In this document: positions 1 to 64,000 of the stretch, in pieces | Layout: the number at the start of each line of letters is the position of its first letter | Position numbering within the stretch: the first letter of the stretch is position 1 | Source of the DNA: Nannobrachium achirus | Lineage: Eukaryota; Chordata; Actinopteri; Myctophiformes; Myctophidae | Direction of reading: 5' to 3' | Assembly (NCBI GenBank): GCA_963921795.1 | Contig: OY997640.1 | Span: forward strand, 15,373,186-15,437,185 | Length of the DNA stretch: 64,000 nucleotides | Position numbers and translations under genes: made by a program | The notes under the pieces: generated by a model | What the model saw: the letters and a program-made list of their open reading frames with translations, nothing else | What the model was told of the DNA's origin: nothing | The model's database searches: none

Positions 1-3000
1 TCTTTGCCAAATGCCATGAACGTGTAACTTTGCATGTATGATTTAGAGGCTGAAGAATAATTTGCATAAAACCGCAATATTGATTGAAGTATTAAAAAAT
101 TATATTTCACTTTAAAAGAAATCCGCCGAGACTAGTTTGACCGTATTGGTCCAAAGTTCATGTGAAAAAAGTTTTGTGCGCGTAACGCAAAAATCCCAGG
201 AGGAGATAGATTTTTACTGTTTTTTATATAATTCAAAATTCTGGGGGATCTAAAGGTCAGAGGTCAAAAGTCAGAGTGCAAAAGTTGTTCGGCATGAGGA
301 GACGCATAAGTGTATACAAGTTTCATGACTGTACGTATAACAGAGCATGAGCTCTATCTGTTCAAAGTTCGCACTTTCGAAGGCTTCCTACAGCGCCACC
401 ATTTGGCCGATTGCTGTAAAAAATAATAGCACACTTCGCCACTGTAAGCTGAACACATTGATGTTTTTATTTTCATTTTCTGTCTAAGTATGTAGGAGTA
501 GAAAGGAACCGAAGTTTTGAGGAGAACTTGATATGACGGTTAGATATTGTCACTAGAAAAATATTGTTCCTTCGAAACAATTGTGGGCTCGCTTCAAGCC
601 AGAAAACAATGGCTATAAAAGTACAAAATGTCAAGATCGCAGGCAGTGCTCTCTTTGACGTTACTGACGTCAAAGATTGGTCCATTTTGTTCCAAAAATG
701 TGTTGTGCCAAAAGTTGACCCGCTGGTGGCGCTATTATAACAGGCCAATGTAAGAAGGGTGGTATCTGTTCCTTGACCTATTGGGAATGTGCTTGCAAGA
801 TTTCACTGACATTGCAGGCTGTGTTCATGATTTGAGGTGTTTTTGGCTTTGGCCACTTTATCGCTGCTTGCAGCTATATTTGTTATTATTTTTCTTTTTG
901 TGTGTGTGTGCACTTCATAGGCATATTAGATAAAGGTCCTTAGATTGTGTGTAGAATGTTTCATGCAAATTGCAAAAAAAATCCTAACGGGTTTAAGCGT
1001 TTCACAAACTGCTCAAAATGATATAGCGCCCCCCTTTGGCCAATTGGAGTGAGATTGGATTTAGTGATATTTGGACTAACACTCTACATCTTTGCCAAAT
1101 GCCATGAACATGTTACTTTGCATGTATGATTTAGAGGCAGAAGAATAATTTGCATAAAACTGCAATATTCATTGAATTATTAAAAAAGCATGTTTCAATT
1201 AAAAAAAAAATCCGATCTGACAGATCTTTAGATATTGGTCCAAAGTTCACGTAAAAAAAGTTTTGTGCACGTGGAGCGAAAATTCCAGAATAAAAGCGGG
1301 TTTACGCGTTTTACAAACTGCTCAAAATGGCGGAAAATCGAAGGGCGGAGCTTACTTAACAAAGACACAGATGTCTTCCGCTCGAGTCAAAGCACGCGTG
1401 TAAGCAAGTTGCATGTCTTAAAACGAAACGAGTCATGACTTATGCCCGTTTGAAGTTTGAATTTTCAAACGCTTCGTATAGCGCCCCCCTTTGGCCGATT
1501 GGACTAAAATTGGTTTCAGTAATACTTTGACTAACCCTCTACATCTTTGCCAAATGCCATGAACGTGTAACTTTGCATGTATGATTTAGAGGCCGAAGAA
1601 TAATTTGCATAAAACCGCAATATTGATTGAATTATTAAAAAATTATATTTCACTTTAAAAGAAATCTGGTTGATCAATCTGACCGTATTGGTCCAAAGTT
1701 CATGTGAAAAAAGTTTCGTGCGCGTAACGAAAAAAACCCAGGAGGAGATAGATTTTTACTGTTTTTCATATAATTCCAAATTGTGGGAGATCTAAAGGTC
1801 AAAGGTCAAAAGTCAGAGCGTAAAAGTTGTTCGGCATGAGGAGACGCATACGTGTATACAGGTTTCATGGCTTTACCTCAAACACAGCATGAGCTATACC
1901 TGTTCAAAGTTCGCACTTTCGAAGGCTTCCTACAGCGCCACCATTTGGCCGATTGCTGTAAAAAGTAATAGCACACGTCGCCACAGTAAGCTGAACACAT
2001 TGATGTTTTTATTTTCATTTTCTCACTAAGTATGTAGGAGTAGAAAGGAACCGAAGTTTTTTGATACTTGCACTGACTGCCTGCCTAGTATAGAAATAAT
2101 GACAATATCTAAAGTGTGCTCGCCTTATAGGCGAGCCCACAACTAGAAAAATATTGTTCCTTCGAAACAATTGTGGGCTCGCTTCAAGCCAGAAAACAAT
2201 GGCTATAAAAGCACAAAATGTCAAGATCGCAGGCAGTGCTCTCTTTGACGTTACTGACGTCAAAGTTTGTCCATTTTTTTCCAAAAATGTGTTGTGCAAA
2301 AGTTGACCCGCTGGTGGCGCTATAACAGGCCAATGTGAGAAGGTTGGTATCTGTTCCTTGACCTATTGGGAATGTGCTTGCAAGATTTCACGCACATCCC
2401 AGGCTGTGTTCATGATTTGAGGTGTTTTTGGCTTTGGACACTTTATCGCTGCTTGCAGCTATATTTATTTAACCTGACTGCCGCCAGATAGGTGGCAGCA
2501 GTGCGTACCGCCCTACTAGGGCGGTACGCACTGCTGCCACCTATCTGGCGGCAGTCAGGTTAATATTTATTATTATTATTTTATAATTTTTGTGTGTGCA
2601 CTTCATAGGCATGTTAGATAAAGGTCCTTAGATTGCGTGTAGAATGTTTCATGCAAATTGCAAAAGAAAATCCTAGAATAAAAACGGGTTTAAGCGTTTT
2701 ACAAACTGCTCAAAATTATATAGCGCCCCCCTTTGGCCATTTGGGGTAAGATTGGTTTCAGTGATATTTGAACTAACCCTCTACACTATTTTGTCATGAA
2801 AATGTGACTTTGCTTGTATGTTTTAGAGGCAGAAGAATAATTTGCATAAAAATGCAATATTGTTTGAATTATTTAAAAAAGCATGTTTCAATGTTAAAGA
2901 AATCCGATCTGACAGATCTTTAGATATTGGTCCAAAGTTCACGTAAAAAAAGTTTTGTGCACGTGACGCGAAAATTCCAGAATAAAAGCGGGTTTACGCG

Positions 3001-3765
3001 TTTTACAAACTGCTCAAAGTGGCGGAAAATCGAAGGGCGGAGCTTACTTAACAACGACACAGATGTCTTCCGCTTGAGTCAAAGCACGCGTGTAACAAGT
3101 TGCATGTCTTCAAACGAAACGAGTCATGACTTATGCCCGTTTGAAGTTTGAATTTTCAGACGCTTCGTATAGCGCCCCCCTTTGGCCGATTGGAATAAAA
3201 TTGGTTTCAGTGATATTTTTACTAACCCTCTACATCTTTGCCAAATGCCATGAACGTGTAACTTTGCATGTATGATTTAGAGGCAAAAGAATAATTTGCA
3301 TAAAACCGCAATATTGATTGAATTATTTAAAAAATATATTTCACTTTAAAAGAAATCCGACCAGACAGTTTGACCGTATTGGTCCAAAGTTCATGTGAAA
3401 AAAGTTTCGTGCGCGTAACGGAAAAAACCCAGGAGGAGATAGATTTTTACTGTTTTTCATATAATTCCGAATTGTGGGAGACCTAAAGGTCAGAGGTCAA
3501 AAGTTAGAGGGTAAAAGTTGTTCGGCATGAGGAGACGCATAAGTGTATACAGGTTTCATGGCTGTATGTATAACACAGCATGAGCTATACCTGTTCAAAG
3601 ATCGCACTTTCGAAGGCTTCCTACAGCGCCACCATTTGGCCGATTGCTATAGAAAATAATAGCACACTTCGCCACTGTAAACTGAACACATTGATGTTTT
3701 TATTTTCATTTTCTCACTAAGTATGTAGGAGTAGAACGGAACCGAAGATCCCGTCTACAGTATAC
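1..3765. repeat. Tandem array of a 1.54-1.70 kb repeat unit
   Basis: The block beginning TCTTTGCCAAATGCCATGAA recurs at 1, about 1541 and about 3236, each time followed by the same long stretch, so two full units and a partial third are present; the array may extend left of the window. Each unit holds an internal repeat: the motif TATAGCGCCCCCCTTTGGCC appears twice per unit (near 1023, 1479, 2719, 3170). Unit 2 is longer because it carries a 95-bp palindrome (2469-2563) and an extra stretch near 2062-2148 that is also found at 4790-4840. Short reading frames on both strands are conserved between units only because the DNA is repeated; I see no gene. The family is not one I can name. Confidence 0.85.
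2469..2563. mobile_element. Perfect 95-bp palindromic insertion
   Basis: Two 47-bp arms are exact reverse complements around a single central C at 2516. The outer ends are TTAACCTGACTG and its complement. The homologous position in unit 1 (about 870) lacks it. TATTTAT stands on both sides, compatible with a 7-bp target duplication. It looks like a small, recent palindromic element with no coding capacity; the superfamily is unknown. Confidence 0.8.
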
Positions 3766-4890
3766 TAGATAAATAACTAGAAAATGTGCAATTTGGGAAA
3801 TTGCGAGTGTGGTTGCCCGCCCCGCCCCAGTTTCACAAGGCGATTATGTTGTCACGTCGCTCCCGAGATCGTTTGTGTTTCGTTTTGAGAGGGTTGTTCC
3901 CCCTGAAAAACGCGTTTTGGCCTGAAACGGTTACGTTTTGCGCGTTTGTGGCGCCCCCTAAGGGTCGAAGTGGAAATGCTTCTGGGGATTTGTTGAATAT
4001 CCCACCCGCAACTTGTGGTTAAAATTTGGTGTTGACCGGATGTTTCGTTTGTGATTTATGGCTATTTTTGGCGAAACTGGCCCCTCTCGCTAACTTCGTA
4101 AGCCTGTTCCGGACGAACGGTATGGACTATCGAAATATCGCTTGAATATGTTTATCGCATGGGTCGATAGATCATGTGTACCGATTTTTGTGACATTTGG
4201 AGAAAATATTTAGGAAAAGGAGCAAAAAGTGTGTTTTGAAGAAAATTCAAAATGGCGGAAAATCTATCCTGACGCAAATGGGCGGGGCCTATATGGGGAG
4301 ATGCGTCATGACCCAAGGAATCCAGGGAAAAAATAATTTTAATTTTTCGACCTACGGTTCAAGAGTTATAAGCCAAAACATAAAGTGAGCTGTTATAGCG
4401 CCACCATGAGGCCGAGTGATGTATTTATAATTTGATTAATTCTTGCAATAATTATGAATCTCCTCTCCAAGTTTTGAAACTGTAGCTCCTATTGTTTGCG
4501 AGAGAAAAATAATCTAATGTCAGTTTTTGCAATTCCCATTATAAGTCAATGGGGAAAATTAATTCACTAATAAATTAATATCAATTAAACTATACAACTT
4601 TTCTCTTAGAAAAGTAATAGCACACTATTCCCGATCAAGCCGGTCGATTTGACATATGGCGCGAGTGTGTGGCCCAAAAACTGTGGGAGGAGATTCGCGC
4701 CGAAAAAAAGGTTACTCCAGTAAGTAAAGAATAATAATAAAGTTTCCCTAGAACTATAGTGTGTTGCCCTGTTAGGGCAACCACACTAAATAAATAATGA
4801 CAATATCTAAAGTGTGCTCGCCAGTTACTGGCGAGCCCACAATAAATGTAGTTAAGTGTTGTGGGCATGTGAAAAGCGAAGACATAAATC
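3766..4890. repeat. Repeat-derived block, no gene seen
   Basis: The stretch contains TATAGCGCCACCATGAGGCC and AAAATGGCGG motifs like those in the preceding array. It has an imperfect inverted repeat at 4758-4787 (AGTGTGTTGCCCT against AGGGCAACCACACT), and 4790-4840 matches 2090-2140. 3770-3830 resembles the reverse complement of 18410-18460. No convincing coding sequence is present. Confidence 0.6.
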
Positions 4891-4987
4891 AGTCAAACCA
4901 TTCTGGATTTTGCTCATAACTTTACCACACTGACTCTTTATCACTGCAAGACTCACACAGTCTCGCAGTGATAAACACTGAAGTATA

Positions 4988-5172
4988 AGGGTTCCCAAAC
5001 TTGTAAGGCCGTGACCCCCCAACATAATCATATTTGAACTGGGGACCCCCCACCCTGACGAGCTCTTGGAATTGTAGGAGTTGAGGCATTGTATTTACTT
5101 GGAGTTGCTGGTGAATATTGTGAAAATAGCAGATCTACAAGCTCACAATGCCTCGCAATGCAATGCGAGGCG
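4988..5172. mobile_element. hAT-like MITE fragment with half of the hairpin cassette
   Basis: The sequence resembles the element at 14580-14962: a CCGTGACCCCC-type end leads to GTGAAAATAGCAGATCTACA at about 5120. The 5' arm runs to the GC-rich tip CCTCGCAATG and the return arm stops after CAATGCGAGGCG, so the right half is missing. No target duplication is visible. Confidence 0.6.
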
Positions 5173-5502
5173 ATTTGCTTGACTCATAGCTCGCTCGGGA
5201 GTGCCTCTCGTGGCTCAAGTCTGCTTTAGACAGGTGCGACTCCTCTATCGTTTGAACAGGGTTTTTTTTTTTTTTTACAGTTTTCTTTTACAACTTGGGT
5301 TTAAGAACGGCACCAGAAGACTGGAGGGGTTACGATAGGCCGGTTGATGCAAAGGAGAATCATAACCTTCCGGTTCAGCAAATCCTTTGTCCCATGTACA
5401 ATCAGTCTCTGGAATAAAAAGACAGCAGCTAAATACATGTTTCCTTGTATGAACATGTTTTATGCACTTTTTGTAACGATGATTGTATAGTTTGTTTTTA
5501 TT

Positions 5503-5770
5503 GCGACTACAGGTCGCAATAAACACAGTCGACTATGAAAACGGTCACAGCTTGTCAGTAACACCTGTCCAAGGCCAGGGTAACTCCTCGATTGTGACAT
5601 CACATTGTGACATCACATTCCGTCCTTGTCCCTTGTAGGCAGCATGGAGATCCCTGATGTCGTCAGCATTAGCTTGGAATGCCCATATATGGACATATTG
5701 TGTGAGTCTCATGTGGTCTATAACATAAGACATCTATGATGTCAGACGTCAGTCATATCCATATTTGGCG
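5503..5770. repeat. CArG/CRE-like dispersed repeat, fragment
   Basis: The fragment opens with a TTGCGAC...GTCGCAA inverted end (5508-5520) like the one that closes the insertion at 34371. It contains TGACATCA twice near 5595-5612 and a perfect CArG consensus CCATATTTGG at 5759-5768. This combination recurs at 33.3-34.4, 45.0-45.3, 59.9-60.6 and 62.0 kb. I see no coding sequence. Confidence 0.55.
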
Positions 5771-6560
5771 GCACTGGCGCCCCAGTAGTCAAGCGCAGGT
5801 CTTGATGACCCTCCCTGGAGATGCCTTCTGGGACGTCTGGTTTCCTGGTTCAACCTCTGCATGTCCCATATACTCAGAGAGGACGAGAGAGGATTGCTAA
5901 AAGGGTGGTACACACCTTTTCAAATAATGGCTTCTGGTGCCAAGCTACCCACCTGTACAGCGCTCGAACTGCTAGCCTTGAACCGTGCGTAGAATGCGTT
6001 CAGATCGTTTGCGAGTGCAGCGTCAGCACTCTCCGTCGATGGCTGCTTGCCCTTATAATCCCGCAATTTATTTTAAAGACCCTCGCCATGCACACACCTT
6101 GTGCGTTAGTTACTCTTTGACTTTGTCCTCATAAAAGTGCTGTGCGATGTCACTGGGCCGTTTCTGTCTTTTACATGCTGCTCTAGGTATATTACACTAT
6201 TATCCCTACTCCGCATATAAACACGTTTTCGTTATTACTAATATGGTTGACCGAAGTCCCTATTAGCCTATTTTCTGTTTTCTGGGGAAAGGTTTCTGGG
6301 GAAAGGTTTCTCTGGAAATAGCTGGTTATTATAGCCGACAACAAATTGCAAGCTTGTCGATCACCCATCGCCCATCACCCATCACCCATCGTCGTGTCCT
6401 GCAAATCTTCTCTTCCTCTGTGTCACCTCGTCTAACTTCTCTGGAGATATTCCTGGATTGAGGGAGCTGATATCTGATTACCAAAAAGGACAAAACAAGG
6501 AGGAAAACAAGTTACTCTGTATGCAGACAGTCCTTAAACCAAGAGCAGCAATGTTCTAAT
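5771..6560. other. Unassigned stretch, nothing recognised
   Basis: Apart from a short run of CCCATCACCCATC near 6362-6390 I find no repeat borders, gene or RNA here. The reading frames present are short and show no family resemblance. Confidence 0.4.
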
Positions 6561-6561
6561 G

Positions 6562-7030
6562 CAGGGGTCTTCAACAGGGGGTCTGGGACCCCTAGGCCTA
6601 GGGGGTCCTCATAGTTACTACAGTCCTACAAATCTTTGTGTGATAGAAACCTTTTTCTCCTTTTTGTATATTAACCACTTGAACCCATAGCATCCATATT
6701 CTAAGAACTTTAGCCAAAAATAGCAGATCTACAAGCTTGTAGATCGGCTATTTTCAGCAAAGAGGTTTGGTGAAGAGAGGGAAAAGAGCAGACTAAGTAC
6801 AGAGTGAAAGGTCAAGTTTATTAAGTATTGACGGTTCAAGTGGTTAAATATCTGAAAACACTTGAAAAGAGCTTGTAGATCTGCTATTTCCACTACTTTT
6901 TGAAAGTGTTTGAAACTATATTAACATTTCTCAACATGGAAACGATTATGACAATTATGCAAAATAATTGCGATTACCTCAAATAATTGCGATTAGACGA
7001 TTATTATGTAGTAATTGTGACAGCCCTAAC
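6562..7030. mobile_element. Two truncated hAT-like elements, each with hairpin cassette sequence
   Basis: CAGGGGTCTTCAACAGGG at 6562 matches the left end of the complete element at 63077-63526, and the minimal hairpin at 6716-6755 (TAGCAGATCTACAAGCTTGT then back) lies at the equivalent position. Its right end is missing. A second element reads in from the right: CAGCCCTAA near 7022 and AT-rich sequence lead back to a half hairpin (GAGCTTGTAGATCTGCTATT) at 6868-6893. The two appear to be broken against each other. Confidence 0.6.
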
Positions 7031-7411
7031 GCCGGGACCCAGGGGTAAGTGGGTGTGACGTCAGGACAAACTCTATTGCGTTGTTCAGTAACACCAAAGC
7101 CCGCTCTGTATACTCCTCAGGATGAATACAACAGCCGTGCATAATGAAAGAGATGATTTCCCGCAAGAGAGATGAAAAGGATGACGTATAGGATCAAGAG
7201 ATACTCCAGATCAGGCTATACAGCACGAACGCGAGACAGCTGTGATTTCACATGGATTACACCAGTTATTGTTGTTTGACACAGAACAGATGCCAATTCC
7301 TTCCACAAACCCACACAGATTTCCTGGATTCCTTCTCCATTCTATCCCTTACGAACACAGAGAAAGAGGTATGCTGCAGGTGATCACCTGGTGCGATATA
7401 TGGTGGGAGAG

Positions 7412-7908
7412 CAGGGGCGTCAATTGGGTATGGCAGGGGTATGCAGCTGCCATACCCTGGGTCCAGGGGGAAAATAAAAGTGCAAATTAAAAAAATGCAA
7501 AATTTAACAAAATGGCCACTTTAACAAGGTATTATAATTATATTCTCCACACTTTTATTCTCCCCATCTTGACAAGATGGTATATTCCCAGGTTCCACAG
7601 GTGCAATGCATTATTGTTAAATGTGGCACGTTTACTAACATGCTAAGTTTTGCTGCACTTGAACAACCATTCGGGGCTGCCATACCCAGCCCAAGAAACC
7701 GCAGAAATCTGTGTAAAAAACTGACAAAACTAGTTTTTATTTCAGACATTTTGAAAATAGCCGATCTACATGCTCACAACGCCTCGCAGCGCGAGGCGTT
7801 GATCTGCTATTTTCACAATAGAACCATGTTATACAAAATGTAATGCCTCTTTTCCATGAGGACTCCCATCTTTGCCATACCCTAGCTTTTGCTGAACTGA
7901 CGCCACCG
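7412..7908. mobile_element. hAT-like MITE, complete, 8-bp TSD
   Basis: The element starts CAGGGGCGTCAATTGGGTAT and ends GAACTGACGCCACCG. It is flanked by a perfect 8-bp duplication TGGGAGAG (7404-7411 and 7909-7916), the hAT signature. The hairpin cassette sits at 7751-7817 with a CGCCTCGC/GCGAGGCG tip. Related copies are at 19379-19596 and 32842-34567. It encodes no transposase. This copy serves as the uninterrupted reference for the insertion inside 32842-34567. Confidence 0.88.
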
Positions 7909-8051
7909 TGGGAGAGAGCTCTCTCTCTAAAAAAAAAGAACATCACAGTGTCTCAAATCACATTTATTTTTACCCCATTAAGACCATGAGATTGATTCTA
8001 AAAAATGTCTTCTAAATCATAACAGTTTTCTGAAAAAATATGTTTCTATGT

Positions 8052-8370
8052 CGGTGGTTCTCAAACTTTTTTTTAAATAAAGGACCCCCAGAATTAGAGG
8101 TATATTTTGTTATAGATTCAAAGATTTGAAAATACAAAAGCGGCAGAGGCTCAGGGGTAGAGTTGCCGTCTTAGAGCGTTCAGAGTTAGTGTCGAAGCGT
8201 CCTTGAGCAAGACTCTGAACCCCTAGTAATGTAATTCAGTATCATAATATCATCGATTTTCCAAAAATAGCAGACCTACAAGCTCATAGCGCAGCACTCG
8301 GTGCCGCGCTATGAGCTTGTAGATCTGCTATTTTTGAATAGCTAAAGTATAAAATAATGGTTGAAGTGGT
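8052..8370. mobile_element. hAT-like MITE with hairpin cassette and a SINE-like insert
   Basis: GGTGGTTCTCAAACTTTTTT at 8053 is the hAT-type end seen also at 18900 and 12390. The hairpin at 8263-8336 has near-perfect arms and a GCACTCGGTGC tip. Between them, 8131-8225 reads like a tRNA-derived SINE: GGCTCAGGGGTAGAGTTGCC resembles an A box and a CCTTGAGCAAGACTCTGAAC segment follows. The right border was not fixed. Confidence 0.55.
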
Positions 8371-8463
8371 TAAAAGAGACACATTTTTGTGTTTTTACTC
8401 GCGATCGATTGCACACTTTTGGGCGTTGTGATACCGGGCAGTGATGGTCGATGTGGTCTGGTC

Positions 8464-9077
8464 TTAAAGTGATACAGTAGTTCACCTATTTTTGACATAA
8501 AGCTGTGTGAAATACTTGCCATTATAACAGTGGTTAAAAATGTATTAATTGATTACCAGAGTCCCGTGGTCAGAGTTCTGGTCAGTTTCTATAGAATATT
8601 AAGTAGTTCCAATGGGGTGGGGGCCATTTGGCGTGGCCCAATCATTGAAAATAGATTAATCCACAAAACTAGCATCATTTGTATTGTTGGCCTATTTCTA
8701 CCATATAGAGCCACGTTTCGTTCTGATCAGCTGCCTGCAAAGCACCTTGTTTTGGGGAAATACGTTGCAGCGGCGTGGTGATACTGGACACAAAAAATAG
8801 TACCATGTGACAGAGGGGTCAAAGTTGAACGAAAGTTGGTCTATTTGGTAGAAATAGGTCAACAATACAAATGAAGCTAGTTTTGTGGATTCATCTATTT
8901 TTAATGATTGGGCCATGAGCCCCTGCCAAATCACCGGAACTACTTTATATTCATCTAAAACTGACCAGAACTCTGACCAAGGGACTCTGGTAATGGATTA
9001 ATACATTTGTAACCACTATTTTAATGGCAAGTATTTCACACAGCTTCATGTCAAAAATAGGTGAACTATCACTTTAA
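8464..9077. mobile_element. TTAA-flanked foldback element (piggyBac-like MITE)
   Basis: TTAA at 8464-8467 and 9074-9077 bracket termini AGTGATACAGTAG... and ...CTATCACT. The inverted repeats are very long: roughly 240 bp on each side align as reverse complements, around a unique centre of about 130 bp (8705-8835). Transcripts would fold into a long hairpin. TTAA duplication is the piggyBac hallmark; no transposase is present. Confidence 0.8.
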
Positions 9078-9332
9078 GTCACCGTCGTATTCCTGACCTT
9101 TTCCCCCCCGGCGCCGTTCTCTTCTGGAGAGGCGCCGTTGTCATTAGTTGTGTCGTTGTCTGTTCAGATAGGATCTCTGTATGGCCATGAAGACGTATAT
9201 TATATAGGAGATCAGAAACCAGCTTCTTCTTCTTCTTTCTGTGTCTGATGAATATAATCCAATAATGTCCGGAAGTTCACTACATCAGATATATCAGTTG
9301 TTGTCTTTTCATGTCAACGACGACCCCCCGAA

Positions 9333-9430
9333 ATGACATGTGTTCGGCTGCGGACCTCCCATCTCAAAAAGATGTTGAGCCAGGGACCCCCGGAAGCAAA
9401 GATTTTAGTTAAAATGTTCAGAAAAATCAC
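9333..9430. mobile_element. hAT-like MITE fragment
   Basis: GCGGACCTCCCATCTCAAAA followed by CAGGGACCCCCGGAAGCAAA matches the interior of the GGACCCCCATCTCAAAA family at 12435-12500 and 18935-18975. No termini or hairpin remain. Confidence 0.5.
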
Positions 9431-9794
9431 ACCTGGTGTGAAGTGAGCGGTGCTATTCATGAGTTAATTTCATCAAGCGTCCCGCGAAGCTTGGCCCGAT
9501 ATGTGACCCTGGGGTCGTACGACAAACTTTGAGCGTTTTGTGCCTAGACGTAGGCCAGATGTAGGCCACATGTAGGCCATGCTTCAGAGCCCGGACAAAG
9601 CCAGATGTTGGAGCTTAGCTCCTTCCAGGAGCACCTCTCAAAAATACACAAATATATTGATAGCAATATTGCCGTGACGAGCGTTGCAAAATTTGCCCCA
9701 CCCGATAGGCACAGAATCATAACTCATATTCCCAGCGCCGCTGCTACAATGACGCGCACAACGCACTGTGCGTCAGATTCTTACTTTTGCATTG

Positions 9795-9848
9795 CAACTG
9801 GCTGTTGTGGGTGCCCGACCCCCAACAGCCAGTTGTGGGTCGGGCACC
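9795..9848. repeat. Interleaved inverted repeats in pseudoknot order
   Basis: Four blocks occur in the order A-B-A'-B'. A is CAACTGGCTGTTG (9795-9807), B is GGTGCCCGACCC (9810-9821), A' is CAACAGCCAGTTG (9823-9835) and B' is GGGTCGGGCACC (9837-9848). A' and B' are exact complements of A and B, so the two stems cross rather than nest. No gene association is apparent. Confidence 0.75.
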
Positions 9849-10105
9849 AAAATGGGTTGCAGCAGCCCTGTAGTCAACATGTGCAGTTTCAACTCCCCTT
9901 CTAAGTTTTCAAAAAAAGGTGTACAGAAATTCTTTTTACAGGGGAGACATATTCGCATAATTATAACCACACCTGACCTGGGGGTCTATTAATGTTAACT
10001 CCATAGACACATAACGGACAAAACTGAAAAAGTGCAAAACTATGGCACCGCCTCTTTCACAAACATGCTCGCTAACCTCGCCTCACCAGGCTTTCTGCTG
10101 GGAGA

Positions 10106-10381
10106 AAGCCTGGTCTTTGTTTAAAAATAGAACGGATGGCATCCTACGTCATTTCGTATTCAAAACGGACTACACTTTGGCAGGAAACACAAAACCGGAA
10201 ACAGTTTCAACCCGGTTAGCGCATGCGCAAGTAGTTTGCGCATGCGCAAGTAGTTTGCGCATGCGCAAGTAGGGGTTAAAACTGTTTCTATTTTGGTGTT
10301 TCCTGCCAAAGTGTAGTCCGTTTTTTACTACAGAATTACGTAGGACGCCATCCGCTCCCGACCAGATCAAAAGCCCAGGCT
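10106..10381. mobile_element. Long-TIR MITE with a central 19-bp tandem repeat
   Basis: The outer ends read AGCCTGG and CCAGGCT. About 100 bp at each end align as inverted repeats, including GGCAGGAAACAC and AACACCAAAATAG-type matches. The middle (10219-10272) holds three copies of GCGCATGCGCAAGTAGTTT. A 12-bp-arm hairpin (10085-10114) overlaps the left border. No clear target duplication was found. Confidence 0.65.
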
Positions 10382-10585
10382 ACACGCTCGCAGGCAGGCA
10401 CGTACGCACGCGCGCACACACGCACGCACGCACACACGCACTTCCTCAGCTTCCCATACCGCCATACATTAATACACTCCTTGCTCATGGGAGTGGAGGG
10501 AGGAGGGAGGAGGGAGGAGGGCTCCTATGTGAGATCTCAAGAGGTATGTTTGTCATCCCAGTCAGAGAGATGCTCCATCCATGAC

Positions 10586-10655
<70 letters not shown>
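10382..10655. repeat. Simple repeats: (GCAC)n-rich tract and (CT)n
   Basis: 10382-10441 is a CGCA/CACA-rich tract. 10496-10520 is a short GGAGGGA tract. 10589-10655 is an uninterrupted (CT)n array. Apparent reading frames here are poly-Leu-Ser or poly-Arg-Glu artefacts. Confidence 0.9.
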
Positions 10656-10659
<4 letters not shown>

Positions 10660-10778
10660 CTGCCTCCATTACCCCTCCACAAACCGCTCCATATATCCTG
10701 ACATCCGGACGTTTATAGCATGCACCGCAATATATGTGTGCTGTTGCACCGCTGGACTCTCTTTATGACACTCACATG

Positions 10779-10801
10779 TACACACACACACACACACCCG
10801 T

Positions 10802-10843
<42 letters not shown>

Positions 10844-10915
10844 GCACGCGCGCACACGCGCACGCACACGCACACACGCACGCACGCACGCACACACACA
10901 CACACACACACACGC
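10779..10915. repeat. (AC)n microsatellite with GCAC variants
   Basis: This is a compound (AC)n/(GCAC)n array. Translations give only Thr-His or Cys-Val repeats. Confidence 0.95.
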
Positions 10916-10959
10916 CACAAGCTACATCAATATGTACCGTATCTGTCCATCCGTTCAAG

Positions 10960-11165
10960 TACCGTATATTGACTCGGTCGGGCAAAAAACACGTGTCCAA
11001 AACGGTTACTTTCCAGGATTGAAAAACAGCCAAAGTAGCAGATCTAACAAGCTCGAAACGCGGCGCGAAGCAACGCGTTTTTCGAACTTGTTATTGTAGA
11101 TCTATTACTTTTGACGCTTTCGCGTGACGCTGCAGTGTGATCGAGTGAGGTGGTAAATTTACGGG
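10960..11165. mobile_element. CTGTCGGG-family MITE with hairpin cassette
   Basis: The left part CGGTCGGGCAAAAAAC and GTCCAAAACGGTTACTTT match the CTGTCGGGTGGAAACC end at 40301. The hairpin at 11032-11112 uses the AAAGTAGCAGATCT variant of the arm and a CGCGGCGCG tip. The following GACGCTTTCGCGTGACGCTG also recurs at 40382. Confidence 0.65.
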
Positions 11166-11223
11166 GAAAAAAACCCCACTAAAAGTTAGAACGTGGAGAT
11201 AAGAGGTTTCTGCCCAACAGTAA

Positions 11224-11745
<522 letters not shown>

Positions 11746-11747
11746 CG

Positions 11748-11767
11748 AGGAGAGAGAGACAGAGAGA

Positions 11768-11834
<67 letters not shown>
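11748..11834. repeat. (GA)n microsatellite
   Basis: The array starts with a GAGGAGAGAGAGACAGA variant and becomes pure GA; it is the likely right half of the array interrupted at 11336. Confidence 0.93.
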
Positions 11835-11837
<3 letters not shown>

Positions 11838-12110
11838 CCTCAGGGCTGCTGTAGGTCCTGTGTGGTTGCTTGTACATACAGGCTGTAGTGGCTGGGAGAG
11901 ACGTGGCTGTTCTGCACAGCGCTCACTCTCACATGATAATAAGATGAATATATTCATTGTTTACAGTACATGATGGCACCTCTGCTGCTGCTCACCTTCT
12001 TGCCTTGGGGTGGGGTGTGTCGGCTCCTCATTTTCCCCCAGCCAATGGGATGATGCTACTATTCTCTTTAAGCAATCTAGAGCGGGGACGCATTATCACT
12101 TTAACCATTA

Positions 12111-12366
12111 TTGAAAAATAGCAGATATATAAGCTCACGCTGCAAGCTTGTAAACTCATGTTGGATTTGCTTGTTGTTTCTGATGTGTACATTTTGTCTC
12201 TATTGTTTTTAACATTGTTTTTGTTTACACTGATGTTGGTGATGTTTTTGTGTTCCGTTGTACAGCACTTTGGTCAATTTCGATTGTGTAAATGTGCTTT
12301 ATAAATAAAGGTTGATTTGATTTGATTTGATTTGATTTGAATCTTGTAGATCTGCTACTTTTGAAA
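12111..12366. mobile_element. Hairpin cassette split by a LINE-type 3' tail
   Basis: The left arm TTGAAAAATAGCAGATATAT stands at 12111-12150 and the matching right arm (ATCTTGTAGATCTGCTACTT) at 12341-12366. Between them is a non-LTR retrotransposon 3' end: GTACAGCACTTTGGTC, TTTATAAATAAAGGTTGATT and a (TTGAT)n tail on the + strand. This reads as a retroposon inserted into an existing hairpin. Confidence 0.7.
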
Positions 12367-12382
12367 AATCTTGAAAATTAAT

Positions 12383-12640
12383 CAGTTGTTTCTCAAACTT
12401 TTTATCATGTGAAGGACACCCAAAATGATATATATATTTGGCGAAGGACCCCCATCTCAAAATATGTTGATCCAGGGACCCCTCAGAGGCAAATATTTGA
12501 GTCCACTTTTAAAAATATATATTCAAAAATGTCCACAAAAAAAGATGTTTCAAAATTAGCAGATCTGTCTTGTACATCTGCAATTTATTTTTATAGTTAA
12601 AGTATATAATAAAGTGTTTCCAGGTCTTAAATGGCTTAAT
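12383..12640. mobile_element. hAT-like MITE, eroded hairpin
   Basis: TTGTTTCTCAAACTTTTTAT, GTGAAGGACACCCAAAATGA and GGACCCCCATCTCAAAATAT identify the family at 18899 and 38752. The cassette at 12551-12595 is reduced to TTAGCAGATCTGTCTTGTAC plus a short return arm. Confidence 0.6.
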
Positions 12641-12910
12641 TGGACAGAACAGAGGACAGCCAAACCAGGCAGGCGCCATCCAGTTGAGCAACGACAGCCA
12701 GCCAACCTCAGACAGATGGAGATTGAATTCGGTGGGCATGATGATGTCTATACTCGGCATCGCTGCAAAGAATATCCAAAACAACACGCTGTAAAAGATG
12801 AACTGAGGCGACCACGCATCCATCATTCCAATTGACAGGGCTGGAATGTTTGTTCCACTGCGATCTGGCAAACGCATGCCTGCACTGCCAATACGCCGTC
12901 ACAGATTCTA

Positions 12911-13478
12911 AGGCCCCATGCATTTACACTGGCAGCCAAATCCAGCCTGAATCAGATCTGTCACATCCAAGATTGGAAGCTGATTTGTTCCATGTGAACA
13001 TGTGACCATTTAACCCTTAAGTTCTGTTCGGGTCATTTTGACCCGGTTTACATTTTCATTTGAAAAAAAAAAGGTAGAAGTTTAAGTTTTTTCCACCTGA
13101 AACTCACTGGCCTTAAAGATTCTTCTGAGATGAACATGTAAAAAAATATTTTTGCACTACACCCATGCTACACCCCCCTCATATTGTTTGAACCTTAAGT
13201 GCTGTTCGGGTCATTTTGACCCAGAAGCACAGATGCACAGAAATACACAGTATTAATCCAAAACACAGACACACAGTCACCCCCACTTCTAACACCCCCC
13301 TTCCGAAGCCCCATTCCGAATTTATATTAGTGTTGTTTTTTTTAAACCAAATATCCCCTGGGTCAAAATGACCCGAACAGAACGAAGGTGTAGTGAATCT
13401 GAACAGAACTTAAGGGTTAAACCGATTTAAACAGATCTGATTCAGGCTGGATTTGGCTGCCAGTGAAAATTCTGGCCT
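12911..13478. mobile_element. Foldback element interrupted by a TTAA element
   Basis: Left arm 12928-12962 (CACTGGCAGCCAAATCCAGC...) and right arm 13430-13468 are near-perfect complements. Inside lies the TTAA-bracketed element 13014-13416, so the outer element is older. No coding sequence is present. Confidence 0.75.
13010..13420. mobile_element. TTAA-flanked MITE with TTTTGACCC repeats
   Basis: TTAA occurs at 13010-13013 and 13417-13420. The termini CCCTTAAGTTCTGTTC and GAACAGAACTTAAGGG are perfect 16-bp inverted repeats. GGGTCATTTTGACCC, itself palindromic, appears near each end. This architecture fits a piggyBac-type MITE. Confidence 0.8.
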
Positions 13479-13639
13479 AATTTTCTTTGCTTAAGCTGTT
13501 GAGTTACCTTTATTAGAAGGGTAATGAGATGCATCATCTAATTTTTATGGGTGTATAAGCGAACAAGGCATGCAATGCAGTAAATGCACAAACAATACAA
13601 CAAAGTACATCCATACAGACAGAGAGCTTGTATAGATAT

Positions 13640-13774
<135 letters not shown>

Positions 13775-14236
13775 GCGTGCGTGTGAATCAAGAATAACAT
13801 CTAGTAGTACGGTGAGACATGGACAACTATGTACTTTATAATCATAGCACACTTTGAGGTGCTTGGAGTCGCTGTGTGCATGAGTTATATATTTCTAAAT
13901 ATCACATATACTGTATATGTATGTGCACACAGTGTTGTTTATGGCCATCTACAGTATGTGTGTGTTTGTTTATGTGTGTAATCTTAACATTATAGGCAGT
14001 CATTCTGTTTGGAGGAGAAGGAGCTTCCAGTTGTTGGTAATATGGCAGATGGAAAGTGTATGACCTGCGTTTTCTATGGATGTGTTTGCTGCTGTTTACA
14101 TTCTGTGAACGTGTTAGAAGCCATGCACTGCACTGACGCACATGTTATTTCGAGTATGTATGGATGGCATCAGAAGCAACATGTGTGGGCCCTTGTAACA
14201 TATTTTATAAATGTGGACTCAAATAGAGGAAATAAA

Positions 14237-14407
14237 AGTGTGCGTGCATGCGTGGTGCGTGCGTGGGTGTGTGCATGCGTGTGTGTGTGTGCGTGCGTGC
14301 GTGCGTGTGTATGTGTTTCCCAGGATTATATTGAAAATAGCAGATCTACCAGCTCACAATGTGTTGCATTGCAACGCGTTGTGACCCTGAAATCTGCCAT
14401 TTTCAAA
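14237..14407. repeat. GCGT/GTGT tract followed by a stand-alone hairpin cassette
   Basis: 14237-14312 is a GT/GCGT simple repeat. 14330-14407 is a hairpin cassette with arms TTGAAAATAGCAGATCTACC and AATCTGCCATTTTCAA and an ATGTGTTGCATTGCAACGCG tip. No transposon end was recognised around it. Confidence 0.65.
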
Positions 14408-14528
14408 TAGCCATGCTTATGTAGCCTATAGTCGCTCGCTTCTTTTGGGCTTGTTTTCATAGCAACAGTTGCTTAGTTCTCTCACAAAAAATGACAACAG
14501 GACCCTCTGCAGTGCTTTGTGGTTGAGG

Positions 14529-14579
14529 ACAGTACAGTACAGTACAGTACAGTACAGTACAGTACAGTACAGTACAGTA
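14529..14579. repeat. (ACAGT)n pentanucleotide array, left block
   Basis: About ten copies of ACAGT stop at the start of the hAT-like element and resume at 14963. Confidence 0.93.
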
Positions 14580-14962
14580 CAGTTGTTCAGGCCGCGACCC
14601 CCAAAATAATCATGTTTTAAATGGGGATCCCCCATCCTGACGAGCACTAAGGCATTACATTTTTTATATCACGGTTCTATTGTGAAAATAGCAGATCTAC
14701 ATGCTCACAGCACCTCGGAACGCAAGGCGTTGTGAGCATGTAGATTAGCTATTTTCACAATTTCTCCCTCTAATATTTGACAATTTGGCCAATGTTTAAT
14801 TTGTCATTTCAGAGGTATTAAAAAGTCCTTAAATTGACACTTTAGAAAAGTGCAGATATGTTGGTTTGTTTACTGTTGATTGAGAAAACAGTGTTGCACA
14901 TTAATTTAATCATCCGGGGACCCCCCCAAATTCATCCGACCCACAGGTTGAGAACCACTGTG
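14580..14962. mobile_element. hAT-like MITE inside a pentanucleotide array
   Basis: The right end GGTTGAGAACCACTG is the complement of the classic hAT start CAGTGGTTCTCAACC; the left end CAGTTGTTCAGGCCGCGACC is a shortened version. The hairpin at 14679-14761 has arms ATTGTGAAAATAGCAGATCT and complement with the ACATGCTC/GAGCATGT variant. (ACAGT)n on both sides indicates insertion into that array. Confidence 0.75.
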
Positions 14963-15023
14963 GTACAGTACAGTACAGTACAGTACAGTACAGTACAGTA
15001 CAGTACAGTACAGTACAGTACAG
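14963..15023. repeat. (ACAGT)n pentanucleotide array, right block
   Basis: About twelve copies continue the repeat seen at 14529-14579. Confidence 0.93.
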
Positions 15024-15382
15024 TTCCCATAACAGGTGGTATAATAACGCGGCCGCTCAGCATGCTCTCTGTGGTGCCTCTTTGGAAGGCCTGTGCAGCT
15101 TGAGGCAAATGCCAAACCTTTTTAGCGTGTGGCAGGTGTGCTCCAATTTATGCTGTCTTTTGGTTCACTTAATAAGGGAGAATTTCAGTCTAGGAGATTA
15201 TTTTACCTGTTTGCGTTCTTCTCTGCCAAAAATAGCAGTCCAGATGTTGTTGTTTTCCCACAGCTTCAAACAGGAGGGATTGGTTTTATTGTTAATAAGC
15301 TTATTTTTATCACTGGAAAATATTTTTTTTCCCGGTACATGTCTACCGTACATACTGACAGTATCCCATCGACACTGTAATA

Positions 15383-15895
15383 TTAACTCATTTTGTGCTA
15401 TTAAATTAACGGATTAAAATGTCCAGCGTGCCTGCCGCAGCCTGCATTCACAACCATTGTCTTATTTTGAAGGCCAGAAATCCATAGCGTAAACACTTCC
15501 GGTCTGACGTCATCACGTCCTTCACCGGAATCGATCATTGTTTACGTGGTGTTGTGTAATGGCGAATCGGTGCTTTTCAACATGTGTTATATAAGCGAGC
15601 ATCTAGTGCCATCCTCGCTTTGAAAGTGTTGTTTTGAGATAATGGACATTAAAGATGAGATTCCCCGTCTGCCTCAATGTTATGGGATTACTATTTTGTG
15701 CTCGTGGATCCGTGATGATGATGTATCGGCGAGGGCGATCGACTCAGGACGTTCCGGGCACCAACAGGGTAGGATTACCGCCGTTACAGTAATAGAGTAC
15801 TTTTCGCGAGTATACTCGGGATCGGCACTCTGGATACTCGAGTATTTTTCACGAGTATTCTCGGGATCGGCGCAAAATGAGTTAACAGGGGGCAG
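15383..15895. mobile_element. TTAA-flanked piggyBac-like element, copy A
   Basis: TTAA at 15383-15386 and 15892-15895 bracket 505 bp with termini CTCATTTTGTGC and GCGCAAAATGAG. Copies B (16314-16818) and C (48402-49087) share the TTCGGGATCGGC- or CTCGGGATCGGC-type right end. An open frame from 15642 starts MDIKDEIPRLPQ and resembles the disrupted frame in copy B; it may be a remnant of a first exon but I recognise no transposase domain. A GAGTAT-rich double motif (15800-15870) precedes the right end. Confidence 0.78.
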
Positions 15896-16313
15896 CCAAT
15901 GTTGTCGTTAAAACGCAGATCTTTGAAATCTCGCCTTGCGAGAAATCAGAATCCTATTGGAGTCAGTGCGAAGTGCTGTGCGCCCACATCTGCGCCGCTT
16001 CTGTTATAAACAAATAACAGCCATAATGCGGCTCACAGTGCCAAACGAGATTAACCAGAGTCATTATGTGCGACAGACGTGTCAATCCCTTCCTGTTTGA
16101 AGCTGTGGTCGGGTAGGAAGAACAAGATTGCCTGTCATGAAAAACAAGAGAGAGAAGAACGCAAACTAAAGATAAAATAACCTTCTAGGTCGAAATTCTC
16201 CTATAAGGTTATTACAGTTATTACTACTAGGTTACATGTATTATAACTTGTATTTAGTCAGGAACACTCACGTCAAATAGAATTAATCATTTATTGCAAC
16301 AAATGGAATACAG
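15896..16313. other. Unassigned spacer between two TTAA elements
   Basis: I find no gene, RNA or repeat border in this roughly 420-bp stretch. Confidence 0.4.
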
Positions 16314-16818
16314 TTAACCCATTTAGTGCTCCAGACATGAACGGGTTAAATGTCCAGCGCGCCTTTCGCCTGCTCCGTCCGCGGCCAGTCTCTTATTTTG
16401 AAGGCCAGAAGTCGATTGCACAAACATTTCCTGTTTAACGTCATGACGTCATTCACCGGAAGTGGCCATCGTCCCATGCGGTTGGAGTAATGGCCGATCG
16501 TTGCCTTTCAGCTTGTGTTATAATAGCGAGAATCTGATGCCACCCTTGGCTTCAAAAGTGTTTTTTGGAGAAAATGGACATTAAAGATGTGATAGACCGT
16601 CGGCTACCATGTTAAGGAATTACTATTTTGTGCACGTGGATCCGCGATGATGATGAATCAGCGAGTCCAATCGTGCCAGCACTTTCCAACGGACCGTACG
16701 GTAAGCTTGCCAGCTTTACTGTATATACAGTATATAGCGCGAGTATACTCGGGATCGGCACTCCGAGTACTCGAGTATTTTTCACGAGTATTCTCGGGAT
16801 CGGCTACAAATGGGTTAA
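16314..16818. mobile_element. TTAA-flanked piggyBac-like element, copy B
   Basis: TTAA at 16314-16317 and 16815-16818 bracket termini CCCATTTAGTGCTCC and CTACAAATGGG. It aligns with copy A along most of its length, including ATGGACATTAAAGATG, where the frame is stopped early. The two copies lie only about 420 bp apart, in the same orientation. Confidence 0.78.
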
Positions 16819-16969
16819 AAAGCCTTAGGAGATGTTCCCTGAATTGTGTGTGCACGCCTGCTAAGCAAAATCAGGGAACTTTAAGCAAATCCCCCCCATA
16901 GATACAAGTACAACATCCATACTTTGACATATTAGCACGAATTAGCAGACATAAAATAACAGCGTCACA

Positions 16970-17290
16970 CAAAAGCATTAAAAGTAGCAGATCGACAAGC
17001 TGAAAACATGTCGCTTCGAGCCGTACTTCGAGCTTGTCTAGATTTGCTACTTTTGCTATTTATAAAATTGTAATCCTTATAAAGCTGGACACAACTGTTT
17101 TGGACATATGAGTTTTCCACTCAACAGAGACAATATTGTCGTTGTTGGGTGAAAACCTTGTATGTTCAAAGCCGTTTGCATTTTTCGCTTTACAGTTTGC
17201 ATTTTTCACTTTAAAAATGATTTAAACTAGTGAAAACAGACGATCTACAAGCACACAACCCCTCGTTGGACATTACAATGATCTGCTAGT
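16970..17290. mobile_element. Two adjacent CTGTCGGG-family MITEs
   Basis: The first contains the hairpin 16980-17056 (AAAAGTAGCAGATCGACAAG arm) and ends with GACATATGAGTTTTCCACTC at about 17130, the complement of the family's left end. The second begins TTGTCGTTGTTGGGTGAAAA at 17138 and runs to a half hairpin (GAAAACAGACGATCTACAAG) at 17231-17288. Confidence 0.65.
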
Positions 17291-17699
17291 AGGCCTATGC
17301 CTCATCAATATTTCATTTCACATGTGCAGTACATGTAAATGATAATGAATATGTGACAAATGTAATCTTTGACTCTGAAATGATTGAATCTCGAAAAAAG
17401 AAAAACATGTTTTCATTCAGTTGCTGCAAAATCTTTTGTTTCCCCCCCCTCTCTCTCTCTTCTTTGCCCAGTAGACCAATCAGTGGTGCTGCTGCTGTCC
17501 ATTCTCAGAGCATAGAGGCACCAGGGTGATGCTTTGTGAATAAAACACAGAATTATGCTGTGGGCAGAAGAAAAAAAACACAATTTGTATAATCTATCAT
17601 GCATGAGAGAAAGCTATAGTTCAGGGGTTGATATGTAAATGTGGGATCTGTTATGTCGAATTGGGAGATAAAAAAAAATCCCAATTAACCCATTAAAAC

Positions 17700-18010
17700 C
17701 GAAAAAGCATCTGTGTTGTTTTAGATTTGAGTTAAAAAGCATTATTTTATTTTATTATATATTATATATATTATATTATATTAAAAAAAATACTATAAAA
17801 AAAATAGAAGATACTATACAAGCTCATAGCACGTCACTTTGTGTCGCGCTACAAGCTTACAGATATGTTATATTTGAAAAATCTGGATTTTCTTTTACAA
17901 ATCTTTGAATATACATTCTCTTAAAGCGAACATTTTAAACTGAAATCTTTGCTTCTTGGGGTCCCTCGAACACAATGTTTTGAGATGGGGGGTCAGCGGC
18001 CAAATACATA
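17700..18010. mobile_element. hAT-like MITE, degenerate, with hairpin
   Basis: The cassette at 17801-17882 keeps TACAAGCTCATAGCACGTCA and a complementary return arm. GGGGTCCCTCGAACACAATG and GATGGGGGGTCAGCGGCCAA identify the GGACCCCCATCTCAAAA family in reverse orientation. Confidence 0.6.
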
Positions 18011-18093
18011 TACTTTTGACTGATAAACTAATAAACTGCTTTTATTTATTAAATGTATTTAATTATGTACTTATGTACTTATTTTTTAACGTA

Positions 18094-18095
18094 TT

Positions 18096-18171
<76 letters not shown>
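18094..18171. repeat. (CTTT)n microsatellite
   Basis: An uninterrupted tetranucleotide array of about 19 units; the apparent poly-Phe-Leu-Ser frames are artefacts. Confidence 0.97.
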
Positions 18172-18480
18172 AGAGTGGTTGCCCAACAGGGCAACACATT
18201 ACAGTCCTGGGGAAACTTTATTTATTACTAGGGTAACTTTTACACTGCCATTGGAAATTGACAGACAGACAGACATCTGTCCGGGTTAGGGAATCAATAG
18301 GGAATCAATGGGAGTGGGAATCAGTAGGGAATCAATGGGAGTGGGAATCAGTAGGGAATCAACTAGTCGAGCTTCACACATGACAGTTAGCTTGCTGCAG
18401 CAACCGTCAGCAACCACACTCGCAATTTCCAATTGCATCTTTTCTAGTTTATTTATTTCAGCAAACTGAACACATTCATT
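18172..18480. repeat. Repeat related to the 3.7-4.8 kb block, with a small minisatellite
   Basis: AGTGGTTGCCCAACAGGGCA matches the reverse complement of 4757-4790, and 18410-18460 matches the reverse complement of 3775-3825. Between them, 18290-18360 repeats GGGAATCAATGGGAGTGGGA-type units about three times. Confidence 0.65.
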
Positions 18481-18702
18481 TGTAGAATCAGCCTGGGGTT
18501 TAATGGGTTAACCAGGAACAAGAGATTAGGAATGAAATTCATTTTTTCAAACATTTTTCTTTTTTTTTTTTTTTTGGTTCATGTTGTTGTCAGAGGGGAC
18601 TAGATAAGCCAGTGATGCTGGAGGATGAACACGGTTGCCGGTTGGTGGAGCCTGACGCAAAACGAGCAGTCATGCAAATCCAATCAAAAACACCTTTGTT
18701 TT

Positions 18703-19170
18703 AAGCCATTTAGCCCTAAACTCAAATCTGTGTTACTTTATAGATTTAACTATTACAAAATAGCAGATATACAAGCTCACAGCTCACACGCTGTGAGCTT
18801 GTAGATCTGCAATTTTTGAAAAATCTTTAACATTTGTGCAAGTCTTTGAATATTTTTGACCCGATTCTATAAATGTCTTCTAAATCCTTGTTCTAAATCA
18901 GTGGTTCTCAAACTTTTTCATGTCAAGGAACCCAATCTCAAAATATGCTGTTCTAGGGACCCCCCAGAAGCAAATATTTTAGTTACAAATGTTTTTGAAA
19001 AGATATTCAAAGACTTAAAAAAAAAAAAAAAAAAATCTAGATTTTTCAAAAATAGTAGATCTACAAGCTCGCAGAGCGGCACTCTGTGCGGCGCTGTGAG
19101 CTTGTACATATGCTGTTTTTCAATTGTTAAATAATTCTAATAATAATTATGTGTCTAAAAGGGTTAATTC
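18703..19170. mobile_element. Nested hAT-like MITEs with two hairpin cassettes
   Basis: CAGTGGTTCTCAAACTTTTT at 18899 is a clear hAT-type left end that lies within or against an older relative beginning near 18703. Hairpins occur at 18755-18819 (tip CACAGCTCACACGCTGTG) and 19043-19124 (tip GCACTCTGTGC). A poly(A) run separates the second hairpin from the family interior. Confidence 0.65.
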
Positions 19171-19378
19171 AGAAAAATGTGCCTTTGAAACACACAGATC
19201 CACCGTTTATGTAATCTAATTGTTCGGAATGAGCCAGGAGACGGGTCCATTTGGCGCAGTTTGGCTGCATGGAGCCCTGCCAGACCCTGAACCATGCGAG
19301 CCATCTGCTTTCTGAGCACCGGACGTGACTGAGAGGACAACTGAATCTGATGCTGGTGGCATTGACGATATGTAGATC

Positions 19379-19596
19379 CAGTGGCGTCAGTTCAGAAAAA
19401 GCTAAGGTAGCCTATGGCAACTTCGCGTGCGTGCAAGACACCATACCTTAGCAACAGGCATGATACATTTATTTTTTCCCCTGTTTCTACGGTTTCTTGG
19501 GCTGGATATGGCAGCCTGGAACAGTTGTTCAAGTGCTGCTAAACTTGGCATGTTATAACGGGGGCATACCCCTGCCATACCCAATTGACGCCCCTG
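19379..19596. mobile_element. hAT-like MITE, short form, 8-bp TSD
   Basis: It starts CAGTGGCGTCAGTTCAG and ends CAATTGACGCCCCTG, i.e. the 7412-7908 family reversed. TGTAGATC (19371-19378) and CGTAGATC (19597-19604) match at 7 of 8 positions. At 218 bp it lacks the hairpin cassette and most of the interior, so the cassette is not part of the short form. Confidence 0.83.
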
Positions 19597-19631
19597 CGTA
19601 GATCACATCTGTTCTCTGGGATGACTTACTG

Positions 19632-20163
19632 CAGTGCTTCTCAGCCTTTTTACACCAAGTACCACCCCAGAAAATATCTGTGTGTCCAAGTACCACCATA
19701 ACTGATGTTCAAATACAGGCACGTACTGTGGACCCCATCCTATTCAATATGCACACAGGAGGCCAATTTATTCCTTGAATTCATAGAGATTTTCTAGTTT
19801 TTGTTTTTGTTCTCTTGCATTCCTAAGCCAATAATTTGATGACCGGATCATCAGCCAGACTTATAGTTACTACGTCTGTGAACTTCCCATGTATGCAATT
19901 AGCTGCACGATACTGATATTTCCAATTCATTCATTCTCAAATCTTCTATTAACATCTAGGTGTGCTGTCATGCTCATTTCAGCACGGCTGCAGAGCCTAT
20001 TTCAACCAATTGCTAGGTCAGAACGACCTATATAATATAATATCAACATTTCACTCCACTTGTCTTTTTTCTTCTTTTTTGGGATACTCCTCTGAGTACC
20101 ACCAGAGGGGGGCTCAAGTACCACCAGTGGTACAGTACATGTACCACAGGTTGAGAACCGCTG
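19632..20163. mobile_element. hAT-like MITE, 8-bp TSD, no hairpin cassette
   Basis: The termini CAGTGCTTCTCAGCC and GGTTGAGAACCGCTG are hAT-type. ACTTACTG is duplicated perfectly at 19624-19631 and 20164-20171. AAGTACCACC motifs lie near both ends. It is a useful control, since it has no AGATCTAC hairpin inside. Confidence 0.88.
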
Positions 20164-20369
20164 ACTTACTGTATATGAGTGGGGTTCTTGAGGGGTTTAC
20201 AGGGGGTCCACAGCTAAATTGGAAAGAGTTTTGCCCATTTAGACCCCTATTCGTCGTAGGCTAACTACTTTCAAGACGGATACCCCTTTTGTTTTCGTAT
20301 GTACAGTTTATAGCAATATAATCCTTTTTGTAATTCTTGAATACATTTCAGAAGTTTTTTCAGAAAACA

Positions 20370-20663
20370 TATAGTTCGGGATTTAGATGGAGTTTTTAGA
20401 AACGGCCTCAGGTCTAAATGGGTTAAGCATTTTTAACTCTATTCGATACATTGGCAAATCAAAAATAGTCTGTCTACAAAGCTCACACCGCGTCACGCAT
20501 CGCAGCCCGCTGTGTGAGCTTTTAGATCGGCTGTTTTTAAATATGTTTTGAAAAATCTTGACAATTGGTGAACATACAGTATGAGGTCCTGATGGGGGTC
20601 CGCAGCCAAATATATAATAATTTGGGCAGTCCATGAAATGAAGACCTTTGAGAACAACTGACA
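20370..20663. mobile_element. hAT-like MITE, reverse orientation, with hairpin
   Basis: The hairpin at 20460-20539 has arms AAAAATAGTCTGTCTACAAA and a diverged complement. GGGGGTCCGCAGCCAAATAT and TTTGAGAACAACTG at the right edge are the reversed family end. Confidence 0.6.
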
Positions 20664-20834
20664 TCTAAATAAGGTGGTTGATGCCTCCGCGGTGTCACTT
20701 CTGGCTTGTTGCCCACACTCTGCCAATTGAAACGGGACCTTTAGTGACTTTTAGCGGCTGTTAGCAGCGCTCTGAGCCAGATGGAGGACAGCGTGGGGAG
20801 AGTGAAGAGCATCTGGGCCAAATAGGACACGCTG

Positions 20835-21098
20835 AACCACTTGCACCCCATTTCAGAGTCACACCAGGTCTTAGTTTTAACCACTTGCATCCCATTCCAG
20901 AGCCATGTCTTAGTTTTAACCACTTGCACCCCATTCCAGAGCCATACCAGGTCTTAGTTTTAACCACTTGTACCCCATTCCACAGTCATACCAGGTCTTA
21001 GTTTTAACCACTTGTACCCCATTCCAGAGTCATAACAGGTCTTAGTTTTAACCATTTACACCCCATTCTAGAGTTATACAAGGTTTTAGTTTTGCACT
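20835..21098. repeat. Minisatellite, unit about 43-46 bp, six copies
   Basis: The unit contains AACCACTTGCACCCCATTCC and GGTCTTAGTTTT. Copies diverge towards the right (CCATTTACACC, GTTATACAAGG). One unit near 20900 has a short internal deletion. Confidence 0.9.
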
Positions 21099-21126
21099 AC
21101 TTCTTCTTTCTTTCTTTTTTTTCTTT

Positions 21127-21190
21127 CCAGAAATAGCATATCTACAGGCTCAAAACACGTCGTCTGACGCTGCGTTTGGAACTTATTTAT
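21127..21190. repeat. Partial hairpin cassette
   Basis: AGAAATAGCATATCTACAGG opens a left arm and CGCTGCGTTTGGAACTTAT keeps only part of the return arm. Confidence 0.5.
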
Positions 21191-21422
21191 TATATATTGA
21201 AGATTGTTTCCATTTTTTCTAGCTATTTTCTATTAGATAAAGAAACTAAAGAATAAAGAAAGAATCTATTCAATTTCAGTGCCAAATCACAACAAGTTGT
21301 CTGGAGACACGTTCTGTATGGCGCAGAGAGACATTGTTTCCTCCCTGAGCAATCATCTGACGACATGCAGCGGCGAGGGAAAACTCAACTCCCAGGCTCT
21401 CACGGCACATCATGTCTCAGGG

Positions 21423-21425
21423 GAA

Positions 21426-21503
<78 letters not shown>
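21423..21503. repeat. (GACA)n microsatellite
   Basis: About 20 units of GACA; translated frames are Thr-Asp-Arg-Gln artefacts. Confidence 0.97.
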
Positions 21504-21504
<1 letters not shown>

Positions 21505-21535
21505 TAGAGATGTACAGCAGGACTTCTGTCAGGAC

Positions 21536-21920
21536 TATCTATGGATGGGACCATTATGAAATTGTCATATCACGATTATTGTGACAAAAGAAATCACAAT
21601 TTACGATAGCGATAATCAAAATCCATTATCCTGGGGCGGAACATTAGCCAAAAAATAGGTGATCTACAAGCTCTTGTAGATCGCCTATTTTTTGACATTT
21701 GATAGAGAGTGAAAAAAAGACTGTAGGTATATTATAAGTACCTTTTACTAATTATAGAGGGTTTAAGTGGTACCAGATATGCAGCTCGGCAAATAAAAGG
21801 TGAATTGATCCCAGTGCATGACGGAGGACCATGTCACAATATATTAAATCTCCACAATATGAATATTGTGAGTGTTTTTTATCACGATAAATGATAATAT
21901 CGCGTATCGTCCCATCCCTA
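21536..21920. mobile_element. hAT-like MITE with TAGGGATGGGA-type ends
   Basis: The right end is CGTATCGTCCCATCCCTA; the left end TATCTATGGATGGGACC is an altered version. GTCAGGAC (21528-21535) and GTCAAGAC (21921-21928) match at 7 of 8 positions. A short, clean hairpin (21647-21695; AAAAAATAGGTGATCTACAA and complement) sits in the middle. Confidence 0.7.
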
Positions 21921-22064
21921 GTCAAGACGTGGAGCAGGTGTGCTTCCTCTGATTGCGTCCTTGGCTGATGTGGGCCGTGGGAGTAGAGAGAACAGAGGAG
22001 TATTATAGTGGCTCTCCCAAAAATAGAAATGCAAGACTTTACTGTAGCTCAGATGCACACTGTC

Positions 22065-22510
22065 TTTAAAGGTATATTCAGTGATTGTATTTCATTCAAA
22101 TAAAAATATAATTGGTACATTTTCCATTCATTCTCCTCACTAGAATGTGTGCTGACCATATAAGGACTTCCACCATGGCCCGTGTTACGAGCATAACTAG
22201 ATTCGGTTTTCAGAGGTGGCCAGCCAGTCCTCGACCAATCAGCGTAGAGTATGGCCGTAGTTATGTTATGATGTTTAGTTATGATGGTCAAAATAAAAGT
22301 TTTGAGAACCACTGTCGCTCTGAATTAAGAGCGTCTGCTAAATGCCTAGATTGTAAACTACTGAACTCATAAAATTCCACAGTCTCGTAGTAGCTGGAGA
22401 CGTAGGCCTACCGATATTCAGTGATTGGGTCCAATGATCAAAACGAGAACATTATAATAGTGTAAAAAATGAGCCCCGGCCACTTTCATTATCACTGAAT
22501 ATACCTTTAA
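22065..22510. mobile_element. TTAA-flanked MITE containing an L2-type tail
   Basis: TTAA at 22065-22068 and 22507-22510 bracket termini AGGTATATTCAGTGAT and ATCACTGAATATACCT, a perfect inverted pair. Inside, 22312-22368 reads AAGAGCGTCTGCTAAATGCC, the conserved 3' tail of fish L2-type LINEs and their SINEs. Confidence 0.75.
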
Positions 22511-22664
22511 GACAAATTGATAAAGAAACTGCAAGTGCCGCGATTTTATTTTTGAGTAAAATAGAAGATTGATTGATCAAGATTGTTGTTGACCAAAAAA
22601 AGCATAGGCCTATACATGACGATATGGTATAAGACACGAAGAAGGTTGAGATCTTATTGCCATT

Positions 22665-22994
22665 GGCTGGGTTTCCCAAAGCGATTTTAGCCCATCGTAA
22701 CTCACGCATGGTCGTAGAGGCCAAGCCCCGACCGCCATGTTCCCGTGTTTACATGGGTTCGATCGCTTTCTGTTTTCCCATGTATTTCCTGTCTTTCCCC
22801 ATGCCCTATTTAGACAGGTTTGAGACTTTATTAAGCACTTTGTTTGTGAAATATGAATGTTGGTATAGCTGTAGGGGGCTAAATAAGTCGCTCTGCCCGA
22901 ACCCATGTAAACCCGGGAACATGACGGTCAGGCCTTGGTCCCTACGACCTTGCTTGAGCTTCAATGGGCTAAAATCGCTTTGGGAAACCCAGCC
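22665..22994. mobile_element. MITE with GGCTGGGTTTCCC inverted ends
   Basis: GGCTGGGTTTCCCAAAGCGA at the left is answered by an exact complement at the right, with at least 30 bp of terminal inverted repeat. Internal CCATGTTCCCG / CCGGGAACATG blocks also pair. Only a 3-bp ATT duplication is possible, so the superfamily is left open. Confidence 0.72.
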
Positions 22995-23609
22995 ATTGTG
23001 ATTGTGTGTACATACACTGAGTGGAGGTGGGGTGCAGGTAGCAGAGATACTGTATACAGTAAAATATAAATAAATGCATTCATACAATGACAGTTGTATG
23101 CATTCTAATGCAATGGTTGACGGTTATCAACTGATAGTGCACCAGGGACCACCCTGATGATGACCATGGTGGATGGGGATATGGGCTACCGGTATGTTTA
23201 GTTTTCTTTTTTTCTTTCTTTTCTTGACTTTCACAGCCTATTCCTGGCTATAGTGGACAGGGACAGAGTCTGCATGTCATATTCTGTCTGGGAAAACAAT
23301 AAAATACTCTAACTTAGTTGCAAAAGGTAAAAAAAGGGGGAGGGGGAGAAAAGAAACACTGCACATTAAGGTCTGGGAATTGTGCCTGCATGCATCGCAC
23401 ACCAACTCATCCAGAACTCCACACGGGGCCGTGTTTCATATACATGTGCCTCAATGTCAATGTGAATGTCACTACTGTGGTAGACTAGTTCAGCTCCAAG
23501 TACTTTTTGAAATGAAGCAGAGGCCTCTTCAAAACACCACTGCTAATAATGATGATAGACTTTCATCCTCAGTCCTCTTATCACACAAATACGTCAGTTC
23601 TATACTATA

Positions 23610-23735
23610 TCACTGTTGGGTGGAAACCGCTCCGTTTAAAACAAAATTGAATGAAATTAAAATAGACGATCTAAAAGCTCACAACGCGTTGCAGCGCAGC
23701 TCATTTTGAGCTTATAGATCGGCTATTTTTGCTAC
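23610..23735. mobile_element. CTGTCGGG-family MITE fragment with hairpin
   Basis: CACTGTTGGGTGGAAACCGC begins it, and the hairpin at 23659-23730 has arms AAAATAGACGATCTAAAAGC and complement. Confidence 0.6.
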
Positions 23736-23789
23736 TTTTCAGTGACACTGTGGTATAATGAATTGCATTTTTTGTTGTGTGTGTGTGCT

Positions 23790-24000
23790 TTTCCAAGTGC
23801 TCAAAGCGCTTTGCAATGGTTCATTCATTGATTCATACATTCGGAGATGAAGTGGCGAACAGTCGACGCCGGCGTCCTCACTTCCCACACCAGTGGTGGC
23901 AAACTAACACCAACCAACTCGTTCATTGTCTTGCCCAAGGACACAGCTCTACCGATCCTGAGCCACCTACCCAGCACCCTGGCCACAATATGACTTCCGG
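23790..24000. repeat. Retroposon-like repeat with CAAAGCGCTTTGC core
   Basis: AAGTGCTCAAAGCGCTTTGC, TTCATTCATTGATTCATACA and TTGTCTTGCCCAAGGACACA are motifs of a common fish retroposon-type repeat, also seen at 63888-63990. The family name is uncertain. Confidence 0.45.
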
Positions 24001-24329
24001 TTGGTTCTAGCGGAAGTGGCGGAAGTGCTGTGTTTAACGGAAGTTACGCCACACGTTGTAGTCTTCCGGTGAAATTCTCACGGCGGATGTTGAACAGTCT
24101 CTGCCTGATATTGTCACCAGGCTTTTCTCTTCGCAGATGAGTAAGCCTGGCTACGCGAGGCTACCACCCCAGTATGACCAAGTAGACATTGATTTATGAA
24201 AATGAAGGGAAAAAAAACAAAAACAATTGGAACATGGATAATACAGTACAAGGTTTGGGCCTTGGTAACAACACTGCGCTACTTTATGCTCAGGTAACGA
24301 TTAAATCATAACACTAATGCTGTCCAGAG

Positions 24330-24915
24330 TAGATGTGGGACGTTCGCGAACAAATCGAGTCTTTTGAACGGCTCTTTGAAATGAACGATGGGATCCGGTT
24401 CGCAGTATAGGGAGCCGTTCCTTTCTAATGAACAAGTGGTGGAAAAAGTACTCAAATTCTTTACTTACAGTATAGTAAATACAAGTATCAATACTGCATC
24501 GTAGAAATATTCTGCCACACATTATTAAAATGTAGGCTACTTGAGTAAAAGTACAAAAGTATTGGTATCAAAATGCACTTAAAGTACCAATAGTAGAAAG
24601 TACTCATTATGCAGAATGTCCCATTTCACAAGCAGGTTTTCCAATGAATAAAATCTAGTAAAATCATTTGAAAATAGCAGATCTACAAGCTTAAAATGTG
24701 TCGCGTTGCGACACATTGTGAGCTTGTAGATCTGCTATTTTCAAATGGCAAAAATGTATAAATGGCTGAACTGTACATATGGTTGATTTGTAATTATAAT
24801 AAAAATCTACATAGTAGGCTAACTAACTAAATGAGCCAGTCTTTTGAACGGCTCTTTGACAGGAACGGATCCCAGAGATCTGGCTCACTTCAAGGAACCA
24901 TAAATCCCATCTCTA
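24330..24915. mobile_element. hAT-like MITE with an embedded hairpin, perfect TSD
   Basis: The ends are TAGATGTGGGACG and AAATCCCATCTCTA. GTCCAGAG is duplicated perfectly at 24322-24329 and 24916-24923. AGTCTTTTGAACGGCTCTTT occurs near both ends. Inside lies a GTGGTGGAAAAAGTACTCA element that carries the near-perfect 83-bp hairpin 24665-24747 (tip TGTGTCGCGTTGCGACACA). Confidence 0.85.
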
Positions 24916-25195
24916 GTCCAGAGGGGACTCATGAGGGACCGAGCTGTAACAGAATGATGTTGTTGTAAGTGTTTAATGAGCGAACATCTGCACGTTGTGC
25001 ACCAACAGCTTGTACCGTGTTTTGCTTGTTCTTTATTTTGTTTGAGCCATTTGCCAAACAAAACCAAAGCCAAAGGTAATTTTAGGAAACTCATTGATTC
25101 CCCACACTCTCGATTGTTTTCACATAAACGTGCACGAGTGGACGCACACACAAACGCACCTGTCAGCGGGGAATGTTGAATGGGAGCACACATGC

Positions 25196-25450
25196 GTACG
25201 TGGCTACGCGCACGCACGCACACACACGCACACACACACACACACAGCTTAGTCGGAAAGAGCAAAGCTTTCGTCCATACAATTACGAATACTGTCAAAG
25301 CATGAGGAAAAAGCATGATTTGAGGCATTTTGTTCTAAATGAGCCACTCCTGCAACCTTTAGATGACAATCTTAGCCAATCAGGTCCGCCTTGATCTTTC
25401 TTTTGTGTGTATCGTGTAAAAATGGCTTATTCCATAAGGAATCTCATCCT
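25196..25450. repeat. Local duplicate, unfilled copy, led by (AC)n
   Basis: After an (AC)n tract (25196-25246), sequence from AGCTTAGTCGGAAAGAGC to TTATTCCATAAGGAATCTCA matches 26836-27108 plus 27625-27645. At this copy CCATAAGG occurs once, giving the empty site of the hAT-like insertion at 27109. Confidence 0.82.
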
Positions 25451-25525
25451 GGGGGTGGTCATTACTTGAGTAAATGTACTTAGTTACTTTACACCACTGA
25501 ATGGGAGGAGTAAGATGAAGGCGCT

Positions 25526-26235
25526 GCGTCCTCCCGGTGGGGGCTCCTCGTTGGCAGGTGAGCCAGTAAATACAACAGTACGTCCTCCCGGTGGGGGCTC
25601 TTCGTTGGCAGGTGAGCCAGTAAATACAACAGTACGTCCTCCCGGTGGGGGCTCCTCGTTGGCAGGTGTGCCAGTAAATACAACAGTACGTCCTCCCGGT
25701 GGGGGCTCCTCACTGGCAGGTGAGCTAGTAAGATACAACAGTACGTCCTCCCGGTGGGGGCTCCTCACTGGCAGGTGAGCCAGGAGGATACAACAGTACG
25801 TCCTCCCGGTGGGGGCTCCTCACTGGCAGGTGAGCCAGTAAGATACAACAGTACGTCCTCCCGGTGGGGGCTCCTCACTGGCAGGTGAGCCAGTAAGATA
25901 CAACAGTGCGTCCTCCCGGTGGGGGCTCCTCGTTGGCAGGTGTGCCAGTAAATACAACAGTACGTCCTCCCGGTGGGGGCTCCTCACTGGCAGGTGAGCT
26001 AGTAAGATACAACAGTACGTCCTCCCGGTGGGGGCTCCTCACTGGCAGGTGAGCCAGGAGGATACAACAGTACGTCCTCCCGGTGGGGGCTCCTCACTGG
26101 CAGGTGAGCCAGTAAGATACAACAGTACGTCCTCCCGGTGGGGGCTCCTCACTGGCAGGTGAGCCAGTAAGATACAACAGTATGTCCTCCCGGTGGGGGC
26201 TCCTCATTGGCAGGTGAGCCAGTAAGATTCAACAG
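25526..26235. repeat. 54/55-bp minisatellite, 13 copies, with higher-order structure
   Basis: Each unit contains CCTCCCGGTGGGGGCTCCTC and GGCAGGTGAGCCAGTA. Units 3-7 and 8-12 show the same ordered set of variants (GTGCCAGTAAAT, AGCTAGTAAGAT, AGCCAGGAGGAT, AGCCAGTAAGAT twice), so a five-unit block of about 273 bp was itself duplicated. Long frames across it are repeat artefacts. Confidence 0.95.
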
Positions 26236-26335
26236 CTGTGACAAGCAGTGGGAGGAAGTTATTGGAATAACGACTAAATTGGGAAAGGTGTAAACATAAT
26301 AGGCTACTCTAAATGCCATAAAAGATTTACGTACG

Positions 26336-26350
26336 CACCCACCCACGCAT

Positions 26351-26432
<82 letters not shown>

Positions 26433-26572
26433 TATTGTTATGACCCCAACAGATAGAGTGACCTCTGCACCCTATAAACATCCTGCAATTTCAGAGAAAG
26501 CCTCGTTACACATACTGTGTGCATAAACACCACACACACGCACGCACGCACGCACACACACACACACACACG

Positions 26573-26646
<74 letters not shown>

Positions 26647-26770
26647 GAACAACAGCTTCCCATAGGTTCTGTATAACATTAACATAATTATTCAACGTTT
26701 TCCACAATTTCGATGCCCCGTGGAAAAAAAGAAAATCACATAATTTCCCTTCCTTTAAATGCCAGTGCCC

Positions 26771-26838
<68 letters not shown>
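26336..26838. repeat. Three (AC)n arrays
   Basis: The arrays lie at about 26336-26430, 26533-26643 and 26774-26838, the middle one with GCAC variants at its start. The intervening 90-130 bp hold nothing I recognise. Confidence 0.95.
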
Positions 26839-27108
26839 CTTAGTCGGAAGGAGCAAAGGGGGCTCCTATACATTTACGTAAAAGCCGAAAAAATAGAAAA
26901 AGTGCCCCTCGAAGCTCCTCGAATTTCACGGCAATCAAACGCTGCACTTATGATTTGAGGCGTTTTGTGCGAAATGGGCCACTCCTGCAACCTTTAGATG
27001 CCAATCTTAGCCAATCAGGATGGAATTATGAAACATCGGACAGATCCCTCTTGGTCTTTCTTTTGTATGTACAGTGTAAAATGGCTTATTCCATAAGGCA
27101 GGGGTTTT
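26836..27108. repeat. Local duplicate, filled copy
   Basis: AGCTTAGTCGGAAGGAGC to TTATTCCATAAGG matches 25240-25437 with extra sequence near 26880-26940. The homology resumes at 27625 on the far side of the hAT-like element. Confidence 0.8.
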
Positions 27109-27624
27109 CAAAGTGGGTGACGGGGCACCCTGGGGTGCCGTGACGGCAGTCCAGGGGTGTGGTGAGATAATTTGATAATGTTTGGAATTTATTTGGACAC
27201 TTGAAAAAATATTGAATATCATTTTAAACTTGAAGCAGTCAGTTCTAACCAAAATGGCTATTATCTCAACGCTTTCCTCGCAACATAATCACTAAAATAT
27301 CGTCACTGTCGGGCAAAAACCTTGTATCTCCAAGTTTCAAGTTTGTACGTCTTTTGGTAAAGCAAGGCCCTGCTTCATCATACTGTACAAGACTGTCGCA
27401 CAAAATTAGTGAAAACAGCCGATCTACAAGCACACAACGCCTCGCGGTTTATAGATGATAAATACAAAACGAACGGTTTTGGACATAAAAGGTTTCCGCC
27501 CGACAACAACTATATGCTATAAATATTAGGTGCTGGGAGTGAAAATTATAATGTAGGTGTGCCTCGGATTAAAAAAATATATATTTATGGGGTGCCCTAA
27601 GACAAAAAAGTTTGGGAACCCCTG
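27109..27624. mobile_element. hAT-like element with perfect TSD and a nested MITE
   Basis: It starts CAGGGGTTTTCAAAGTGGG and ends AAAGTTTGGGAACCCCTG. CCATAAGG is duplicated at 27101-27108 and 27625-27632, and an empty site exists at 25430-25437. A CTGTCGGG-family MITE is nested at about 27304-27508 (left end CTGTCGGGCAAAAACC, right end GGTTTCCGCCCGACAA) and carries a half hairpin at 27410-27448. Confidence 0.9.
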
Positions 27625-27662
27625 CCATAAGGAACCTCATTTCTGATTATTTTCCTTTACCC

Positions 27663-27760
27663 CAGTGGTTTTCAACCCTTTTTGTATCAAGCTCCATTAT
27701 TTTATTCGGCATTCTAGCCACAGACCACCGTGAGATTTTGCTTCTCAGACCCAAAGCTTA
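27663..27760. mobile_element. hAT-like left end
   Basis: CAGTGGTTTTCAACCCTTTT followed by CAGACCACCGTGAGATTTTG is a hAT-type end; no right end was found before 28440. Confidence 0.5.
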
Positions 27761-28438
27761 AGAATATTGGCGATGGAAAAGTTATCGATGGATGCGATTT
27801 TGTACGCCAATTCCATGCCGTATTGATGTTGGTACCTATAGGAGAGATGACAGGCAAACCTTGATCAAAATAAGAATTCTTCTACATTTCTCTATTTGTG
27901 TAGACTTCTTAACACATTGGCCGCCATTTTAACATTGACTGTATGGCTCTCCTGCCATTTTGTTTAATAAAAAAATGTATATATTTTTTTTATATTGACA
28001 TTTTTCCTAAATTCTGTGTTTTTTCGACAATGTCTTACAGTACCTGAAAAGAAAGAAGACAACCTCTAGTCTCACCAAAAAATAAAAAAATAAAATAAAA
28101 AGCTTTTTTTTCTATAGTTGCAGCCATCTCAAAATAGCCATTTTTGACCAAAATCCAGCTCTAATTGATAAAACTGGAGATATTGACCTTTTTGTGATCG
28201 ATCGCTTTTCAAGTGGACAATTCAGTTGATATTTGTATTTATGGCGTCAGGCACTTATCAGATAAGTTTACTAGTGTAATAAGTGTAATTGTGTAATAGG
28301 GCAATAACTGGAATAGTGTAATAGGGCTGTAATAGGTCACCTCTTGCCCTTAGGGCGTCATACTGACTTCACACAAATATAAATAAGCTTTTTACCTTTT
28401 ATTCAGCATTCAAGTGTTTTATTTTGCACAGATCACAT

Positions 28439-28440
<2 letters not shown>
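27761..28440. other. AT-rich unassigned stretch
   Basis: No gene, RNA or repeat border is recognised. GGCGTCAGGCACTTATCAGA and several GTGTAATAGGGC near-repeats (28270-28340) are the only structure. Confidence 0.35.

Positions 28441-28530
<90 letters not shown>
28441..28530. repeat. (AC)n microsatellite
   Basis: About 45 AC units without interruption. Confidence 0.97.
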
Positions 28531-28532
<2 letters not shown>

Positions 28533-28686
28533 ATAACGTATAACTTTATATAAGGCAAGGCCTATGTGTATAACTGTAAATATGTTCCCCATATTCAACT
28601 GTTTTTATTTATTTGTGGCACTTGCTTTGGCGATGTAAACGTAGCCTATGTTTTCTCATGCCAATAACGTTCCTTTGAATTGAATC

Positions 28687-28715
28687 GCTCTCATGCTCTG
28701 ACAGAGCATGAGAGC
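28687..28715. repeat. 13-bp-arm palindrome
   Basis: GCTCTCATGCTCT and AGAGCATGAGAGC pair around GAC. The following 28740-28830 has a weak tRNA-like look (TGGCTTGGTAGAG, CCTGGGTCTATACC) but the boxes depart too far from consensus for a firm SINE call. Confidence 0.45.
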
Positions 28716-29196
28716 AGCTCTCTTGATGTGCGCAAACTACTGGCTTGCCTCGGTGGCTTGGTAGAGAACTGATAGCAATCAAGTTACTCTGCTTGTTGGT
28801 GATCCGGCCTGGGTCTATACCGGATGCGGAAACGTGTCTTGCATGCATGTGAGTGTTAAATAACCGGATACAGTAGGCGGGCTTTAGAGCGGAACAGACT
28901 GCAGCGATCACATACGCCCAGTGGTGATATTGCCTCAGGCGCGAGCTCGTTTCCTTCCTTCACGGCTTCAGGCTGCAAGGACTTGTTGCGCGGCACGCCT
29001 CAAACACGCGCACATGCGCGATTGCGCGTGCACGCCATAGGGACGCACGCAGGAGCATATCAGCCAAGTGAGCAGGAAGAGTCTTCTAGCCTAGGTAAAC
29101 TAACTGTTACAGTTAGTTTAGGTTAGGAGGATGGAAACAACAGTAACTTACTGACAATGACGATCGCCGTGTTTTCGTTTCTTCCCTGTTGGATTC

Positions 29197-29380
29197 CACT
29201 GTCGCGACGCGTTGTAGATCTGCTATTTTCACTCCTTTTTTTTTGTTCCACCGCTGGGAGTTTGGACGCGACCCTTTCCTGATAACTGGAATATAATACA
29301 CCTAGAACAACTCCTCCATCAGGCTCCATGGTCGCGCTTGGATGCGAGGCGTTGTGTGCTTGCAGATCTGCTATTTTCAC
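29197..29380. repeat. Two right-half hairpin cassettes
   Basis: GTTGTAGATCTGCTATTTTC (29213-29233) and GTGCTTGCAGATCTGCTATT (29355-29380) follow GCGACGCG- and GCGAGGCG-type tips. Their left arms are missing. Confidence 0.55.
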
Positions 29381-29465
29381 CAGTTTTGTTACATACCGAT
29401 GGAAGTTATATGGACGTAACACGTTGCTTTTCTTCAGACAATGGTCGCCTGATTGAGGACTCCGC

Positions 29466-29487
29466 CGGGGGGGGGGGGGGGGGGGGA
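29466..29487. repeat. Poly(G) run
   Basis: About 20 consecutive G on the + strand; length may be unreliable in assembly. Confidence 0.85.
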
Positions 29488-29669
29488 TATTTTCTCCTCT
29501 CCACTCCCGTAGCAGGGCTTGAAGATCGGTTGGTGGTGACTGGACCGGCCGACTGCATCTTGTCCAGTAGGTGATTGTGTTGTTTGTAACCTCGGCCTCG
29601 CCTCACCAGGCTTTCTATACGTTGTGTTTGTACACTTTGTAGTGGGCTGAGGATCTGTTCCAACTGGGT

Positions 29670-29899
29670 GTCGGTGCTGGGCCCTGGGTACAAGGATTCA
29701 CTGCGGGCCCCCCATGAATTTTCTACATAGGGGGATTTAAAAAATAGATATATACAAGCTCACAGCATGGCACCGAGTGTCGCGCTGCAAGCTTGTAGAT
29801 CTGCTATTTTTCAATAGCAAAAGTATAAAATAATGAAGCCCCTTCCACCTTGGGCCCTAGTAACTCAGACTCGTCCCACTTTTCCCTTGTGACGCTCCT
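29670..29899. mobile_element. hAT-like MITE with hairpin
   Basis: GGGCCCTGGGTACAAGGATT and CACTGCGGGCCCCCCATGAA, then hairpin 29739-29814 (tip GCACCGAGTGTCGCG), then CCACCTTGGGCCCTAGTAAC and TTGTGACGCTCCTG. This is the 49874-50146 family; its left terminus is eroded. Confidence 0.7.
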
Positions 29900-30114
29900 G
29901 CTGATCTGATCTTCTGATCTTCGTTGTTGTCTGGCTGCCTGGGACATAATATTTTGTTGTCGAGACTTTGGGGGTTATGATGAAGCTGTGTGTTGTTGGC
30001 CAATGAGGCAGGTCATGGCTTTCCAAGTGAACATTTTACTGGATTTTGTTTGATTTGTGCAAAATGGTCTCAGATCCAGCTGCTCCGTTGTCGCTTCTGC
30101 CAGCCCCTTCACCA

Positions 30115-30255
30115 GGCATGTACACACATAGACATCAAAGGGGGCTTGAGCCCCTGCCCCTGAGGGCTGCATTCAATAGAATTGTCCACCAAAAGGCCCC
30201 TTTAGAAATGTCAGCCCCTGCCTCTCTAAATATTCTCTGCACATCCCTGCCCCAC
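30115..30255. mobile_element. Short relative of the 11336 hAT-like MITE
   Basis: CAGGCATGTACACACATAGA to CTCTGCACATCCCTG. It keeps both ends of the 11336-11745 family but has no hairpin, so the cassette is dispensable for this family too. No convincing TSD. Confidence 0.6.
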
Positions 30256-30728
30256 ATCCCTTTACATGCGTGTGGCCAGTGTGCCGCTGATTGCACTCTG
30301 CGGGCTGCGCTCTGCCACGCTAAATGCATTCACTGTGGTTTATTGGGAGTTTTATTCATTTCTATTGAGATTTATACGTTATTACACTCTTGTTTTCAAA
30401 CACACTTACTGTGATGAGTGATATCTTTGGTTCGTTATATGACTGAAAGCTCAAACTTTTTCACGGGCTGCAGAATAATGTAATTAAACATTACATTATA
30501 TAAAAGCAAATTCTCGGGACTATCGGGCCTGGCGGGGAGCGACATTGGAATTTTCTCGTGACTATCGGGGGAGGCGGCCAATGAGTTAAGAAGACTTCGT
30601 AAATTAAGTAATGCAGATGTTTAACAATAATTTTACTCTTGAGAGCGTAAAATTAAACCAAAATTACTATAGCAATGACCTTATAGGATGCCATCAGTTC
30701 TATCTAATCTTTTCTTTTAAACGTTTTG

Positions 30729-32011
30729 AGCGGTGGTAAACCGCTCCATAGAGTGGCTGTACGTGTGTCTGTAGCCACTTTTCCTCAAAGTTTTGCCATA
30801 GCAATGTGTTTTCCTCAGCGTTTTGCCATAGCAATATGTGTGTGTGTGTGTGTAGTAGTGGTGCGCGGGTGAGGTTTTTTTCATAACCCGCACGACCCAC
30901 AGCCCGCACGGAACGTAACCCGCCCGCGCCCGCCCCGCAGAACAATATACAAATGAACGAATCCGCCCGCCCCGCAACCCGCATTTAAAAAAAGATGGTA
31001 TATCATCTCCACAATAGCTCATCTTTATATACGGCTCTTCTAATTACCCAAAGTCAATTTACAGAAACGTTTACAGTAGCACAATATTGTCATGGGCTAA
31101 ATAAACAAAACGTGTTGTTCAAATTGGGGTTTAGCCTAAAAGACATTCATTCAAAGACGTTCATTCTCTCTAAATCGCCAGGCATCGTCGGGGTAAGAAT
31201 GGCGGTTTTATGTCAATCATATTTATACAGCGGCCTCGCACTTTAAACAGACAGCAAAAGACGGACAATATTAAATCCTGTTGGTTATTGATTAATCACC
31301 AGATTGGAGAGATGGGACGACTCGAGGTAAGCGTGGTTGGTTCATTCAGTCAAAAAATCCGCCTCACTTGCGAAAGTTGTGTTTCAAATCGTATCCGTTG
31401 ACTGGCTGGTTATATAACTTAACCGACACAAAGTATTTGGCTATAAACGGACTTGTGTGGATGACAGAGACATAAGTCAAATCCTGATCAGCGACACGTG
31501 TTGAATTGTTTGTGCATCTTCTCTGCTCTGCTCACGTTGTGTCAAATGTTGGCAAGATGTGGTTCGCGGCCCCAACAGGAGCGGAATGGTCCCCGCACCA
31601 AGGAGCAGAGGAGAAACCTCGCTCCTCTCTGGCGCATTTTAAAACTCGCTCGCTCGTGCTCGTATTCAAACGTTGTATTCTTATTCTTATAGGCCTACTC
31701 TTATTAAGAATAAAAGGCAAATAAGAACAGGTGATTATTCTTATTTGATTATTTATTTATTTTTTGCACGTGAGAGTGGTGATAACCCGCCCGCCCGCCG
31801 CCCGCCTGACAAAGGTCTGAAACCTTGACCCACCCACCCGCTTGCGGGCGGGTTGGCGGGCGGGTGGGGGCACCGGGTCGGCCCGCGCACCACTAGTGTG
31901 TAGCCAATCTAGCCATATTACATCACCAATTACATCCTAGACCTATCTGTAGCCACTTTTCCTCAGCGTTTTGCCATAGCAATGTGTTTTCCTCAACGTT
32001 TTGCCATAGCA

Positions 32012-32107
<96 letters not shown>

Positions 32108-32470
32108 CCATATTACATAACCAATTACATCCTAGACTTATATCCTAGTCTTTTTCCTCAGCGTTTTGCCATAGCAATGTGTGTGTGTGTAGCCTGTATT
32201 ACATCACCAATTACCAATTGAAGACATTATGCAAGCACGATTTTTCTTTTGAGCGGTGGTAAACCGCTCCATAGAGTGGCTGTGCGTGTGTCTGTAGCCT
32301 TTTTCCTCAGCGTTTTGCCATAGCAAAACGCGTGTGTGTAGTACAGCCGCTCCATAGAGTGGCTGTGCGTGTGTCTGTAGCCTTTTTCCTCAGCGTTTTG
32401 CCATAGCAAAACGTGTGTGTGTAGCATAGCCTGTACATCCTAGACTCAAATCCTAGTCTGAAGACGTTAT
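30729..32470. repeat. Tandem repeat region built on CCTCAGCGTTTTGCCATAGC
   Basis: GAGCGGTGGTAAACCGCTCC, TAGAGTGGCTGT, CCTCAGCGTTTTGCCATAGC and GTGTGTAGCC-CATATTACATCACC recur in partial units from 30729 to 32470, with (GT)n expansions at 30835-30853 and 32014-32104. A hAT-like element interrupts one unit at 30856. Confidence 0.8.
30856..31895. mobile_element. 1.04-kb hAT-like element, CG-rich ends, perfect TSD
   Basis: It starts TAGTGGTGCGCGGGTGAGG and ends GTCGGCCCGCGCACCACTA; CCCGCCCGC runs lie next to both ends. GTGTGTAG is duplicated at 30848-30855 and 31896-31903. Reading frames inside are under 80 codons with no transposase motif, so it is non-autonomous or decayed. Confidence 0.85.
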
Positions 32471-32833
32471 GCAAGCACGGCCACCGCTCACTTCACATTG
32501 GGTGTGATTTTTATAATTTGTATCCCATGATTTTGTAACCCACTTTTCACCCAGTGCCAATTGCCTATTGTAATCCTGGGCTCTGCTCTTTCCCCCGGTT
32601 TGGACGTAGCACGTGGAAGGAACACGTTATTCCAACCAGTTCCTTTCCCCTCCATCAGGCGCCCCGGCCGGCCAGGGGGAGGCAAGTTCTATCTAATCTT
32701 TAAAGGCAGGTTTTGACCATCCTATTCTGTAGTACAACATAGGGGACAGGGTTAGGGACCAGGTTGAAGGTGGTTAAACCTAAGGTACAGAATGTCGGCG
32801 TGTACAGTTAAAGACTGTTGCCGAGCACTCTTG
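32471..32833. other. Unassigned spacer
   Basis: I see no gene, RNA or repeat border between the tandem region and the next hAT-like element. Confidence 0.4.
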
Positions 32834-32841
32834 CGTGGAAC

Positions 32842-34567
32842 CAGTGGCGTCAGTTCAGCAAAAGCTAGGGTATGGCAAAGATGGAAGTCCTCATGGAAAA
32901 TAGGATAACACTGTTCTATTGTGAAAATAGCAGATCTACATGCTCACAACACATCGCGCTGCGAGGCGTTGTCGCCGTTGTGAGCATGTAGATTGTCTAT
33001 TTCACAATGTCTGGGGGAAAAAAAAAACTTTTGTCCGTTTTTTACACAGGTTTCTACGGTTTCTTGGGCTGGATACGGCAGCCTGGAATGGTTTTTCAAG
33101 TGCAGCTAAACTTAGCATGTTAGTAAACGTGCCACAATTAACAACAATGCATTGCACCTGTGCAGCTGACCTGCGGAACCTGGGAATATACCATTTTGTC
33201 AAGCTGGGGAGAATACAAGTGTGGAGAATATAATTACTAGTAAGACACCCAAGGGTGGAATGCGACCTCAGGGTGACATGCAACCTCGCCCTAAAGGGCG
33301 AGGTCGCGCCAATTCTTGACAATCTGGCCAACCACAGCGTTTCTCTGACGATTCTAGTTGTTGTCATTCTGGGGGGAGTTTGTTCATGTTTTTGTGAGGG
33401 TATCAACCCTAGGAGCTCAGCACACTCACAGAATCATGGCACACTCACAGAATCAATGTTATGCCCATACATGGAGTTCCCTGACTATGTTATGTCAAAA
33501 CATGCCCATATGTGGACATTACCAAATATGGGCATTTCCAGATATGTCCTTAATATTGATAACATTGGGACAGGGATCTCCATATATGGGCATGAAACAT
33601 ATGTTAATTAGTAAAGCCAAGCTTAGGTTTGATGCCTTGGGATTTCTATATTTGGACATAAGTGTGTACCCAATAGGTCATCATCTGGAAAGGTAGGGTG
33701 TAAATCAGAGTAAAGCAGGCTTTTGAGCTAGTTAGGGCCAGAGATTGATGACATCAGAAATCCCCATATATGGGCATAAAGGGATTTTGCTTTTGGGAAT
33801 GCCCATCTATGGCATTTTTATTTTATTTTATCCTTTATTAATAAAAATACATGTATGTATCCATATACATATGGAGTTCAATATTGATGTTTTTGGAGAA
33901 GGTATGTTGTAAATGTATGCTACTTAGTAAGGGGCCTCGGGTTAGATACTCTTTGTATGGCCTCTGGAGGTCCTTGGCGTCGGTTAGTAGTATGCCCAGC
34001 ACATAAGATGTGGGACGTCACAAAGCCTGCGGCCATGTATCATTTTCCATCAGGCCTGTTGGTTTTCACGCTCCAGTGCGGCGTTCATGCGCTGCAAGTC
34101 AATGGCAGACTTGGCAGTCAGACAGACAGCCATTGACTCCGGCCTAACAATGGCTACTTTCTATGACGGTAGTCCCATATGACATGATGGACTGGACTAT
34201 CTCCATATATAGTGTTATCCACATTTCGTGTAGCTGCCCTGTACAGGAAGTGATGTCACAACTCGCTGACATCACACTGACATCACAGAGGCTTCGGAAG
34301 GACGGTCACGAGGCTTCGGACACTCAAGCGACACGATTCTTCAGAGTATATGCGACCTTCGGTCGCAACAATAATACCTTGTTAAAGTGACCATTATGTA
34401 AAAATTTTGCATTTGTAGTTATTTTACTGTAATTTAACAACATAATAACCAGCGCAGATAGACAAAGAGACATTCATGGATTTATATTTAAAAGTGACTT
34501 TTATTTTCCCCCGTGGACCCAGGGTATGGCAGCTGCATACCCCTGCCATACCCAATTGACGCCCCTG
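32842..34567. mobile_element. hAT-like MITE, perfect TSD, split by a 1.1-kb insertion
   Basis: It starts CAGTGGCGTCAGTTCAGC and ends CAATTGACGCCCCTG, with CGTGGAAC duplicated at 32834-32841 and 34568-34575. It is the 7412-7908 family reversed. The hairpin is at 32918-33009 (ATTGTGAAAATAGCAGATCT arm, ACATGCTC variant). Homology to 7412-7908 stops at about 33236 (GAGAATATAATTA) and resumes at 34372 (TAATACCTTGTTAAAG). Confidence 0.88.
33237..34371. mobile_element. Insertion carrying CArG and TGACATCA motifs
   Basis: Its extent is set by the uninterrupted relative at 7412-7908. It begins CTAGTAAGACACCCAAGGGT, has a CGCCCTAAAGGGCGAGGTCG palindrome near 33290, and ends GCGACCTTCGGTCGCAACA. It contains CArG consensus sites CCATATATGG at 33580-33589 and 33764-33773, TGACATCA at 33749-33756 and further TGACATCA-type sites near 34260-34290. 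There is no long reading frame. Confidence 0.7.
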
Positions 34568-34964
34568 CGTGGAACTGAAGCCGCAGCAGCAGCAGCAGAT
34601 GTGCGTTGTTGAGAAAAGGCTTGTAATCTCAATAAGAGCTTTTCAGAAAGCCTTTGTGTGAGCTGCAGGCTATAAACAGCGTGATGTGTTTGTACAAGGT
34701 CAGGGCAGCGGCGCTGCACTTCACTACATGACAGCAATATAGAGAGATGGCATGTGTTCCTATCTGACTCCACTACATCAAGAGCTGCTGGGTTTCTATC
34801 TGGACGTCAAAGTGGCCGCACTCACACAAGCCAAAGTGCCAAAAGTTTATGTGAGGACTCTGAGAGAGATATTTATAAAAATCCCCAACGTTTCGGACAG
34901 ATATACTACAACTGCCTTCGTCAGAGTAACTATTGAAGCACTGGGGCACGTATACCGGTAGCAC

Positions 34965-35138
34965 TATTCCGAGGTCCTGTTGTTGGTTGTTTTTCGAGGT
35001 CCCAGTATTACCTGCCGACACTGGCAAATGCTAACCTGGTGAATGTTAACCCTAAGTCTAAAGCCTAACCTTAAACCTAACCCCGACCCTAACCCTAACC
35101 GGACTACTGGGACCTCGAAACAACGGGAGCTCGGAATA
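34965..35138. mobile_element. Small MITE with TATTCCGAG inverted ends
   Basis: The TATTCCGAGGTCCTGTTGTT end and its diverged complement at 35105-35138 bracket a short CCTAA-rich stretch (35050-35100). The CCTAACCC-like bases are part of this element, not telomeric sequence. Confidence 0.65.
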
Positions 35139-35308
35139 CAGAGATTTTGCCCTATCTGACTTGCCACCTGATACACTTATAGTAGAGCGTTGTTGGTGAG
35201 TAACTTTAACAGAACATTACTTATTTATGAACTGTTCAAAGGGCAGCCCAGCACATCAGAGGATGTGAGCTTCCCCCCCATCCAGGACAAACACCATGGC
35301 CGTTGTGT

Positions 35309-35580
35309 AGTGTTGAATTCGTCGACCAACAATGTCTAAACTAAGCTAAGCTATGATGACTAAAACGAAGGCTAAATGTATTGACAATTTTGGCAACAAA
35401 TAAAAGCTAGACTAAAACGTCAGGGAGGGACTAGTGGAGAAGAGATACGGTAGAACTAAAAGACAAGTCATTTTATGTTTGGTTGCGCTCAGGTGTTGTG
35501 CTCTAAAAATAGCAGATCTACAAAATCACAGAATGTCACAGCACGACACGTTGTGAGCTTGTAGATCAGCTACTTTCAGC
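35309..35580. mobile_element. hAT-like MITE (GTCGACC family) with hairpin
   Basis: AGTGTTGAATTCGTCGACC and GGGAGGGACTAGTGGAGAAG match 44693-44930. The hairpin is at 35503-35579 with AAAAATAGCAGATCTACAAA and complement. Confidence 0.65.
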
Positions 35581-35829
35581 ATGCAACCAAGTGTAAAATC
35601 ACCAACAATATATCTATATTTCTTTTATTATTACTATTATTGCTTTTAGTGTCGTGAGTACATTGGACCACAATGGGACCCCCCGGGGCTTTTCATACCT
35701 ATAGTGCTGCTATACTGTTTCAAAAAAGCTAATAACGTATTCAATCACAGTAGGCTCTGCAGCAACTATAGCTCCCCCAGGCAATCAGACATGCACCACT
35801 CACACACCTTGTATAATATTTAAACACAT

Positions 35830-35956
<127 letters not shown>

Positions 35957-36136
35957 CTGACATGTTGAATATTAAGGCTGAACACACAAACATGTGTACG
36001 GTAAGTATAGGGTCTGAGAGGCTTATTTTTAATTAGTATGCAAAAGTGTACATGTGTTATACTACAATGCATGTAAACATTAAATATTCACAGGTAGCAT
36101 CTTCATCCAAAGTGCGCTATACAGAATGATTAATGT

Positions 36137-36477
36137 CAAGGGCGTCACAGGGGGGGAGGGGGGGGGGGGGGGGAGTGGGACTGAGTTACTAGGGCCCAAG
36201 GTGGAGGGAGGGGGCCTTAATTATTTTATACTTTAGCTATTGAAAAATAGCAGATATACAAGCTCACAGCGCGGCACCGAGTGCCGCACTGCGATCTTGT
36301 TGATCTGCTATTTTTGAAAAGTCGTGAAAATGTGTGCAAATCTATGTATTTTTTAAGCCAACATTTAATCAAATGTTGCTTCTGGGGGGTCCCTGGAAGT
36401 AAATATTTTGAGACGGGGTCCGTGGCCAAATACATCATTTTGGGGGTCCTTCACATGAAAACGTTTGAGCGACGCTG
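36137..36477. mobile_element. hAT-like MITE with hairpin and a poly(G) tract
   Basis: It starts CAAGGGCGTCACAGGGGGG; a G-rich run at 36149-36172 follows. GGGACTGAGTTACTAGGGCC leads to the hairpin at 36238-36318 (tip GCACCGAGTGC). Then come GGGGGTCCCTGGAAGTAAAT and a TTGAGCGACGCTG end. It is the reverse of the 38752 family. Confidence 0.75.
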
Positions 36478-36507
36478 ACAAAAATAAATAAATAAATAAA
36501 ACATGAT

Positions 36508-36582
36508 TTTTCAATAATAGCAGAACTACAAGCTCACACTTTGTGCCGCGCTGTGAGCTTGCATATCTGCTCTATTTTTTTT
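36508..36582. repeat. Hairpin cassette
   Basis: TTTTTCAATAATAGCAGAAC and TGAGCTTGCATATCTGC arms pair imperfectly around TTTGTGCCGCG. A (AAAT)n stretch lies on its left. Confidence 0.6.
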
Positions 36583-36602
36583 TTTTTTTTTTGGTAATTC
36601 CG

Positions 36603-37700
36603 TGCATATAAAATAGCCTATATGAAGCCGTTTGGATATCTTATTTTACATCTATATCGTTCATATGAACTAGTTTGTTTATGCTTGCCGTAAATCCCCA
36701 AATAATGTCCTGTACTCAATAAAAAACCTAGCCCTGTTTAATTTCCGGGTTTGTCATTGAAAAAGCTTTTAAAAGCCGGAGTTAAAATATTAGCCTCTAG
36801 GGGGCGATGTTTACTATGGTACCGTGTGAGCAGCGACCTGCTCCTGACTCCAAACTACTTCCGGGTGCATTAGCAGCATGACAACAGATGACAACAACAA
36901 CATCACATCAGATGCTAGTTTAGCTATGATGTAGCCACAACGTTCAGAGTAGATTACACCAGTTCGGGGACCCCCGGGGACCATCGCGGACCACCAAGGA
37001 CCGCCGCGATGGTCCGCGGACCCCCTGATTCACGTGACAAACACAACCCAGTGTGAAGGAAATCTACTCAAAAGTGAGTGATTGAAATAAAACGTTTATC
37101 TGTCTATTTTTCTCCTCCTCCTCTCTCCCTCTCCTCCTTCTGTCTGTCTGTCTGTCTGCATTGAAGTTTTGCTTTGACATTGTAATGTGTTCTTATTAAG
37201 TCACATCTGCTTAATTTGCACTGTTCATTTGTTGATTGTGTTGTTAATGTCAGCTAAAGCTGTAATAATGTTATTGTGGGGGAAATACCAATACCTATTT
37301 TGTTATTTGCAGCTGAACTTAACTGTTAAGTTAAAATGCACTGTTCATTTAATACAGTACTTGGTTTCAATAAATGAACCCAGTACATTTGACTGGGTTC
37401 AAACTGACACAAAATATTGATTTATTCATTCTGATCTTTTTGAAAAATAGGAATATACGTAGACCTTCTGTCTTATACACGCCTCCTTTCAATAAAAGCC
37501 TGGTGCCCGTTACACTTGAGACAAATAAAAGCCTGGGTTTCTATAAGAGAAAGCCTGGGACATATCCAAGACGGACAGACAGATCAAAGGTCAAACAGGG
37601 AGATGACGTTTGAATCCACCGGCAGATGTACAGGTATCCCGGCAGATATACAAGCTTGCAGCATGGCACCAAGTCAGCGCTGCGATGATGTTGATGTGTA
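36603..37700. other. Unassigned region with one GC-rich palindrome
   Basis: No coding sequence is recognised. GGACCATCGCGG (36978-36989) and CCGCGATGGTCC (37004-37015) form a 12-bp-arm inverted repeat. 37634-37698 is a very degenerate hairpin cassette (GGCAGATATACAAGCTTGCA). The AATAAAAGCCTGG motif occurs twice near 37491-37540. Confidence 0.45.
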
Positions 37701-37708
37701 AAGAACCC

Positions 37709-38252
37709 TGAATAAGGGGAAAATGTGATTAATATAATGAACAGTCTGGACAACGACTTGCTTCCGTTCCATACACTGTATTAATGACTTTTATTATTAT
37801 TAATAACCGTTCATTTCTATTATTGATTCAGAGCATAAATGACAAAATATCACATTTCCCTTTCACAGTGCTACCCAAAGGTAAATAGAACAACACATCA
37901 TAAATGCCCAGTGACATAAACTGACACTTCATGAATGCAACTTACAGTACATATAGTCTGCACTTGCTGCAAACTGCCTAGAGTGATAATGTTGTAACAT
38001 TGAGGTCACTATTCACTCTTCATGAAAATCCCAGAGAATCACAACATAGGAAAACACTGCTTCATTTAGCATCACAGGCTTTGTGTGTTTGTAATCACAA
38101 ACCCCAAACCTTCTCAAACACATTTCCATTGCATCATCCCAAATGGCAAAACAACACCCATACGTTCCCACCTAACCCATCCATTAGATGATGTAGAACT
38201 TTACTTTGAATAAGGGGAAAATGTGATTAATATAATGAACAGTCTGGACAAC
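37709..38252. repeat. Pair of direct repeats about 0.5 kb apart
   Basis: The 45-bp sequence starting GAATAAGGGGAAAATGTGAT occurs identically at 37709-37753 and 38206-38250; each is soon followed by CACTGTATTAATGAC. The intervening 450 bp have no recognised gene. Confidence 0.8.
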
Positions 38253-38302
38253 ACTGTATTAATGACAAGGAAGGTTAGGCAGGAACAGACAACACCCGGA
38301 AG

Positions 38303-38430
38303 TTGGCACACCATGGGACGCCACCATGACACTTTAGGGTGGCGGAAGTGACGAAGTGCTCATAGACGCTAATGTTATTTTGGGTGGCACTTCCGCCACC
38401 CAAAGTGTCATGGCGGATGGCCATGGAGCC
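38303..38430. mobile_element. Foldback element with TGACACTTT arms
   Basis: CCATGACACTTTAGGGTGGC and GGAAGTG on the left pair with CACTTCC and GCCACCCAAAGTGTCATGG on the right; the loop is about 35 bp. No TSD was resolved. Confidence 0.65.
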
Positions 38431-38751
38431 TAAAATGACGTTGGTGACTGTTCTTGCTGAGACCTTCTTTGATTAATGACGGAACATAGCATTGGCGCTG
38501 TCTCTGTATACTGCAGGCAAGAGTAATCGATCCCTCATTCAGACCATATAAGGCACAACGGTAAAACTCATGGGAACATTACTTAGTGTGAAGGTAGAGT
38601 AGCGCCCTCTGATGGAGTGTAGCAGTGGCACCCTCAGTATCTCAACCCATATAAGACACACAATGCTAATAGAACATGGGAGCAATAAAGATTGTTTCTT
38701 TTATAATATTCAAATATTTAGCCTGTTACAGATGCATGATGTTTTTTTTGT

Positions 38752-39060
38752 CAGTCGTGAAGGACACCCAAAATGATATGTACGGACCCCCATCTCAAAA
38801 TATTTAGTTCCAGGGACCCCCCAGAAGCAAAATTTGAGTTACAGATGTTCCCTTAAAAAAATACATATATTCAAATATTTGCACATATTTTCACAACTTT
38901 TCAAAAATAGCAGATCTACAAGCTTGCAGGGCTGTGAACTTGTATAGCTGCTATTTTTTAATACCTAAAGTATAAAATAATGTAGGCCCCTCCACCTTGG
39001 GCCCTAGTAACTCAGTCCCACTCCCCCCCCCCCCCCCCCCCTCCCTTTGTGACACCCCTG
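38752..39060. mobile_element. hAT-like MITE with hairpin
   Basis: CAGTCGTGAAGGACACCCAA, GGACCCCCATCTCAAAATAT, hairpin 38898-38959 with a shortened tip, CCTTGGGCCCTAGTAACTCA and TTTGTGACACCCCTG give the complete family order. A poly(C) run (39023-39040) lies before the right end. Confidence 0.75.
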
Positions 39061-39361
39061 TAAATAAGGCACAAGTTGACACCTCGGCAGAGTGCCAACT
39101 TGCCCACTTACGTGCATACAGACAGCACCGAACAGCACTGAAAGTAGTCCATACACTGTATAGGGCCTGTGGCCACGAGTGCTCAAGGTGCAAGTTGGCA
39201 CCTGGACAGAGTTGCAGTCTAGTTCTTATTGTCGTGTTCAGCAGGCGTATAATCGTCATATATGGTGAACATTTCAAGCCATAGTGTTTCCTGGATAACA
39301 ACTACAGTGCAATGTAGAATCCTAATGAACACTGCAGACTCTATTATCCAGGAGTTATTAT

Positions 39362-40045
<684 letters not shown>

Positions 40046-40295
40046 AGAGAAAGGGAGAGACTGCAGAGAGTGATACCGGGGAGAAATAAAAGAATCCTTG
40101 CGGGTTTCTCTCTGGCTCCCCGGCACTTTGTGTTGTAAGCTAATGTCACGCTACACTGCTTGATGATAGAGATAATATTATGCAAACTACGACACGATAT
40201 TAACCAACCACCAGCCGACCGGGGTGAAGCCCTGGGGTTTTTTGACTCGTCACCATGGTAACACGGAGAGCATTGGGATGAAACTAGTCTAGATC

Positions 40296-40490
40296 GTCTC
40301 TGTCGGGTGGAAACCTCATTGACATGTTCAAAACGGACACTTTTCAGGATTCAAATTCCCCCAAAATAGCAAAACGTTTGATGCTTTTGTTGTGTGATGC
40401 TGTAGTATGATCAAGTAGGGTGTTAAATCACGAAAAAAACGCAAACATTTACAGGACAAATTCGTTTTTTACAACTAGCGTTCGTATTTT
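40296..40490. mobile_element. CTGTCGGG-family MITE lacking its hairpin
   Basis: CTCTGTCGGGTGGAAACCTC and TTCAAAACGGACACTTTTCA lead to CCCAAAATAGCAAAACGTTT, where the hairpin is expected; only the AAAATAGCA stub remains, followed by GATGCTTTTGTTGTGTGATG as in the copy at 11105. The cassette was lost, or never gained, at this copy. Confidence 0.65.
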
Positions 40491-41140
40491 AGATGAGTGA
40501 CGACTGTTCAAATGTTTTCCTTTACTGCTTTCTATCGTTTTATTTACTTGTACGCATGCCCCCATCCCCCACTGAGATCAAAGACGTTAAAATCGCTATG
40601 TGTCTTTTTAGATTCATTCCCAAGATGCACGGCAATCTTTCATGGGCAGATGTGACTTATTGGGGTTAGTAGTGTTACTGTAAATAGTAATAAAGAAATC
40701 ACCGGCATATTATGTCTAAAAAATGTTGCCACTTGTACGCATGCCTCTAAATTATGAACAACGTTGTCCTTTATACCCTGGAGTTGAGAGGTTTCAGTCC
40801 TACATTGATACGATATGTCTTTGCCTGATCCATTTGCAGTCTCACGGCGTATGGTTATGCTTACATTCCTAGAATAAATACTTCCTAAGGGGTTCTTCCT
40901 GAAGGCCTGGGGTTATGCACCCCAGATCCATTTTGCTTTCTGAATGAAAAAGATGCCAAGTGATGTTATATTCATAACCACCTGGCCCGGGGTTTGGTTG
41001 CGGCAGCATCAAACTAAAAAAAAGTACCAGCAGGATCTGCCATGTTACATTACATATCCATTGATGTCAGTTGCTGTCGGCAGTATAATCTCTTATCTCC
41101 ATATTTTGATTTTTTTGTTTGTTTGTGTTTTGTGTTTTTT
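40491..41140. other. Unassigned stretch
   Basis: No gene, RNA or repeat border is recognised. Confidence 0.35.
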
Positions 41141-41144
41141 ATCC

Positions 41145-41345
41145 AGTAAATTAACACCCTACTCGATCACACATGCAGCATCACACGAAAGCATCAAAAG
41201 TAGCAGATCTCCAAGCTCAAAACAAGTGCGAATTAAGTGGTGCGTTTTGAGCTTGTAGATCTGCTACTTTTGATATATATTTTATTTATTTATAAACACA
41301 CGTAGCATGTGGTTGCTGTCGGGTAAAAACTTTGTATCTCCATTG
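41145..41345. mobile_element. CTGTCGGG-family MITE, reversed, with hairpin
   Basis: ACACCCTACTCGATCACACA and ACACGAAAGCATC precede the hairpin 41194-41273 (TCAAAAGTAGCAGATCTCCA arm). CTGTCGGGTAAAAACTTTGT at 41318 begins a further end of the same family. Confidence 0.65.
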
Positions 41346-42700
41346 CAGTGCAAATCATGAGATGATCACTGCTTGCCTCCTGTGCATTGTTTTATTTTTA
41401 TTTTTGTTTAACCCTTTTTATTTTGTTGCTGAGTGAGGTCAGCAGACACAGTGATTTGAGTGAGAGGAAAAAACCTGGGTGAAATCTGCCAATCTCAACA
41501 GGAAACAACGGTATATATATGTCGTTGTGTGACAGTGCTGCGCAAAAACTGCCGATCCAGATCCAATGTCAAGTGTACACATTGTGTGCAAATTGAAAGG
41601 GAGGGTGTGTCATGAGAAATCACTACAAATAGTTCCCCAATCTGTTTTTGATGAATGCCTTTAGACACACATTCTTACCTACAGTATGAATAAGGCTACG
41701 TTATTTAGCCTTATCTGATGTGAGGTGTGCACTAGACACAACACAAGCATTTTCCATCATCGCCTCAGTCCAACCCTTTTATTTTATTAGCTGTCTGTGA
41801 TTCTATTTATACATGGCAGTGGCAGTTGTTATGTGATTAGAATGGAATCAATTCACTTTGTGCTTTGGTTGCTGATCTGGTCTGGCTCTATAGCGGGTAT
41901 GAAAACAGTGTGTGCGAGTGTGTGGCTATGTGCGTGTGCAAATGAACAGAATATATTTAGTAGGCTAGGCCGCGGTCTCTGCACACGATCAGAATAGAAA
42001 ATAAGAAAAGCCTGCATGGCATGAACTGAGAGAGTTTATTGTGACCGTCAGGTTGCAAGTTACTATCAAAACCTCCACCGGCTGTCCATCAGTCCGTCAG
42101 TCAGTTTGTCAGTCTGTCTGTCTGTCTGTCCATCACGTCACACATTTGGCCCTACTCTTATCTCTGGCACCGTTTTCCCTATCCATGCCAAACTTTGCAC
42201 ACACACTCCTTGGCTGGCAAACCACAACCTCCAGCCCTGATTTCTCACATGGCCCTCTTCTAGTGCCACAATGAGGCCGATTTTTGCAAAACACATTTTT
42301 GGACACTGCTCCTACAGATTTTGCCCTGGTGCCTAAAATCACGCAAAGTGGTACACAGTATCTCTAAAGTCATGTCATCAACATGGACCTGTCCCATTTC
42401 CCATATTCCCTCCTGATTAGCTACGATTGCCTTCTAAGGTTTGTGTATGCAACCTGACGGTCGCTTATCTCCCGATTAGGGAGTCTTACTTACTGATTAT
42501 GCAATCTTTTTTCAAGTTGCCGGCTTGCCGCCATTCATTCATACTGCTTCGATTTTGGATCCCAAAAACAGCGATGTTCAGTAGGTGAATTAGCTAGCCT
42601 TATTGTTATTTGTCATTAAATGTTTTGATGAATTGAATACAATTCCATCATCATGCCAGGGCCTGATGAGCATTTAATGGAAACAAACCCCAAAGTTAAT
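41346..42700. other. Unassigned region
   Basis: No coding sequence is recognised. 42098-42132 has a short GTCTGTCT tract. CAAACTTTGCACACACACTC-type text near 42190 could be repeat-derived but I cannot assign it. Confidence 0.35.
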
Positions 42701-42744
42701 TTTTTGTATAAATCTGCGCCAGTACACGTGCCTTGTTTTTGCAA

Positions 42745-42756
42745 ACTGATAATAAA

Positions 42757-42808
<52 letters not shown>
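42745..42808 (+). mobile_element. Retroposon 3' end with (TCAA)n tail
   Basis: AATAAAGTATTCAATCAATC begins the tail and about twelve TCAA units follow. Upstream homology could not be followed. Confidence 0.5.
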
Positions 42809-42810
<2 letters not shown>

Positions 42811-43369
42811 GCCTACTACCACAGAATGTTGCTATACTATTCTGAGGTGACTCCTCATTGCCTCCCATGCATTTCCTTTGTTTTGCCTCGAGCTGAAAGA
42901 CGTGACATAATCAATGACGTTGACACCCAAGGCTTCCATGTAGGCTGTTAGCATAGGAGTTGGAAGACGGGAGAGGAGAGGATAACACTTTATTAATGTC
43001 CCTCGGGGGTCATTCAGGTCAAGTGTCACAGCAGCACCAATCTGGAAACCCATTCCATTGTGACACTGAGGCTGCTTCTACAAATGCCTTCTAAATCTGT
43101 ACTGCCCTACAAAGGCAGAGTGCAGTAACTACAAACAGAAATTTCACCAAAACATGGGTTTAAATGTGTTATAACTGATCAGCCAAATGAGATATACTGT
43201 AGGCATTAAAGTGATATTACACTGACGGTATATCTGTTCTTGAGATAATTGTTCATTCCCCAATATCATCATGAAGGTTAATTTGACCTTTGGGGTAAAA
43301 AAATAATTTGGTGTGTCCAAAAACGTAGTTACTGCACTCTGTCTTTGTAGGGCAGCGTAGTTCTCACAC

Positions 43370-43520
43370 TTTTTCCACAATTTTTCCAAAAGCGTCCAAA
43401 AATAGCACATGTACGAACTCGCAGCACGGCACAAAGTGACCCGCTGTGAGCTTGTGGATCTTTAATAGACAATGCGAGAATCTAAAATGACACAGATGCT
43501 TTCCCGGTTGTAATGGGTAA
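43370..43520. mobile_element. hAT-like fragment with hairpin
   Basis: TAGTTCTCACACTTTTTCCA resembles the CTCAAACTTTTT end. The hairpin at 43397-43462 is diverged (AAAAATAGCACATGTACGAA), with tip GGCACAAAGTGACC. Confidence 0.5.
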
Positions 43521-43747
43521 AAATAAATTAATAAATAAAGTATAGGCCTATTGGAGGATCGGTCTTGAGAGATTACAGCATCACAGAATAAGAGTCAAAA
43601 GTAAAACTTGTTTCCCTCTAATAGACAGTAAAATAATGCACAGATACAACAAAAATGATACACACTTGCATGCACTCACATAATCACTTAAATGCACCTA
43701 ACCCTAGCCCACTATACCCCAAGGAATACAGCATTACACTATCCTCA

Positions 43748-43931
<184 letters not shown>

Positions 43932-44046
43932 TGCACGGTTTTACACTAGTTTGTTTATGTGTTGGTTAATCAGTCCACAAATGGGATGTGGGTCGCGGGA
44001 GGCGCGGGGGGCGGGTGGAGCAATCCATCATGATTTAGATAGGGGG

Positions 44047-44298
44047 GAGAGGAGAGGAGAGGAGAGGAGAGGAGAGGAGAGGAGTGGGGGATTTTTCAAT
44101 CTGTTCCACTGTCACCATTATAGTCTGACCACTGAGGAGGAATTTACTCTCACCAATGGGTTCAGAATATAGACTACTAAAAAGTAGTGGACAGAACCAC
44201 GCCACTATGGTTTCTACAGGCCATAAACCAATGGGTTCAGAATATAGACTGTATAAAAAGAAGTGGACAGAACCACGCCACTATGGTTTCTACAGGCC
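44047..44298. repeat. (GGAGA)n tract and a 78-bp-spaced duplication
   Basis: 44047-44084 is a pentanucleotide array. ACCAATGGGTTCAGAATATA occurs at 44150 and 44228, each followed by AGTGGACAGAACCACGCCAC and GGTTTCTACAGGCCAT. Confidence 0.85.
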
Positions 44299-44692
44299 AT
44301 GAATGCTATTGGCTGGAGGGCGAGTCTAAACCTAAACCTATAACCTAACCTAACATAAGCCTAAACATTAATGAGACAACACAGTGTAAAAAACGAAACA
44401 CGTGGTCACATCGGCGGATATCCCTCTTCTAACACCATGATGACTTTGTAAAGAATCACTTCATTCAATGAGTCAGGCACGGGAGGCACTTACACATAAT
44501 AAACACATACACATAATATGAGATCACGTTCCAGTAGTCTCGCGGTACTACCACAAGTACGGCACCACTAAATAACCAAAACAGTTTAACACAACTGTGT
44601 TGAACAAAGTCTACTTTATCATTAATTTTAATGCGGGGTAAGCCCAGCCCAGCCATTAGGCCCATATACTGTAGGGGCGGGAGCAGTGTTGA

Positions 44693-44930
44693 TTTCGGTC
44701 GACTAAAACTATGATGAAAAATGTTCGTCAACTACTGTACTTCTTTTTTTCACTGACGTAAACAAAATAAAAACTAAGCTATGGTGACTAAAACTACTTT
44801 TATTGACAATTTGTCAGGGAGGGACTAGTTGAGAGGGAGGGACTAGTGGAGAAGAGATCCAGTAGAACTGTTTGGTTGCGCTCAGGAGTTGAGCTCTGAA
44901 AATAGCCGATCTACAAGCTCAGAGAGGAAG
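44693..44930. mobile_element. hAT-like MITE (GTCGAC family), truncated at a half hairpin
   Basis: CAGTGTTGATTTCGGTCGAC and GGGAGGGACTAGTGGAGAAG match 35309-35580. The cassette stops after AAAATAGCCGATCTACAAGC at 44896-44930. Confidence 0.62.
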
Positions 44931-45039
44931 TGAAATGAGGGGTGTTTATTGTAGGTCGCAGTTTACTATCAGAGCAGCTTGTCCGTGTCTGTCCGGACGG
45001 ACAGGTAACGCCTGACACTGTGGTTCCCCTGACACATCT

Positions 45040-45335
45040 CTCCATCACTGTGACATCACATCCTTCACAGGTGACATCACAGTGATGTCAGATACTCAGA
45101 ACAGGGATCTCTATATATGGGCATAAACAGGTGACATCACAGTGATGTCAGATACTCAGGGCAGGGATCTCCATATATGGGCATAAAAGGGATTCTGTCA
45201 GGGATCTCCATATATGGGCATAAACGGGATTCTGTTAGGGATCTCCATATATGGGCATAAAAGGGATTCTGTTGGGGATCTCCATATATGGGCATAAAAG
45301 GGATTTGTCCCAGATGATGCCCTGTTAGGAGAACC
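45040..45335. repeat. CArG/CRE-like dispersed repeat with four CArG boxes
   Basis: The unit GGGATCTCCATATATGGGCA is tandemly repeated. Perfect CArG boxes CCATATATGG occur at 45171, 45208, 45245 and 45282, spaced 37 bp apart, with a CTATATATGG variant near 45111. TGACATCA at 45132-45139 and TGATGTCA at 45143-45150 precede them. A TGCCCTGTTAGGAGAACCAC end follows. Confidence 0.72.
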
Positions 45336-45339
45336 ACAC

Positions 45340-45518
45340 TAACTTTTACTTGGTACTTGGTACTTTACGTAAACGTACATGCCAACAGCCCAAGACTTTC
45401 ATACTTTTACTAAGTACATTTTGAATTCCTGACTCTTACTTGTAACAGTATTTCTATATTGCAGTATTGATATTTTTACTTACCGGTAATAAATGTGAGT
45501 ACTTTTTCCACCACTGTC
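45340..45518. mobile_element. hAT-like MITE end (GTACTTTTTCCACCACTG family)
   Basis: ACTCTTACTTGTAACAGTAT, TTGCAGTATTGATATTTTTA and GTACTTTTTCCACCACTG match 24430-24600 (reversed) and 62290-62400. No hairpin here. Confidence 0.55.
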
Positions 45519-45599
45519 AGTCTCAGTCTCACAACCTGTGTTTTAAAGTTACTGAATGAAGATGTAATAGCCCAAGAGAGTTTGAACAACTGATAAAAA

Positions 45600-45909
45600 A
45601 AGGCTTCTTCATTCTAAATATTTTGAGATGGGGGTCCGTCGCCAAATACATATCATTTTGGGGGTCCTATAGAAACCTATAGAAGCATTTACGGTAGAAG
45701 ACATTTATAGAAGCGGGTCAAAAAATATTCAAAGACTTGCACAAATTTGAGCTTGTAGATCTGCTATTTTTTCAATAGTTAAAGCACAAAATAATGCATA
45801 ATAATGCGTTCCCGGTCTAAATGGGTTAAACCCCCTCCCCTTGACCAGTCATGGGGGGCCCGCAGTGAATCCTTGTACCCAGGGCCCGGAATTTGGTGCG
45901 ACACCCCTG
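45600..45909. mobile_element. hAT-like MITE with half hairpin
   Basis: ATATTTTGAGATGGGGGTCC, half hairpin TTTGAGCTTGTAGATCTGCT at 45748-45772, AATAATGCGTTCCCGGTC and GTGCGACACCCCTG give the order seen at 39660-39906. Confidence 0.65.
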
Positions 45910-47230
45910 AAGGTACTCACACAGATCTAAAAAGCTAGATGCCTCGTTCGACTCTGCAGTTCATTGGAGCGACGTGCATCAATTGTAGTCCGGACTTCCT
46001 GGAAAAACCAAGGGAATGCTGCCAGTCAAGTGACTACTGGCCAATCGCAGCGCGACTTTTCTGGGACTTATCCAAGGACTACAATTGAATTCAACAGAGC
46101 GGCTCAGCTGTTCTTACAGGCTGCGTACGTAAAGACCCGCCCCCACCTACCTCTGATTGGCCTGGCAACTTCCCTATGTGTGACGCACGTGGAAGCAATG
46201 CACACGTGATTCCCTTGGTCCCTCGATGCGTATGCATCAGAGTCGAAGGAGGCGTCTACCTTTCTATGTCTATGGGTACTCAGACCAGTACCAGACTATA
46301 CAGGGAGTGGTGCTGTGCTTAAGATGCAGGCCTCATGGTGCGAGCTTGACCTTATTAAGCAGAATGCCAACAGACCGCCTGCGTGGAAGCTCCTTTAACA
46401 ATGTCATTGTGTTAAGGGGAAGAAGGTGTTGAAGGCTCCCCTCAAAATTAACATAATAGTCGGTCGCTGTCAATGCCTTGAATGTACAAAACCGTTCGTA
46501 AATGATTCTTATTTTAAAAACATTAATGTAAATCTAAAAAGCTAGATCTACTACTTGTGTATGACATTCTTGTATGACAAAGTAGTAGTAGGGCACTAAT
46601 GTAGGCTATACTGTAGCTAATATGGAGGTTTCTACTTTCTACCCGAACTGTACTCGGTCTGTTCTTGTTTCCTTGAATTCCTTCCACACCAAGAACAGAT
46701 TGTTCATCGTTCCCAGCACTTAAGGTGCTTCAAGGTGCAGCGTGCAAGGTTTTCAGTTGTAAACATCCACCGTAGATGTGCCAGTGTCCTTGGCCTTATA
46801 GGCCTAACCCCTGCCAGAGGTAATGTTCTTTTTTCCTGGCTTGTATACGTTAATAATCCTATTTGACCAGGGAAGAAGCTATTTAGCAATCGACTTGAAA
46901 ATCATGAATATGTATGTGGTGAGAAACTATGCCCAATCTGGCGTTAAGTAGCTGTATTGAAATCCTCTCAGTCTCATTTGAGTGTGCTTGGCTTCAGTCT
47001 CAGTTGCTACATTGAGGGTCACCTCGGCCTGAGAAATGTGAAGGATTTGACCAGTGTGGCCCCACACTACACACCCATCGATTGCACCAGGAGTTTCACC
47101 TTTTGTGTCTACTTGGATGTCCTCATGTATAATGGGGGCTCTTTACAACGGAAGAGACTGAAGCGTGTAAGACAAATGTTCAGGACACGGGCAGCAGCAT
47201 TTCTTGCCACCCCGGCACCCTAAGCAAGTT
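45910..47230. other. Unassigned region, no supported gene
   Basis: Reading frames up to 88 codons (e.g. 46957-47223) match nothing I recognise. ACTACAATTG / CAATTGTAGT elements near 45977 and 46078 suggest a short foldback but borders are unclear. Confidence 0.4.
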
Positions 47231-47231
47231 C

Positions 47232-47556
47232 ATGGTCAGTATCATGGTCAATATCAATTCAGTATTATGTTTGTATCGTGTCAGTATCACAGCCAATATC
47301 ATGTCAGTATCATGTCAGTATCATGTCAGTATCATGTCAGTATCATGGTCAGTATCAGGTCAGTGTCATGGTCAGTACCATGGTCAATATCATGGTCAGT
47401 ATCATGGTCAATATCATGATCAATATCATGTCAGTATCATGGTCAGTATCATGTCAGTATCATGGTCAGTATCAGGTCAGTATCATGGTCAGTACCATGG
47501 TCAATATCGTGGTCAGTATCATGGTCAGTATCATGTCAGTGTCATGGTCATAGTAA
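47232..47556. repeat. ATCATG-type minisatellite, block 1
   Basis: Units of 11-12 bp, AGTATCATGTC and AGTATCATGGTC, are repeated with variants such as AATATCATGGTC. Frames reading Gln-Tyr-His or Ile-Met-Val-Ser are artefacts. Confidence 0.95.
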
Positions 47557-47821
47557 GGGGAACATAAGAAAATCTGCAAGAAATTTCTTCACCAATGTGT
47601 TTCTAAAGGTGTGTAATAATATGTACTAAGAGGTTGAAATTCAACTCCCGGGGGAAACCTCATAAAAAAATGATTCGTGTTTGTGTCCCTACTGCAGATC
47701 CGTTTCTGGGTCCATGGGGGCCCTAAGCATGATTCTGCTATGGGGCCTTCCTGCGGGCGCGAGCGTAGCGAAAATAATAGGCCTAATATTTTTTTATCAT
47801 TTTTTAATCCATTTTATAATG

Positions 47822-47859
<38 letters not shown>

Positions 47860-47936
47860 TATATAAATGAATAAATAAAAAACGACATTTCTTGGTAACT
47901 ATTTACTTCGCAGATTGGTCAAAAATCCCCTTACTA
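47557..47936. other. Interruption of the minisatellite, with an (AT)n tract
   Basis: The sequence includes GGGGCCCTAAGCATGATTCT and an (AT)n/ATAAAT tract at 47824-47880. It was probably inserted into, or is an unamplified spacer of, the array. Confidence 0.45.
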
Positions 47937-48275
47937 TCAGTATCATGTTAGTCAATATCATGGTCACTATCATGGTCAGTATCATGTCAGTATCATGTCA
48001 GTATCATGGTCAGTATCATGTCAGTATCATGTCAGTATCATGGTCAGTATCATGTTAGTATCATGTCAGTATCATGGTCAGTATCATGTTAGTATCATGG
48101 TCAATACCATGGTCAGTATCATGTTAGTATCATGTCAGTATCATGTCAGTATCATGGTCAGTATCATGTCAGTATCATGTCAGTATCATGTCAGTATCAT
48201 GGTCAGTATCATGTCAGTATCATGGTCAGTATCATGTTAGTATCATGGTCAATACCATGGTCAGTATCATGTACA
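47937..48275. repeat. ATCATG-type minisatellite, block 2
   Basis: Same 11-12 bp units as block 1, with longer runs of AGTATCATGTC and AGTATCATGTT. Confidence 0.95.
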
Positions 48276-48401
48276 GTGTGCCATTTCAAAACTTCACATA
48301 CACGTCCTCCTGCTATTGGCAAGACAGTAGATTTTCAGGAGATTTGCAGAACATTAGATCAGCAATCTTTGCTATTTATATGACCTATTCTGACTTCGAA
48401 G

Positions 48402-49087
48402 TTAACTCTTTGAGCGCCAGCGCCCTCTAGGGGCCAAAGAATGCCAGCGCATCTCTCATAGGCCAGCGCTTTAGCTTCCAGGACTTCAGCTTCCAGGACC
48501 TGACGTGCTCACGTTCGAGCACGGCATGGAAATGTCCCGGATGAAGATGCTAACAGAATGGCTATTCCCATTTTGTCATCTAAAAGATCATTTTTGGGCG
48601 ATTTCGCCGTAAATAAACCTCGCGCCGCTTTCCTAAAACACAAAAAAGAGATATAAGCCTTTAAAGATGCGGCCTTTCATTGGATTAGGCGGAGATTGGC
48701 GATTGCGTTCGCAAATTACGGCCGGCCGGGACGTTGTTAGCTTTCGGCTAGTAGCTACAAAAATCAAGCCAGGCTTCAGAAGGCCTCTTATCATTTTATT
48801 CATTTAATTAAATAAAGCCGAACTACTTCGGGATCGGCACACTCGTGTACTCATCGGAAGCGGCGCCGAACATCGGGTGAACATTGGGGAGCTCAAAAAT
48901 GTATTTTAAACCATTTTTAATGGAATATATCGTCGGACAGAGTAGAACGGCTAGCTGGCTAGCGGCTAGCGAGCCAGGACCACCCACGACTCTACAAGCA
49001 GCTCGGGGTAAGTGAATTAATAAAAAAAAGATTGTATTGGATTGAAATAAAGCCGAACTAGTTCGGGATCGGCACCAGATGAGTTAA
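48402..49087. mobile_element. TTAA-flanked piggyBac-like element, copy C
   Basis: TTAA at 48402-48405 and 49084-49087. Termini CTCTTTGAGCGCC and GGCACCAGATGAG are inverted. AAGCCGAACTACTTCGGGAT (48817) and AAGCCGAACTAGTTCGGGAT (49052) occur twice, as the CGGGATCGGC motif does in copies A and B. It separates minisatellite blocks 2 and 3. Confidence 0.75.
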
Positions 49088-49307
49088 AATCTACATAAGA
49101 TAGATTCAGCTTTTCAATGCGAATGGAGTGGTTTCTTGACATTTGCGAGTTTCTGAAAAAAAAAAAAACACTCTGCTCTATAAAAATTAGAAAGGCAAAA
49201 CAGGGAAAGAAACCTGTGTGGGAATAAAATGCATTTGCAGTACATGTTCAGGAAAAGAACAGTAAATACTGAAGAGTTGAAATGGTAAGTGTAAGTAGCA
49301 TGTTACT

Positions 49308-49690
49308 TAGTATCATGTCAGTATAATGGTCAGTAGCCTATATTGACAGTATCAGGTCAGTATCATGGTCAGAATATTGACAGTATCAGGTCAGTATCAT
49401 GGTCAGAATATTGACAGTATCAGGTCAGTATCATGGTCAGTATATTGACAGTATCAGGTCAGTATCATGGTCAGAATATTGACAGTATCAGGTCAGTATC
49501 ATGGTCAGTATATTGACAGTATCAGGTCAGTATCATGGTCAGAATATTGACAGTATCAGGTCAGTATCATGGTCAGAATATTGACAGTATCAGGTCAGTA
49601 TCATGGTCAGAATATTGACAGTATCAGGTCAGTATCATGGTCAGTATATTGACAGTATCAGGTCAGTATCATGGTCAGAATATTGACAGT
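49308..49690. repeat. ATCATG-type minisatellite, block 3, 34-bp higher-order unit
   Basis: Here the basic units are fixed into a 34-bp composite: AGTATCAGGTC, AGTATCATGGTC, AGAATATTGAC, repeated about ten times with few changes. Confidence 0.95.
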
Positions 49691-49873
49691 ATGATGTTCA
49701 GTCATGTACCCCCCCTCCCCTAGCAGGCACCTAGTTTGCCTATACCGTATGGCTACCTATGCCCAGAAACGGCCCTGGGGACAGGTAACGTGCTGGCAAA
49801 CGTAGCAACAAGCGGCCATGATCGAGAAATTAATTGTTGAACAAACGTGTTTATTCAAATAAGCTACGGTGCA

Positions 49874-50146
49874 CAGGGGCGTCACACCAAATTATGGGCC
49901 CTGGGTACAAGGATTCACTGCGGGCCCCCCATGAATGTTAACTATTGAAAAATAGCAGATATACAAGCTCACAGCGCGGCACCGAGTGCCGCGTTGCGAG
50001 CTTGTAGATCTGCTATTTTTGAAAAATCGCAGATATTATAATAATAGCAGATATCTGCTATTTTTCAATATCTAAAGTTACTAGGGCCCCTCCACCTTGG
50101 GCACCAGTAACTCAGTCCCACTTTCCTACCCCTTTTGACGCCCCTG
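49874..50146. mobile_element. hAT-like MITE with hairpin, perfect TSD
   Basis: It starts CAGGGGCGTCACACCAAATT and ends CCTTTTGACGCCCCTG. ACGGTGCA is duplicated at 49866-49873 and 50147-50154. The hairpin at 49947-50022 (tip GCACCGAGTGC) is followed by a second mini-palindrome AATAGCAGATATCTGCTATT at 50043-50062. It is the reference copy for this family. Confidence 0.9.
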
Positions 50147-50261
50147 ACGGTGCAACCCTGCAGATCCAAGCTAGTACTCAACCATATCCCCCCCACCACC
50201 CCACACTGAAATGTTCAGCTCAAAACTGCTCAAAACATACAGAAAAGCTAAAAATGCCCAT

Positions 50262-50300
50262 CGCATCGTGAGCTTATAGATAATGCTATTTTTTGATATT
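50262..50300. repeat. Right-half hairpin cassette
   Basis: GTGAGCTTATAGATAATGCT at about 50268-50289 then ATTTTTTG; no left arm. Confidence 0.5.
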
Positions 50301-50581
50301 CATTGTACGACCAAGTATAGCGGATAAAATCTATTGCTGTGTGAAGCAGCCAAAGATAAACGTACGTACACACAGAGACGTTGTGATTATTCAATATGTA
50401 TCTGGAGTATGAAATGAGATTCATGGCAGAGAACATGTTCTCAGATTAAGAATCACAACACTGGCAACCGCTATACACGATCTGTCACCAAACGTGACTC
50501 ACATGCCCATTCATTTCCATCTAGCCTGAAAATTGCCAGGGTGTTATTTATTAGAGGAGCAATTAGCAAGGTGCTTGGCAC

Positions 50582-50668
50582 GCGCACACACACACGCACG
50601 CACACACACACACACACACACACGTACGCACGCACGCACACACAGACACACACACACACACACACACT
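50582..50668. repeat. (AC)n microsatellite
   Basis: AC with GCAC and ACAG variants. Confidence 0.95.
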
Positions 50669-50719
50669 CAGATACGGATAATGAATGCTGCATCAATCCT
50701 CTGTCCTATATACTACAAC

Positions 50720-51052
50720 CAGGGGCGTCACAAGGGGGGGGGGGTGCAGTGGGACTGAGTTACTAGGGCCCAAAGTGGAGGGGCCCTAATTATTTTAGAC
50801 TTTAGCCATTGAAAAATAGCAGATATACAAGCTCACAGCGGGCACCGAGTGCCGCGCTGCGAGCTTGTAGATCTGCTATTTTTGAAATGTCGTGAAAATG
50901 TGTGCAAATCTTTGAATACGTGTATTTTGTAAGCGAACATTTGTAACTGCTTCTGGGGGGTCCCTGGAACTACATATTTTGAGATGGGGGTCCGTGGCCA
51001 AATACATATCATTTTGGGGGTCCTTCACATGAAAAAAGTTTGAGCACCACTG
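50720..51052. mobile_element. hAT-like MITE with hairpin, both ends present
   Basis: It starts CAGGGGCGTCACAAGGGGGG and ends AAAAGTTTGAGCACCACTG. The hairpin is at 50808-50885 (tip GCACCGAGTGC). GGGGGTCCCTGGAACTACAT and GATGGGGGTCCGTGGCCAAA give the family interior. No 8-bp duplication is visible. Confidence 0.78.
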
Positions 51053-51098
51053 ACATAGAAACATAGGTTTTTCAAAAAACCTTCAAAGATTTTTCATC

Positions 51099-51121
51099 AA
51101 TAGCAGATCTACAAGCTTGCA

Positions 51122-51166
<45 letters not shown>
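51099..51166. repeat. Half hairpin cassette fused to (GA)n
   Basis: AATAGCAGATCTACAAGCTT at 51101 breaks into a (GA)n array at 51126-51166. Confidence 0.7.
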
Positions 51167-51170
<4 letters not shown>

Positions 51171-51194
51171 GAGGCAGGTTATAACTATCCATAA

Positions 51195-51490
51195 TCACCA
51201 GCGGTGTAAAGTAACATTACATTTACTTAAGTAATGTAGCCTACTGTACCTAAGAGTACACTTTGGAGTTATTTGTACTTTACTTGAGCATTTCCAATTT
51301 CCAATAATTTTTCTTCTACCCCACTACATCTTGGATCCAAATATTGTACTTTTACTCCACTCCATTTTATTAACTTTAGTTAGATTTGGGTTATTATTAC
51401 AAACCTTAGATTAAGCTAATACATTTCGGCCATTTGGAAATAGACAATCTACAAGCCCACAATGCTTCGCAACACCCAGCCGATTTGGAC
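51195..51490. mobile_element. hAT-like MITE end plus half hairpin
   Basis: CAGCGGTGTAAAGTAACATT and TTTACTTAAGTAATGTAG match the complement of 25465-25499. The half hairpin GGAAATAGACAATCTACAAG is at 51436-51480. Confidence 0.55.
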
Positions 51491-51499
51491 ATTATCATC

Positions 51500-51712
51500 T
51501 GATATCCTCTGCGATTATCACTTCTTCTCAGCCAATTGTAAAGGGCCAGTAGGGCCATGCTCTGCCGACTGAGTGGGTCAGAGTGTTAGTGCGCATGCGC
51601 CGATGCATGTTGACTGGAATAGTTATCTCGTCTGAGTGGGAGGCGAACCCGGACCATGGTGATACTGTGATAGTGGCCACCTTGCTCTACTCACTGAGCT
51701 ACCTAACGGCTG
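51500..51712 (-). mobile_element. tRNA-derived SINE
   Basis: Reading the minus strand from 51712, GGTAGCTCAGTGAGTAG (complement of 51687-51703) fits a pol III A box and GGGTTCGCCTCCCAC (complement of 51637-51651) fits a B box, at tRNA-like spacing. The tRNA-unrelated body continues towards 51500. A functional tRNA gene is not supported because no cloverleaf closes. Confidence 0.7.
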
Positions 51713-53150
51713 GCCAAACCGCTATCTTTGACAACGTGGATACTGGGGACTAATATTTACTCTTCTGTCCATAACGGCACATAACTCGGTAAAGGCTCAT
51801 GCAACGTTCGCACCGCTCGACACAGTGACTCACTCGCTACCGCTCGCTCAGCGGTGTCTCGCGGGGCTCATCGTCGCCTGAGACAGCGCGCCTCCGTCGT
51901 GGATCCTGTGGTGTGAGCAGTAGGGTCGGGTGGCTGGGAAACACAAGGTATTGGTTTCAAAATCCTACTCTGGATTCCCTTTTTTCTTTTTTTCTTCTTT
52001 GACCACTAGAAGGTGCAATTGCATTACTTATGAAGAGCAGCGCTTCAGTCTGCAGATCATGTCGATACAATCGGCTGATGACAGCCTACTGACAGACTCA
52101 GTTGGCACAGCATGGCCCTACTGGCCCATTACAATCAGCCTAAAATACTTGATAATCTGCCAGTATGCCATGATAACATCCGAAATGGGTGCAGCACCCC
52201 TGCAAGCCAAATGACATTAACAGTTTTACTGCTAGATGTTTTATTTACCTTTGCGATGTTATAGTAGATAGATAGACGTTTTTTATTTTTATTTTTATTT
52301 TATTTTTTTGATTGCGCAACATGCACTTTGGCGGACCTGGCAGCAGAGGGCGGCGTCACAAGAATTAATGTGAATTTGGCCGTTCTGAGTTGCCATCCAT
52401 TGAGACCAGTCACTCGCCACAGGGCCAGAGAAATCAACAAGGAAGTGAATTGGTCTCCGTTGATGTTAACGCATAATGGATTTTTTAGAGCATCATTGCG
52501 GCAGATGTGTTCACTGTACACGGCGGCGCGACCCCTCATCAGCTTACGGACATCAACAAGGTAAACGAACGAACGGCCGTATTGGCGAAGAGCGACGTTC
52601 AGAATTGGGGCGAACGGTAACGTCCGTAGCAGTAAAACAGTTAAGATAAGTCCAGTGACGTTCAGAACTAGGCCAGATCACAGTCCATATGGGGATGATC
52701 TTGGCGTCATTACCAGGACGTCATATTGAATATAGGATTATTGTTATTGTTTGTTGTTAGTTGAAATATGAGAATATAAGGTTATATTATGGGACATATC
52801 TAGTTGACTAGTTATTATATTTATCTGGCCTCGATCGGACCCTCTCTGATTAATCCAGGACGTCCGTTTTCATGGGCAGGATTTATGTTGGTTGAAATCA
52901 GGTGATATTCTAGGCCAGATCTGATTAGTCATGGTTTGACTTGATCTGGTCCCAATCGAGACGTCACTGATTGGTCCAGGTCATAGAGTTATAAGAAGAA
53001 TAGAGAGGAGACCAGATATCCCTGCCCGTCCACTTGCATTGATTTGCTCACCCAGCGCATTAAGCGTTTTCACCCCTTCTTCCGGGTAGTAAAACTGTGA
53101 CGTAGTGGGGCCTTTTTTGACACATTTTGCGTCATAGTTTGTGTTCATGG
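51713..53150. other. Unassigned region, no supported gene
   Basis: A GC-richer patch lies at 51800-51920. A 78-codon frame at 52328-52564 has no recognised domain. 52826-52864 and 52946-52984 are diverged duplicates of a GATTGGTCCAGG-type block. Confidence 0.4.
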
Positions 53151-53155
53151 ACACG

Positions 53156-53249
53156 TTGGGGCTCCAATTCATGAACGAGCACTTCCGGTATGAACGCGCG
53201 TCAATACAAAGAAGCCTAGATGCGCGTTCATGTTTCTGGCCCCAACTGC
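53156..53249. repeat. Imperfect foldback sequence
   Basis: GTTGGGGCTCCAATTCATGAACG on the left and CGTTCATGTTTCTGGCCCCAAC on the right share paired blocks CATGAACG/CGTTCATG and GTTGGGGC/GCCCCAAC. Confidence 0.5.
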
Positions 53250-53359
53250 AGTACCTCAAAACGGCCACCATGTACATGGCGCTTCAGAGCTCACCCAAGG
53301 TTCTGGGGGCTTGGTCCAGGTCCTGAGCGTGCTTGCTGGGACACCCTGCCGTGTCCTTG

Positions 53360-53571
53360 ACGCACACACGCACACACATGCAAACCTGCATGTGCACACA
53401 AGAAGACACAAACATGAATGAACGCACATGCACACACACACACGCACGCACAAAGAGAGATTTGCAATTGTTGCCTGAAGGCACGTTTTGCATGGAGGAA
53501 AGAATGTCCCTAGAGCTGTCCCTGGAGGTCTGTTCAAAGCGGACACGCACGCACACACACACACACGCACG

Positions 53572-53656
<85 letters not shown>
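53360..53656. repeat. (AC)n microsatellites
   Basis: Interrupted AC/GCAC tracts at 53360-53452 and a longer array at 53548-53656. Confidence 0.94.
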
Positions 53657-53660
<4 letters not shown>

Positions 53661-53796
53661 CACTTGACACTCTGTATGTCAAATGCTGCATGATAGCAGG
53701 TTAATAATTGACCAAGAATAGGGCTCATTACTCGGCGCCGTTGTGTATCTTCTTTAAGTACGATTGGAATTAGAATAATGAGAGGAAGAGAGAGAA

Positions 53797-53933
<137 letters not shown>

Positions 53934-54115
53934 CGTTTGATTGGAACGGCTGCGCTGCTGTCACGCCAGTGAGAGTAAGCCTTATATCTCCGTGCTACAT
54001 TTAAATAAGTCCAGAGCTCAAGTATCCTGCAGGACTTGTGAAGGGAGCAGCCTATTAGATGAGCTCATTTAGAATGGAAACCACTTATAAAATCGTCCGG
54101 GAAAGGGTAAATCTC

Positions 54116-54271
54116 ACACGCACGCACGCACGCACGCACGCACGCACAGTGCTATGGTACAAGGGCAAACTACACATACTATATGCATGTATGCACGTGC
54201 ATACGGTACATGCACACTTCTCTGTTTCACACACTCTCTCTCTCTCTCCACACACACATGCGCACGCACGC

Positions 54272-54329
<58 letters not shown>
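54116..54329. repeat. (GCAC)n, (CT)n and (AC)n tracts
   Basis: (GCAC)n at 54116-54147, a short (CT)n at 54232-54248 and (AC)n at 54249-54329. Confidence 0.93.
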
Positions 54330-54331
<2 letters not shown>

Positions 54332-54888
54332 AGGCCTACTTACTTGCTGCTTATGATTTTCCATCGAAATCGAAATATGATTACTTTTTGCTCCTATATA
54401 CTTGATATAGGATAGGGTAACAACCAGTGTTCAGGATAACTACTGTAGTTACTGTAATTGTGTAATTACTTTTAGCAGTAACTAATATGCAGTAACTTAT
54501 GACAAAAGATATGTAATTATATTAGAATATTACTACAATTCCGTGGGTGATAATGAGTTACTTTCCGCGTTACCGAACAAGCTAGGGATATTTCACTTAA
54601 AAAATAATAATAATAATAATAACTTTGGTCATTTTATCGTCTAATCAGGCCTCTGTGACCACCCTGGGCAGATTTTAATTTGCTTGATTCAGTATTTGGA
54701 TATTTGATATTAATTTTATCAGACGTTGTAACTTCAAACTCCACTTTAACCATGATAGCTTTCTGGTGACCCATACAAAATTATTAAAAAAAATAAATGA
54801 AAGGGGTTATCAGAAAAACACGGCCAGCTCACGAAAAAGTCTGATTAGATGATAAAATGACCAAAAAGTCAAATACCCCTTTAAAGTA
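54330..54888. other. Unassigned AT-rich stretch
   Basis: CAGTGTTCAGGATAACTACT at 54425 resembles a hAT-type end (CAGTGTT...) and AATAATAAT occurs near 54603. No gene is seen. Confidence 0.35.
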
Positions 54889-54897
54889 GTGTTATAC

Positions 54898-55470
54898 TAG
54901 CCTGGCGGGGCCCGACGTTATCTGTGTTCATTCCTTCCACAGTATAACGTCTGGCCTTTGGCCTATTGGCAGCTTGAAAAGTGGGCGGGAGTACTTGCCT
55001 TGACAGACAGACTCCTCTAACCAATCACCATCTCTCAGCCAGTCGGAAGAACGGCAAACAAACATGTCTTTTCGGCCGATAAACTCCACTAGCGCATCCT
55101 CCGTGTTGCTTTTTAATTGTTGTAATTGATTCCAACTCTGAAATAACTGCACTTATTGGTTGTTTTATGGTTAGAGCGTTAACTGTTACACTTTTTGCAT
55201 CGCGAGGGCAGCCATTGTTGTTTTGAAAATGCTGCAGCCTGCAGCATGCATATACGTCACCGTCTACACATGGACCAATCAGGGAAATCTTTTCACTTGT
55301 TGTCAGGAAGACTACGTTTGTTGTGCGGAAGCATAGTGCGGAAGCAGTCACTGATTGGCCCAGATCAGAGAATAATCGGTATACTCGCTGCCAATCAACG
55401 GAAGTCCAGACGTTATACTGTGGAAGGAATGAGTGAGTGAACGCAGATGACGTCGGGCCCCGCCAGGCTA
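54898..55470. mobile_element. Long-TIR element with 9-bp TSD (Mutator-like?)
   Basis: It starts TAGCCTGGCGGGGCCCGACG and ends with the exact complement. The inverted homology continues through CATTCCTTCCACAGTATAAC after a small indel, giving a terminal repeat of about 55 bp. GTGTTATAC (9 bp) is duplicated at 54889-54897 and 55471-55479. A 9-bp duplication with long TIRs fits Mutator-like elements best; no transposase is present. Confidence 0.8.
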
Positions 55471-55725
55471 GTGTTATACCATCATGACGTAAAGTAAAGT
55501 AAGCCTTGCACAGCCTTGCAGCCCACAGGGATGGATCTGCTGTTTCTGTAGCGTGAGGCTTGCTTTGTGATTAAAGGAATTACAATTGAACTAATCTCCG
55601 AGAAATCTTTCATGTTATCCTGCCGCGCGTGTTATCATCTCGTTATCTTTTCTTACACGTTCCCACCTCGTTTCTCGCGGGCTCCCATATAGATTCTGTG
55701 CTTGGGTCCACCTTCCTGTAGTGCA

Positions 55726-55842
55726 GTGGTTCTCAACCTGTGGGTCGGGACCCCCAGGGGGTGTCCTCAAGTTATTTTGGGGGGTCCCCAGATGGATGGA
55801 TGAATGAATGAATGAATGAATGAATGAATGAATGAATGAGTT
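55726..55842. mobile_element. hAT-like left end running into (GAAT)n
   Basis: CAGTGGTTCTCAACCTGTGG and GGGACCCCCAGGGGGTGTCC are a hAT end. The sequence passes into GATG/GAAT tetranucleotides at 55793-55840; no right end was found. Confidence 0.6.
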
Positions 55843-56149
55843 AACATTACAATCTTTTAGAATAAAATACAAAGCAGAAGAAAAAAACTTTTGCACGGGG
55901 GTTTAGCAGACGCTCTTAATCCGGAAAAAAAAACATTGGAAGTTGAAAGACGAAGATAAAAAGTTTCTGGACGACTTACACTTACACACTTCAAAAATGC
56001 AATAGAATAGAAATAAAACAAATTGGTAAGTGCTACTTAGATTGCATCCTTGAGGCTAATCTATCCAGCGAAAAGATGACTAAAAAGGTAATTAAAAAAA
56101 TCTACCTACAAACTTGTTTCCTACAGAGGATCGCCCAGATGGTTGCAGT

Positions 56150-56215
56150 TTACAGTTTCAATTCAGGCATTTAGCAGACGCGTTTAATCCAAAGCGATTT
56201 ACAATAAGCTGGTAA
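56150..56215 (-). mobile_element. L2-type LINE/SINE 3' tail
   Basis: GGCATTTAGCAGACGCGTTT and AATCCAAAGCGATTTACAA are the complement of the conserved L2 tail (compare 57706-57760). A partial similar motif is at 55907-55925. Confidence 0.6.
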
Positions 56216-56750
56216 TACACATCACTATAATAAGCAAGCTAATATGGTCACTAACAATACACAGAAGACTCTATCAATCATTCAGCCCCTCTATGACTAT
56301 GGAGTCCTCATATGGTATCGTGGCGCCCCAAAGGCCCTAAAAACAAGGCCCCAAAGAGCCCCAAACAAACTAATTAGGGTCCCGAGACGGACCCTAAACC
56401 TGATACATGATTGACAACTGAAGTCCGACACAGCCCGTGTCCTTAAGCTTAATTGCTGAATACACTGCAGCCTTTTTCTCTCTCAATAAATATTGGTGAT
56501 TCGTTAAGAACAGAATCATTTTCCAACTGTCTTTATTAAAAAACAACTTGTAGTTACTGTAGCATTAAGGAACTAAATAAACATAAGAGCCTTGCTCGGA
56601 GAACACGGTTTGACGTTAACGAGTGCGACCTCCGCTAATTCAGAAAGCAGGCACAGGGTATCATAGCTACAAAAACAAAGTTCACAGCCACACACAACTT
56701 CTATAATATTAGGAATAGCATATACAAAAGTGACTGTGTGGACAGTGCAT
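56216..56750. other. Unassigned stretch
   Basis: Nothing recognised other than GGCCCCAAAGAGCCCCAAAC-like low-complexity text near 56330. Confidence 0.35.
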
Positions 56751-56753
56751 GCA

Positions 56754-56863
<110 letters not shown>

Positions 56864-56968
56864 ACACGCACACTCAAGTTTCGCAGCAGAGGAGGGGATG
56901 CGATAGCAGCGCTGCTCAGTGCAGCAGAGCCGCCTCTGAGGCTCCGTCCAGACAGTAAGAGATGCGTG

Positions 56969-57050
56969 CCAGACAGATGCATTAACCCTCATCCACTCCC
57001 ATGTTATTCCCTCAACATGGGAGTGGATGGGGGTTAATGCATCTGTCTGG
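56969..57050. repeat. Inverted repeat, 37-bp arms
   Basis: Arms 56969-57005 and 57014-57050 (CCAGACAGATGCATTAACCC at the outer end) match at 36 of 37 positions around an 8-nt loop. It lies immediately upstream of the LINE fragment. Confidence 0.85.
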
Positions 57051-57089
57051 CCGCACCCTCACCGGGAGTTTGTGAGAGGCCGAGGCGTC

Positions 57090-57760
57090 TCCCGGCATGT
57101 GCACTTAAACCTCTCCAACTGATCCAAAATGCCGCGGCACGACTGGTCTTCAACCAGCCTAAGTTCTCACATGTCTCTCCCCTTCTCCGCAGCCTCCACT
57201 GGCTCCCGGTTGCGGCCCGCACTGAATACAAAACACTGATGCTGACCTTCAAAGCAGCCAAAGGTATGGCTCCTCCATACCTCCAAAACCTGATCAACCC
57301 CTACACCCCCACCCGTTCAGTTAGATCAGCCAACACAGGAATGCTGACAGAACCCTCGCTAAAAACCCCAGGGCAAAAATTCACTCGTCCGAGACAGTTT
57401 GCCCTCCTGGCCCCAAAGTTGTGGAATAAACTCCCTGTCGCACTTAGAACAACGGACTCACTCACTAGCTTTCGCCATGGACTGAAGACTCACCTTTTCA
57501 GACTCCACCTAAACCCTTAGCACTACTGACACTCAATGACCATACATGAAGCTAGTTAGCATTTGTTTTTAGGTTTTTTAGAACCTTTTTTTTCTTGACT
57601 GATTATATCGTTTTCTAGATAGATATTCATTTGCATTTATTATATTGCTGTTGATGTACTGACATATTATCTTGTTTATTATTGTGACGTTTTATCTGCT
57701 TATTGTAAGTCGCTTTGGATTAAAAGTGTCTGCTAAATGCCTAAACTGTAAACTGTAAAC
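57090..57760 (+). pseudogene. 5'-truncated CR1/L2-type LINE: end of reverse transcriptase ORF plus 3' tail
   Basis: The open frame through 57520 encodes the C-terminal region of a non-LTR retrotransposon polyprotein. Recognisable blocks are LQLIQNAAARLVF, LHWLPVAAR, KGMAPPYLQNLI, LWNKLPVALR and FRHGLKTHLF, the usual end of L2/CR1 ORF2 after the catalytic fingers. The catalytic YADD region and everything upstream are missing, so it cannot encode an active enzyme. The ATG at 57239 is internal to the domain and not a real start. The 3' tail at 57706-57760 (GTCGCTTTGG, GTGTCTGCTAAATGCCTAAA) is the conserved L2 stem-loop tail used for retrotransposition. The frame is undamaged, which suggests a fairly young truncated copy. 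Confidence 0.85.
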
Positions 57761-58580
57761 TGTCATGTTATCACAGAAGTTACGAGGGCAGCATCTTGAA
57801 AATGGGCCTGGTGTACAATATACACTACACCACTAGATACCTGACAAAATACTTCCAAAACGTCACAGATGTCCACAGTTACCAATACCAGAGGCAGCGC
57901 AACAGACCATGTTCAACCAAGATTTGGCTCAAACAAAGGGTCAAAAGGTCAAGCAGGCAGCATCATGCAGCATCCTTCAGGCACCTGATTCATGCATTAT
58001 CAACCCTTGGTATGGTCTGTTATCACTGTTGTCATCCCTTAGCTAAGGCTCAGTAGTCTGACAACCAGCTCCTAGGAGCTGGTAGACCTGTTAACACCCT
58101 TGGTCTTGCAATGCGCATGCGCCAAAACACCTTCAGAGGAATAAAAAAAAGTCCTACCCATGTTGAGATTTGAGACTACCAGGTTGGAAATTCTAGCCAT
58201 GCGCTCTTACTGTTGCCTGGCGTTGCCAGCCTCTATCACACACTTTGTTTTGGTAAGAGAGTCTGGGATTTCAGGAAGAGTTTTCATTTCTGGGGTTTGC
58301 CCCAAACCACGTGCCCCAAGCTTACAGAAACCACGTGCCCCAAGCATACAACCCTGATTGGCCAACCCTTGAAGCTGTTTGAGGAAATAGAATCTCAATG
58401 GATCGGTGCCAGACCGTACTACAACACCACTACCTCCAGGGGGTGTTGTTGTGTTCGGTCTGGTTTATTAACCAGGCAACTCTTACTGAGGACGCTACTG
58501 GGACACAGGCGCCACCCCCAACATTTTTTGTTTTATTGACCAAACCGCGTCGGAGGCGCGCCGTCTTAGGCCATAAAGTC
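57761..58580. other. Unassigned stretch between two LINE fragments
   Basis: Short frames only. CCACGTGCCCCAAGC is duplicated at about 58308 and 58332. No gene is supported. Confidence 0.4.
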
Positions 58581-58595
58581 GTCCAGTTGCCTGGT

Positions 58596-58662
58596 TAGCT
58601 CACCCAGGGTTAGCAGGTAATCCAACTGCCCGGGTTCGATTCCCGCTGAGGGAACGACCAGT
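58596..58662 (+). other. tRNA-like segment, probably SINE-derived
   Basis: TGGTTAGCTCACCCAGGGTTAGC could be a degraded A box region and GGGTTCGATTCCCGC is an excellent B box. The sequence does not fold as a full tRNA by eye. It abuts a LINE 3' fragment, as in composite SINE/LINE insertions. Confidence 0.45.
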
Positions 58663-58682
58663 AAATTATTCCTCTGAAGAAC

Positions 58683-59153
58683 GTGTGTTGGCGCATGCAC
58701 ATTGCAATGACAAGAACAAGGGTGATAACGGGTCTACCAAAAACGACCAACCTACGTACTATGGGGGACCGGGCTTTTTGCTCAGCTGCTCCTCTGCTGT
58801 GGAATGCCCTCCCTGACCACCTGAGAGCACCACAGTCAGTGTACGCCTTCAAAAGGGGACTTAAGACCGTTCTTTTTAATAAGGCATTTGCCTAGAAGGA
58901 CCTTTTTGGTTGCCTTTGGTGCTTCCTAATCCTCTCTTGTGTGCTTTTACATTTTTATTTGAGCTGTGTATAATAGGTGTGCACTGTTCTTAATTTTCTG
59001 ATTTAACTGTTTTGTACCTTTTTAGTCCTTTTTATTAATGTTTCTGTTGGTTTTGTTTGCTTCTGCTTCATTTATTTGCCTTTTAATGTAACACTTTGAG
59101 ATTTTGTTTCAAAATATAAAGTGCGTTACAAATAAAATGTATTATTATTATTA
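58683..59153 (+). pseudogene. Second 5'-truncated CR1/L2-type LINE 3' end
   Basis: The frame 58683-58895 ends in GDRAFCSAAPLLWNALPDHL and FKRGLKTVLF, the C-terminal signature of CR1/L2-like ORF2, of a different subfamily from the fragment at 57090. After the stop comes an AT-rich 3' UTR ending ATAAAGTGCGTTACAAATAA and an (ATT)n tail, typical of this clade. Only the last 50 or so codons remain. Confidence 0.8.
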
Positions 59154-59307
59154 CCAGCTGGGAGCTGCAGATTACTGAACCTTACAGTAGCTAAGGGATG
59201 GCAACGGTGATAACACACTCCTACCAAGGGATGACAACGGGCATATCGGCTGCTTCAGGAGCTCTGTTTGACCAAGCCTTCTGCTGTTCTGTGGAACGTG
59301 TATGTCT

Positions 59308-59308
59308 G

Positions 59309-59343
<35 letters not shown>

Positions 59344-59355
59344 CACACACACACA

Positions 59356-59452
<97 letters not shown>

Positions 59453-59495
59453 ATACACATACACATACACATACACGCACACGCACACGCACACG
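59308..59495. repeat. Compound (CT)n, (AC)n, (GCAC)n, (ACATAC)n array
   Basis: Blocks run in order: (CT)n, (AC)n, about 15 units of GCAC, (AC)n, then ACATAC and GCACAC hexamers. Confidence 0.95.
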
Positions 59496-59739
59496 AACAC
59501 ACTTATTGGGAGTGCTGTGGTGTGTATGAGTCATAGTATTCATTGGAGTACTCTTTACCATTAAGCAGTTTTGAGCACATTATTGGTTTATTGTCATCAG
59601 TGGATCCTGCATGCTTTTCAGCGCACGCTTTGAAGTGAAGTGAAGTGCTCACAACGTACAATCCTGAGTGTTCCTTTTGACCCTTTGAACCAAAAGTTAT
59701 ATTTTATTATCCTTTTGTTGCTGCATTCAGGTGCATTAA

Positions 59740-59741
<2 letters not shown>

Positions 59742-59810
<69 letters not shown>

Positions 59811-59812
59811 CA
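59742..59812. repeat. (GA)n microsatellite
   Basis: About 50 bp of GA pass into GACAGA variants. Confidence 0.96.
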
Positions 59813-59869
59813 CCATATCTAACAGTATATAACAATATTAAGCCCCTATCTAACAGGAATTCATAGACA

Positions 59870-60500
59870 GACATGGGGGCATAAAGGGATTGTATGTTGT
59901 GATGTCATGGGAACCACACTAATATAATCCCTTTTATGCCCATATATGAAGATCCCTGATGTCATCAATTTTAAGCCAATATTAAACAGGACTTCATATG
60001 GGAATGCCCATATATGGGGCAAGACAGCCCATATCTGTGTGGCTGGTTCAGACAGGGATCTCCATGTATGGGCATAAGAGGGATTTTATGTATGATGTCA
60101 GATGTCATAGGATTTTCACATAACGAATAACTAAGCAAGTAAGCATGTTTGGGGTCTCACAGCATATCTCCATATACAGTACATGGATCTCCATATATGG
60201 GTACCAGGGGTCTCCATATATGGATAACGCGTCCGATATACATCACTGGCCAGAAGGCCAAGACATGGCGCGACCTCGCCCTTCAGGGCTTGACTTGAAT
60301 GTGAAAATCCAATAAAAAAATTACGTTTCCCAAATATAGAGATGACTGACATCATATGTGTCTGATGTCATACAGGACAACATGAGAGACTGACACAGTA
60401 TGTCCATATATGGGCATTCCAAGACATGGGCTTAATATCGATTACATCAGGGATCTCCATATATGGGCATAAAAGGGACAAGTATGGAATGGTTACCGGT
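59870..60500. promoter_or_regulatory. CArG-rich dispersed repeat upstream of the zinc-finger gene
   Basis: Perfect CArG consensus sites CCATATATGG occur at 60008, 60191, 60214, 60404 and 60457. ATGTCA or TGATGTCA half-sites stand near most of them. GGCGCGACCTCGCCCTTCAG (60268) matches the complement of the palindromic block at 33290 in the 1.1-kb insertion. CArG boxes are the binding site of serum response factor; whether any is bound here is unknown, and the repeat may be purely transposon-derived. Confidence 0.6.
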
Positions 60501-60512
60501 ATGTTATATTGA

Positions 60513-60589
60513 TGACATCACTCTTGCCCAAATATGGAGGTGTGAGTGTTGTGAGTGATGTCATACCAAAGCTTAAGCATATATAAATA
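60513..60589 (+). promoter_or_regulatory. Proximal promoter of the zinc-finger gene
   Basis: TGACATCA (60513-60520) and its complement TGATGTCA (60556-60563) flank a perfect CArG box CCAAATATGG (60528-60537). A TATA box TATAAATA follows at 60582-60589. This spacing predicts a start of transcription near 60610-60620 and a 5' leader of only about 30 nt. The same block is repeated at 61995-62106. Inference: the site combination resembles serum- and cAMP-responsive immediate-early promoters. Confidence 0.65.
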
Positions 60590-60645
60590 GGCGTGAAGAC
60601 ACTCCAGAGTCCAGACTTCTCCACTTAGAGAAAAACTACAAGGAG

Positions 60646-61392
60646 ATGGAGAGAACGCATTGTCCGGCCTCGACAGAACCTACAACTCTGTCCCCATCAC
60701 AGTCCATGCATAGCAGCTGCTTTGACCATGAACCGCCACTCCTGGAAGGAGTGTGCTCTCGATCTTCCCAGACTAAGCTCGGCTGTTCTGAGTGTACCGT
60801 CACATCTCATCCGAGCCACGATCACCCCTACTGCAAAACGATGGGGAACGATGGACAAATCTGTTCAGAAGCCAGACAGCGAACAGTCACCATCCGGGAA
60901 CAAGGAGACCGACTGAAATCTCCAAGTCATCAACGGTTTACAGAGGTTATAACTCGACCAACAGGAGATGTAAAGAAACATGAGAAGATTCGCACAGGAA
61001 CGATAACTCACGTCTGTAAGCAGTGTGACAAAAGTTTCAGTAGGTTAGATCATCTGAGAAGACACCAGCGTGTCCACACGGGAGAAAAACCCTTCCCCTG
61101 CGAACATTGTGACAAGAGTTTCAGTCAGTCACATAGTCTCAAGGCACACCACCGTCTCCACACGGGAGTAACACCTTTCCACTGTAACCTATGTGACAAG
61201 AGTTTCACCAGGTTAGGTGTCCTGAAGACGCACCGGCGTATCCACACCGGAGAAAAGCCTTTCGACTGTACACTATGTGGCAAGAGTTTCAATCACTTAG
61301 GTAATCTGAAGGTACACCAGCGTATCCACACGGGAGAAGAAAAAAGAAAACGCTCTGCTGTAAACAGTAGTGTTGTAGTCGAGTCCACCTAA
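60646..61392 (+). CDS. C2H2 zinc-finger protein, four fingers, single exon
   Basis: The 248-residue frame is intact. Residues 1-120 are Ser/Thr/His-rich and show no KRAB, SCAN or BTB domain. Four classical C2H2 fingers follow, with zinc ligands C124-C127-H140-H144, C152-C155-H168-H172, C180-C183-H196-H200 and C208-C211-H224-H228. Linkers are TGEKP between fingers 1-2 and 3-4, and the unusual TGVTP between 2-3. Helix positions -1/2/3/6 read R-D-H-R, Q-H-S-A, R-G-V-T and H-G-N-V. A basic KRKR lies just after the last finger. By family it is a nuclear, sequence-specific DNA-binding protein; the target is unknown. The start ATG follows AAGGAG about 55 bp after the TATA box. Whether it is an old retrocopy, one of a tandem family, or a young species-specific gene cannot be decided here. 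Four fingers is short for fish C2H2 genes, so loss of fingers is possible. Confidence 0.85.
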   Translation: MERTHCPASTEPTTLSPSQSMHSSCFDHEPPLLEGVCSRSSQTKLGCSECTVTSHPSHDHPYCKTMGNDGQICSEARQRTVTIREQGDRLKSPSHQRFTEVITRPTGDVKKHEKIRTGTITHVCKQCDKSFSRLDHLRRHQRVHTGEKPFPCEHCDKSFSQSHSLKAHHRLHTGVTPFHCNLCDKSFTRLGVLKTHRRIHTGEKPFDCTLCGKSFNHLGNLKVHQRIHTGEEKRKRSAVNSSVVVEST

Positions 61393-61430
61393 AGCAAGTT
61401 CAAGTCTGAGATAAAAAAATTTAAAAATGA

Positions 61431-61446
61431 AATAAAATAATAAATA
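61431..61446 (+). terminator. Poly(A) signal of the zinc-finger gene
   Basis: AATAAAATAATAAATAA gives AATAAA 39 bp after the stop codon, predicting a 3' UTR of about 60 nt. The whole transcript would be close to 850 nt and unspliced. Confidence 0.6.
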
Positions 61447-61898
61447 AGTACTGTGGAGACAGACACGAAACATGGAGAGAGTATAGGAAAGTGGCATAAT
61501 GTAGCAAATGGTCTGGTCAGTGGGTATTATCCCTTTTCTTTCTTTTTCAGTAGTTGGCCTTCGAAATGGTCAGTAGCTGAGAGGAGGAATAGGGACAAAC
61601 TGAACTCCATCATGGTTAACCCGGGGAAATCTCGCTTTTGCGAACGCCCATCATTTGGACCGGAGGGTTAGCGACTCACTCCACGGAGGTGAAGGTTATG
61701 GTGAGGGTTAGAGTCGGGTGTCGAAAAGATGACATGTAGTAACAGCGACACGCTCCCGGTTAACCCCTCCCATCCACTCTATGGTGATCTGCAGGACAGA
61801 GCGAGCACCTTCAGCCAGAGGCTCACTCTCCCTCCGAAAATGCATACGTAAGGGATAACATCTCGCTCAGCGGTGATTATCTAGTGATAGGAGACCGA

Positions 61899-61946
61899 CA
61901 GGTTGATATGCCACCGACGCGATAGCAGAGGTGGCATATCAACCTG
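61899..61946. repeat. 17-bp-arm inverted repeat
   Basis: CAGGTTGATATGCCACC (61899-61915) and GGTGGCATATCAACCTG (61930-61946) are exact complements around a 14-nt loop. It lies between the gene and the second promoter block. Confidence 0.8.
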
Positions 61947-61985
61947 ACGTTTGTTTATTTTTCCTCCACTGTCATGGTGATGATC

Positions 61986-62106
61986 TTATATTGATGACAT
62001 CACTCTTGCCCTAATATGGAGGTGCTCACATGTTGCTAAGCATGCATGGCAACCAACTGTGTTGTGAGTGATGTCAGACCAAAGCTCTGCTCTGCATATA
62101 TAAATA
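61986..62106 (+). promoter_or_regulatory. Second copy of the zinc-finger promoter block, without a gene
   Basis: TGACATCA (61995-62002), CArG box CCTAATATGG (62010-62019), TGATGTCA (62069-62076) and TATAAATA (62099-62106) appear in the same order as at 60513-60589. 34 extra bases (CTCACATGTTGCTAAGCATG...) sit between the CArG box and the second half-site. No zinc-finger frame follows to the end of the window. Confidence 0.7.
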
Positions 62107-62229
62107 GATTAGGGGGCAAACCAAACCAAGTGCAGCACAGTTATATCTACTGTAGATACAACTTTAGTTACTAGTATACTTTGTAGATTTATTGAAAAAC
62201 ATAATTACCCACTTCAACCCTACATACAT

Positions 62230-62400
62230 TTTGTCCATTTGAAGATAGCCAATCTGAGAGCTCACAATGTGTCACATTGATGCCAATACATTTGTAGTTT
62301 GTAGGCTACTTTACTTTACTTTAAGTACATTTTGAATCCTAGGCTTTTACTTGTAACAGAGTATTTCTACATTGCAGTATTGATACTTTTACTCAAATAA
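62230..62400. mobile_element. hAT-like fragment with half hairpin
   Basis: GAAGATAGCCAATCTGAGAG at 62237 is a diverged left arm. GTAACAGAGTATTTCTACAT and TGATACTTTTACTCAAATAA match the GTACTTTTTCCACCACTG family. Confidence 0.5.
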
Positions 62401-62559
62401 AATAAAATAAACATTTTTTCGCTTGTTTCACCTGTGTTGCTCCTGTCCCCTTTGTCCCTAATTCCCTAGTCTACTACAGTAATACCCCTGACTGCCTGGG
62501 TTTGCTCCTGGGTGACTGCCTGGGTTTGCTCTGAGACTGTGTTTGACTTCACAGCCCTT

Positions 62560-62971
62560 TGTGTAAGGTGTACTTCAGTTCCTGTTCATATCCCTTTGTG
62601 TAAGGTGTACTGAGTGTGTAAGGTGTACTTCAGTTCCTGTTCATATCCCTTTGTGTAAGGTGTACTGAGTGTGTAAGGTGTACTTCAGTTCCTGTTCATA
62701 TCCCTTTGTGTAAGGTGTACTGAGTGTGTAAGGTGTACTTCAGTTCCTGTTCATATCCCTTTGTGTAAGGTGTACTGAGTGTGTAAGGTGTACTTCAGTT
62801 CCTGTTCATATCCCTTTGTGTAAGGTGTACTGAGTGTGTAAGGTGTACTTCAGTTCCTGTTCATATCCCTTTGTGTAAGGTGTACTGAGTGTGTAAGGTG
62901 TACTTCAGTTCCTGTTCATATCCCTTTGTGTAAGGTGTACTGAGTGTGTAAGGTGTACTTCAGTTCCTGTT
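62560..62971. repeat. 55-bp minisatellite, about 7.5 copies
   Basis: The unit starts CCTGTTCATATCCCTTTGTG and contains TAAGGTGTAC twice. Copies at 62581, 62636, 62691, 62746, 62801, 62856 and 62911 look identical by eye, so the array is very young or homogenised. Confidence 0.97.
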
Positions 62972-63076
62972 GGGCAAAGTAAAGACTTGTTTGGCTTCAT
63001 TCCTTCTTTCCTGTGCATTGATTTCCACATTTGGGTGCTTGCCTCGTTTTGGAGAGTCCTGACCAATTGGTTAAAG

Positions 63077-63526
63077 CAGGGGTCTTCAACGTTTTCAGGC
63101 CAAGGACCCCTTAGCTGAGAAAGAGATGAAGCAGGGACCCCCACTAGTATTGTATAAAATTGTGTTGCAGATTAAAATGTTCATAGATTTCTAAGACAGC
63201 TTAGACTTGTTTGACAGCACTGTCATCATATTGGCGTAATGTGTATTTTCAGACGTTTAACCACTTGAACCGAACAAATACTTAGTCTGCTATTCTTCTC
63301 CCTCTACAAACCTCTTTGCCAAAAAATAGCAGATCTACAAGCTTACAACGCCTCGCGCTGCGAGGCGTTGTAAGCTTGTAGATCTGCTATTTTTTGGCTA
63401 ATGTTCCACTCAGAATAGGGATGCTAGGGTTCAAATGGTTAATGTAAAAAACAAAGATTTGGCGGCCTCCCTGTAGCAACTCTGAGGACCCCCTAGGGGT
63501 CCCGGACCCCCTGTTGAAGACCCCTG
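63077..63526. mobile_element. Complete hAT-like MITE with perfect hairpin and TSD
   Basis: It starts CAGGGGTCTTCAACG and ends GTTGAAGACCCCTG. GGTTAAAG is duplicated at 63069-63076 and 63527-63534. The central hairpin has two exact 39-bp arms (63318-63356 and 63360-63398) around GCT, the best-preserved cassette in the window. It has no coding capacity. Confidence 0.93.
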
Positions 63527-63582
63527 GGTTAAAGGATCACAATGGAAACACATACGCTTTTGGCTTCCTTGCATGTTTTATC

Positions 63583-63614
63583 GTAATAATAATAATAATA
63601 ATAGTAATAATAAT
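63583..63614. repeat. (AAT)n microsatellite
   Basis: About ten AAT units with one AGT interruption. Confidence 0.93.
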
Positions 63615-63887
63615 AACTAGGCCTATTTCATCCCACCGGGGAAATTCTGTTTTTAGCATCACCCAGCCGAGTGCTTCTCTAATTACATTTACGTCGTTAT
63701 TATTCCCTGTCCTTAAATAAACGTGAGCTTGTTTTCAGTGTGTTATTACCAATTGGCCAGCACCTCAAAGCACCTCAAAGGGACCAGTGTGTGTTTGCAG
63801 CTCCTTTGAAGACTTGACATCATCAACAACGTGATGCTGGAGGTCCCCAGGGGTGCCACACTATTATTAGACTCCATCTTGTTCCAA

Positions 63888-63990
63888 TGGTAAATGGAAC
63901 TGCATTTATATACCGCCTTTCTCCAAAGTGCTTTACAACGCGTTTCACATTTACCCATTCACCCGATGAGCATGGCAACAACCGGTATTG
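63888..63990. repeat. Retroposon-like repeat, partial
   Basis: GGAACTGCATTTATATACCG and TCCAAAGTGCTTTACAACGC are the common fish repeat also seen at 23790-24000; it runs towards the window end. Confidence 0.5.
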
Positions 63991-64000
63991 CCAGATTTTA

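Follow-up and report, generated by a model that had tools for sequence, protein, structure and literature searches.

A palindrome common to about seven families of hAT-like non-autonomous elements in the genome of Nannobrachium achirus

The 64,000-nt stretch of the N. achirus genome analysed here (hereafter, the window) raises the question of how one palindrome of approximately 80 bases came to lie within transposable elements that differ in their ends. In the window, the core 20-mer of the palindrome is matched 53 times at up to three mismatches, compared with none in 100 shuffled sequences (0 expected), and the whole genome (1.66 Gb) contains 149,964 exact matches. Arm pairing with at most five mismatches yields 22 hairpins and 19 single arms in the window. 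The palindrome, which a sequence-only reading had placed at about 45 sites, is thus real and recurrent, but this count is approached (41 places) only when single arms are included; paired hairpins alone number 22, or 28 by a covariance model (E <= 0.01, rows merged by hand; 6 of the 28 are seeds of the model, which lie within the sequence searched). The covariance-model check suggested in that reading was also applied to 200 kb sampled from the genome, where the hairpin recurs 55 times, with a tandem duplication at locus L026 counted twice; extrapolation gives about 4.6×10^5 hairpins genome-wide, that is, several hundred thousand copies in a large genome. Hairpins were found through the 20-base core, which biases the collection towards copies retaining it, and A/B types are over-represented, an A query having been used to retrieve 12 of the loci. 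In the canonical hairpin, the outer core ends are 71 bp apart, with 31 nt between the cores and a loop of 3 nt, a spacing seen in 32 of 50 genome pairs (the first 50 among the matches listed). DNA folding of four hairpins yielded energies between -35 and -50 kcal/mol, with z-scores between -11.6 and -17.4. An Rfam search of the window at the gathering score produced no match to the hairpin as a known RNA family, and the core 20-mer had no matches in viral and prokaryote collections.

The elements and hairpins of the window, together with two elements from other loci, are listed below with their terminal inverted repeats (TIRs) and target-site duplications (TSDs); separate hairpins carry no strand.

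63077..63526, + strand: family C hAT MITE, 450 bp; TIR CAGGGGTCTTCAAC 14/14, TSD GGTTAAAG 8/8, hairpin within
63315..63401: hairpin in the C element, 42-bp arms, 3-nt loop; 98% complementary, DNA fold -50 kcal/mol, z -17.4
6717..6754: tipless hairpin in a C-type element (start near 6562); arm pairing and sequence
7412..7908, + strand: family F element; TIR CAGGGGCGTCA, TSD TGGGAGAG 8/8, hairpin 7754-7813, termini read from sequence
8262..8336: hairpin, carrier ends not found; 94% complementary
14679..14761: hairpin, ACATGC variant, J-type flanks; arm pairing and flank comparison
18757..18816: hairpin, first of a pair around a B-type fragment; arm pairing
19045..19123: hairpin, second of the pair around the B-type fragment; arm pairing
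21540..21920, + strand: family H element, TATGGATGGGACC...GTCCCATCCCTA; hairpin 21652-21691 lacks its tip, TSD not visible at this copy
23659..23729: hairpin close to a CTGTTGGG repeat, no carrier ends identified; arm pairing
24330..24915, + strand: family E element; TIR TAGAGATGGGA 10/14, TSD GTCCAGAG 8/8, hairpin 24665-24747, 95% complementary
27099..27624, + strand: family D element; TIR CAGGGGTTTTCAAA/CAGGGGTTCCCAAA, TSD CCATAAGG 8/8, CTGTCGGG inverted repeat and truncated hairpin (arm 27412-27431)
29740..29810: hairpin in a single-hairpin A-type element; sequence
32842..34567, + strand: family F element, 1,726 bp; TSD CGTGGAAC 8/8, hairpin 32924-33003
35506..35576: hairpin belonging to family G (35309), whose ends were not established; arm pairing
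36237..36321: A-type hairpin, paired with a second one at 36514-36576; arm pairing
38904..38957: hairpin of an A/B composite, tip shortened; arm pairing and sequence
39741..39813: hairpin, A-type; arm pairing
41193..41274: hairpin close to a CTGTCGGG repeat, no carrier ends identified; inverted-repeat pairing
49874..50146, + strand: 273-bp element of family A, shortened between its two hairpins; TSD ACGGTGCA 8/8, hairpin 49945-50023
50813..50882: hairpin, A-type, element start near 50720; arm pairing and sequence
L024:9437-9823: family I element; TSD 8/8
L027:7339-8466: family K element; TSD 8/8

Perfect 8-bp TSDs border elements of seven families (A, C, D, E, F, I and K, with one complete copy each of E, I and K), which represent six end types because the first 11 TIR bases of A and F are the same; the TSDs of H and J match at 7 of 8 positions. 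These families bear out the initial observation of the same core under differing termini. The carrier TIRs are short and start with CAG or TAG; one end scan required such starts (or CAA/TAA) and the other had no such requirement, and in the chance control for the looser scan 37 of 300 random places passed. All carriers look like hAT-type non-autonomous elements. The elements at 21536 and 24330, originally taken for one family, turned out to belong to separate families, H and E, and no termini were recognised for the supposedly non-hAT-looking family at 10960, 16970, 23610 and 41145, whose CTGTCGGG repeat is internal to the hAT element D at 27099-27624; a one-mismatch form of this repeat is found in loci L024 and L012 and is not evident in L004. 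The full-length A copies read contain two inverted hairpins, located some 75-86 bp from either end, with a B end between them. The CAGTGGTTCTCAAAC sequence (B), proposed as a carrier family with its own termini, lies between the hairpins in these A copies; no element with both B ends was recovered in the end scans. Within the carriers, the hairpin is located anywhere from 75 bp off an end to the centre. Hairpin-less copies exist among C-ended, K-ended and some D elements; here, absence denotes none by arm scan (at most five mismatches), unless flanks were compared too, because some hairpins have decayed past that scan, as in L046, where the arm scan gave none and yet a decayed hairpin is present.

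A parasitic palindrome inserting itself into other elements would account for carriers that are otherwise mostly unrelated, and for the single arms and hairpins that occur without recognisable carrier ends, but we regard this explanation, raised in the sequence-only reading, as highly improbable. Direct repeats of at least six bases around 24 hairpins numbered 0, 0 and 1 at three offsets, no excess over the 0.8-1.4 expected by chance, and neither the D junction nor the repeat scan on the 24 hairpins revealed a clean empty site with a duplicated target. The junction of hairpin-less D occurs at only 7 genome places, whereas the arm junction of the hairpin is matched 44,930 times (at most two mismatches each). 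All 40 scored hairpin-less D hits (query included; 3,744 candidates) are contiguous across the site, yet only two of them, one being the query, are among the 7 junction places; these copies therefore look like separate imprecise deletions. Insertion of the hairpin into D was rejected as a candidate event: hairpin-less copies exist, but not one common empty site. All 40 family C copies scored in the genome (40 of 40) carry the hairpin, although the query itself contained it and so favours such copies.

The hairpin itself is well conserved. In 24 hairpins with different flank pairings, which do not amount to 24 independent families (an A/B flank is present in 7, a C flank in 3 and an I flank in 2), hairpin identity is 75%, compared with 29% and 34% in the adjoining 12 bp. 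The best-kept segment on both arms is TACAAGCTCACA (left arm 90% identical across the 24 hairpins), the last bases of which fall outside the 20-mer used for hairpin detection. Along the stem, 83.3% of the cells are paired and both sides have changed in 21 of 40 pairs; none of 500 shuffles scored as high on any of five measures, and slid controls were far lower. The two arms remain complementary as their sequence changes.

Such conservation could reflect simple descent from one old hAT element, or from autonomous ancestors, with ends and interiors diverged beyond recognition and the hairpin under strong constraint, a scenario that we consider rather unlikely, although several observations agree with it. 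The hairpin variants mostly track families: the A tip was found on 43 A/B-flanked hairpins and one unassigned, the D variant on three D hairpins and one unassigned, and the ACATGC variant (on at least one arm) on four J and two F hairpins only; the A-type GATATAC variant is also present on one C-flanked hairpin. Only 2 of the 108 paired hairpins (75 with both flanks assigned) are flanked by two named families. Homology beyond the hairpin, which the earlier reading had singled out as the mark of common descent, is detectable in part. Of 102 non-redundant flanks, 13 contain a second box, GGTTNAAGTGGTTAA, beyond the hairpin at up to three mismatches, where the background gives 2.6 on average and 6 at most; yet among 5,151 flank pairs, only 34 rise above the 99.9% null (5 expected). 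When whole carriers were compared with the hairpin masked, 4 of 250 pairs exceeded the largest of 266 shuffle scores, namely the same-type pairs E-E and A-A/B along with K-J and D-J, for which brief inspection gave no explanation.

Comparison with transposase-bearing loci (10 examined of the 150 transposase hits listed) yielded a mixed picture. In L046, where no element ends were seen, and in L047, the D-type hairpin region with both flanks also follows a transposase exon, at about 1.2 kb on its 3' side, so that D, on this sequence comparison, could be a plain deletion derivative of a hairpin-bearing autonomous element, as descent would have it. By contrast, K and its transposase-bearing relatives (L041-L045) have about 130 and 188 terminal bp in common but not the interior: the K interior was not found in these loci, apart from hairpin matches outside the element (the 5' part of L042-L045 was not covered). 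Descent is further at odds with the C ends, which also border a different interior without the hairpin. A point against the conserved module favoured below is that, in four C copies, the hairpin (92% identical) is kept only a little better than the interior (86-88%) and less well than one end (98%). A candidate autonomous family C was withdrawn, the element with a 633-aa transposase being nested, with its own TSD CTACTTAT, in a hairpin-less C-ended element.

Families F and J speak more directly against simple descent. Under different TIRs, they have in common the ACATGC variant together with 36 bp on one side (32/36 and 34/36 identical in two comparisons; in the next 12 bp, 3 and 2), with about 11 bp on the other side; this module also exceeds the length of the hairpin, contrary to what self-insertion of the palindrome predicts. 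Locus L026 contains a tandem duplication whose junction falls inside a hairpin that links a C flank to an H flank; the repeat unit is mostly 98% identical, the H half by the junction is 82% identical with 40 gaps (BLAST), and a 0.1-kb insertion separates the two copies. This single event may represent an ordinary ectopic crossover between repeats. Hairpins of different families have thus been joined to one another in single cases, and recombination as one route of the palindrome into other elements, already among the options first considered, is supported by the L026 junction, the F/J module and the A/B composite.

Alternatively, the palindrome might be a functional cis-signal, for binding of transposase or a host protein, cruciform formation or replication, that was independently acquired or selected in several families, the shared sequence mirroring the binding protein. 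The retention of TACAAGCTCACA on both arms, partly beyond the search 20-mer, and the two hairpins of full-length A at similar distances from its ends fit this proposal. We nevertheless deem it improbable: the hairpin has no fixed position between the ends and the middle of its carriers, copies lacking it exist among C-ended, K-ended and D elements, and independent origin of so long a match is implausible without exchange.

Collectively, these observations lead us to favour, with about even confidence, the view that hAT MITEs have conserved the palindrome as a central module, which each family inherits and which passes between families through recombination or template switching. For A and C, the 8-bp duplications at the outer ends show that the palindrome belongs to the element and is copied along with it upon transposition, and this is likely for the rest. 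A broken element repaired from, or recombining with, another carrier at or near the palindrome might then give a new family the module, new ends being joined to the old module, a joining not seen in progress. Hairpin-templated correction during replication could keep the arms matched, and TACAAGCTCACA, a putative binding site for a host protein or transposase, may be kept on both arms because it helps the carrier to spread. More tentatively, and with doubts as strong as those about simple descent, one could envisage a selfish palindromic domain not tied to any one family, which moves among hAT families at its own hairpin by recombination or template switching, stays palindromic through self-templated correction and multiplies any ends that it picks up, as the DNA-transposon equivalent of the central domains of SINEs.

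The very high copy number of non-autonomous elements and the origin of MITE families with unrelated interiors are both poorly explained. With a palindrome common to about seven hAT families and repeated at several hundred thousand sites, both questions become directly testable: the palindrome might raise transposition or recruit a factor, and interiors might be exchanged at it. For repeat annotators, it is also a warning that common interiors can falsely join unrelated families.

In a literature search of titles and the starts of abstracts, with most subscription papers outside its scope, we found no single palindrome common to several hAT families, and the 14-mer GCAGATCTACAAGC appeared in the text of one paper only, on a microalga. 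Among known systems, the CORE, V and Deu central domains of SINEs provide a parallel, one central domain being combined with varied heads and tails; SINEs, however, are retrotransposons, and template switching by reverse transcriptase is inapplicable to the hAT elements described here. The Xenopus MITE miDNA4 is reported to have captured a tandem repeat (PMC12628747) and so likewise contains a module from outside, but this is a satellite monomer in a Tc1/mariner MITE rather than a palindrome in many hAT families. By description, not by sequence, the closer likeness is to Angel, a zebrafish MITE that is also palindromic, hAT-type and abundant in a fish genome. Stem-loop insertion at local homology was proposed from Angel (PMC12628747, PMC8096273), which is described with 10^3-10^4 copies (PMC2579443); the short palindrome of N. 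achirus is far more frequent and is spread over many families. Finally, Tol2 with an internal Angel is a hAT element with other ends that contains a palindromic module (PMC8151067), the same arrangement as here, but in a single element as opposed to about seven families.

The shared palindrome is real, abundant and unusual. The window belongs to a 1.66-Gb genome (564 contigs), in which the core, a 20-mer in the hairpin arm, has 149,964 exact matches and its reversed control 0. When up to 3 mismatches are allowed, the window itself has 53 core matches and 100 shuffles have none. A genome sample of 20 stretches of 10 kb, one per contig from C1 to C20 (200 kb), yielded 93 arms with the same tolerance. 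A covariance model built from 24 hairpins, with result rows merged by hand and many seeds among the hairpins found, recovered 28 hairpins from the window and 55 from the 200-kb sample. The sample density of about 275 per Mb extrapolates to about 4.6×10^5 hairpins genome-wide; hairpins in the window are about 1.6 times as dense. Both 14-base arms are present exactly, 20-45 nt apart, at 10,200 genome places.

In its commonest form the hairpin consists of two 34-bp arms joined by a 3-nt loop; tipless and shorter forms are also present, and the usual spacing was found in 32 of the first 50 arm pairs among those listed genome-wide. A comparison of 24 hairpins that differ in flank pairing, a set that is partly non-independent (A/B flank in 7, C flank in 3 and I flank in 2), gave a mean pairwise identity of 75% for the whole hairpin, 90% for TACAAGCTCACA in the left arm, 61% for the tip, and 29% and 34% for the adjoining 12 bp on the two sides. 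The stem covaries: both sides changed in 21 of 40 pairs (83 cells), a level reached in 0 of 500 shuffles, and sliding the partner by 1-3 columns reduced the paired cells from 83% to 30-47%. Two-sided changes include the two tip types and the replacement of AAGC by ATGC. Pairing extends to the bases immediately outside the hairpin, in a pattern that differs by family. Quasi-palindrome correction rewrites one arm from the other at replication. The matched arms would point either to a structure under selection or to such rewriting, and the palindrome may have a function. At 1813-1858 of locus L035, the core lies in short tandem repeats (AAATAGCAGATCT) within an A element.

Other features of the window, where one of three scanned frames bears domains
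60577-61389, plus strand: 271-aa open frame with several C2H2 zinc fingers (Pfam zf-H2C2_2, zf-C2H2)
2469-2563: perfect inverted repeat, arms 47 bp and loop 1 nt; no relation to the hairpin core
22661-22998 and 8634-8915: long inverted repeats (101 and 84 bp) with 88-90% complementarity

The carriers were delineated by scanning around 167 hairpins or arms for matching ends bordered by approximate 8-bp duplications. An element was detected around 50 of the 167; the same scan matched 37 of 300 random places, so that single weak matches mean little. Seven families of non-autonomous hAT-type elements (A, C, D, E, F, I and K) combine an 8/8 duplication with clear TIRs.

Carrier families with their ends
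A: end CAGGGGCGTCAC; duplication 8/8
C: end CAGGGGTCTTCAAC; duplication 8/8
D: ends CAGGGGTTTTCAAA/CAGGGGTTCCCAAA; duplication 8/8
E: end TAGAGATGGGA; duplication 8/8; one complete copy
F: end CAGGGGCGTCAATTGGG; duplication 8/8
I: end TAGGGCTGTCACGAT; duplication 8/8; one complete copy
K: end CAGAGCCCTGCA; duplication 8/8; one complete copy
H: end TAGGGATGGGACGAT; duplication 7/8
J: end CAGTGGTTCTCAACC; duplication 7/8

Families A and F have the first 11 end bases in common, and full-length A copies place a B end between two inverted hairpins. The CTGTCGGG repeat, counted as a carrier family of its own in the sequence-only reading, proved to be internal to a family D element (27099-27624). The genome is rich in hAT transposases (at least 150 scored PF05699 matches).

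Within families, the hairpin is kept. It is present in all 40 scored copies of family C, retrieved with a query that itself contained it, and in four C copies it is 92% alike, little more than the remainder (86-98%), as neutral decay of the copies after insertion would predict. In a tally of 108 paired hairpins, variants mostly follow the flanks. Of the hairpins with the A tip, 43 have an A/B flank on one side or both and 1 is unassigned; A-type GATATAC accompanies an A/B flank in 38 hairpins and a C flank in 1; the D variant is seen in 3 D hairpins and 1 unassigned; and ACATGC, on at least one arm, in 4 J and 2 F hairpins.

That the palindrome jumps by itself into other elements, one of the options raised from the sequence, would agree with the existence of a hairpin-less D copy (L023:8266-8470), and all 40 scored matches to this query, itself included, are contiguous across the site (40 scored of 3,744 candidates). 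With up to 2 mismatches allowed, the hairpin-less junction was found at only 7 places, of which 2 belong to the 40 scored matches, versus 44,930 occurrences of the junction between hairpin arm and D flank, which makes the hairpin the normal state of family D. The hairpin-less copies do not represent one empty site and look like separate imprecise deletions, an expected behaviour of palindromes. Furthermore, direct repeats of at least 6 bases beside 24 hairpins (0, 0 and 1, versus chance means of 0.8, 0.9 and 1.4) showed no excess, which also speaks against independent jumping.

Exchange of the palindrome between families did occur in single cases. Families F and J differ in their ends and in most of their interiors and share the ACATGC hairpin (on one arm in the J-ended loci L031 and L025), and the shared stretch extends beyond it by 36 bp in one direction and by about 11 bp in the opposite one. 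Locus L026 contains an approximately 3-kb tandem duplication (1255-7073) whose junction falls within a hairpin with a family C flank on one side and a family H flank on the other, the matching half being supplied by an upstream H element; identity is 98% across 2.8 kb, most of the repeat unit, and lower in the H half (82% with 40 gaps). This one event fits an unequal crossover in which hairpins of two families took part. Two of the 108 paired hairpins are flanked by two named families (L026:3955-4025 and L038:389-419). A second box (GGTTNAAGTGGTTAA) outside the hairpin in several families implies that the shared module is longer in some of them, which might reflect older common descent. Separately, weak similarity outside the hairpin, exceeding the largest of 266 shuffles, was recorded between K and J (L027:7339-8466 and L025:1960-2866) and between D and J (window 27099-27624 and L031:97-953).

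Ends and interiors appear mismatched in families C and K. The C ends also delimit a second element that lacks the hairpin and has 66 and 78 terminal bp in common with the window copy. This element (contig C13, TSD TTCTATAG) was considered as an autonomous C partner and rejected: its transposase belongs to another hAT nested in it, which has a 633-aa frame, TIR TAGAGCTTAGA and a separate duplication CTACTTAT (L051 1499 to L049 3119). The 1,128-bp K element matches the transposase-bearing loci L041-L045 over about 130 and 188 bp at its two ends; apart from hairpin matches outside the element, its interior was not found in them. Both K-type ends are visible in L041, and L042-L045 are covered in the 3' part only. 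Counting against this mismatch, a decayed hairpin bordered by D flanks on both sides is present in loci L046 (3047-3125) and L047, where it lies about 1.2 kb from a hAT transposase exon, on its 3' side, in views that cover the interior of the element; a third locus, L048, diverges shortly before the position of the decayed hairpin.

The palindrome is best filed as a shared central palindrome of hAT MITEs, kept within families and exchanged between them; beyond the single cases, that such exchange is general is inferred. No paper listed in the literature searches describes, as far as title and start of abstract show, a single palindrome beneath many hAT ends. Among the closest known systems is Angel, a palindromic hAT repeat (PMC8096273) with a copy number of 10^3-10^4 (PMC2579443); other papers describe an internal Angel element within Tol2 (PMC8151067) and a stem-loop model for Angel along with miDNA4 capture (PMC12628747).
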